DNA from: Owenia fusiformis
Lineage: Eukaryota; Annelida; Polychaeta; Sabellida; Oweniidae
DNA: 64,000 bases
NCBI GenBank assembly: GCA_903813345.2
Contig: CAIIXF020000002.1
Location: 19,730,455-19,794,454, forward strand
Direction of reading: 5' to 3'
The position numbers and the translations under genes were made by a program. The notes beneath the pieces were generated by a model, which was given only the letters and a program-made list of their open reading frames with translations, was not told the DNA's origin and searched no databases. Numbering within the stretch: the stretch's first letter is position 1; every line of letters starts with the position of its first letter. Shown here piece by piece: positions 1 to 64,000 of this stretch.

Positions 1-622
1 CTTTTTCATTACTCAATTTAGCTTGACAAATCCCTCATTTATTTCCAGATATGAGAAAGACAACACAAGCTTACTTATAAAGATAATGAAGAGATTATAC
101 TCTTGAATTTTTGGGTTTACACAAGGCATGCATCCTTTTTGCCAAATCTTGGAACTTATTCCATGAAGTCTCTATTATAAATAAACCGAAAAGTCCACAA
201 TTAGACAAAGTTTAAACTAAAAAGTATGCTACTCACAGTTACAAAAAATATATATTTGTATGTATTTGCAAACTACTAATGCTCCTTTGTTTATCGTCTC
301 TATAATGACCAGGCTAGAGGTGAGATCTATTATCAATTATCTAGTTGAGAATGAATTTGATACTGTGAGAATTGTAGCTCTGTGAATCAGGTCTTCACCA
401 TATATTCTTTGGCAATAATGTCAAATGAATTGTCTCAAAAATGCCAGATGAGTTCATTTAGCGCACCATGTGTAGTGATAGCATATCATGGAACCATGTG
501 TTAAGTCAGCCAATAAAAAAGAGTCTCACGATCTGGCCCATAATCAAGACACATGCGAGGAACACGAGTGATCTTCGCTCAATTACCCATCGTCCAATAG
601 TGTTCATCAAACTATCAGCTAG
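1..622. other. Sequence downstream of the LONRF stop
   Basis: Probably 3' UTR and beyond. Apart from the TTTATT at 38-43 (a poly(A) signal if read on the minus strand), I see nothing. Confidence 0.5.
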
Positions 623-11518
<10,896 letters not shown>

Positions 11519-12017
11519 TCTGAATTCACCATTAGAGACGGTTATGTTCCGAAAACAAACTCATTCGTGCTACAATGTCTTCTAAACGACATCAATATGC
11601 CTTTCACGTTAGAAAGTTATGAAATGACAGGTCACGTGACCTAAACAAAGACCTTGATTGGTTAGAACTGCGTGTTGTATAAATCTATTACAAAACCAAG
11701 ATCTACGATGGCCCATATAATAGACGGCCATATCGGCTTTTATAATAATTTGTAATTGTTACAAAGATGCACTTCAAGCTAATACGATATTTTGTACAAG
11801 GATACAACAAATAGGTTGGTGTTGGGTCTTCATAGAGGAAATTGAAAACATGGGATCTCCAAGGCCCCCGAAATTAAAAGGCCTAAAATTATAGTAAGTT
11901 ATATCTGCCGAGTTCATTCACCCCCGGCGTTCTCATACGAGCCCAATTCGACTAAAAATAGCATTCATAACCTTGATTATGTAGGCCAGAGACATATAAT
12001 AAATGATATGCCTCTGT

Positions 12018-14892
12018 CATGATAAACCATGACATCTCAATTCTTCTCAGCCCTGAGATGCCATAACATAATGAAACCATGACATCTCAATTCTTCTCAG
12101 CCCTGAGCTGCCATAACATAATGAGAATGAGCTTGATTTGGCGGTCCAAGAGAGCCCAAAATTGAGGATTTAGTTTAGATCTTTCATCCCAGCTCATATT
12201 TCATCTAATTGGAGTCATAAAATTTGTGTACCCGTGCCTGATCTAATATCTGCTCTAAATGATATAAAGCCTATTATGTAATGTAGGTAAAATGATTACA
12301 TGATAACTATCACACTTCAGTCATTGACACTTATAACTCTTCCCATCTGATGTGTTCAGATCACATAATATGCCTCAGAATACCAGAGCATTGGCCCTGC
12401 GTGCAGAGTCTAGTTAAACTACGAAGACGAAGCTCTCTTTTAAGAAGTGAAGTCAAACGAATGCAAAGGGTATATTTTAACAAAATATGGTGAAGACCAA
12501 GAAGGGTATGGTCCAAGACACTTGAAGCAAGCCATGATTAGGTGAATCACAATTTTTTGTCCGTACGTGCCCCTTATCTCACTAATACTTCTAGAGATGC
12601 ATGATGAGAACATGGATACAATAATTAACTTGATCCCCACATTGGACAAATCTTTCGATCACATTCCGTTGTACACTGATTTATTGATTTGTTTTCCAAA
12701 TCGAATAAGATTTAACCCCCCCCCCCACTCACCGTTTTTCTACCTAATACACAGTGAGTGGGGGATGAACTCTTGTTCCCGTGTCTGTGTCATTGCACAA
12801 CTAAGACTCACGTGTCACATGCAAATCTTGAAAATCAAAATCGTTTTTAACGCCATTCAAAATCGTTTTGACGCCGTTATTGGCGTTAAAAGTAGATCTT
12901 TCCTACAGGGGTTCTAGTCTACAGTCACACAGGTAACGAACGTCTGTATTCATTTTGGTTGATACGCCACACAGTTTTCGCCGGGTTGCATGAAAATGGC
13001 GATTTTTAAAAGTTCTCTTATATCCCGGGTCTTATATAAATTGTGGATAATGATCGGCTTAAATCTTCTCGCCCACCTTTCCAGAAAAATCCAAAAGCAG
13101 TCAGGTCGAAGATTTAGAAAATTGGAATTATGACATCATGATAAAAGCAAATAAATATTCGAAACTTTCTTTCTATAAAGGCTTTTTATGATGCTATATT
13201 TTCATGTTGCAATATGTTTATACATGCATAGATGTACATGCATACATCTAATTGTTTATCTATTATTCGAAGGAATATAGTATTCCTTCTTGTGTAATCA
13301 GTAAACAAGGCAAGTTGCAAATAAAAAGCCATACTTGACATTGCCTTTTAGTACTGAAACATATTTTCAATACGCGGCATTGAATTGACACGCGGTACTA
13401 ACTTCTACCGTTGATTTAAATTTTTGACCTACCAGATGTTTGAAAATCAAGGATTGCGAATCTCATTCTGCACCGTTTTTCTTCAAACTTATACCATTAA
13501 AAGCAAAACAAAATTGCCTTTCTGTCGGTGCATTACTTTATTGTAAAGAGTCCCTCGTTCTGGCAGCGTTTTGGTCCCCAGCTGTTAGAAGGCCTTCTTA
13601 CAGCTGGGGACCAAAATGCCGCTGGAAGTAGTGACTCTGTTTAAAAGAATAATGTACCATCAGAAAGGGATTTTTGTTATGCTTTGAATGGAACAAGTTT
13701 GAAGATAAACGCTGCAGTATGAGACTCGTAATCCTTGATTTTCAAACATCCGGTAGGTCAAAAATTCAAATTAACGGTCGAAGTTAGGACCGCGTGATTG
13801 AGCAATTCCCGCTGAAGGTGATGAAGTAGTGCAACATTTGAAGATACGACCAAGAGCCGTGACTTCGACACCTTTCATTTTAAAAATAAGCCATGTACGA
13901 TGTCACTTTTAAAAACTAGTTGGAGACAATATATTTTGAGGTTTCGAATCGGACTGATGGGCGATTTTCATGGAATAGAGGAGTTTCTAAATAGCTTTGA
14001 AATCTCGCTAATTCTAGTTTTTAATGAGATTTTAAGAGATTTGCACTTTTAACCTTTAATGACTTACCTTTCTTTGTGATAGCATATTGAATTCAGTGAC
14101 AAGTTTTCTCCAATAGTAGCTTTGATTCCATGTTGATTCACACAGTTTTATGATTTAAATCATTTTCCATGATATCTTTAAAAAAACTTGGGCAAAAACT
14201 CCATTGGTGCAATGCTAAAATTCTTAAAACCTTGGTTTATTTGCATGACAACCAACATTTTCATGTTTAATCACAATATGTACATTTGCCAGGGTCAATA
14301 GTACATGTCATTCGAGTTTCAGACAGATTCAAGCAACACTTTTTGATAAATCATGAAATTAAGTGACTTAATTGACTTAATTGCAAGTTTCTAGCATTGA
14401 AGGGGATGGAGGTCTGGCCCAAGAAAAACTAAGACAAAAACAAGAGTGACATCTATTATGTCAGCATTATTCAGGTATTTAGATTTTGAAGGTAAAATCT
14501 CAAATTACAATATAAAGAAAACGGGAAACTCTTACTATACTGTTCGGTAGAAATCTGATCAATGAAACAGAGGTCTAATGAGTAATCTGGAAAGTAAAAT
14601 TCCTCAATTCTCCAAAAGTTTGAAAGCAAGACTAGTTTTTGAGTCGATCAGGCTAGTTAACACACATCTCTTTGCTATGATTCGGATACTCATAGCATCT
14701 TTCTGTTTCACCTGAAACATATCTCAGCACAGACACGGGAACAAGAGTTCATCCCCCTCCCAGTCACTATGTATTAGGTAGAAAAAAGATTTTTTACATT
14801 AGCTATACAGTGACTGGGGGGGGGGGGATTTAAATCTTCCTGGGCCTGTGCATCTCAGGGCTGAGAAGAAATGAGATGTCATGGTTTATCAT
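12018..14892. mobile_element. 2.9-kb region bounded by inverted repeats (candidate foldback element)
   Basis: The left end (12018-12057, repeated again at 12075) reads CATGATAAACCATGACATCT and CTTCTCAGCCCTGAG. The right end (14850-14892) is its reverse complement. A second, inner inverted pair lies at about 12712-12800 and 14735-14822 (CGGGAACAAGAGTTCATCCC). No transposase frame is visible. It lies between LONRF and the 13-finger gene. Confidence 0.6.
13389..13796. mobile_element. Near-perfect 408-bp hairpin element
   Basis: Two arms of about 200 bp meet near 13590. Outer ends CACGCGGTACTAAC and GTTAGGACCGCGTG; mid-arm TTTGAAAATCAAGGATT and its complement; centre GGTCCCCAGCTGT / ACAGCTGGGGACC. 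Nested inside the 12.0-14.9 kb inverted-repeat region. Confidence 0.85.
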
Positions 14893-16109
14893 GATGCTTT
14901 GCTATTGCTAGTGAAGTCTCAGTACAGAGATGGTTTATTCTCTTGAATAGAAATACTGAGATAACACCTCAGATTACTTGGTGTTTTTCATTATTCTGCC
15001 AGAATTTCTTGATACTGAACAAGATACAAGTATTTGCCTCTTCATAATTATTTACAAATAGCAAAATGAGAAAATTGTGGGCATTTTTTTGTCTATCATT
15101 ATAGAAGACATATATTGCAAACATTTAGTAGGGCCTCAAAAATGGGCCTTTTTGGGCATAACTTGGCCTTTGTTTTTAGGCCTTATTATCAAAAATGGGC
15201 CTTACATTTTCAAAATTTGGTTTTAGGCCCCCTCCACCTCCCCCTTGTCAACTTCTGAATCCGCATATTATTACATAAGCTTTGAAAGTAGAAAAAATCA
15301 TTAACATAATAATCATAATTGTATTCATCATGTTTATTCTTAAGTTATCATATGATATAAGTAGTAGCATAATATGTAACATGTAATAGAATGAATAAAG
15401 TTATATTAAGCCTTTACATCAGAATGATTATCCAAGCATTTACGAGCTCTAAATAGATATGCAATAATCAGGTAATGACTAAATGAGTAACTTTTACGAA
15501 AAAATTCACAACAAGACAATAAATATCCGTTCGAGGCAGGAGCTCCAGACTGATCATTTATACTAATAAATAAATATTACGACATATTCACATTCTCCTT
15601 ATAAGTCCCCTGCATTTGGAGAATGTGTCTAATCAATGTATTATAAAGTTCTTTCTTATACTAGTATTCTCAGCCAGGACCAGCCTACTGGTAAATTTTT
15701 CAAATTTCTTATGATGCACCCTTACTCAAAAAGGATTGGCTCCCAGAGTGCAACATCGATATTTTCGATCCTGGGAGCCAATCCTCCTTGCACCCTAACT
15801 GATGCTTTCACAAAAAACATTTTTTAATCCATTTAAATCAATGTTTTAACACACTAATCATAGTTCCATAGGAAAGCAATATTGTAACTTGTCCAAGAAG
15901 ATGAAATAGCAACCCTCAGATCTTTAGCTATAAGCCTGTCAACTGGACAGACAAACTAAAAAATGAATTCACAAGATATCATTTTGAATTGGTGGAAAAA
16001 ATTTAACTACGAATTTATTAATTCCAAATTCCAAAAATCCAAATTCTCTAAAAATTTTAAAATCATGACATCCAGTTTTTCACCAACTGAGCTTGCCACC
16101 CTGCACAAA
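14893..16109. other. Intergenic sequence downstream of the 13-finger gene
   Basis: No gene seen. A short hairpin at about 15728-15786 (GGATTGGCTCCCAG / CTGGGAGCCAATCC) belongs to the same family as sequences at 34446-34758. TTTATT at 16014-16019 reads AATAAA on the minus strand, about 90 bp after the stop at 16110, and is a good poly(A) signal candidate. Confidence 0.6.
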
Positions 16110-18685
16110 CTACATTTTACCACTATTGGTTTTATACACCCCATATACAGCGGGGCTTTGATCATAATTGTACAATGTATTGCAACTGTCAGAGTGTGAT
16201 TCATTTACAGAAATGTCATTGATAGATTTAGTAGAACTGTCATTGTTAGATTCAGTAGAACTGTCATTGTTAGCTTTAGTAGAACTGTCATTGTTAGATT
16301 CAGTAGGACTGTCATTGTGAGCTTTAGTAGAACTGTCATTGTTAGATTCAGTAGGACTGTCATTGTTAGCTTTAGTAGAACTGTCATTGTTAACTTTAGT
16401 AGCAGAACTGTCATTTTTGGGAGGACTGTCACTGTCATTTTTAGGTTCCATACAATTGCCATTTTTAGTGGACCTATCAATTTCATATGTAACTGCACTA
16501 GCAAGTTCTCCATTAGCAGACTCTACAGTTGCAGGCTCTACAGATGTAGGTTGTACAGTTGCAGGTTCTAAAGTCGCAGGTTCTACAGCTGCAGATTTTA
16601 TTGTAGTATATTCTACAGTTGCAGGCTCTACAGCTGCAAGTTGTAAAGTTGCAGGTTCTAAAGTTGCAGGTTCTACGGCTGCAGGTTCTACTATAGTATA
16701 TTCTTCAGTTGCAGGTTCCAAGGTTGAAGGTTCTGCAGTTGTAGGTTCTAAGGTTGAATGTTCTACAGCTGCAGGTTCTACTGTCGTATGTTCTACAGTT
16801 GCAGGTTCAACAGCTACAGGTTTTGAAGTTGATGGTTCGACAGCTGCAGGTTCTACTGTAGTATATACTACAGGTGCAGATTCAACAGCTGCAGGTTCTA
16901 AAGTTACAGGTTCTACAGCTGCAGGTTCTACTGTTGTATATTCAACAGTTGCAGGTTCAACCGCTGCAGGTTCTGAAGTTGCAGGTTCAACAGCTGTAGG
17001 TTCTACTGTAGTATATTCTACAGTTGCAGGTTCAACAGCTGCAGGTTCTAAAGTTACAGATTCTACAGCTGCAGGTTCTACTGTTGTATATTCAACAGTT
17101 GCAGGTTCAACCGCTGCAGGTTCTGAAGTTGAAGGTTCAACAGCTGTAGGTTCTACTGTAGTATATTCTACAGTTGCAGGTTCAACAGCTGCAGGTTCTA
17201 AAGTTACAGGTTCTAGAGTAGTATGTTCTAAAGTTGCAGGTTCAACAGCTGAAGATTCTACAACAGGTTGTACAGTAGCAGTTGTAGGTCCCATAGAAGG
17301 AGGTTCCCCAGTAGCAGGATTTACAGTTCCAGATTCTTCGGATGTAGGTTCACTGGTTATAAAAGCAAATGTATCACCCATAATACCAAACACTGATTTT
17401 GATGAACTATTTGATGTGGATCTAGAACCAACACTGCTCCTTGATTTAGTTCCACTTTTAATGAGTTTAGAGTTTGCAGGGCTCCGAGTCGTCTGTTTTT
17501 TAGATGGAGAGGCATCCTCGTCTACGCACCAACCGATTTTCTTCATGTGAATGTCCCTGATGTGTCTCCCCATTGAAGAAGCTCGGCCAAATGGTCTCTT
17601 GCATATATGACATGTGTGCGGTTGCTCTTTGGTATGTGTACGACTATGTAGCTTCAAGTAATGGGCTTTTGTAAATAATTTTGGACAAATTGGGCAAGGA
17701 AATCGCTTCTCATTTAAATGTTGTTCTCTAGTGTGTTCTTTCAATCGGCTCTTTGATGCAAAGAATGTTTCACACTCATCACATTTGAACTGTTTTTTGT
17801 CGGGATAGTGCACAAGAATGACATGTCTCTTGAGATCACTTAGGCGGCGGAATCGTTTCTGGCAAACCATACAGGGATGGGGTGCCTCCCCTGTATGAAT
17901 CATATGATGAGTTTTCAAAGATTTTTTAGCAGTAAATTCCTTCGAACAAATTTCACATTTGAACTTTCCTTCGTTTTCTCCAGTATGGAGCTTAATGTGA
18001 TCTTTGAGATTGGTCTTGAATGAAAAACATTTTTCACATATTGGACAACTATATGGTTTTTCATTAGTATGGACAACCCGATGATTGTCTAATTGAGATT
18101 TTTGATGAAATGCTTTCGAACATCCATCACACTGGTATGGTGTTTCGTTGTTATGGTAACGTAGGTGGATCACAAGTGAGTGTTTGTAAGTGAACGTTTT
18201 ATCACATTCTGGGAAAGTACAACAGAAATCTTTCACACCAGTGTGAATCTTTAAGTGACTTGTCAGGTTAGACTTCCTGTTGAAACTCTTATCGCAATGT
18301 TCACATTTAAATGGTTTCTCCCCAGTGTGAATTATTTCATGCTTTTCAAGTCTATTCAAACTGTTAAATGTTTTGTCGCAAAATTTACACTCATGAGCTA
18401 CATGGGTTTTATTGTGTTTTTCATATGAACGAAAATCATGAAATATTTCTTGGCAGTTGATACAAGAAAATGTTTCTCCCTTATGTTTTTTCCTGTGATG
18501 TAGGGTTAGGCTAAAGGCCTTGAAGAATGAAGCTTCGCAAAGTGTACAGCGAAACTGCTTCACACCAGTGTGTGTCATTTCATGTTCCTCAAGACGGTAC
18601 TTTCTATTGAATGCCTTGGGGCAAATTGAACATTTGAATTTCTTTGTTTCTGTTACCACGGGAACAGCCTCATCCTCATCAGCTG
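16110..18685 (-). CDS. 13-finger gene, exon 3 (all fingers, repeat tail, stop)
   Basis: Acceptor TTTTACTTCCAG; two bases then ADEDEAVPVV. Thirteen C2H2 fingers follow in about 370 residues. Finger 6 has the C-x4-C form (CTFPEC), the others C-x2-C. Finger 2 lacks a TGEKP linker after it, and fingers 3-4 are joined by a short VAHE linker. After the fingers comes a Ser-rich stretch, then EP-x-x-V pentads in a 150-bp higher-order repeat, then eight-residue NNDSSTKA-type repeats, and a short unique end (stop at 16110). Confidence 0.92.
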
Positions 18686-20270
18686 CTGGAAGTAAAAGAA
18701 GGTGTCTCTTTAATACAATTCATTTCTGGTTCATTCATGGACAACATAGATTAGCTCCCATTATCTGGGATTTATGGACTACAATGGGAAAGCATCAACA
18801 ATACACTCTAGTAGCTTCTGCCTGCCATCTATTTTATCTTATTAAGTAAAATTATTTGTCATAACCAAATAGATTTAATTGATTAATTGAAATACTTTCT
18901 TTACACTTGATGTTATAATTACCTAGTTTCCTAAAATTCCTTCGTTTTAACTTTCTTAAATTTTTTCCACCTTTTTCTAAACTTGTCGAGTCCATAGTTA
19001 ATAGATTATATTCACACCCCACTGTCTCTGGTTCATTATCAATTGTGACATCACACTGGTCGTCATTGTCAACCTGCTCTTGTTTTATATGTACTAAGCA
19101 GGTACAGCCAGGTGCATCAGGGTTAGCTGAAAGGCAGAATACAAGGATAAACAAAGCATTAACATGCAAAATGTCAATACCTGCCATTTGTTACAGACCC
19201 AAAACACCAACACCATCCACAAAAACAATATGTCACCACTTGTGATGGTGGTGACATAAAAATGAAAACAGAGTAGTAGTACTACTACATAATTATTTTT
19301 CAACTGAGTAAGCTAGAGTAAGCTAGTTCAGAGGGAAGATAAGGTAAATGACTAACGGGGGGGGGGGGTGGGGTCACAAGACGTCTCCTAAAGGAGACAA
19401 TGAGGCTCAGCAGATGTGATTAACTGTGGCATCACAGGGCCTCAACAAAACCGATCAACCATTACATTATATGTGGTAATATTATTTACAAATCAAATAC
19501 ATTTTGTACAGAACATACATATTCTATGTACTCTTTAAGACCATGTATTAACATCCTAGTATACAGATCTTTCAGTTTCAGGTTTTCAAATGTCATTATG
19601 AGCTATCTTTAATACCTTACACCATGTGTCTTATAAAGAGAATATCCTGCACGAGGCAATCACAAGTAGTCTAAACAGTATTACCTTTCATTAGAATAGG
19701 TCCATGTGTGGTAGCATTGCATTCTTCCATCACATATACTGTTAGATTATCATCATCCACCTGTTCATTACTCAAGTTGTTTTCTTGTACGATTTTAGCT
19801 TTTTTCAGGTCCTCATCCTGAGTTTTTCTTTTTTTGGTCTTCCTTTTATGTGCTCCCTTGGAATTAGCTTTTTGGCCCTTTTGTGGATTTACTGTAATTA
19901 TTGGAACATCAACAAGTCTTTTATTTCTCTTGGGGCGAAGTGATTCATAGCGATTGCCGACTTCATTTACATCCTTTGTGGTGCTTGGAGCATCAGTAAG
20001 TGCTCTAATATTCGCTCCTTTCACAACATTGGCTGGATCTAATGTTTGTTCTTTTTCTGTTATGTCTGAATCAGATGGTTCTTCAATAGTCGGTTCACCT
20101 GACAGTGTTTGCTCTGGGACTTGTTTTAAGTTAGTAAATTCAATTACAGTCTGTGCATTGGTTACATGTACATCTTCTGATTGAGAAGAGTCAGAATAAG
20201 TTACTTGTATAGTTTGCATTTCCAAAGATTCTACTGCACTAGGATTTATTTCAGTTATTTGTGACATCAT
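16110..20270 (-). CDS. 13-finger C2H2 zinc-finger protein with repetitive acidic tail (whole gene)
   Basis: Joining 20270-19685, 19126-18923 and 18685-16110 gives 1121 codons plus stop, with both introns in phase 1 and GT-AG ends. The first third has no domain but is rich in acidic and basic patches. The middle holds 13 consecutive C2H2 fingers, most with TGEKP-like linkers. The last 400 residues are low-complexity EPA-x-V and NNDSxTK repeats. It is presumably a nuclear sequence-specific DNA-binding protein; its target and orthologue are not recognised. The ATG at 20270 has an in-frame TAG 12 bases upstream, but a further 5' exon is possible (20822-20917). Confidence 0.85.
16200..16425 (-). 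repeat. Coding 24-bp repeats (NNDSSTKx)
   Basis: About eight to nine copies of an eight-codon unit alternating SSTKA and SPTES within the tail of the 13-finger protein. Confidence 0.85.
16510..17270 (-). repeat. Coding pentad repeats (EPAxV) with 150-bp higher-order period
   Basis: Fifteen-base pentads (E-P-A-x-V and variants such as EYTTV) are grouped into a 50-residue unit. For example, GCAGGTTCTACTGTTGTATA occurs at 16921 and again at 17071. Confidence 0.85.
18923..19126 (-). CDS. 13-finger gene, exon 2
   Basis: Acceptor TTCTGCCTTTCAG; begins ANPDAPGCTCLVHIKQEQVD after two bases. Contains a possible SUMO-type site (IKQE) and a basic run (RKLKRRNFRKL). Phase 1 at both ends, so skipping it would keep the frame. 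The sequence just upstream of the acceptor belongs to a dispersed repeat also found at 57.1-57.3 kb. Confidence 0.78.
19127..19684. other. Intron 1 of the 13-finger gene
   Basis: Contains a dispersed-repeat copy (about 19143-19262; related copy at 57134-57292) ending in GGTGGTGACATA and a poly-G run near 19358-19368. Confidence 0.65.
19685..20270 (-). CDS. 13-finger gene, exon 1 (N-terminal, no domain)
   Basis: Opens with two ATGs (20270 and 20267). Encodes an acidic Ser/Thr/Glu-rich region, then basic clusters (RPKRNKR, KRKTKKRKTQ) that look like nuclear-localisation signals. Ends after MKG in phase 1 at donor GTAATA. Confidence 0.8.
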
Positions 20271-20821
20271 TGGAGATCCGGTCTAATTATAGTATAGTAA
20301 CAGACATATATATTACAGGTTGGCTACAGTATTGCACCAGGACTGCAGTCTAATCAGTCGACTGATAGCTTGATAGTGGATGTCTGTGTCCTTTTTGCTG
20401 CTTTCATGTCGTTTGTTAAATGGATGGCATGCCTACTCTCTGATGCAAACACATACTTTGTACTGCCGTGTTGATTACTGCAAGTTCTCTGGATAAAGTA
20501 TCTGAAAAATTCATACCCTAATGGGATAAGTATTTTTGTTGTTGTGCTGTTGTTTTCAAATAGTGTCATTATTGGTGAAAAGCTAAATCTACATCTATGA
20601 TTTGCAAGAGGCAATAGGCCCAATTGAAATAAATGAAAATAAATATCATATCAATCATATTACGGGCGATAATACGTGAGACTGGAAATTTAATAATTTA
20701 AAACTACATTTTGAATATATCCATCAAATCTCACAAAATAAAATATACAAATCACAAAAGAATATGTATTCACATTAATGAAAATGCACACAATACCATG
20801 ATCAATTAAGTCTATACTTAC

Positions 20822-20917
20822 AAAATTCTCAAGTAAAGTTATGATTACATTATTTCTTTCTTGATTGGACCATGACACGCCAAATATGACTTGTTGAAAC
20901 TCGAGGTGCAATGCCAT
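20822..20917 (-). CDS. Possible 5' coding exon of the 13-finger gene (tentative)
   Basis: An ATG at 20917 opens 32 codons ending exactly at a consensus donor (TTTT|GTAAGT). An acceptor at TATAATTAG, just before 20282, would join it in phase 0 to ACC GGA TCT CCA ATG, i.e. in frame with the exon 1 ATG. The encoded sequence has no recognised domain. TATATAAAG only a few bases before the ATG could instead be a promoter element. Unproven. Confidence 0.3.
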
Positions 20918-21640
20918 CTTTATATAGGCCTAGAATCAATTTTATTAATTATGTGAAACAAAGAGTAGTAGGAATTATTGCTAAAAAATCCATGGACAAC
21001 GAGGATTTCATTGTCCTTTATATTTACAATAAGTCATGATGTATAATTTCACTATTCAGATAGAGAAAGAAACACAAAACAACATACCGTTGATTTATCA
21101 TTTTTCAGTGTAGCCCAGGCCGGGGGGGGGGGCTGATCCCAGAGATGCTGGCAGAGATGGCCTTTGGTATTGGCAGTTGGTCGTTCGATAACCAATTTTA
21201 TGAACAGTCACCATTTGCCATTCAAATAGATTCCAGAATGTTCGCTGTTGTTTTATGAGTCTCTTCAAGTTTGGCTCAAATAACTTCAACGAGAGAACAA
21301 TCAGAGAACAAACCGTGGGGCGCCAGCCATTGACCGAGCCATTGACATTCTGAGTCCGTATTCCTACACTATCGTGAATCATGGGCTTTCAAGAGAGCCT
21401 GTGTCTGAATTAAGGAAGGGGTGTGTCAAATAGTCTATACTTAAAAATGACAAAGCGATTTTACAGACCGAAAATGTCACTGTTGTTTTCGTGACTGTGG
21501 TTTAGCTAGCCGATATTTAGGGAAGCTATTATTGTCCAGATAATGTCGTTCGTTCCTCATTGAAATTGGTGTTTGGAGAAATAAACATTAGCCCCACTTG
21601 TCATATTTAAGAAATACGTCAAGGCGATTTTGATTACTAT
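20918..21640. other. Intergenic, upstream of the 13-finger gene
   Basis: Likely holds this gene's promoter, but no convincing element can be named. A poly-G run lies at about 21121-21130. An open frame at 21098-21382 (minus) has no recognisable domain and is not called. Confidence 0.5.
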
Positions 21641-24600
21641 AAAGGAGTGGTATCGATATGGTGAACTTTTTGAACACGCGCTTCTCTTAAACCAGTCATC
21701 AAAACATTCTGAAAATTTTACACATCGTCAATTTAATGGTCATCTTTTGGATGGTAACATTATAATTTGAAACATATACAAGGGGCGATCCATATATTCT
21801 GATAAAAATTTGAAATATATATCCTTTTCTCTATATTGTTTTAGAAAACACATCAGACACTCCTTTTGTTCTTGATATCATATGTTCGGAATGAAACATC
21901 TATCCGAACCTCATTGGAACAAAACGACACACAATTGTGTTCAGGTCTCTCAATATTGTAATTATACAAAGGAAAGTTTGGTTGATTTTAAAGAAGTATC
22001 TTGTTAATGAAATAAAATGTTTATCTTAATTTTTATCTATTTTAGGGGTTTTGTTTTAAGTTTTTGCATAGATTTTGTAAAATCAACCAAACTTTCCTTA
22101 GTGTAATATTGAGGAAAACACTTATACAAAATTTTAAAAATATATATATACAAGTTGTATATAATTTTTGCATTAAATTGTTACCAATCAGTCAACATTA
22201 CATAAAGGACAGTGTTTTTTACAGAATGTTTTCAATAATTGGATTTAGAGAAAAACATTGTTGAATTCCGTTCACCATGTCGATACCTATCCTTTACGTG
22301 TATGGATAGAGGCGTCAACTTCGTCCGATTAAAAAGTAAAATACGTGATTCTTGGTTTCTCACTTGCCGAAAGACATTTTCATTCTGGTAAAAACGGAAT
22401 CAAAAAACACAATAGTACACTCTATGCAGACAGAGCCTGTGGGAAATATTGGGTGCGGAGCAAATGAGCGGAGGGTGCGGAGCTAACGGTCATTTTTGAA
22501 TTTAAATTTGGGATATTTCTGAAACTAAGCCGTTTTGGGACTTCAAATATACCAAGATATGTGTATTTGACACCAAATATCAATACAATTGTGAAAATAG
22601 TAGCGCAATGTGCCTTAAACCTTTCCCAGACCTATATATTTTGAAATTATCCTTTTAATACTGAGTCCGCAGCATTCATAAAAAATGGTGTTCAAGGTAC
22701 ACTATCTATACAAATTATTTTTGCATCTTGGAAGCCAGACAGTATCTGTGTGATTTTATAAAAATTCGGAAATGTTTTTCAGATATGAGCCCCCTCTAAA
22801 TATTGGGTGCGGAGGAGCTCCATAAACGAACCCACTCTGTTATACTAATTTCGTATATATATACTGTTTATACATACATGTATTATACTTCTAAGACAAC
22901 TTCTCTTTTTCAGGGGAAATAAAAACATTTAAATGCTAGATTATTAAAAAAAAGTTAGGATACAACGAACTGTATATAGCGTAGGTGCTTTAAATCATAT
23001 ATTTTATTTTTTTAAATTATATAATTCAACTGATCTGCTCCGGTTACGTTCCCAGCTCCGGTTACGTTCCTAAGTAATATTTTTAAAACTTTTTTTTTAA
23101 TTAACCAAATCAGAGTCGTGTGAATCAGAAATAACAGAATTATTCAATAGTATAAGGACTATTCTGTACTTTTTTCAAAAGTCTATACTTAAATGTTGTA
23201 AAAAGTTATAATCGAAAAACCATCTTTCGGAGTAAAGTCCGACTGCGCCGATTTCAATAACTTCGTACTTGATCAGAACTGGATTCCAACAGAATTCCTA
23301 CAAACTCATGAATGAAATAGTTATTGCATGGAATACTTATTTTTGTCAAAATCAAAATAGAACTCTAGTTAAAAAATATATTGTGCTAAATTATTGCCAT
23401 TTCTTAGTAAAATGTCGTTCTCCGGTACGTTGCCAAAATTATTCGATGGTACCCCGTGTATCTGTACTTGCAGAGTAAAATAGGAAAATATCATTTCATT
23501 ACATTACTAAAATAAGGTGATTGGCGCTCATCATTAAAAATGAATGCCTTCCAAAATGCTGTGTTGAACAGTCAGTGTCCTTCTTTTTTGCATCACAGAA
23601 TGAATAAAATCCATCACTCATACGCCATGATTCATATTTGGTTCTAATGCAACAATTTTAGCTCGGGCCATGAACTTCAGTTTGCACCAGTAAAAGTCAT
23701 ACTCATTCTTCAGATAATTTTCGAGATATGGATGATTTTTGAAACTGGAATATAGTGATAGTGGAATATATTTTGAGACTTCAGAGTGGAATTTTACATC
23801 GTTTTCGCATTTACGAATCTTAACATAAGGTATGACGCATACCAATCATCATTTGACAAGCTGTTTTAAATCACAACAAAAAAATCTACGTAATATATCA
23901 TCATCCGTAACTTTGTCATGTTTTTCCAGGTAATGTTTGATTTTTCACTTGTGAGAAACCAATTTTATTCGGGTATGATATGGAGAACTGAATTCAACAA
24001 TGTTTTTCTCTTAAACCAATCATTAAAAACATTCTGTAAACAAACACGGTATTTTATGTAATGATTGACAACAATTTAATGCGAAAATTATTTAGAAACA
24101 TTTTATATAACTGTTTTTGTTAACATTTTTTGTTTTTCTAGTGCAATTGTTTTTGCTCCTTTGTACCAATTAGTTAAATGAGCTAAAGTTTCTCTTAAAA
24201 CATCAGTAAATATTGATAATATTTGTTCTTGGAGTAAATTAGTAATTAATTATTGGTCCGAGGCTTACTTGCGCCTATGAGTTGCTTTGTTTATTTGATA
24301 TCAATAGTTCGATACAATAGAAATGTAAGAGATTGCTAGATTGGGTCAGGTGGCAAATGTATGTGTTGTTTAAACTGTATCGTGTTTAGAAGATTTGATA
24401 AGACCATTCAAATGCAATATGTTTAACATCCTGTTGTCCCAGGGTCAAAGGAGTGGTATCGATATGGAGAACTGAATTCAACAATGTTTTTCTCTTAAAC
24501 CAATCATTGAAAACATTCTGTAAAAAACACGGTATTTTATGTAATGTTGACTGATTGACAACAATTAAATGCGAAAATGATTTAGAAATATTATATAACT

Positions 24601-25389
24601 GTTTTTGTTAACACTTTTTGTTTTTTTAGTGCAATTGTATTTGCTCCTTTCTACCAATTCTTGAGAATGAAATAAAATGTCTTTCTGAACCTTGTTGGAA
24701 CAAAATAGCATATACAACATGTTCTTAAACCTCTCAATATTATAGTTATACAAAGGAATTTTTGGTTGATTTTAAAAAAGTATTCCAAAAAATCAAAACA
24801 AAATCCCCCAAAATAGATAAAAAATCATGATAAACCTGCAATTGTATTTGCTCCTTTCTACCAATTCTTGAGAATGAAATAAAATGTCTTTCTGAACCTT
24901 GTTGGAACAAAATAGCATATACAACATGTTCTTAAACCTCTCAATATTATAGTTATACAAAGGAATTTTTGGTTGATTTTAAAAAAGTATTCCAAAAAAT
25001 CAAAACAAAATCCCCCAAAATAGATAAAAAATCATGATAAACCTTTTATTTCATTAACAAGATACTTTTAAAATCAACCAAAATTTCCTTTGTACAATTA
25101 CAATATTGAGAGACCTATAAACATGTTGTGTTTATGTCGTTTTGTTCCAATGAGGTTCGGAAATATGTTTCATTTCACTCTGGAAACACGATACCAAGAA
25201 CAAAACAAGTGTTCGATGTGTTTTCTAAAACAATATTGATGAAAGTATATATTTATTTTTCAAATCATATTGTTACCATTCAAAAGATGAACATTAAATT
25301 GACGATGTGTTAAATTTTTAGATTTTCTTTATGACTGGTTTAAGAGAAACGTGTGTTCAAAAAGTTCTCCATATCGATACCACTCCTTT
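21641..25389. mobile_element. 3.75-kb foldback element or repeat nest with inverted arms of about 400 bp
   Basis: The left arm (about 21641-22049) starts AAAGGAGTGGTATCGATATG; the right arm (about 25013-25389) ends with its reverse complement. Shared blocks include TCTCTTAAACCAGTCAT and AATCAACCAAACTTTCC. A related 190-bp block occurs in direct orientation at about 23970-24172 and 24463-24660. A 207-bp unit is tandemly duplicated at 24631-24837 and 24838-25044. No transposase frame was seen. Confidence 0.75.
24631..25044. repeat. Near-identical tandem duplication, 207-bp unit
   Basis: GCAATTGTATTTGCTCCTTT begins each unit (24631, 24838), and the two copies read almost the same to the end. 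This implies a recent event inside the foldback nest. Confidence 0.9.
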
Positions 25390-25622
25390 CCGGTCCATAT
25401 AAAAACACCTACATTTATTTCAACTTGATGAAAGACATTAAAAATACACGTAGTTTTCGATCCAGCAACGTGTTAAAATCTTGGTTTAAATCAGGGTAAA
25501 AAAGGTGAGATGTTGCAAGAGAAGCTCAGAATAATGATAATTTTTAACACTCTCAAAATTAATATTTTTGTTTGTTTTTCGGAATCCTTTAAAACTATGA
25601 AATTGTTATTTGATCATATTTG

Positions 25623-25951
25623 TTAGTGATGTTTTTCAGAGAGTTTTCGGACGTGTAGTTTTTTATGCGTCCTCAAACTTCCAGGTGCAGAAAACCCCTG
25701 ATTACACACGCCACACTTATACGGCCTTTCACCAGTGTGGATGTTTGTGTGATACTGTAGATTACATTTCTTAGTGAATGTCTTCAGGCAGGTATGACAT
25801 TTGTAGTTCCTCGGCTGGCTGTTTTTGAGATTTCTGGCGTGTACGTGGTTTGGAATTCTCACGAAGTGTTCCTGCGTCCCCATTGTCTGCGCCAATCCAG
25901 TCTCCATGTTTTGGTACGGCATTGTCTCCAAAGGATACACACCAGGATATA
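25623..25951 (-). CDS. ZF exon T (last of the array)
   Basis: Acceptor ATATGTTGCAG; starts YPGVYPLETMPYQN. Finger 1 YKCHTCLKTF with K,C,N,Y; linker HTGERPY; finger 2 YKCGVCNQGF with A,G,S,T; tail RKLSEKHH. Nothing finger-like follows until the separate 13-finger gene. Confidence 0.9.
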
Positions 25952-26976
25952 CTGCAACATATTCGTATTAAATTAATATTTCAATCGTGGGATTTAGGTT
26001 CAGGACTTAACAATATTTATACATCGAGCCAGGGATATGGGATAACAAATTCTACACAACGCATAGGCGTAGCCAGGGGGGGGGGGGTGGTGCGATGAGT
26101 GCGATCTCCGCATCTTCCAAATGTAGGGGTCTAGATATCATCCACTGTTACTGGGAAGAATGAGGGAAGTGGATTGTGTCTGGACCCCTGTGTTCGGAGG
26201 ATCATGTGTCATTTACTCTTCTGCAACTATCTTAAATAAAAAATCACAAATGAATGATTTCACTTCATGATTTTAAAATTGAAACAATAGTTTCTTTGTA
26301 AAGTTGCTCGCTTTACCTGGTTCTAACATTATATAACCTGAATTTGGCTGGGGGGAGTTGAAAAATAATAGTACAAGAAATAATCTGTGTAATACTATAT
26401 GTATAAAATGTATTATATATTTAAAGTAAAATGAATGAAACGCATTGAACAAGAGGCAAAATACATGCATCATGGTATTGTTTAGTTTAGGAATAAAGAC
26501 CGAGATTATATGATCTATGGCGTGATGCGACGCGTATATGACTGAAAAATTTATTCTGTTCATTGTTAACCGAAATCGCGTAGCGATTGAGGTCTTTGGC
26601 AATGGCCAGAATATAATTTGAGGTCATATATTTGACATAAATCATAAAATCGTGGTCTTTGTTACGAATCTTAGCGGTCATACAAGTTTTTGGTAAAAAA
26701 TGTGTCTAATCAAAACAATTTTCATATAATCTTCATTTACAACAATTTCAAAAATACTAACTTAAATCCTCATTTGTCATTGATGAACATATTAATCAAG
26801 TAATCTGGTAATTATACAAAAAATAATAAAATCAGTAACAATTTACTCTAACTATACGCAGTTCCTAATTTGCTTATACAAAGGAATTCCTATAAATAAC
26901 ATGTAATTCTACTGTTCTAGGTCCAATCCACATTGATTATATATAAAATACTTATCATCAATTTATAAACAGCAAA
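25952..26976. other. Intron between ZF exons S and T, downstream part
   Basis: Poly-G run at about 26079-26088. No gene or clear element. Confidence 0.6.
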
Positions 26977-27556
26977 AATATTACATGTTTATATGCAGAA
27001 TATTACATGTTTATTTGCAGAATATTACATGTTTATATGCAGAATATTACATGTTTATTTGCAGAATATTACATGTTTATATGCAGAATATTACATGTCT
27101 ATTTGCAGAATATTACATGTTTATATGCAGAATATTACATGTTTATTTGCAGAATATTACATGTTTATTTGCAGAATATTATATGTTTATTTGCAGAATA
27201 TTACATGTTTATTTGCAGAGTATTACATGTTTATATGCAGAATATTACATGTTTATTTGCAGAATATAACATGTTTATTTGCAGAATATTACATGTTTAT
27301 TTGCAGAGTATTACATGTTTATATGCAGAATATTACATGTTTATTTGCAGAATATTACATGTTTATATGCAGAATATTACATGTTTATATGCAGGATATT
27401 ACATGTTTATTTGCAGAATATTACATGTTTATATGCAGGATGTTTATTTGCAGAATATTACATGTTTATTTGCAGGATATTACATGTTTATTTGCAGAAT
27501 ATTACATGTTTATTTGCAGAATATTACATGTTTATATGCAGGATATTACATGTTTC
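26977..27556. repeat. 22-bp minisatellite, about 26 copies
   Basis: Unit contains ATTACATGTTTAT then (A/T)TGCAG. Copies differ mainly by A or T before TGCAG. Three + strand frames stay open through the array because 22 is not a multiple of 3 and the unit has no stop; that is a by-product, not coding. Confidence 0.95.
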
Positions 27557-27650
27557 TTTACTGTTTTTATGTTACCAGAATTCTGGGTTATCCCCTATTG
27601 TATGTTCCACTTACAGAGATTCATTTACATTAAGTTGATGGATTATGGTA

Positions 27651-27930
27651 GTTACAATTATGGAGGTGCTCCACTATAAGAGGTGTTCTTAAAAATGTTA
27701 CAATTATGGAGGTGCTCCACTATAAGAGGTGTTCTTAAAAATGTTACAATTATGGAGGTGTTCCACTTTAAGATGTGTTCTTAAAAATGTTACAATTATG
27801 GAGGTGTTCCACTATAAGAGGTGTTCTTAAAATGTTACAATTATGGAGGTGTTCCACTTTAAGGGGTGTTCTTAAAATGTTACAATTATGGAGGTGTTCC
27901 ACTTTAAGAGTTGTTCCACTTAACAAGTTT
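27651..27930. repeat. 45/46-bp tandem repeat, six copies
   Basis: Units starting GTTACAATTATGGAGGTG at 27651, 27697, 27743, 27789, 27834 and 27879. The GTGTTCCACTT phrase followed by TTTACTGTA also occurs singly near 44560-44660 and 63590-63640, so the array grew from a dispersed repeat. Confidence 0.93.
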
Positions 27931-28219
27931 ACTGTACTTAATATATATAATTATATATTATATAATATTCTACTGGTGGTGTATGCGATTCGGAAAATAA
28001 ATGAAACATCACAAATCAATATTAAATCAATCAATTTTTCTATACCTCATACCCTGTGTGGTAGTATTAATATCAACAATACAGTACTACTATGCAGGAT
28101 ATGAGGTATAGCAAAATAAAGGAATATTAAACATGTATAATTCCAATGCACATGTGCTATTAAGTTTATAAAATCGACACTTAACTCAAAAACATGCTTG
28201 CTTTAAAGAAACAAGCAAG

Positions 28220-28545
28220 CTACCAACGAGAGTTATCCAAGTTCATTTTTTGATGGGTTTTCTTATGTGTCCTTAAACTTGCTGGTGCTGAAAATCCCCG
28301 ATCGCACACTGGGCATTTGTATGGTCTCTCGCCAGTGTGGATATTTGTGTGATAATCCAAATGACATTTCTTAGTGAATGTCTTCAAGCATGTATGGCAT
28401 TTGTAGTTTCTGGGCTGATTGTGTTTGGGACTTCTTGGCTTCCTTTGGGATGGGTATTGTATTTGCTGACCATATGTTTCTGTCGGCAGCATGGATGTCC
28501 CGGCTTTCACCAGTTGGTGATAAAGTATCGAATCCGAGGGATAAA
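28220..28545 (-). CDS. ZF exon S
   Basis: Acceptor TTATATTGCAG; starts YPSDSILYHQLV. Finger 1 YKCHTCLKTF with K,C,H,Y; linker HTGERPY; finger 2 YKCPVCDRGF with A,A,S,T; tail MNLDNSRW. Close sister of T. Confidence 0.9.
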
Positions 28546-29182
28546 CTGCAATATAAATAACAAATTATTCAAAGCATTTTTTGAGAAAATATTAACCCAC
28601 ATAAGAATTACAATTTTTCAGTTAGTATTTCAGTGAGGTAATTAAAATCATTGATTCAATAATATGTATGCCAAAATGTTATCTCTCAGTCTCTCCAGTG
28701 TGGGTGGATTTCATGTAACAAAACGTTACACAACAGTTCTATCCCATGTATTGAAGTAACATAATATCACAAATGGCATCTTATGTTATTTAAGAAACAG
28801 AAAAAGCATAATATGACCACCGATGCAGAATTCTGAATGTTGATCATAAAAATCCCTTGTTTGTTTTCCTTGTACCCTTGTATGATTTGGGTTTTTGCCA
28901 GGACGCAAAACAAAGAATCTACTTCTTATGGCCTAAGCACAAATGGATTGTTTTGGATACTATTCCATTATAAATATTAATGTTTGTGGCATTATCATGA
29001 CATTAAACTTCAGAAAGAAAAGCTTGGAATGTTCCACTGATCTATATACCATCACACTCATAAGATGCATGCTACTTGCATCCCATAATGCACTACTGGT
29101 AACAATGCCCTCTATATCCTGTTTGAAAAACATGGCATGCTGAGATCTGTTGTCTCTAAAATCCTCACATCGATAATCTAAT
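28546..29182. other. Intron between ZF exons R and S
   Basis: No element recognised; a single CTCTCCAGTGTGGGTGGAT near 28693 resembles the antisense of a finger linker and may be a fossil. Confidence 0.5.
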
Positions 29183-29529
29183 TTATATTTTTGGATCTGG
29201 ATGATGAATTCTGTTATGAGAACTCAGACTAGCTGGTGCAGCGAATCCCTGTCTGCACTGCAGGCATTTATACGGCCTTTCTCCAGTATGTATGTTTGTG
29301 TGATACTGCAGGCTGCATTTCTTAGTAAAGGTCTTCAGGCATGCTTTGCATTCATACATCTTCTTGGGCTTCTTTTTTACGGGGGTTTTCGGATGTGAGT
29401 AGGTTTCGCGATGGTCCTGGTTGAAAAGCTGACATTGACGCTGTGTTGATCCCATTGATGTCATGGACATAGCAGCCTCCATTTGGTACTGGTAAGATTT
29501 CGTAACTATTGGATACACACCGGGATCCA
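29183..29529 (-). CDS. ZF exon R
   Basis: Acceptor ATATGTTGCAG; starts DPGVYPIVTKSYQ, aligning with YPGVYPLE of T. Finger 1 YECKACLKTF with K,C,S,Y; linker HTGERPY; finger 2 YKCLQCRQGF with A,A,S,S; ends HHPDPKI. Confidence 0.9.
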
Positions 29530-29689
29530 CTGCAACATATTATCAAAACAATATTTTAGTGAATATAGTTCATGACCCAACATGGCACATGGATATCTAC
29601 CTTAAGATTTTCCTAAATAATAGGACTACATAGAGGCAGGGGGTGATAACCAAAAAATAATCTTGGAACTAATCTGCAGTATCTTAAAA

Positions 29690-30525
29690 TGTACACAGTA
29701 CTATACATTGAAACCTGCACAGCCAGTATGTCTCACCAGTATGTACAATGGGAAAGTTTTCCCAGTGTGTATCTCATATAACACAATATTGAAATTCTGC
29801 TAGTATTTATATGTATTTATATGTTACCCGAGAGAAAGTCTCACCAGTATATAATTCACATGATGCAGACAATTGCCAGTATGTTCAACCAGTATCACAT
29901 GATACAATACAAGAAAATACCTCTAGTGTGTACCCCATGCAATACAATAAGGACATTTCACCAGTGAGTATTTCACATGTTGCAGAATCAGAATCTTACT
30001 AATATATATTCCGTGTGATAATTGCACACTTTAGTAGAGTGTATAGCATGCATGTATGTTCTTCATATTATGCAGTATTTAATTTTGCCAGTTTGTATTC
30101 CTTGTGCATGATACAAATGTACAATCTCACAAGTGTGTATTATGTATTACAAAGTTGATTTTTCTACGAGTGTGAGTATTTCATCTGATACAATTGCACA
30201 GTTTAGCAGAGATGACATGCATGTATTTTCTTCACATAATATGGTGGTTAAATCTTGCCAGTATGTATTCCATGTCATACAGCTGTACCAACTCACCAGT
30301 ATGTATCCTGTGTTGCACAGTAGAATATTCTACGAGTGTGAGTATGACATCTGATACAATTGTATGCACACTTTAGCAAAGTGTATAGCATGCATGTACT
30401 TCACATTGTATATTGATTAAATTTTGCCAGTATGTATTCCATGACATACAGCTGTACCATCTCACCAGTATGTACTCTATATTACAAAGTAGAATATTCT
30501 ACGAGTGTCATTGCATGATACATTT
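29690..30525 (-). repeat. Decayed repeat field with finger-linker-like phrases
   Basis: CCAGTATGTA recurs at many points. Read on the minus strand, TACATACTGGTGAG gives (I)HTGE. From about 30060 the field becomes a tandem repeat of about 170 bp with three copies (CCAGTATGTATTCCATG at 30259 and 30429, diverged copy at 30088). No open frame survives. Confidence 0.65.
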
Positions 30526-30967
30526 TCAGAATTTGCCCATAGGTGTCTAGCGGCATGATTTATAGTGTATTTAATATAAGACACTATTATGGAATAAATT
30601 GAACTGAAAATTAAATTGAATAAGTGTAATACACTTCATAAGGGAGATGTACTGGGAGGTTTGAGAAAGGGTATTTATCCCGAGGAGATATTTCAGAGGG
30701 ATAAGATGAACTTACATAATGGATCTATTAGAAACCTGAACCCCTGTGTATCCCATGTTTTTATTACATAATCTCTCTGGTGTATATAGTATAAGTGGAT
30801 TGTCAACTATAAAAGCAAAATCAGGCTCTGGGTTAAACTGATTGAAAATACTTGTAAAACATTTTTTTCATTGTATTGTGTTTTATTTCAATTTGTAACA
30901 AATACCATACATCAAACAAATTAAAACATTTCAAAACAATGTGTATGCATATTAATTTTGCTATCAA

Positions 30968-31311
30968 TTAATGTAAAGCATTATGGTGATTCTTCATGTG
31001 CTGAGATAGGCCTGCTGGTGAAGGGAATCCTTGGTTACATATGGAACATACATATGGCTTGTGGCCGGTGTGGGTATTCATATGATACCCTAAATGGCAT
31101 TTCTGCATAAATGTCTTTAAACAAATTGTACATTTCCACTTTCTTGGAGCTTTCAAATCTGCTTTGAAGTTTCCAGGTTGAAACTGAGATTTTTCTCTGG
31201 TATGTGTTGCATGTGTTTTTCCAGTGTGGATGCTCTTAGTTGTACCGCCAGTATGTAGTTTTATTAAACCATGGTTAGTGGAGTCCCAATGTGGAAGTTG
31301 ATCATTCCATC
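30968..31311 (-). CDS. ZF exon Q
   Basis: Acceptor TATTTGTTGCAG; spacer WNDQLPHWDSTNHGLIKLH with HTGG, HTGK and HTREK linker fossils. Finger 1 WKCTICLKTF with Q,C,H,Y; finger 2 S,A,G,Q, same as P. TTTATT at 30882-30887 gives AATAAA about 80 bp after the stop. Confidence 0.9.
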
Positions 31312-32179
31312 CTGCAACAAATAGTGTACTTATTAATGTCCAAATCTTCATTCTTCAGGTTTTTTAACTTTAAATACAGAATCATTTATTTTTCTCCCTA
31401 ACTTTCTTGCAACTACTAATCTAGTAATTTGATTCCGATGCTTTTGATTGGCTCTTTATCAGTTTATTTGGCCAGAAAAAGATAAAGTGTTTTGTATTTT
31501 ATTTAGGGGGTTTTATCATTCATTCAGAAGTGTTGAAAAATACAAGTAAAAACAAAAGATATTTCCATAATCGCATTCCATAATCTCAATATGGCCTCGT
31601 TGATTGTAATAAATGGTAGAATTAGGAGATCATCTAACAAACTAGTGGGCATATTAACTCATTAAACAATTATAGGTAATCTATTGTGACAGTACTGATA
31701 TTGCAGAATGCATGTTAGAGATATTTCATGATTATGGGCTACAGGCCATGTGAAAACATCAAAAAGTATTAAAATAGCATGTATTATATATCATATCAAG
31801 TCAGAATACAATCTGTTTGTATTCCACAAAATAAAAGTGCAAAATCTCTCCAGTATGAATTCTATGCAATGGTGTGGCAAACTTAGGAGTCAGTCCCCAG
31901 TATGGATTCCATGTGGTAAAGTAAAATGTGATCACCTTTTTAGTATAAACACTTTTTCAGTTTCATCAATGTCAGAAAATATTGAAAACTTTTGAGTGGT
32001 CCCTGTGGCATTTAGATTAGACAGGTTTTACTGTATTTTGTCAATTGCCAACTATAAGAGGATTATATGCTAATTAGATGAATCTGAATCTGAGACATAA
32101 TGTAGTTTCCCCGATTGAAAATATAACATTGTGTAACATGTACATGTATGTTCATTATTTTGCTGGTCCATTATTGCAA
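31312..32179. other. Intron between ZF exons P and Q
   Basis: Two linker-like fossils near 31848-31910 (CTCTCCAGTATGAATTCTAT and CCCCAGTATGGATTCCATG). Nothing else seen. Confidence 0.5.
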
Positions 32180-32688
32180 CTAATGCAAAGCATTATGGTG
32201 GTTCTTCATGTGTTGAGAGAGGCCTGCTGGTGAAGGGAATCCTTGGTTACATATGGAACATACATATGGCCTGTGCCCTGTGTGGGTATTCATATGATAG
32301 CCAAGATGGTTCCTCTGTATGAATCTCTTAAGGCATATTGTACATTGCCATTTTCTTTTATATTTTGAGTCAGGTTTGCCATTTCCAGTCTGAAACTGTG
32401 GTGATTCTCTAGTTTGAAACTGTGGTGATTCTCCAGTTTGAAATTGTGGTGATTCTCCAGTTTGAAATTGTGGTGATTCTCCAATTTGAAATTGTGGTGA
32501 TTCTCCAGTTTGAAACTGTGGTGTTTTTCCTGTTTGAAACTGTGAGGATTCTCCAATTTGTCCCCTCATAGGGCCTCCATGTGTCTCCCAGTTATGAACA
32601 CTCGTCATTGTCTCACTAGTATGTACACCATCACCTTGACTTGGACTGTGGATGATAATCCCCCATTGTGGATGGGGATTGTTGCCAA
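32180..32688 (-). CDS. ZF exon P (coding minisatellite in spacer)
   Basis: Acceptor TATCTGTTTCAG; spacer GNNPHPQWGIIIHSP, then about seven copies of an eight-residue unit (QFQTGESP). Finger 1 WQCTICLKRF with Q,N,H,Y; linker HTGHRPY; finger 2 YVCSICNQGF with S,A,G,Q; ends HNALH. Finger 2 protein sequence is identical to that of Q. Confidence 0.9.
32395..32545 (-). repeat. 24-bp coding minisatellite in exon P
   Basis: About six to seven in-frame units containing GGTGATTCTCCAGTTTGAAA on the + strand; eight codons per unit, so copy-number change keeps the frame. Confidence 0.93.
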
Positions 32689-33434
32689 CTGAAACAGATA
32701 GTGTTTGTGATTAATAAAAGCATGATTTCTTTAGTTTAAGTTGGTAGAACAATTGGTGGTTCATTTGGTCATCAAAAAACCTTCATGGCCAAACTTTTTT
32801 CTAATAATTTAGATGATTTTGAATATTTTCCTTCATTTGGACATGTCCCCTTTAGATATAGATCAAAATAAAACTCATGGTCACTGAGTCTTTTTCTCAA
32901 AAACTAATCCAACAAAACAAACTGGGATTTCAAAGGAACCTATTTAAAATGATATAATCTTCATCATTTCCACACCAGCCCTTAGCCATTATTTCATTCT
33001 GTATTTTCATTAACCTATGGAATATTGAGGCGTTCAAATTCTGGGTATAGCTGAGTCCAGCTGTGGGTTTTAAAGGCTTGGTGCTGTATAAACAATGACA
33101 AATAATATTGAAAATGGAAAGGTGCAGTTAATTTCTTGATCACCAGGGTAACAATCTCACACTTTGTATCACATATAATCAGCAACTACATTGTAATGCT
33201 TAATCTGACATGACCTTGGATGGCGAATCAATATTTATATGACTATTTAACTGAACAACCAATTTTCGAAAAAGAAATTTTATTTCAATTGTTGAAACAA
33301 TGTCTTATAGAGCATAATATCTTTTTATTTATATGGAATGGGGCACAGCCCTCTTTATTCATCATACATCTTTGTAATGAACAGGTTTCTCCTTATTGAG
33401 TTGATGTCTCATTTTACCTTATAAGGTATCTCCT
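32689..33434. other. Intron between ZF exons O and P
   Basis: No element or gene recognised upstream of the repeat field. Confidence 0.5.
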
Positions 33435-34060
33435 TACTGTGCAAATATGTCATTAATATGGCCTAATATGGGCATATGATCCTATGCATTTCTCAATAAT
33501 GATTTGCACTTGGTGAACATTCTTTTATGGAGTGGTAACTTGAGTGGATGTCCAAATGTTTGTAGGCATTTCATTTAAGGAGTTTATTTCTTGTGTGCAA
33601 ATGTCATTAATATCGCCTTTTATGGGGATATGTCTCCCTATTGGGCCTCTGGTCCAATGTGATCATCAGCATGTGTTTGCACTTGGTGAAATGTTCTCTT
33701 ATGGACTGATAACTTGTGTGGATGTCCAAATGCTTGTGGGCACATGTTGCATTCATGGGGTTTATTTCCAGTGTGCAAATGTCATTAATATGGCCTTATA
33801 TGGGGATATGTCTCCCTATTAGGCCTCTGGTCCAATGTGATCATCATCATGTGTTTGCACTTGGTGAAATGTTCTCTTATGGACTGATAACTTGTGTGGA
33901 TGTCCAAATGCTTGGGGGCACATGTTGCATTCATGGGGTTTATTTCCAGTGTGCAAATGTCATTAATATGGCCTTATATGGGGATATGTCTCCCTATTGG
34001 GCCTCTGGTCCAATGTGATCATCAGCATGTGTTTGCACTTGGTGGAACATTCTCTTATGG
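33435..34060 (-). repeat. 178-bp tandem repeat derived from the second finger of exon O
   Basis: GGACTGATAACTTGTGTGGA recurs at about 33703, 33881 and 34059, with an older copy at about 33525. At least one extra unit still encodes an intact finger (HTGNKPHECNMC to VHKR) bounded by stops, with no first finger or acceptor before it. Confidence 0.88.
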
Positions 34061-34277
34061 ACTGATAACTTGTGTGGATGTCCAAATGCTTGTGGGCACA
34101 TGTTGCATTCATGGGGTTTATTGCCAGTATGTATGTTCATATGAGTGGTCAAGTGTGACCTACGTTTGAACCGTTTCAGACATAGTGCACATTGATGTTT
34201 TCTCTGCACCTGTGAATTGTCTTCTGTTGCCATGGTAACACTCACAGTCTCATATTTCCAAGGTGATTGTTGCCAGT
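33994..34277 (-). CDS. ZF exon O
   Basis: Acceptor CTGTTTTTACAG; short spacer WQQSPWKYETVSVTMATED. Finger 1 [10 protein letters not shown] with R,S,H,T; linker HTGNKPH; finger 2 HECNMCPQAF with H,H,K,V. The second half of the exon is the first unit of a 178-bp tandem repeat that continues past the stop. Confidence 0.88.
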
Positions 34278-34445
34278 CTGTAAAAACAGATGGGTAGTTA
34301 ATAGATAGTATCTTTTAATCAACAAATGATATGTTCAATTGTTTCATTTAAATTACTACATGTGAATAATGCATGATGGGTAAAGCTATGAATAATGGGT
34401 AACACAATAGGCACAATCATATCATTACAGCTTTATTTATGTCAA

Positions 34446-34758
34446 CAAAAGCAAGGAGGATTGGCTCACAGGGAAACAACTTTGACCTTGACCATTAATG
34501 ATCAACAATGAAAATGTCCTCAATTTCATAATCAGAATTCATAATCAGGGATCCAAAAGATTTTATTAATATCTTGATATTTTCTTGTGTGTTTTGAAAT
34601 ATTTGTTTGGATATCAGACTGAAACTCGCAATTCAAATTCTGAAGTAAAAAAATGTCGGCTGTTGATTTCGAATTTTGTAATCATGACATCCTTCAAGAT
34701 CAGTTTTATTGTTGGAAAATATTGAGATTGCATTCTGGGAGCCAATCCACCTTGAACA
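34446..34758. mobile_element. Possible inverted-repeat element (GGATTGGCTC ends)
   Basis: Left AAGGAGGATTGGCTCACAGG, right CTGGGAGCCAATCCACCTTG, inverted to each other about 310 bp apart. The hairpin at 15728-15786 shares this sequence, so it is a dispersed family. Confidence 0.55.
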
Positions 34759-35328
34759 ATAGTAAGGCACCTAAGATTAATGATATCTTCGGCTTGGCCT
34801 ATGCAGCACCTACAGATCTCAAGACTTCTCTAGTCAAGTCTTTGGTTGACTAGGCTGTTTTTTCCCTTTTATTTTTTTGTTTTGAGCAATCACAGCTTTT
34901 GACAATTCCTTTCTAGTAAAGAGGTAGAAGGTTTACTCATAGTTTTTATATCGCCCCACGACCCCGAGTGATGTGAAAGAAGTCAAGGGACAAGATTTAA
35001 ACATGAATGAAAGATTTACGAGTTCATAATACAGAAGACAAATACATTTGTAATGTGATAATATAGCACATTTATTATTAAATTCAATAATATGTATGTG
35101 TAATATAATAATATGCATATATTCTAATTAATCTAAAATAAAATTTTGTAAAATAAATATTTTAATTCACAGAGTGGAAAAGATAAAGCCAAACAAATGT
35201 TGTGGATATAATAACACAATAAAATTCTGATTTAAAAATAAACCATTTATCTTTATGAACCTGATAATTTTTTCTGAACAATTGAACTAAAGAGGCAGCA
35301 AAGACAGGAGGATGGAGATTATCCTTTT

Positions 35329-35726
35329 GAAAGGACGATTCTCGGTTTGGAGAACGAAGTTCATCAATCTAAATGAGCATTATCCCTGCTTCGGACAAAT
35401 TTGATTTTTTTTACATAATATAGATTTGAATGTCTTCTTTTGAATAGTCATAATTTAATTTGGGTAATATTTCTAGATTTTTCGCAAAAAAATATTAGCG
35501 CAAAACACTAAATGAACTTCTTTCCCCAAATCGAGACTTGTATTTTATTGAATCGGTCTAATTGATCATTATCCCTGCTTCAGCCCAATTTGTTATTTTT
35601 ACATCTAGTAGATTTAAATGTCCTCTTTTGAATATTCGTAGTTTAATTTGGGTAATATTTCTATATTTTTCATGAAAAAAATTATTAGTCCAGCAGACTG
35701 TTCTCCAAACCGAGAATCGTCCTTTC
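35329..35726. mobile_element. 398-bp MITE with 27-bp inverted ends
   Basis: GAAAGGACGATTCTCGGTTT on the left and its complement AAACCGAGAATCGTCCTTTC on the right are perfect over 27 bp. The interior is a diverged direct duplication (ATTATCCCTGCTTC at about 35380 and 35569). Confidence 0.85.
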
Positions 35727-36971
35727 TCATAAATGAGTTTACTTTAACTTAAATATCCAAGAACTTTCAAATCTGATCAAAAATATCGATTCTTTTTATC
35801 AGAAAATAAAATATCCAAGAACTGCAGTATTTGATCAAGTTGTTTTAGTTAATTTTCACATGCATTTTAATTTTGCGATTATTGTACACCTTGCAAAAAC
35901 ACGAAAATTAGATGCACATGAAATAATCTTTGTACAGTATTTCAATTCTTTTTATCAGAAAAAATTAGGAATTTAACATTCTTTGCTGGCTGACTTTAAA
36001 GGAAAATATTGTATAAACAAACTGAATGTATTCTAACACTGAATATCGTACCATGGTAAATGTATGGTTATTTAATACAATACACATGTGCACTCACTAT
36101 ACATTGTATAATCATTTTTATATCATTCATCTTGCACATTAGAATACAGATAACTATATTTATTAATAAATATATCATAAAACAAATGATATTCTACAAT
36201 TATACTCAGATGCGAGTAGGTAGTTACCAGTTTCGCCACCAGGTGGCTGAATCGGGGGAAATAACATGGCAGGGTATTATAAAATTCCCTTAAACTTGAA
36301 TATTCATCAGTTTTAGTGGTTCATTTTTCATATTACACTTATATATGCAATAGATATACAAATTAAAATATGTCAAGTAAAAGAAAATATTATCTGCCCA
36401 ACACAAGAAAAGATATTTCACTTTTTGTGGTTTTACAACATGGCGTTAAATTAAATGGGGTTAAATTTAATTTTCAAAGTTGATAAACTCTTTTCAAAAC
36501 CACATTTCTAGATATAATTTTACATGTAGATTCCAAATATGACATCAGCTTGACTGAGTTTTTAATGACATAAATCAAGATTATTCCTACTCGCATCTAG
36601 GATATTGTATATAATGCTAAATACACCTTGTTGTTCTATTATGGCACTACTAGACTACACTGTATTTGGCATTTAATACTCTAAATAAATTTAAATTCAT
36701 GCATGCAATTTTCAAGAAGAATTCACGTTACTGTACAATTCTAAAATTTCCTTGATTGATGTAATCATCATCAAATAATTTGGGAATTTGAAAAATTCAA
36801 GAACCTTAACCATCTCTGGCATCAATGAATTTATATCAGTGAAATAAGTCTTGTACAATAATTTGAGTTGGGTCGGCATTAAGATAAGGTATGAGAATAC
36901 ATGTACCATAAATATACCTCTAGTATGTCTTGTATAATGAACCAGTCGACTACAATCTGATATTTCAGTTA
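35727..36971. other. Intron upstream of exon O and downstream of exon N
   Basis: No gene or element recognised. Confidence 0.5.
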
Positions 36972-38881
36972 TTACTCGTAATCTGAATCTGGGGAATACA
37001 AGGGGTGAGAAAATTGGGATTGTTTTACTTGAGATTCAGGTTCAAGATATTGGGGTTGTGTCACTTGGGATTGGGGTTTATCCTGTGAATATTGGGGTTG
37101 AGGGTGCTCTGAAGTTTGTGGAAGTGATTCTGAGTAGGAGTGGATATAAGGCTGAGTGTGTGGAGAGTCACCTAGGGGATGTTGTGATTGGGATAAGTTG
37201 AAGGCAGCAGATGGGAGAGCTTGTGAATCAGAGTCTAGGGCCTCAGACTGAAGATATCTGGAAGAAGATTGGGAATACCTTCCTGATAATTGAGATTGCT
37301 GGTTTTGTGAGTGAGAAGATTTGACTTCATGGCGCTCAGATGTAGGAGACATTGCTTTGGATTTAGGAGATTTAAGGACTGATGGTTCTCGGCCTGTGAG
37401 ACAACATGAGTTTGGGGGAGATAAGGAGGTTTCTGGACTTATAACAGGAATGCTTATGGAACTCTCATCAGCCTTAGGTTTTGATGATTTAGCCTTTGCT
37501 TTTGAACTTTGAAGATGTGGATATTTCACCTTCTTTTCTCTGGACGGATCCTTGTTATCTTCTGGGTTATCTTCAGAAGAATGAGCAGGAGATATTTGTT
37601 CTTTATGTGTTTGAGAGTGTACAGCTTGTGGCTGGAGAAGATGCAGTAAAGCAAGCTGAGAAGGGGACAGCTGCAGTGAGGATAGCAATGGGTTTTGAGG
37701 GGTTATGGCTTGTAATTGAGAGGGTGGTGCTTGTAGTTGAGGGGGTGGGACTTGTTGGTGAGGATGTGGGGCTTGTAGTTTAGAGGATGGGGCTTGTAAA
37801 GCTTGAAGATGAGGATATTTTGGAGTAGGAGGTTTATCTTTATCAGCAGGATAGACTTCAGATTTAATTTCAGAAGTCTGAGGCTGTGAGGTCTGGGGTT
37901 GGAGAAGTCGGAGAACTGCTAGCTGGGCAGGGGAGAGACCTAACTGGGCAGCCAGGGTGGGGGAAAGGGGTAGCAAGGCCTGAGGGGTTGGGGACTGAGG
38001 AACCTGGGGTAATAGTGTCTGGGCTTGAAATTGGAGTAATGATAACTGCGCTGCAGTGAGTTGCAATTGATTGGCTTGTGAAGGAGATAGATGTGGGTAT
38101 TGTAACTGGGTTGCTTGTACTTGAGATGGTTTCATTAGTTTGTAATGTGTTCTTTTATGCTGTACTAATCCAAATGGATGACCGAATCGTTTTAGGCAGA
38201 GTTCACATTTAAATGGTTTCTCGCCTGTATGGGTCCTCAAATGGTTTACTAAGTGTATCTTTTGTTTGAATGTTTTCAAACAGGCATCACATTTGTGTGG
38301 TCTTGTAGCATCCTCTACTGGCTTCCCTGGTTTGGTGCATGGTTTAGCTTCCTCAAAAGAATGTTTATCATGTTCATGGGCTGCTTTACTGCCATCTTCA
38401 AATTTCTCTTTCTCTAGTTCTTTCTGGAAAATTACCGATGCATGTTTATGAAGTATTTTTAATTCATCTTGATCTGTTTTAGTATCAATTTGTTTATTAC
38501 TAATATCATCTTTTTCAATGTTTGATTGTGATGTCATCGAAGTAAACAGTGCATCTTTCCATTTTTCATGTTCAGATGCATTTGGCTGTTCTTCATTTTT
38601 GTTAAGTTCCTCACTATCATCTGGTTTATTACTATTTTCAAGTATCTTTGGTGATTGATTAATACTTTCGAACTTTGATTTTGTCGGTGTGGTATTAGCT
38701 TCAACTTTGTGGCACATCTTCTCAATGTCAACTGGCATTTTAAGGTGCTTTCTTGCGTCAATGGTACTAGCTACTGCATTACTTGGCATTTTGAGATTCT
38801 CCCTTGTTGTAGTATTATCTGGTCGCCTATCAATATCTGCTCGTGGCAGTGTGCTTAGTCCAAGAAGCGCGACAGCTGCAG
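36972..38881 (-). CDS. ZF exon N (long, with Gln/Pro/Ser-rich tail)
   Basis: Acceptor TTTTGATTTCAG. At 1910 bp it is four times the usual size. About 195 residues of polar spacer, then finger 1 HKCDACLKTF (Q,I,H,N), linker HTGEKPF, finger 2 [10 protein letters not shown] (H,F,G,Q). About 390 residues follow, rich in Gln, Pro, Ser and Leu, with repeated LSPxQLxLL-like phrases: a plausible transcriptional activation or interaction region. The only exon of the array with a large domain after the fingers. Confidence 0.9.
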
Positions 38882-39073
38882 CTGAAATCAAAAGTTGAAG
38901 AATTTTTTCATCAAATGATTCACTTAAATAAGGATTTTCATTTTAGGTAAAGCGGGTGAGGCTTTAAGGTCACATGATGCTGACTGGAGCATTGTCTCCT
39001 TATTTGGCATTGGAAGACAGTAGTTTAGGCATTGGTTTCATGGAGGCTGGAGTGTTATATTATCTGATATACA

Positions 39074-39472
39074 CGTCCAATCCACACTCTGAAATCAAGG
39101 TACCATAAGGTACATTAAGAATTTTGTACCATACAGTATTGTTTGAGTATAGTAACATACAGTGTTCATGGTACTGTTTTAGTCTAAGGCACTGTACGAT
39201 ACCACATTTTATGGTACCATACAGTACTGTTTCCAAAATGGTCAGTTAATGTTAGAGATTGGCTGTAAACTTAACAATTCATTCCCCCCTATAAAAGGTT
39301 CAGGAGAAGCCTTTTAATAAGGTTGTTGCTTTTCAGTGAAATTGGTACCAAAGTTGAAAGCTTTCCTGAAAACAAACCAATCAGGTCAAAGTTGAATTTT
39401 CCATACTCAACCAGTACCATATAGTACCATACTCTTAAAGTACCATATGCTACCCTGATTTCAGAGTGTGCA
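39074..39472. mobile_element. Inverted-repeat element with GTACCATA interior
   Basis: Ends CACACTCTGAAATCAAGGTA and its near complement TACCCTGATTTCAGAGTGTG. The interior repeats TACCATA. A partial relative occurs at 57522-57590 (CACTTTGAAATCATGGTACC, GTTAGAGATTGG). Confidence 0.7.
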
Positions 39473-39656
39473 TTAGGGATATACTGTACAAGCAAATTAG
39501 ACATGTATATCATGCTTCAAGAAAGAGACCCTTAAAAATTCTGTCTGAATATTGAAGGGAAATATAGCTGGACTTGGGTTAGACAAATCTATTTAGTTTT
39601 TGGTTGTTCTTTCATACTGTATCATATCTAAGATATGGAAGAAACTGTAAAGTGGA

Positions 39657-39748
39657 ACACTTCAATTTACTATATTTGCACATAGCCATCTTTAGATTGA
39701 TGACCAATCTAGTGATGGCTATGTGCAAATATAGTAAACTTCAATAAG
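39657..39748. repeat. Strong hairpin, about 92 bp
   Basis: TATTTGCACATAGCCATC and GATGGCTATGTGCAAATA face each other around a short loop; the arms extend to ACTTCAATT/AACTTCAAT imperfectly. Confidence 0.8.
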
Positions 39749-40358
39749 TGGACTACATGTGTCTAATGACCAATGATTGACTTAAAGGTTGTATCAGATA
39801 TAGCAGAGTAGTAGTAGTAATGACAATGATTACTTCAATTTTAGAATGTTTTAGGCTCATGTCATTCCCTATAGATCTGATTCTGCCTTTAATGTTAAAT
39901 GAACCTGGGTAAGAAGAACACCTCCCACAAACTATCAATGATCACAAACCCATTCTTAATTACCTATTCATTTGACAGAATAAAATATAATTAACATAAT
40001 GTTTATAACTATACTTTTTATTAGGGTCGCATATTTGGTAAAATTTACCTTAACAATTGTTACATGTTTTAAAGACAAATCCTTATGCTATTTAGTACAA
40101 ATTATATGACAACAAAAAGTTAACTAAGAGAAAGTCTAACTATAAACTTACTGTATTCTAAAGAATAACTATAAAAATATATCTCAACATAGTCTAGTCA
40201 ATAACACATATACAAAAAACAGTAACACTTTACAAAATCATGTATGATATGAATATTTAAGTTCAACGTGTAAACTGAGTTTACAACAGATTTAAGTAGT
40301 TTTATTGTCTAATGAGAAAATGTCCATGTTTGAGTGAGAGCATATATTTTTTGTACTA

Positions 40359-42305
40359 CAGGGCGTTCAGTAAGTAAAGCTAATTTTGCTCTCAAACTTT
40401 TATTTCTTGTCTATCATCGTTCAAATTTTCAGTGGAGTGGCATCAGACACTGTTCTAACTATCCTGAAAAAATGATCAAGATATAATGAATAACAGCTAA
40501 ATGGTGGTTGTCATAGTAACGCGAATACGGGTTCTGCGGAGCAATTTTATAAGTTCACAACATAGTAGATTTTGTTAACGTTAGTTTCTGTCCTGTCTAT
40601 ATTTCAACCATAGTTCTGTGGCTACTCCACATTTCTACTTTCAAGTTAGCATTCTATTTCATGTTCAAAGTAGTTCCCCTAAGCTTTCACACTCAGCTGA
40701 TGTCATTCTATCCACTTCTGATATATCCTGTGGAAGCCATCTGGAAAGTTCTTTGTCAGCAAACGTTAAACGGCATTCTGAAGTTCATGGATATTTGCGT
40801 GGATCTTACCACGCAAATCATTTTTCAAACATGAAAATACCCCAAAATCGCACAGTGCCTTGTCAGGAGAATACGCTGACTGGCCTTGAACCTCCATCTC
40901 CAGCGTTTTCTGGATAGTATCCTGCACCATTTGCGACCTATGCGATGGCGTATTATCTAGATGGAATATGTAGGAGTTGAGAGTCCTATGGGGCCTTTTC
41001 TTGCGAATCGCGTTCACAAGATGGCGCCGCAGCAGCTGAAAATGAAATGTGAATTTGATCATTTGATGTTTAAGTTAAAATGTTTTCTTTGTATTATTTT
41101 AGAGGTAGACCTAGTACTCAAACCAAGCTAATTATTAGAAAGCTATATTTCATAAAATGTAATTACCATGGCATAATATTCCTTGTTAACAGTCTGCCCT
41201 TCTGGCATGGCATGAGCCAACAATGGACCTTCGATGTCTATAAAAATGATAAACACGACTTTCCCCGCTGATGCTCCAAGAGCTAGCTTTGCAACGATCC
41301 CCACGGGTGTTGGAGAGTTCTTTGTTCGCCACGCACTGTTCTGTCTTGTACTATTTGGCTCAAAGTATCGAACAAAAGTTTCATCACAAGTGAGAAGATT
41401 GTTTAGAAAGTCCTCTCCCTCATCTTTGTAACGGCGCAAGAATGCAACTGAATCTTCCAGGCGATGTTTACGCTGCTCGTCGGTCAGATTCTTTGGTACC
41501 CATTTCACAGACACCAAGGACATATTTAGAGAATTGTGAATCAGATAATGTACCCATCCTAGGCTGATATTGGTTAGTTCTTAGAATTCCCTTACAGTTA
41601 TACTGCGGTCTTCATCTAACAATTGCCTCAAATGATTCATGTTAGCCTCTTTGGTTAGAAGTTTTGGCCTCCCTGACCTTGGCTCATCACTTGTTGTTTT
41701 TCTCCCCTTTTGGAATTTCTGATACCATTTGTAGATTGTGTACTTACTTAGGCACACTGTCCCCATATGCTTTTTGGATATCCCTAATGGTATCCTGCTT
41801 GGATTTCCCTAGCAACACATTGTATCTGATGCTACTTCTCAATTGTTGTTTCATTTCATTGTTCATTTTGCTTTCATTGGCAATCCTGGCAGCCATGATT
41901 TTGATGATGTCATGGAGCAGTGTCTGATGGATCATTCTGGATCATTCCATCTGTTGTATCATCTGTCTGTGATGTCATAGACTACTGTTGCCATGGTATC
42001 ATATTTGTGTATGTTGTTGTTATGTTTGTCGTGACTTTCAGCCATAGCAAACAAAGACATATGCAGCATTAATCTTAATCAATTTCATTGCATTATAACA
42101 TTTTTATTAAAGTAAGAAATTGCTCCGCAGAACCCGTATTCACGTTACTATGACAACCATTGTTTTGCTATTATTCATCATATCTTATTTACTTTATCAG
42201 GGTAGTTAGAAAAATGTCAAATGCTTCTTCACTGAAAATTTGAAAGATAAATGACAAAAAATAAAAGTTTGAGAGCAAAATTAGCTTTACTTACTGAACG
42301 CCCTG
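40359..42305 (-). mobile_element. Decayed mariner-type transposon with long terminal inverted repeats
   Basis: Bounded by TA (40357-40358 and 42306-42307). Ends CAGGGCGTTCAGTAAGTAAA match inverted; similarity continues about 185 bp on each side (to about 40545, from about 42119), unusually long for mariner. Encloses a broken transposase on the minus strand. Confidence 0.88.
40766..41935 (-). pseudogene. Mariner transposase, broken
   Basis: Four overlapping or nearby fragments in different frames. The N-terminal helix-turn-helix part is at 41935-41581 (KWYQKFQKGR, SGRP), with a frame change near 41750. A WVPxxLT motif follows (41523 on), then TCDET, LDNTPSH and a degenerate YSPD..L.D block: the DD(about 34)D acid triad can still be traced. 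Stops and frame changes show it cannot make a full protein. Confidence 0.85.
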
Positions 42306-42444
42306 TACATGTGTAAATGAATCTAAAAAATAACTACTGAGGGTAATATGATATGTCTTATTATCCATTTTGTGACTGGATGAGTTATCTGTACTTTGAT
42401 AAGTGAACCCCCACTCCATATTAAAGGTAAATCACTATTATGGT

Positions 42445-42740
42445 AAATTCCTTGTTCATTGAGAGGAATCCCTTGTTCATTGAGGGGAATCCCATATTCA
42501 TTTCAGGAAATCCCTTGTTCAGCAAGGTTAATCCCTTGTTCTTTTAGGGAAATCCCTTGTTCATCTAGGAGAATCCCTTGTTCTTTTAGGGGAATTCCAT
42601 GTTCATCGAGGAGAATCCCCTGTTCATCTTAAATAATTCCATGTTGATCTTAGAGAATCTCATGTTCGTTGTCATGAGTTCCATGTTCATCTAGGGGGAT
42701 TCTTTGTTATCTAGGTGAATCCATAATTCATCTAAATGAA
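42445..42740. repeat. Degenerate repeat of about 22-24 bp (AATCCCTTGTTCAT)
   Basis: About twelve diverged units, variants of GGGAATCCCTTGTTCATCTA, just downstream of exon M. Confidence 0.8.
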
Positions 42741-42888
42741 TTCCTTGTTTATGTGAGAATGAATTATTGTTCAATATTTTAATCATGGCATTGAAATTGG
42801 TTCAGTATTGTCAATTCCAACCAAGGAGTGGAGCACTCGATTTCAACTTACAGTTAAAACATACTTCTTCAATGAATCCCTTCTGATT

Positions 42889-43196
42889 TTACATGGCCGG
42901 TGTGAAAGAAAGAGATATCTCATGTCCTTTCTGCTTCTTGTGTTTGATGAGATTCCCAGGATGGGCATAAGCCTGATCACAAAACTCACACTTAAAAGGG
43001 CGCTGCCCCATGTGAATATTGATATGGTAGCTGAGATTCTGCTTTGTGGCGAATGATTTCAAACATAGGTGGCACTGGTGTATCTTTGCAAGTATGGCTT
43101 TCTGTGAGGATGCCCGGACACAGGTTAGGGCAGAGGGGGGCATCTCAATCGGGGGAGGGTGCTGTGTGTATTGTTGCTTCTCAGAGTAGATGTTAC
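42889..43196 (-). CDS. ZF exon M
   Basis: Acceptor CTTTAATTCCAG; spacer NIYSEKQQYTQHPPPIEMPP. Finger 1 HQCHLCLKSF with T,Q,N,Y; linker is HMGQRPF instead of HTGEKP; finger 2 FKCEFCDQAY with H,G,N,K and an H-x5-H end (HKKQKGH). Confidence 0.86.
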
Positions 43197-44981
43197 CTGG
43201 AATTAAAGGCATGCTTTATTAGTACATGTTAGAGATGAATGATGCATCAACAATTCCATTTTCATCAAGCCTAAGTTTATGACCATCCTTGTGGCCGAAA
43301 TTATTATCATGGCCCAATACAATCATCATGACAAAGCAGTATATTTGGTTCATTTCAATCATTATCTATACCTCAATGAAAATAGTGTCTAAATATAATT
43401 GATGTGGATCTAACAATTACAAGAACTGAAATATAAATAGGTTAGTAGCCTAGTTAGTTGGGGGAGGGGGGGGGGTGAGTCCCTCTCCCCTTAGCCAAAA
43501 ATTCTTTCAAAATCATGGAGTTTTCACAATTCTGAACACTCCTTTGACCAAAATTGTCAAAAGTGAACCAATCCCTGGAATTTTTAATAAAAAGTGAACC
43601 CCCTTGGCAAATCCTGACTACAGGCCATATAAAAGTTTACTAATTGCCATGAGTTTGGCTTTTCATCCCTGAAATAATAAACATTAATTCTTTCATCTAA
43701 GTATCCTTTCCAACCAGTAGCCTCAGAAAGTACCCTAAACAATAAGCAAACAAACCTGACTATTTACCAAATTCATTGTGACTACCTATTCCTAGTTGAA
43801 TAAACTCATTGCTGGCCAAAGCTTATAATTTTGGAGGTTTTCTGAATGGCAATTTTGATGGAAAATTTAGAAAAATTGCACATTTTCACGTTAGCATAAA
43901 ATGGACTGTATCAACACCCTATGCGCTACGTTTTATGTCATTTGTGAAGCCAATGACAATATATTTCAATTGCACCCAACCATGTTCCCCTAGTAGCCCC
44001 TACAATATTTGGTAAGATTATTGGTATAGATTATGTGACAATTATTGGATACGATTATGACGTCATAGATGAAATATCTCGGGGTTGGTCAACATTGAGC
44101 TAACAAAAATTCATATTTCTTATGGACACTCTAATAAGAACAGTAATTTGAATGAGGTCATGAAGATCAATTATACACAAATTGACTGATGTATCAGTTC
44201 ATCTGCGTATCCAAGAGATTTTTTTCTTTCAAGTTATATTTATTATAATACATGTAGTTACAATGCTCGATAAAGCTGCCAGTCGCTGAAAAAGTATTAT
44301 AGGCTAGCTTTTACTTTTAACAATTTATAACAAAGTGGTATAAAACAATTCAGCATGATTATGTTATTGCAACTCCACATGAGCGCTGACAGGAGAATAT
44401 TTTAAGAGTAAATTCATTACAAAATCAGTTATATAAAGAAAGGATTTTGATAACACTTTCTTTTAGAATTGTGTCTTCTTCAAGAGATTAATTGCAAAAA
44501 ATCAAAGTTAATAGTGTATTAATTAAATTAATATACAAAAAAAAACTTGTAATGCCTATGTAAGTGGAACACCTAAATTGTGGAATGTCAAAACCTCTAT
44601 AAGAGTAACACCTCCACAAACACTATTTTAACAACTTGTTCCACACGTTTTACTGTATATTACCGGCGGTTACTAGAGTGCTGCTAACTCGATAAAAGGT
44701 TGGCACTGGCTAGAATTATCTATGGTTCTAGCCAGGATAAAGATACCAGTTCTTCAACTCGACAATGGGAAGAACTGCTCTACCTTAGTGACTAATATGT
44801 CATGATATGACATCTAAAGAGTCAATAAAAGATATATATATCAATTTTTCTTTCACCATTTTCATGTTTGTACTTATGATCTATTGAAAAGAATCAGATG
44901 ATACAACAAACAATCAAAACTCCCTTTTATAACTGTTTTTATTGTATATCATATTGGTGATGTCTTATTACAGAGAATTTC
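43197..44981. other. Long intron between ZF exons L and M, downstream part
   Basis: G-rich run near 43459-43476. Around 44560-44660 is a single copy of the GGAACACCT...GTTCCAC dispersed repeat. No gene seen. Confidence 0.5.
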
Positions 44982-44983
44982 TA

Positions 44984-45819
44984 CAGGGTGAGCAAAAAAA
45001 ATAACCCAAACAAATGTTAATAACTCCATCTTCCAACAGGGATTTTGAGGCATACTTAGCAAAATTAATCCTTGTTCAATGTTCTTTCATTCTCCTATGT
45101 TTCATTGGTTTACTTTTAATGGTCAGGATTTTAGGGCCATTTTACAAAACATGCTCCAAATGTGGAAAAATCACCCAATATGAATCCCCTTACCTTATTT
45201 TTTTCATTCTATCTTTTATCAGATATTGTCCGCATTTACAATTCTACAAGTAAGGACATAGTGAGAGAGGTTTCTTGGGGCTCGTGGGAACCCCCCCCCC
45301 CCCAATCGCCTGGAACCACCTTTCATTATAAAACAAACCCCCAGCTGGGATCAACGCCCTTTTCTGAAAGATCAGCCCAGGCTTGGAAAACAAATCCCAC
45401 TGTCAGAAAGATGACTACTTTTGTGTGAACAATGAATTGCACATTTATACTACCTATTTGATGATGCTCATACTATATTCTGCAATTTGATTGGTTTGTT
45501 GAAACCATTTCCATTGTGCAAATCCCCCCTCCATATCCTTCGCCTTGAACCCCTCTTCGTTATAACGAACCCCAAAGCAGGGGAAATATTGGACCCCCAT
45601 TGGTAAATACTGTCTAGAAGCATCAGGGAGTTGTATCAAGAAATAATAAGGATGTTTTGTAAAATAGACATGGTCATTTGAAATAGACCAATGAAACTTG
45701 GTAGAATGAAAGAACATTGAACAATAGGTTCCATCATGCTAGATATGAATTTACCGCAAAACCATGCTGGATGAATGAGTTATTAACATTTGTTTGGGTT
45801 ACCTTTTTGGCTCACCCTG
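44984..45819. mobile_element. 836-bp TA-flanked non-autonomous element
   Basis: TA at 44982-44983 and 45820-45821. Ends CAGGGTGAGCAAAAA and TTTTTGGCTCACCCTG, with inverted similarity (AACCCAAACAAATGTTAATA) reaching about 130 bp, including TTCAATGTTCTTTCATTCT and its complement. Interior has poly-C (45291-45303) and no transposase frame. Confidence 0.85.
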
Positions 45820-46429
45820 TACTTGGACTGTCATTGGTCCATTTAGTAATAATGCTGGTACACATAAAATAAATAGCCACTAATTTTCAGTGGTTTAATG
45901 ATTAGAAATGAGATTATAATAAAAAATTCACAACTTTTTGAATGACCCTTGTATGTGAATAGATCAAGCTGGGAAGCACTATTTCTGCATGGATAATCAT
46001 GTTTTACTCTTAGCCTCCAATGATTGCAATTTCATTATTTCTATGTAACCCATTAAGTTATAAGACAGGTGAGGAGCAGCCTCACCCATCCTTGCTGCAA
46101 GGGTATTTTACAAGTATATGGATTTGAGCATAAATGAAGTCCTTTGAAGAAGGATGGCCTCACCCAAATTTTCCAAAATTATTTTTTCAAGTTTTCAATT
46201 AAAATTGCTTAACTTATGTCTCGCAGAAGTATTATATCCTCTCTGACATGAGTTAGTTCCTCGCCTATTAAAATTTGCAGCAACTTTGTTTAGATCTGAG
46301 CTACAACTTTGATCAATAGTAATCCATTGTCCTTGTTACAGACTTTATGTAAAGTAGTATCATTTTTAATCAATTATTTCATTTACATTCTTATTCTTTC
46401 AAATTCAATTCAATACCATACATGTACTA

Positions 46430-47722
46430 TTGTAGCGTGTTGTTCTATGTTACACTTTTAGGGTCTTATGGTACACTTAAAGGGGTTGTGCATATTTATT
46501 ATGTAAAGAACTTTAAATGTCCCTAGAGTTGGTCCTAACATCTGTTACACTTTTAGGGGCATGAGTTACACTTTTAGAAGTTTTACATTATGATTTTGTG
46601 ATTATGTTAAGGGTATTACCTAAATGTCCTTTGATATTGTGCTTCTATGTTACACTTTTAGGGGTCTATGCTACACTTTTAGGAGTTGTACATCGTGATT
46701 ATGTTATTGGTATTCTCTAAACGTCCCTTGAGACTATGTTGATTCTATGTTACACTTTTAGGGGTCTATGCTACACTTTTAGGAGTTGTACATCATGATT
46801 ATGTTATTGGTATTCTCTAAACGTCCCTTGAGACTATGTTGAGTCTATGTTACACTTTTAGGGGTCTATGCTACACTTTTAGGAGTTGTACATCATGATT
46901 ATGTTATGGGTATTCTCTAAACGTCCCTTGAGACTATGTTGAGTCTATGTTACACTTTTAGGGGTCTATATATTTAGGTGTTGTAGGCATGCTCTATATG
47001 TCCTTTAGAATGTGCTTCAATGTTACACTTTCTGTAGTCTATGTTACACTTTTAGGGGTCTATATATTTAGGTGTTGTAGGCATGCTCTATATGTCCTTT
47101 AAGAATGTGGTTCAATGTTACACTTTCTGTAGTCTATGTTACACTTTTAGGGGTCTATATATTTAGGTGTTGTAGGCATGCTCTATATGTCCTTTAGAAT
47201 GTGCTTCAATGTCACACTTTCTGTAGTCTATGTTACACTTTTAGGGCTCTATATATTTAGGTGTTGTAGGCATGCTCTATATGTCCTTTAGAATGTGATT
47301 CAATGTTACACTTTCTGTAGTCTATGTTACACTTTTAAGGGTCTATATATTTAGGTGTTGTAGGCATGCTCTATATGTCCTTTAGAATGTGCTTCAATGT
47401 TACACTTTCTGTAGTCTATGTTACACTTTTAGGGGTCTATATATAGGTGTTGTAGGCATGCTCTATATGTCCTTTAGAGTGTGCTTCAATGTTACACTTT
47501 CTGTAGTCTATGTTACACTTTTAGGGGTCTATATATTTAGGTGTTGTAGGCATGCTCTATATGTCCTTTAAGAATGTGGTTCAATGTTACACTTTTTGTA
47601 GTCTATTTTACACTTTTTGTAGTCTATATTACACATTTTGTAGTCTATGTTACACATTTTGTAGTCTATGTTACACATTTTGTAGTCTATGTTATATGTG
47701 TAAGGCCCAATGCTATATACTT
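46430..47722 (-). repeat. Tandem arrays of about 100 bp and 94 bp derived from the 3' end of exon L
   Basis: A first subarray has three to four units of 100 bp (TGTTACACTTTTAGGGGTCT at about 46649, 46749, 46849, 46949). A second has about seven units of 94 bp with CTATATATTTAGGTGTTGTA. A 21-bp micro-array closes it (47590-47690). On the minus strand, CTCAAGGGAC, TTTAGAG and CATAACATAATCA match the exon L tail codons (LKGHLEHAHNIIT). Confidence 0.88.
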
Positions 47723-48033
47723 CTAGGTGTTGTACACCGTGATTATGTTATGGGCATGCTCTAAATGTCCCTTGAGATGGTGCTTCTGTCTGAATGTTTT
47801 CTCACACAAATTACAGCCAAATGGTTTCTCACCAGTATGAACCCTCAAGTGACGGTCACGTATGAACTTGCTTTTAAATGTCTTAAGACATAGATCACAT
47901 TTATACTTGTAATTGGTAGATTCTTCACACGTTGTGGGTTCACTCCTTCCAAATTGACTTGTTTGAGAAGTGCCAAGGGTTACTGCTTCAAATGGTGCTC
48001 TGCCTAAGTCAGATGGATAAAATCGTTCCAGAA
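47723..48033 (-). CDS. ZF exon L
   Basis: Acceptor TTGTTGATTTCAG; spacer LERFYPSDLGRAPFEAVT. Finger 1 YKCDLCLKTF has Arg at helix position 4, where Leu is expected, so its fold may be weakened. Finger 2 FGCNLCEKTF with Q,H,H,G. Tail AHNIITVYNT. The last 60 bases of this exon are the source of the tandem repeats at 46.4-47.7 kb. Confidence 0.87.
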
Positions 48034-48257
48034 CTGAAATCAACAAGAATTATGTATTAGTTTGATGTCTATGTCTATGTCAATAATCTGCAAAAGGCTA
48101 ATTAGCCCATATAAAGCAGATATATAATTTAACAGTGGTATAAATTGAAAAGAATATAATTTAAAACCTTGACATTTAAAAATAGATGGTGTTGATGATA
48201 TCTATTGAGACAAATTTTTTTATATGAAAACTCTACATGGTCTTTGAGTGAATTTTT

Positions 48258-48625
48258 GGCCAAAAGAGGAGGTGATGTGATACCAAAAGATGAGGTGATA
48301 AGATACCAAAAGATGAGGTGATGTGATACCAAATGATAAGGTGATGCGATACCAAAAGATGACGCGGTGTGATACCAAAAGATGAGGTGATGTGACACCA
48401 AAAGATAAGGTGATGTGACACCAAAAATGAGGTGATGTGACATCAAAAATGAGGCGATATGATACCAAAAGATGTGGTAATGTGATACCAAAAGATGAGG
48501 TGATGTGACACCAAAAAAGAGGTGATGTGATTCCAAAAGATAAGTCGATATGATACCAAAAAAAGAGGTGATGTGATTCCAAAAGATAAGTCGATATGAT
48601 ACCAAAAGATGAGGTGATGTGATAC
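48258..48625. repeat. 23/24-bp minisatellite, about 16 copies
   Basis: Units of the form GATGAGGTGATGTGATACCA plus AAA, in the intron between exons K and L. Confidence 0.93.
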
Positions 48626-49702
48626 CCCATCAGTTCTGCATTCACTAAAATCAAATAATACTATACTAGTATTATGAAAGTATTTACAGTGTATAAGGCA
48701 TAGCCAAGTATGAGGGAGGGGCAAGTGTCTTGTGAAAATTTAACAGAAAAATTTAAATTCAGACATTTTTCAACCAAAATTGAGAATTAAAATAAAGTTG
48801 TATAATAGCATTTTCTAGTTGTGGAGTAAATAATTGTAGAGACTCGCTATTGAAACACCTAGGGTCTGTGTCCAAACAATCGTGTTCATTCTAATGTCCA
48901 TAAATGTGACTTGCTAAAGTATGTTTTAAGTCACTGTTGAAAAACATTTATTACAACTTATTTTAGATGTTTGCAGAGGAAAATACAAAAAATATAACGT
49001 AAGTATGATGCTAATTCAGGAAAAAGAGCTACTTTGGAAGTGAATTCATGTAATTTTCTTTATTAATTTTTGCAAAAACAAAGACATCAAAAGACTTATT
49101 TTTTGTTGACTCTTGGTTTAATTTTTCCTAATTGATTCAACTCTCGTTTTTTGGCAATTTGCACAACTAGTATTTGCTATCCTCTAATATCTGGCTCACC
49201 AATTTGACTTTGTACTCAATCTATCAAATTTACTCAAAGTAAAAAAATATTTTTCAAATTAATTTCTTTATTTAAACATCAAATAACAGACATCATTACA
49301 AACAGAAAGCATGCATGCAAATTATATCAGACAAAAATATGTTGAAACAACATATAACAGAAACAAGTACAGATTCTATAGTATTTTATAGTCTTTTGCA
49401 TGTATTTAAAGCAATTCAGGATTCTCCAAACTTCAATATGCACGATTGTTTCTTTTGTTCATTCAAATCTGTGGTAGATACTACAGGGACCAAAAACTTT
49501 GACGTTTGTGGAGAACAGCTCTGATATTTGTATTTCACTGGAAATTTATACAATAAATGTATAATCCTTCCTTACTGAAAAAATCACTATGCATCTTCCA
49601 TAAGCTGCCACCAGTGTTATGCAATACAACATTTTATTGTGTTATATTTCATTAAATCTTAAAATAATCTGAAGATTAAAAAATTCATCTTTCCATCCAA
49701 GT
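48626..49702. other. Intron between ZF exons K and L, upstream part
   Basis: AT-rich; TTTATT at 49633-49638 is the likely poly(A) signal of exon K. No other feature. Confidence 0.5.
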
Positions 49703-50035
49703 CTACTTTCTATGGAGATTCTCGTGCTGCTTGAGATTGTCCTTTCGTCCAAATGCCTTATTGCAAAATGAACATTTAAAAGGTTTTTCTCCAGTGTGGA
49801 CCTTTAAGTGTCTTTCTAGTTTATATGGTGATTGAAATGTTTTCCTACAGAGCTGGCAAATGTGCTGTTTGTCTGATTTGTGCCTAGAGGGAGTCTGTGG
49901 TTGAGTTGATTGTACTCTATAGTGTACAGGGAGACCTTGGTCAGACTGATGAGTGGCCATTGACTGATTAGCGGCTATTGACTGATGATATCTACCTTCA
50001 AGTAATCCTACACTGCCCATATAACCTGGAAAGAT
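49703..50035 (-). CDS. ZF exon K
   Basis: Acceptor TTATCTTTCCAG; Gln/Ser-rich spacer YMGSVGLLEGRYHQS. Finger 1 HICQLCRKTF with S,Y,K,R; finger 2 FKCSFCNKAF with R,D,N,Q and a short H-x3-H end three residues before the stop. AATAAA (TTTATT at 49633-49638) follows 65 bp after the stop. Confidence 0.88.
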   Translation of the reverse strand: MFPGYMGSVGLLEGRYHQSIAANQSMATHQSDQGLPVHYRVQSTQPQTPSRHKSDKQHICQLCRKTFQSPYKLERHLKVHTGEKPFKCSFCNKAFGRKDNLKQHENLHRK

Positions 50036-50395
50036 AAAACAGATCATCAGTATGATTTTTTTGATCACCACTTCAAAATCATAAGTGATACAACAGCTCA
50101 GCTATGTGTTTAGAATGAGGGACTTTTGGGTGGATTAGTCAATAAAATATCCTGACAATAGGGGTTGAAAACACATAAAATTTCAAATCAACTCTAAACA
50201 AACTAGATATCAACTCATTAAACTGATAATATTGTCGATTAATGCATATTGTTACAATGACTATCAAATTCACATTAACACTCAGAACCAAAATATACCA
50301 TATAAATTAAAAGGTCAAAGTAATATGATGAGACATAAATTGACACATCCTCCAAAATAAACTGAACGTACATAGGATTTATACCCAATAGATTT
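50036..50395. other. Intron between ZF exons J and K
   Basis: 360 bp; nothing seen. Confidence 0.6.
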
Positions 50396-50859
50396 CTATT
50401 CGAGCACTTTGTGAACCATTCTCCTGTGTTGTTTCAAACTTTGGGGCTGGATAAATGATTTTTTGCAAAATTCACAAGTGTATGGTTTCTCTCCAGTATG
50501 GATCCTACAATGGTATCTATAGTTTGTGACATCACAGAATGACTTCAGACACATTGTACACAGAAATTTGTTTTTTCTGATTCGTTGCTTTTTTTCTCCA
50601 GTGTGGGTACTAATGTCCTCTCCCGTATGTATTCCTGTTATATCTCGAGTGTTTTCATTGATTTTCTCCCCAATGTGGGGCATATCATTATTATTATGAC
50701 TGTCATAACTAGCACCATATATTTGATATGGTAAACAGTCACTATGAGGGTTCTTGTTTGGCAATTGATGGCCTTGAACCCTTAATGACCTTGAGGTTGC
50801 TATGGAAGGCTCATGTTGTCTTCTCTCCCAAGCAAGTGTTGTTACCATGGTTACATGGC
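50396..50859 (-). CDS. ZF exon J
   Basis: Acceptor TTTCTACTTTCAG; long spacer HVTMVTTLAWERRQHE with several linker fossils (HIGEK, IHTGED, THTGEK). Finger 1 FLCTMCLKSF has Tyr instead of Leu at helix position 4 (D,T,N,Y). Finger 2 YTCEFCKKSF with Q,Q,S,Q and Pro at helix position 1, as in exons M to T. Confidence 0.87.
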
Positions 50860-51329
50860 CTGAAAGTAGAAATAAACTTTATTCACCAAATGTAAGTTTA
50901 CCTTTTCTTCAATAAAGATTTCCTCACTTTCTATGTTCATGTACCAGTATGGAACTTCAAATAGCATTTGACTCAGACTAGTCCCATGAAAGCCTCCTTG
51001 CAAGACAATATTGAAATAATAAAAATAAATAGTAAATGCATATCTTACATTTTAAAGTTTTTTTATTTTCATTATAATATTATACATAAGAACTGGTATT
51101 GTCAGTGGTATGAAAAAGCAATGTCTTATTATTAAATCTCAAACACAAATGATTTCTCTGGTGTGGATCTTGTATCTCTGTGTTGCACTGATAAAATTAA
51201 TTTGTATGTTTGGATCATTAACAGTCAATAATATACAAGTATGTACTGTATGCTTAATCCCTTATGTTTGGATCATCAACAGTAACCAATTTAATTGTAT
51301 GTTACCTCTTGCCTACTGTTTTTATGTTG

Positions 51330-51560
51330 ATCCTTTGCAAGTGTTCCCCATATTATTCAATGTTTTAATGTTGCCCTTTTATACATGTTCATCTGTGTCT
51401 TTTCATAATGCTCCTTTACAAATGCTCCAAATATTAGGCCTATTCTATGTTTTCATGTTGCTCCTTTGCAAATGTTCCCCATATTATTCAATGTTTTAAT
51501 GCTGCCCTTTTATACATGTTCATCTGTGTGTTTTCATATGTTAATCCTTTACAAATGTTC
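51330..51560. repeat. Tandem duplication of about 160 bp downstream of exon J
   Basis: CCCCATATTATTCAATGTTT and TTTTATACATGTTCATCTGT occur at about 51347/51384 and again at 51477/51510. Confidence 0.75.
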
Positions 51561-51567
51561 ATCCATA

Positions 51568-51920
51568 TTATTCAAGCTCACAATTAGGATCCATTTTATG
51601 TACATGATTTATATGACTCTTAAGATGATGCTTCATCCTAAAGCTTTTTCCACATATCTGACAACAATGGGGTTTCTCTCCAGTATGGACTTTAAAATGA
51701 TGGTTCAAACCGGTGCGATCTCTGAAGAATTTACAGCAGAGATTGCACTGAAATTTATGTTGTTGCTTGTTTTTAGGACTAACATCGGAATACCACACTG
51801 CATTATTTGTCAATGCATCAGTGTCTCCTCTAGTGTCAAATAATGAGTCTTCAGTTTTTAAGTCATCTTTTGAAGTGGCATCATGATTCTGTCCTCCATA
51901 ATGCTGCCAGTATATCTTGG
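51568..51920 (-). CDS. ZF exon I
   Basis: Acceptor TTATTTTTCAG; acidic spacer starting [19 protein letters not shown]. Finger 1 [10 protein letters not shown] with D,T,G,H; linker HTGEKPH; finger 2 CCQICGKSF with M,H,H,S; tail [11 protein letters not shown]. Confidence 0.87.
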
Positions 51921-51934
51921 CTGAAAAATAAGTG

Positions 51935-52640
51935 AAAATTCTAAACTTTTAAATAACTGCTGTATTTAATTGTAAAGCTACCTAGTAATAAAGATACATT
52001 TTGACAAAGAAATACAATGACGCTTTTTAAACAGGTCCAGACCATATAAAACATATACATACATGTAGGAACTAAAACATATAGCTATAATTCATAAACT
52101 AACATGTTGTTCATCTAAAACAAACTTTTCCAATTAAGGTTCACATTCATTTAAGGCATATTGCTGAAATTCTATCTGGAGTGTTTTCCTGCACATATCA
52201 CACATAAATGGCCTTTCTCCAGTATGGATCATCATGTGATAACTTAGAATTACACAGGGAAATTCTAAAACCTTTAAATAACTACTGTATTTTATTGTAA
52301 AGCTTACCTAATAACAAAGATACATTTTGACCAAGACATACAAATTAGTGTTCACATTTTTCACTTATAACAAAAAAATGTTCGATAAAATAAGAACTGG
52401 TGTGACTACACAGTGACCTTTGATTTACAATTAATAGATAACAAACTTAGAACTAAAACCTTTTCGATAAAAGTGTTGTCGAGTTGCAGGTCCAGACCAC
52501 ATGAAACATAGGAACTACATGTATATAGCTATAACTTATAAACTAACATTTTGATTATTTATAAACAAACTTTTCCAACTTTTAAGGTTCATCTTCATTT
52601 GAGGCATATTGCTGAAATTATATCTGGAGAATATGTCCTG
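51935..52640. repeat. Segmental tandem duplication of about 330 bp carrying a dead finger
   Basis: AAATTCTAAA(A)CTTTTAAATA, GATACATTTTGAC, GGTCCAGACCA, ATATAGCTATAA and GGCATATTGCTGAAATT occur in the same order twice (51937-52190 and 52262-52625). Confidence 0.8.
52140..52260 (-). pseudogene. Dead finger fragment related to exon H
   Basis: On the minus strand it reads [13 protein letters not shown], then CDMCRKT, matching exon H ([21 protein letters not shown]). The first Cys pair and the second finger's histidines are lost, and no acceptor is seen. Confidence 0.8.
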
Positions 52641-52696
52641 TCCATTTTATGATGAAGAAGTCTGATCCATTTTTTGAAGAATAAGTCATATCCATT

Positions 52697-53100
52697 TTAT
52701 GAAAAATAAGTCATATCCATTTTATGCACCCTTTGGACATGTTGTTTTAGTTGATGCTTGAGTTTGAATGTTCTTCTGCACATATCACATATAAATGGCC
52801 TTTCTCCAGTATGGATCATCATATGATTACTCAGATTACAACTATTTCTAAACCTCTTGCTACAACAAGGACATTTATATTTCAACTGGATCATTTGTCC
52901 TCCACGTGTGATAGATACATCATCTGGAATGCTGTCAATGTTCATGTCAGGAGTTGTTATTTCTCCAGTGTAGGTACCTATCTTTCCAGTACTGACATTT
53001 CCAGTGTGGGATATTGTCTCTTCAGTATAGGTACCTATCTCTCCAATGTGTTGTAATTTCCAATTCTCATAGTTAATATTAGTTGGGTATTCTCCTTGAC
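52697..53100 (-). CDS. ZF exon H
   Basis: Acceptor TGCTTTCCAG; spacer nearly the same as G, but several TGE motifs are mutated (YTEET, HTGNV, STGKI). Finger 1 as in G (N,C,N,N); finger 2 FICDMCRRTF with L,H,Q,Q; tail VHKMDMTYFS, like exons B, C and I. Confidence 0.88.
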
Positions 53101-53465
53101 CTGGAAAGCAGGTATATTAGTTAGTTATACGCATCCATACACCTTCCAATACTGTATTTAACAATGTACTTAGATATATGTTATCTTAACTTACATGCAA
53201 TTAATAGCCAATAATAAAATTGCTCAAACTAAAACAGTGAGGAAAAATAATCACACAAAATTAAAAGTTCATCGAGCCTTATAAGCTAGTGTTATAGTAT
53301 AACATAAACATTGGGGATGAAGATCTGCAACACATATCTCTCTGAGACTGGTTTCTAATCTTTTGGATACATAAATTGTGTCCAGTGTGCATAGCATATT
53401 CATTTTCAATATACTTCGTTCTTTGTGCATGATATATATTGTACATGCATATCATTTTATACGTC
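53101..53465. other. Part of the intron between ZF exons G and H
   Basis: No element recognised apart from a linker-like GTGTCCAGTGTGCATAGCAT near 53379. Confidence 0.5.
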
Positions 53466-53737
53466 CTATGTATCATTTCATGCATCAGGTGTCATCTCAT
53501 GTATCACATGTCATCTCATGCATTATGTGTCATCTCATGTTGTATGTGTCATCTCATGCATTATGTGTCATCTTATGCATCATGTGTCATCTCATCTAGC
53601 ATGTATCATCTCATGCATTATGTGTCATCTTATGCATCACATGTCATCTCATGCATCATGTGTCATCTCATGCATTATGTGTCATCTTATGCATCATGTG
53701 TCATCTCATACATCATGTGTCATCTCATACATCCTAT
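53466..53737. repeat. 19-bp minisatellite, about 14 copies
   Basis: Variants of GTCATCTCATGCATCATGT. A few related units also lie at 54533-54590 in the next intron, another trace of duplication of the G/H region. Confidence 0.93.
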
Positions 53738-53893
53738 TTTTGCATTTGTATGGTAATATTGAATATGCATTCCTTTCACTGAACTTAACTGAACATAAAC
53801 GCAACGATCAAATTTCAGCTTTAGAAGCACTATGAATGCTACTGTATTTTGATGAGATGAAAGCAGTTTTTAGGATCCAAATTTTCAGTGAGT

Positions 53894-54327
53894 CTAGCTT
53901 GTCTGTTTATGTACTCCCCTCATATGTGTGTTAAGATGTTGTTGTTGCCTGAAACGCTTTAAACACATTATACACTGATATGGTTTCTCTCCAGTATGGA
54001 TCCGCATATGATTACTCAGATTACAACTATTTCTAAACCTTTTGCTACAACAAGGACATTTATATTTCAACTGTATCATTTTTCCTCCACGTGTGACGGA
54101 TACATTATGTTGACTTTTGACCACTGTGAAAGTCCCTGGGGTAGTTCTCTCAGTGGTTATTTCACCAGTGTGAGTACTTATCTCTCCAGTACCGTAATTC
54201 CTATCTCTGGTGTAGGTATCTATCTCTCCAGTGTGGGATATTGTCTCTCCAGTACAGGTACCTATCTCTCCAGTGTGTTGTAATTTCCAATTCTCATAGT
54301 TAATATTAGTTGGGTATTCTCCTTGAC
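53894..54327 (-). CDS. ZF exon G (mosaic of F and H types)
   Basis: Acceptor CTGCATTCCAG; spacer [16 protein letters not shown], as in H, with five TGE(I/T) copies. Finger 1 [10 protein letters not shown] with N,C,N,N is the H-type finger; finger 2 [10 protein letters not shown] with Q,Q,H,T and tail VHKQTS is the F-type finger. Confidence 0.88.
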
Positions 54328-54745
54328 CTGGAATGCAGGTATACTAGTTAGTTATACGCATCCATACACCTTCCACAATCTTCCTGATTTAGATATTCAG
54401 AAAAAAGTTGATTTATAAGGTATCCCACATATTTTCAGTGAGAATTTTTAATTACATGTACTTGGTATTGCCATAAAGTGCTCTGAGAGCTAAGCATACT
54501 TATATGAATATATTTAACAAAACAGTACACATTTCATACATCATGTGTCATGTCATGCACACGTGTCATTTCATGTATCATGTGTCAGCTCATACATCCT
54601 GCTTTCATATTTGTATGATAATATTGTGGATGCATTCCTCTCATGTGAATATTCCATAGTAAACAAAATAACTTTTACATAAACGTAACAATCTTTTAGT
54701 ATTAGAAGAATGTTTTGTTGAGATGGAAGCAGTTTTTCAGTAAGT
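54328..54745. other. Intron between ZF exons F and G
   Basis: Its right half resembles the intron after exon H (same CTTGACCTGGAA.GCAGGTAT start); a few 19-bp repeat units at 54533-54590. Confidence 0.6.
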
Positions 54746-55104
54746 CTAACTTGTCTGTTTATGCACTCCCTTCATATGTGTGTTAAGATGTTGTTGTTGC
54801 CTGAAGCGCTTTAAACACAGTACACATTGATATGGTTTCTCTCCAGTATGGATCCGCATATGAATTTGAAGATGTAATAAAGATCTGAATCGTTTATCAC
54901 AAATTTCACAACCAAAGTTCTTCAAAGCAACATCAGAAGCATTTCGAGTATTGCTAGGATTATTTGAATATCTTTCTCCGAATAAAAGGTTTGGAATATT
55001 ATCTGAACAACTCTTTCTAGTAAAAGTCTGTATGTGGTTTTCATAAGTCTTGCCAGTGAGGGTTCTTCCTGTTTTACTATAGCCCCAGTTGTAACCCATT
55101 GTCC
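54746..55104 (-). CDS. ZF exon F
   Basis: Acceptor TTATTTTCCAG; spacer TMGYNWGYSKTGRTLTGKT aligns with that of D. Finger 1 FGCEICDKRF with S,L,H,I. Finger 2 YQCVLCLKRF with Q,Q,H,T, ending GVHKQTS, shared with exon G. Confidence 0.88.
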
Positions 55105-55757
55105 CTGGAAAATAAATCAACTTTAAATGTTCTTTAAATGAATGTGTTAAACATTACAAAACATGAGTCACAAGTTCATACCGTCTTTACTGTGGTCTTT
55201 TTAATTCTAAAATAACAGAGAAAGTGTTGAAATTAGAAGGAATGAAATAATGAACAAAATAGCATAGTATTCAAATTTCATGAAGAAATTTATTCAATAT
55301 TTGATTTGAACATATGACAAGCAACATATCTACCATAATACAATATATTACTGATAAACATTTTCACAGTGTACAACCAAAATGATGTTACAGTTACAGG
55401 CACACCAGAGAGCTTCTGTACTGATTTCAAACAGAGAAATGCCCTGGAGCAAGAATAATGGTGCCAGCCAAAAGTTGCGTCAAAATCAGAGCACAAAGAT
55501 ATAATTTGGCACAGTTTCCAACATTAAATTGTGATTTGGCTGACAAAAACCTAATCTTAAGATAATATTAACAGTGAATGTATCAGCATTTTGCTATTAC
55601 ACCGCATTATTAGTTTGATTGATTATGAAATATATGCCTCTATTCTACTATTCTGTATCTAGAAACTGGCAACAGAGGGCTTCACTACATGCCTATCAGA
55701 CCTCTTTCAATGGGATAATGTATTTCTTGTTCTCTTCTGTATTATTTTAGTATCCCA
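55105..55757. other. Intron between ZF exons E and F
   Basis: No element or gene recognised. Confidence 0.5.
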
Positions 55758-56113
55758 TCAGTGTACTTTCCTGTTGTTCTTTATTTTGACTTGTTTATGT
55801 ACTCCTTTCATATGTGTATTGAGATGCTGATGTTGTCGGAATCGTTTCAAGCATAACTCACACTGAAATGGTCTCTCCCCAGTATGGATCCTCATGTGAA
55901 CTTTAAGTTCTTGCGAAAATTTAAATTGTTTACCACAAATATCACAACCAAATTTTGAAAAAACATTGGAGGCTTTAGGATTGTTGCCAGGTTTATTTGA
56001 AAGTCTTTCTCCAGATGAATAGTAATTTAGGTGTAATCCTCCAGTATGGATCTGTGTTTCTCCAGTAAGGATTCCCCCAGTGATTCCGTAGTTCATGGTG
56101 TCAATCTTTTTTA
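55758..56113 (-). CDS. ZF exon E
   Basis: Acceptor TTATTTTGCAG; spacer [13 protein letters not shown] followed by [11 protein letters not shown]. Finger 1 [10 protein letters not shown] with F,Q,E,V; finger 2 [10 protein letters not shown] with Q,Q,H,T, the same helix as in D. The tail is longer ([12 protein letters not shown]). Confidence 0.88.
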
Positions 56114-56510
56114 CTGCAAAATAAACCAACTTTAAATGTTAAATGTCAGTTGCAAAAAAATAAACAAAAGGTCCTAAGAGCTATCATTCTTGATATTACA
56201 TTACATATTTTATTTATAGAATTTGTCGTATAGTATCCAGCAATCTCAGCATATAAATAGTACTGTTACTTTGATACATATATTTGTAATAATCATGATT
56301 GTCCATATATTTATCATATCAACTGCTTCTTCTTGCTACACACATATACAATGGCCCTGTATGTATCCTGAGTGTCCATTCCTATGTCCTTTATGCCAGT
56401 ATTATGTGTCAATTCTCGAGTCCTATGTATCAACAATTCCTGTATCATATATTTGAGACGATGAGGGACACAAGCAGTCTATCCCAATATATTTCAGTAT
56501 TTTTCTGATA
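56114..56510. other. Intron between ZF exons D and E
   Basis: No feature beyond scattered CCTATGT/CCAGTATTATGTG phrases that may be old linker fossils. Confidence 0.4.
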
Positions 56511-56860
56511 CTATTGCCTATGCACTCCTTTCATATGTGTGTTAAGATGTTGGTGTTGTCTGAAACGCTTTAAACACAATGCACACTGGTATGGCTTCTC
56601 TCCAGTATGGATCCTCATATGAATCTTGAGATTTTGAGAATCTTTGAATCGTTTACCACAAACATCACAACCAAATTTCAAAACAACATTAGACGCATAG
56701 GGAACATTGCTAGGTTTACTTGAATGACTTTCTTTGAATGAACGATTCCAAGTATTCAATGCATGTCTTTCTCCTGCAAATGTCCGTATATAGTTTTCAG
56801 AAGTCTCGCCAGTGAGGATTCTTCCAAATTTACTAGAGGCCCAGCTGTCACTCATTGTCA
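56511..56860 (-). CDS. ZF exon D
   Basis: Acceptor TTATTTTCCAG; spacer [19 protein letters not shown], including old linker-like LTGET and FAGER pieces. Finger 1 [10 protein letters not shown] with D,Q,N,I; linker HTGEKPY; finger 2 [10 protein letters not shown] with Q,Q,H,T; ends GVHRQ. Clearly a sister of E and F. Confidence 0.88.
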
Positions 56861-57133
56861 CTGGAAAATAAACCAACTTTGAATTTACAATGAGTGTGTG
56901 TGCTAGATATTTACAAAACAATAAGTTTATAATAAGTTTATTGCTAACAAGAAATGAAACAGCAGCCAATGTCTGAAATTGAGAGGAATCAATGAAATTC
57001 AGGCGTGTTCTAAATTGTGATTGGTGTCCCCAAATTTGATTTTGATTTTATTCAGCCTAAAACTTTGATTCTCCAACATTTGAAACTATTAGATGCTTGA
57101 AAATTTCACAACTGGCTTGCACCAAGTTGAAGG

Positions 57134-57292
57134 CAAAATAAAAATAACAAGGCATTAACATGCAAAATGTCATCACCTGCCATTTGCTACAGAAGCCAAA
57201 TGCCGAACACCAACTACCAAATGCCAAACACCAACCATCATCCACAAAAAATTTAGAGACTAAAATATGTCACCACTTTTGGTGGTGATATA
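57134..57292. repeat. Dispersed repeat copy (also at 19143-19262)
   Basis: GCATTAACATGCAAAATGTC, CCTGCCATTTG.TACAGA, CATCCACAAAAA and GTCACCAC..GGTGGTGA occur in the same order at both places. Confidence 0.8.
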
Positions 57293-57521
57293 ACTATATT
57301 TTTGGGGAGAAAAATCCTTCAAGAACACATTATTATGTACTTTGTGGGCAAGTTTGATTAATATAACATAACTTTTTATTAGCATTAAAATTTATTTCTT
57401 CTTGCTATCTAATATTTGATTATATATATATATTTATACTGTATATATCAAAAAATATTATTGAAATTATTACACCTCCAGTTCTAGGCTTCCCAAAGGA
57501 ATGCCAAACATATATACCCAA

Positions 57522-57820
57522 ATCTGCACTTTGAAATCATGGTACCATATGGCAAAGAGTATGGTACTGTTAGAGATTGGTTATGTACAGGGTGTCCATA
57601 ATGCCTCTTTACACTTCACTCAGACTTTGTATTCTAATTTTATAGACCTGTATATTAAATCACATGCATTTTCTGTTTTGCTTCAAGAAGTAATAGTCCA
57701 AGCTTATATACATTTTTGACACTGTATGTTTGCACACAGTGTCAAGACACACATTGAGTGTCTAATTCAATGAGAATCTTTGATTAATTAAGCACCATTG
57801 TTGAAATATATAACAGACAA
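57522..57820. mobile_element. Fragments of two repeat families
   Basis: 57522-57590 resembles the element at 39074-39472. At 57588 CAGGGTGTCCATAATG, preceded by TA, looks like one end of a mariner-type miniature element whose other end is not seen. Confidence 0.5.
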
Positions 57821-58152
57821 TTAGCCGTAAAGTGGGGCATAATCGAGGTCCATTTTGTGCACATTTGCAATATGGCCTTTAAGGTGGTGCTTTAATCTGA
57901 ATGCCTTTTTACAAAGCTGGCATATTTGAGATTTCTCTCCAGTATGTAGTTTCATATGATTCTTATAGTTAGTTTTACATCCTTTTGGGAATCCTTTATG
58001 ACAAACTTCACAAAAATATTTAAGTTTATAGACTGTTGCTTTATGGGATATGTTGTCTGCTTGTGGTGATGCATAATGGGATGTGTCGCCTGCTTCATGC
58101 TTCATGTGGGACATGTTGTATCTCCCCTGCATAAAGTATTGTTCGTAGAAAT
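57821..58152 (-). CDS. ZF exon C (first finger C-x2-C-x14-H)
   Basis: Acceptor TTTGCAATTTTTCAG; spacer FYEQYFMQGRYNMSHMKHE. Finger 1 FCEVCHKGFPKGCKTNYKNH is two residues longer than usual between the last Cys and first His. Linker HTGEKSQ lacks the usual Pro. Finger 2 ICQLCKKAF with L,H,H,G. Tail VHKMDLDYAPLYG. A dead relative of its spacer lies at 62690-62875. Confidence 0.85.
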
Positions 58153-58220
58153 CTGAAAAATTGCAAAAAATAAATTAACAATAAAAACAAAAATAAGACA
58201 AGAACACAAATGTGTACAAA

Positions 58221-59686
58221 ATGTCCCCACCTATGGGTGATCCCTTCAAATGGTTATCCTAAAAATGAGTAGACAAGACTTTACCGACACAATTTGAGGA
58301 CGGAAAATCCAAAATGGCCACCTTAAAATTTACCAAGAACGCAAAAAAATTAGTCAGTTCTAGATTTTCATACTAAGAAACACCCCTGAAAATTTGAAAT
58401 TGATCCGTCACACAGTTAACCAGAAAACATGTAAACAAGACTTTACAGACAAGATTTGATGACAGAAAATCCAAAATGGCTGCCTTGACATTTATCCAGA
58501 ATGCCAAAAAACTAATCTGTTTTAGATTTTCATACTAAGAATCATCCCTGAAAATTTGAAATTGATCTACCAAACGGTTCACCTGGAAATGCGTAGACAA
58601 GACTTTACAAACAAGATTTTAGGACAGAAAATCCAAAATGGCTGCCTTGACATTTACCCAGAATGCCCAAAAACTAATCAGATCTAGATTTTCATATTAA
58701 GAATCATCCCTGAAAATTTGAAATTGATCTACCAAACGGTTCACCTAAAAACGCGTAGACAAGACTTTACGGGCAAGATTTTAAGACGGAAAATCCAAAA
58801 TGGCTGCCTTGACATGTATCCAGAATGCCAAAAAACTAATCAGATCTAGATTTTCATACTAAGAATCATCCCTGAAAATTTGAAATTGATCTAGCAAACG
58901 GTTCACCTGGAAACGCGTAGACAAGACTTTACAGACAAGATTTTAGGACGGAAAATCCAAAATGGCTGCCTTGACATTTACCCAGAATGCCCAAAAACTA
59001 ATCAGATCTAGATTTTCATACTAAGAATCATCCCTGAAAATTTGAAATTGATCTAGCAAACGGTTCACCTGAAAACGCGTAGACAAGACTTTACAGACAA
59101 GATTTTAGGATGAAAAAATCCAAAATGGCCGACAATAAAAAAGTGATTATGAGTTTTTGCTGATTTCTTTTTAAAAAATTATCACATATAACTACTGTTA
59201 ACAATAACATAGGCTTTTACAACAAAGTACACCTGAAATTATTTATAAAGCTACTAAATAGTTAAAGTATGAAAATTGAAAACACCATTCAATATGATAC
59301 AAAGTATTATTGTGCGCTAACTTTTCTTAAAACATTCAAAATGGCTGACATGACTGAGCTAACAGGTCCAAAACCTAATCAGATCTAGAATGAAGTTAGC
59401 TGAACAAGATTTTAAAGTTTTAAAAGCAACTGTGAAGCCGTTTTTCTAAAAGTTTGCAGACAAGGATTTTAGCATTTGACTTCAAAATGGCCGACAGGAA
59501 GTAGGTATCGAGATAAATTTTTTTCATCCACATCTGTATGCACTCATAAGTTATCCCTGAAAATTTGAAGGTGATATCTGTAGCGGTTTTGGAGAAAACT
59601 GCCGGACGTACGTACGGACAGACAGACGGACAGACAGACGGACGCGCCTAGGCCGACAATATGGCCCCACACTGTGGTGGGGACAT
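58221..59686. mobile_element. 1.47-kb element built of 160-bp tandem units, ends in inverted GTCCCCACC
   Basis: Left end ATGTCCCCACC, right end GGTGGGGACAT. Inside are about six units of 160 bp with GTAGACAAGACTTTAC, AAAATCCAAAATGGC and TCCCTGAAAATTTGAA at about 58271, 58431, 58591, 58751, 58915 and 59080. Toward the right end are GACAGACGGAC repeats. The ends resemble the GGTGGTGACAT end of the 19.1/57.1 kb repeat. Confidence 0.82.
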
Positions 59687-60344
59687 AAAAAGTATAAAAT
59701 AAGTTTAAAAGATCTGCCTTCCTAAAATGGAAAACTCATTGTGTGGGTATATGACACATTCAAACTTTACACACAGTCTTTAACCTACAGTACTATTATA
59801 TTTTATTATTGCAGTTTATTTGTCAATAATATAGCAATGCTCCCATAGATGGGTAATTTATGGGACTATGGGTTTTTGATATGCACATGCCTGTTCTACA
59901 CTTTAGATATATATCTTATACTTAAAATATTTTCTATCTTCACCACATCATTAAAAACCATATACCTGATCAGTGTGTTTCGGAGTAACAAAATTGTCCG
60001 ATGTCTTTCAAAATAGTCTCTGTTGTAAAATATATTGATAACATCATGAAAATATTGTCAGCTATGAAGATGAAGTCCCTCATTTATGGTGGTTGAGATC
60101 TCAAACTCCCCAAACATGCATGCATCTTAGATTGATGAAACGTAAAATTCTTGTCAGGAATCTAAGTGTTAGATACAAGAAAATTCAAGTAATATTTCTG
60201 ATGACTGAAGAAACGTTAAATGTTATCATTATTTTATAAATCTATTATTATCTCTTAGATTATCAAGGATTGCTTTTAAACATTTCATAGGTATATTTCC
60301 TCAAATCATAGCAAGGCATTCAAGATACATCAGAACATAATCTA

Positions 60345-60477
60345 CAGGGTGTCCCAGAACTCATAATTTTTTTGAGGGAGATATATTAGACATGGGTGAT
60401 TTTTCTCCAGTCGGTGCACTTATTTACATATAATGGGGCATATCTCAAAAACTTCTCATGACTTCTGAGACACCCTG
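60345..60477. mobile_element. 133-bp TA-flanked MITE
   Basis: Ends CAGGGTGTCCCAGAA and TTCTGAGACACCCTG, flanked by TA (60343-60344 and 60478-60479). A mariner-related miniature element downstream of exon B. Confidence 0.82.
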
Positions 60478-60749
60478 TATATTAGCCATATCATATTCAC
60501 AGTCAATTAAGCCAATTTATTAAGAAACGAGTTGTTATATTCAAGATATTACATAGTATTTAGTCCAGCCCTTGGTCACAGATTGCAAATTTGACTAACC
60601 ATGAAACATAGTCAACCTGCTGTGTTTACATAGATATCCCATTAGTGTTTGTCTTCACTGTTTCACAGTCTGATGTTTTATCTTTCCATATATTTTGCCT
60701 GCACTGTTTACTTTGTTCAACTGGTATCCACTATCTGTAATGGCTGAAG

Positions 60750-61051
60750 TTACAATGGTTTATAGGACATGTCCATCTTGTGAACAGTTCCAACGTGTCT
60801 CTTCAACTGATGCTTCAGCCGGAATGTCTTTTTACATAATGAACACTCATGTGACTTCTCTCCAGTATGTATTAACATATGGTTCTTATAATTTGTAAGA
60901 GTATTTGTTGCAATTCCTCTTGGACAGCTGCATACATATTTGTATTTTTTTACAATGCCGTCTGGTACATCTGATGCATTATGGGATAGCATTCTTCCCA
61001 TGTATGCATCCTCCATATCTGGGAACATTTCTTGGTTGATTTCTTGGAAAC
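60750..61051 (-). CDS. ZF exon B (first finger with C-x1-C knuckle)
   Basis: Acceptor ATTTTTCAG; spacer FQEINQEMFPDMED. The first finger reads VCSCPRG then NYKNHMLIH: compared with exon C it has one residue fewer between the two cysteines, so its zinc binding is doubtful. Finger 2 is normal, HECSLCKKTF with L,H,Q,R. Ends VHKMDMSYKPL, a tail motif shared with C, H and I. Confidence 0.82.
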
Positions 61052-61786
61052 CTGAAAAATAAAATAATAATTAGATCAATTGGTTAGTAACATATCAAAA
61101 CTATCCTTGGGAGCCCTGTCTTTAGTACATCTACAATCGGAATATAAAAACTTCCAAATTGGTACATTAATCTGCAAAAGAAATATACTGGAGACAAGTC
61201 TGACTCAAATAATATTTGAACAGTTATTATTGTCACAACTAGCACATTGTATCTACTAAAGAAATATCATGCAGAAAGGGAGTCATACATCTGACACTTT
61301 TTAGACACACATGAATTTTATTTTTGTTTTTGTTTTTCTCTTTCTGTTTTGTATCAATGAGGCCAGTACAACTAGTATCCTGTCTTTTATTTCTGCAAAT
61401 GAAATAATCCCCAACTGGATTGAAATTACCTTTCTATACAACCCTAACATAACCTAGATCATTGAAGAGGTGAACATCCATCACACAAATACAAAAATCT
61501 ATAGTCAACTTATAGTTAATTTGTGTTTTTATTCTGATCTTTATTTAGTTTTCATATATTCTATAGTAATAGAAATAAAATTGCATTTTAACAAATTAAT
61601 GATCTCAATCAAAACTAATCTGTACTAATGTAAAAGAATCAAACAAAACTTATCTGTACTCAAACATGACTAGTCTGTACTCAAGTAAGACTAATCTGGA
61701 CTCAAACAAGTCTAATCTGTACTCAAGGTACTCTAGCAAGACCAACCAATGCTCAAGCTAAACTAATTCATATATCTAGATTTCCA
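61052..61786. other. Intron between ZF exons A and B, with a degenerate 20-bp repeat
   Basis: From about 61612 to 61765, phrases such as ACTAATCTGTACTCAAG recur six to seven times with decay. Nothing else seen. Confidence 0.65.
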
Positions 61787-62076
61787 CTAATTAAATGTTA
61801 AAGGGTAGCTGGAATTGTCTATATTTTTATGATGTTTTCTAATCATATGTTTATTCAAGTTGCTCCTATCTGCAAATCTCTTTAAGCACATTGTGCACTC
61901 GTATGGCCTTTCTCCAGTATGTGTCCTAATGTGTGTCTTTAAATTATACAAGCGTTCAAAGCCTGCATGGCAGATCTCACATACATGTCTTTTGTTCATG
62001 TCCTTGTGGGTAAAATTATGGAGAGTTGATTGATTTGGTGTGGTATTTTGCTGGGGTATGTATCCCATATTCCAAC
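61787..62076 (-). CDS. ZF exon A
   Basis: First exon of the array in transcription order. Acceptor TTTCTCTTTCAG; spacer begins WNMGYIPQQNT. Finger 1 HVCEICHAGF with predicted base-contact residues (helix -1,2,3,6) R,Y,N,T. Linker HTGERPY. Finger 2 YECTMCLKRF with D,S,N,K and an H-x4-H end. The short spacer (about 30 residues) and its helices set it apart from B and C. Confidence 0.85.
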
Positions 62077-62689
62077 CTGAAAGAGAAACCAAACATTAAT
62101 GAATAAAATAGACATGCTAAGCTTCTATATTATCACACATGTGTAAACCATTGACAAATCCCAGGATTTGAAAACATGATTGCCACAATTTACTGACAGG
62201 CAGGCAGCTGTCAGTTTTGAATCCTAAAAAAACAAGCCTTCAAAAAAATTTCAAAGATTTTTTATGAGAATTTAGATTTGATGAGTATCAGTATGTTTCC
62301 ATCAGGGAATTTCTCAACTTAATTCGCCTGCAATAAAGAAGTGACTTTATCCATAACATTGTCATGTTTATCAGTACAATGTGTAGTATGCAATCCTATT
62401 GTTAAATGTTCATGCAATCCTTTTTCAATCATCCTCCTATATCAAATCTCCTATGCACAAATCTATATTATCAAATATGTGTGATCTCTATATTTTTTAT
62501 TTGATTAATTGTGAAGTGTCCCATCATAATATCTAGTTTGATAAAACATCTGTTTTGCAAATATGGTTGTAGGCTTCTATCCTCCTTCAGTTGAATTATA
62601 CAAATTCTGCATTCTATTACATTGAGCCACATCTGATCTTTGCAATATTTTGACATAAAATCAACTGCAATCTTTTTGCATTTATTACA
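62077..62689. other. Upstream of exon A
   Basis: No shared 5' exon recognised; AT-rich, no long frame with a known domain. Confidence 0.5.
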
Positions 62690-62875
62690 TGCAACCTTCT
62701 CCCACTTCATCATCAGTAAGTTCTTTTATCTTGCTGAAATCAAATCCCTTTTGGCATATGCAATGGAGTATCCATAGTTTCAGATGCATGATGGTATATG
62801 TCATGTGCTTGCAGTGATGCATTATTCGATGTGTCGTCTGTCTGTAGTGTTGCATTATGGGTAGTATCAACCATT
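62690..62875 (-). pseudogene. Dead relative of ZF exon C
   Basis: On the minus strand, GACACATCGAATAATGCATC gives DTSNNASLQA, matching DTSHYASPQA of exon C. The reading then hits a TGA and continues in another frame as CICQKGF before losing all finger residues. Confidence 0.7.
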
Positions 62876-64000
62876 TTTCTAATCCTCTTATTTGACTTGG
62901 ATCAGTTTATCCCATTTTGTTGGCTCCATATTTATATCTTAGAAGTGATGAACATTTAGCTACAGTATTCCATTAGCTGACAGACATGTAGTCTCCAAGG
63001 CAACAGTAACTCCCCGGAGTAGCAAATTCCACTGGACAAAACATCTTATCAAATCACTTGGGATTTTGTTTTGATAGAAATAACCAGGATTAGTAGCAGT
63101 AGAGTTGTATTGTCCAAATTTCAGACCAAATCTGATAATTTATTATCAAAAAACTACTTTTTCATGAGAAATGGTGGCCATTTTGAATTTTGGCATCTTT
63201 GTAGCACCTTTTGAGAGCATCAGAATATAAAATTGAAAAATTTGAACTAAATTTGAACTAATATTAGAAATTCCTTCTCCAGTAGAGGCCCTAAACAGGT
63301 CTACATAAGATCTGAACCAAATCTGTGAACACTCAGGCATTTGATGAATGATTTTAAAACAATTTCTGGCAAAGCTATTCTATAAGATCAAAACAGCAAA
63401 GTAAAATTAGTAAACACATTCCAATCATGTAAATTCCACGTTTTTCAACTTAGAAACAAATTACAGCAAAGCTTGTATGAATGGAACACCTTTGATACCT
63501 CATAATAGAGCTCCGCTTGGGAGATGATCTACATAGTGATTTGTTATACATTAAGTAAATGAGAAATGGTACTTTTGATAATTGCTCCACTTCTACAGGC
63601 ATTCAATTTCTAGAGGTGTTCTACTTTACATGTTTTACTGTACTAAACCATGGGCAAGTCAATAAAAGATGCACCCATTAAACTGAATTTGATCTTAACC
63701 TCACAAGAGAAGGTACTAGTAATATACAACCTTGGCATGTCTAATAGAACACATGAATAAGGCGAAGTTGATTTCCTCAACTCAGTCTAATGCACAGTAA
63801 GTGGCTCCCTTGAGGTGCTATATACATTCACGGGCCAATTATCTCAATGATCGAGTACACGTATCTTGTAACTGTGCATCCAACTGTTTTTTTTGTTGAT
63901 TAGAATGATCGCATAGTTTGACATAGATAAATATTTTCTGCTATGTGATATTCTAACAATGCAACCATGATATTAAATCATTTCAAGAGAGATATTAGGA
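62876..64000. other. Right edge, no gene recognised
   Basis: Contains a single copy of the GTGTTCTACTT...TTTACTGTA dispersed repeat (about 63590-63640). The shared 5' exons of the finger locus are expected further right. Confidence 0.45.

Follow-up and report, generated by a model that had tools for sequence, protein, structure and literature searches.

The locus described here raises the question of how a row of short zinc finger exons, each with a stop of its own, is put to use in an annelid genome. To address it, we analyzed a stretch of 64,000 nucleotides of Owenia fusiformis DNA (the window), along with the DNA to its right. The gene structure makes it very probable that we are dealing with one transcription factor gene, in which a two-exon stem would be spliced to one of 20 alternative two-finger last exons.

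Inspection of the sequence revealed 20 exons on the minus strand at positions 25623-62076, all entered in one common phase; each is preceded by a pyrimidine-rich AG acceptor and closes with a private stop. Two canonical C2H2 fingers were present in 18 of these putative alternative last exons, and the other two have an odd first finger. The ending nearest the stem (61787-62076) carries a C2H2 pair and is followed by the two exceptions, namely the exon at 60750-61051, in which the first finger is degenerate and one canonical finger is left, and that at 57821-58152, in which an enlarged first finger precedes a canonical one. C2H2 pairs are then found at 56511-56860, 55758-56113, 54746-55104, 53894-54327, 52697-53100, 51568-51920, 50396-50859, 49703-50025, 47723-48033, and 42889-43196. 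The exon at 36972-38881 adds a long Pro/Gln/Ser-rich tail to its finger pair, resulting in a frame of ~637 residues. Further pairs are encoded at 33994-34277, at 32180-32688 (with an internal repeat in the spacer), at 30968-31311, 29183-29529, and 28220-28545, and in the ending farthest from the stem (25623-25951). Just downstream of the exon at 33994-34277, its second finger occurs in two extra copies (33686-33751 and 33864-33929). A phase-1 acceptor could be named for all 20 endings, for 19 by script and for one (56511-56860) from the list of candidates. The preliminary description, which had reported 20 same-strand exons, usually with a C2H2 pair, and with private stops, an acceptor each and the same entry frame, thus holds in these respects, the pair being canonical in 18 cases.

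The design of this locus was found again when we read three other libraries in part, as in stretches of 46 kb (1.330-1.376 Mb) and 36 kb (19.098-19.134 Mb) on C2, the chromosome that carries the window. When the best-scoring acceptor was chosen blindly, with phase ignored, it was in phase 1 for 19 of the 20 endings of this locus and for 57 of 63 cassettes over four libraries; about one-third would be expected for a blind choice, and the cassettes are related by duplication and are not independent draws.

Such cassettes might be separate small zinc finger genes, each with its own promoter, that arose by tandem duplication. Tandem duplication is indeed plain from the sequences, as 47 of 62 cassettes have their best match in the locus to which they belong. 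Furthermore, an in-frame Met was present between the acceptor and the first finger in 41 of the 62 cassettes of the libraries read, so that separate starts are compatible with the sequence. The earlier claim that the endings have no credible start consequently holds just in part, with 21 of the 62 cassettes lacking any in-frame Met in this interval. However, these 21 cassettes, a uniform phase-1 acceptor that is unexpected of independent genes, and the fact that cassettes follow stems in strand and position render separate genes very unlikely. Poly(A) signals (AATAAA/ATTAAA) were not enriched after the stops, being found within 500 nucleotides in 44 of 63 cassettes (control, 0.70) and within 250 nucleotides in 31 of 63 (control, 0.47). 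This showed no excess over the AT-rich background, and we dropped these signals as support for terminal exons.

The extra second-finger copies at 33686-33929 and the exon with the degenerate first finger could also be taken to mean that most cassettes are dead copies of one functional ending. Against this, the frames are open through the fingers in all 20 endings, and 60 of 62 cassettes retain the zinc ligands in their two fingers. Among the 25 closest cassette pairs, dN/dS was computable for 17 and ranged from 0.10 to 0.59, below 1 in every case; the closest pairs are under purifying selection. We consider it extremely improbable that the cassettes are mostly dead. The contact codes were all different in the 60 cassettes that could be scored, and we infer that each ending would have its own DNA target.

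A library of endings in one gene calls for a shared beginning. Two coding stem exons were found 3 to 4 kb to the right of the window, on the same strand as the endings and both closing in phase-1 donors. In coordinates extended beyond the window, the coding part of exon 1 is located at 67430-67940 and exon 2 at 66921-67247, both on the minus strand. The donor of exon 2 precedes the first ending by 4.8 kb, and its phase fits all 20 phase-1 acceptors. The stem comprises ~280 amino acids, in which a conserved 58-amino-acid domain is followed by a low-complexity part and an acidic part. The pattern of the stem domain, IQDAVLKLCTQN...LEIDGIICVSPG...EIVVKMHRTI, followed by a Lys-Gly phase-1 donor and the acidic exon 2, is present at this locus. 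Some mollusc zinc finger proteins may have a similar N-terminal pattern.

It had been anticipated that shared 5' exons, ending in a phase-1 donor and encoding either BTB or some other common domain, would lie to the right of position 64000. The two exons, the donors, and another domain were found there, but not a BTB domain. Searched against Pfam, neither stem exon gave a match with an E value of ≤1, and for exon 1 of eight paralogous stems the sole match was Hamartin (0.026), in one of the eight. Since no BTB match was obtained by Pfam in the stem exons or in exon 1 of the eight paralogues, we rejected a BTB stem. The nearest BTB match on C2, among those listed (with 150 of the 196 candidates scored), is 1.6 Mb from the window. 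A profile search for relatives of the stem among solved structures retrieved none up to an E value of 10; a single-sequence structure search gave one match at an E value of 0.88, which we discounted as a relative of the stem. The stem thus appears to start with an N-terminal domain of ~58 residues that has no convincing match in Pfam or among solved structures.

The donors recur in the paralogous stems. At 8 of 8 stem loci, this locus included, exon 1 has a phase-1 GT donor in its conserved Lys-Gly codon, and exon 2 has one in its Gly-Glu codon at all 7 loci where exon 2 was seen, in a check confined to those codons. At the locus designated L013, the check reported a second KG, and the GT donor sits in the letters just before it. 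A stricter, position-free donor pattern detected a phase-1 donor in 2 of 8 exons 1 and in 4 of 7 exons 2, and it matched in phase 0 in two exons 1 (L011 and L013).

Genome-wide, the stem domain gave 51 matches, 45 of which are on C2. A same-strand stem was present upstream within 100 kb for 113 of the 120 cassettes listed on C2 (97 of 104 outside the window). When strands were flipped, this number fell to 7, and random positions gave a mean of 8.3 and a maximum of 17 (1,000 runs). Among the matches listed, 27 of 44 C2 stems had no cassette within 100 kb, so that libraries are documented for some family members and not for all. All eight pairs of stems less than 12 kb apart are arranged head-to-head; for the stem of this locus, four stem queries revealed no such partner in the 60 kb to the right. 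From locus to locus, the order in which cassettes follow one another is retained in part (permutation P values of 0.002, 0.018, and 0.001). This gene is best read as one of a family of stem-plus-library loci that has multiplied along one chromosome. Membership in such a family is new beyond the earlier expectation, as the preliminary description did not foresee it.

The seven listed cassettes without a same-strand stem within 100 kb consist of one at C2:22.097 Mb and six in a single plus-strand cluster, which harbors nine intact cassettes and no visible plus-strand stem; no stem was found for this cluster, and the DNA upstream of it reads N. This cluster, along with the junction phase common to the loci read, by which any stem could be joined in frame to any ending, would suit a scenario in which stem and endings are transcribed separately and united by trans-splicing, with cis-splicing not the sole route. 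Trans-splicing is known at mod(mdg4) and, in part, at lola (PMC1947980, PMC11426971, PMC12692577). However, order and strand suit plain cis-splicing here and for 113 of the 120 listed cassettes, and since the DNA upstream of the orphan cluster is unreadable, this cluster is more simply explained by a stem hidden from view. We therefore regard trans-splicing as quite unlikely.

A broader idea, which we judge rather unlikely, is that DNA-binding ends are exchangeable chromosome-wide, with dozens of stems that carry a new domain and at least ~120 two-finger endings sharing one phase-1 junction. Mixing would occur within a locus and perhaps, by trans-splicing, between loci or alleles, and the stem domain could assemble complexes of mixed isoforms. 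If true, this toolkit of exchangeable ends would be a spiralian counterpart, of independent origin, to the TTK-BTB system of arthropods.

Under the favored reading, namely one gene with a common stem and 20 endings, the phase-1 donor of the stem would be spliced to one of the alternative last exons, and the chosen ending would add its own two-finger C2H2 DNA-binding end and stop. Each transcript would presumably combine the stem with a single ending, in mutually exclusive use. By analogy with BTB in lola, the stem domain may mediate protein contacts, perhaps oligomerization. If borne out, the same exon architecture on a non-BTB stem in an annelid, recurring at several loci of one chromosome, would mean that combinatorial transcription factor splicing evolved more than once. 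It would also indicate an N-terminal domain outside the descriptions of Pfam and a route by which a lineage may reach more than 100 DNA-binding variants with a restricted set of genes. In the titles and abstract openings of the open-access matches listed, neither this stem family nor lola-like libraries of annelids or molluscs were described.

The best-known libraries of alternative zinc finger endings are those on arthropod TTK-type BTB stems. The literature on Drosophila lola reports at least 20 isoforms generated by cis- and trans-splicing (PMC1947980), C2H2 fingers in 17 of 20 endings, and a TTK-type BTB domain that was not found outside Arthropoda (PMC11426971). Both loci have one N-terminal stem and about 20 same-strand alternative C-terminal exons with their own stops, most with zinc fingers. 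They differ in that the lola stem is a TTK-type BTB domain, whereas no BTB domain was found in the stem analyzed here, and in that the present design recurs at several loci of one chromosome. As the animal is an annelid and not an arthropod, we speak of a lola-like design and not of lola; the likeness is most likely convergent, since no relation between the stem and BTB was found by sequence. The genome itself looks annelid, in that all three listed matches to the erythrocruorin linker, a family not known outside annelids, exceeded the cut-off. Drosophila mod(mdg4) has a BTB stem and mostly FLYWCH endings, and its mRNAs are made by trans-splicing, whereas the endings of this locus are C2H2 pairs; for the 2 of 20 endings submitted to Pfam, the significant matches were zinc finger families, with no FLYWCH among the matches listed. 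The Broad-Complex, with about four alternative C2H2-pair exons, resembles this locus in joining such exons to a common stem and differs from it in its BTB stem and the small number of endings. KRAB-ZNF and ZAD-ZNF proteins likewise combine an N-terminal domain with C2H2 fingers and have expanded in clusters, but their diversity stems from separate genes with multifinger arrays rather than from a library of alternative endings.

All 20 same-strand exons claimed in the preliminary description, each with an acceptor, one entry phase and a private stop, were located on the minus strand between positions 25623 and 62076. Each has a pyrimidine-rich AG acceptor available in a common phase (phase 1, in which the first two bases finish the upstream codon), a C2H2 finger pair and its own stop. 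Unusual first fingers were observed in the minus-strand exons at 57821-58152 and 60750-61051, and an extra long tail in that at 36972-38881. Because choosing acceptors to fit had to be avoided, all AGs from the frame start to the first finger were scored without regard to phase, using a simple home-made acceptor matrix. The top-scoring acceptor fell in phase 1 for 19 of the 20 window exons and for 57 of 63 exons across four libraries, i.e., arrays of such alternative last exons (cassettes). Five of the six exceptions own a weaker-scoring phase-1 acceptor, and the sixth, a four-finger exon taken for another gene, was dropped from later counts, leaving 62.

Several other features share this stretch. 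Exon 33994-34277 has its second finger copied twice more, as cassette fragments at 33686-33929, probably through local tandem duplication, and a mariner-like transposase frame (41143-41580, named by eye) lies between two library exons. At 26977-27559, 26.8 tandem copies of a 22-base unit give long plus-strand frames without stops; the final bases of the unit, TTTGCAG, resemble a splice acceptor, yet the library lies on the other strand. Downstream of the library is a separate minus-strand C2H2 gene (16113-20282) with 13 fingers, a Thr/Glu/Pro-rich repeat tail and, apparently, its own upstream exons.

The search for a shared 5' coding part, or stem, covered 60 kb right of the window and revealed two successive minus-strand coding exons at 66.9-68.0 kb in rightward-extended coordinates. 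Exon 1 runs from an ATG at 67940 to a donor after 67430, and exon 2 from 67247 to 66921. Their donors, AAAG/GTACCA and GCAG/GTGAGA, each leave one codon base, which is the phase required by the library exons, and a 4.8 kb intron separates the stem from the nearest ending. The expectation of shared 5' exons past 64000 with a phase-1 donor was borne out by two exons, both with phase-1 donors; of the "BTB or other shared domain" looked for there, no BTB was found by Pfam search. The stem showed no zinc finger, Pfam gave nothing for either exon at E ≤ 1, and for an exon 1 profile built from eight stems no solved structure came up at E values to 10. Exon 2 contains IKQEEP-like motifs, which we take to resemble SUMO sites. 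Further right, on the plus strand (80545-83535, stretch L002), two tandem frames, identified by eye as collectin-like, combine collagen-like repeats with a C-type-lectin-like end.

In the genome searched (498 Mb in all, with 12 large contigs of 31.9-62.2 Mb), stem exon 1 had 51 matches, 45 on C2, the contig on which the window occupies 19730455-19794454, and six elsewhere (C1, C6, C10, C483 and two on C7); a divergent stem query from C1 likewise gave 51. Exon 2 had 12 matches, on C2 only. The stem domain is strongly conserved in eight cut-out loci, where an invariant Lys-Gly following it holds the phase-1 donor. Eight stem pairs on C2 are less than 12 kb apart (at 0.75, 9.70, 10.74, 14.48, 28.64, 32.33, 33.05 and 34.40 Mb), and all eight are head-to-head, which suggests shared bidirectional promoters. 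The frame at L038:9546-9998 (C2:33.0505 Mb) carries an apparent tandem pair of stem domains.

Three cassette queries, each scoring the best 150 of ~3300 candidates and hence giving lower bounds, identified at least 120 distinct short-frame cassettes on C2 among the matches listed, 16 of them inside the window. A same-strand upstream stem lies within 100 kb of 113 of these 120; flipping the strands lowers the count to 7, and randomly placed positions average 8.3. Among the matches listed, 17 of 44 C2 stem matches have at least one cassette, and nine have five or more. Direct reading showed 18 cassettes plus a four-finger exon at C2:1.330-1.376 Mb (46 kb) and 15 cassettes at C2:19.098-19.134 Mb (36 kb), counts that cover these stretches rather than full libraries; all cassettes are on the strand of their own stem and have the design seen in the window. 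At C2:32.261-32.274 Mb (L036, L037), nine intact plus-strand phase-1 cassettes have a minus-strand stem and library to their right. No stem is visible for this cluster, which carries no weight because the upstream DNA reads N. After the stem at C2:33.046 Mb comes an exon with nine fingers, and after one C7 stem an exon with two fingers (script) or three (by eye); a library need not accompany every member of the stem family.

Of the 25 most similar cassette pairs, 17 allowed dN/dS to be computed, with values of 0.10-0.59; the remaining eight were saturated at synonymous sites. Two canonical fingers are present in 60 of 62 cassettes, and all 60 differ from one another at eight contact positions, which we take to be -1, 2, 3 and 6 of each finger. 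Variability at these positions did not clearly exceed that at the remaining non-framework positions, and the data therefore indicate diversity rather than positive selection. For 47 of 62 cassettes the best match is in the same locus, yet between-locus similarity tracks the order of cassettes counted from the stem (r = 0.36, 0.20 and 0.20; p = 0.002, 0.018 and 0.001), a pattern consistent with libraries having been copied whole and then enlarged by local duplication.

In the genome report for Owenia fusiformis (PMC9977687), 505.8 Mb are spread over 12 chromosome-scale scaffolds, and chromosome 1 carries a compact Hox cluster of 11 genes, downstream of which lies Post1. With the best 150 of 218 candidates scored, the largest contig, C1, shows 11 homeobox matches that share a strand between 17.97 and 18.47 Mb, just 0.35 kb separating two of them, and one further match at 18.96 Mb; this layout is a rough fit to the published cluster. 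Three erythrocruorin-linker matches were also among those listed. Taken together, these features make an annelid likely and O. fusiformis probable.

We propose that one pre-mRNA would extend from the stem across the library and that, most likely, a single acceptor would be picked per transcript, the picked exon bringing a stop and a 3' end of its own. The product would be a set of proteins with a common front and differing two-finger DNA-binding ends. Because a finger pair recognises few bases, the stem may serve to assemble isoforms, by analogy with the BTB oligomers of Drosophila lola. No account of the stem family was found among the open-access titles and abstract starts listed; the published genome's gene models may already contain parts of the locus.

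Identity with lola is not supported, as the Pfam search of the stem gave no BTB domain. A survey that included Annelida and Mollusca reports no TTK-type BTB outside Arthropoda (PMC11426971). The likeness lies in how the locus works, with a common front and alternative finger ends as in lola, and convergence is its most economical explanation.
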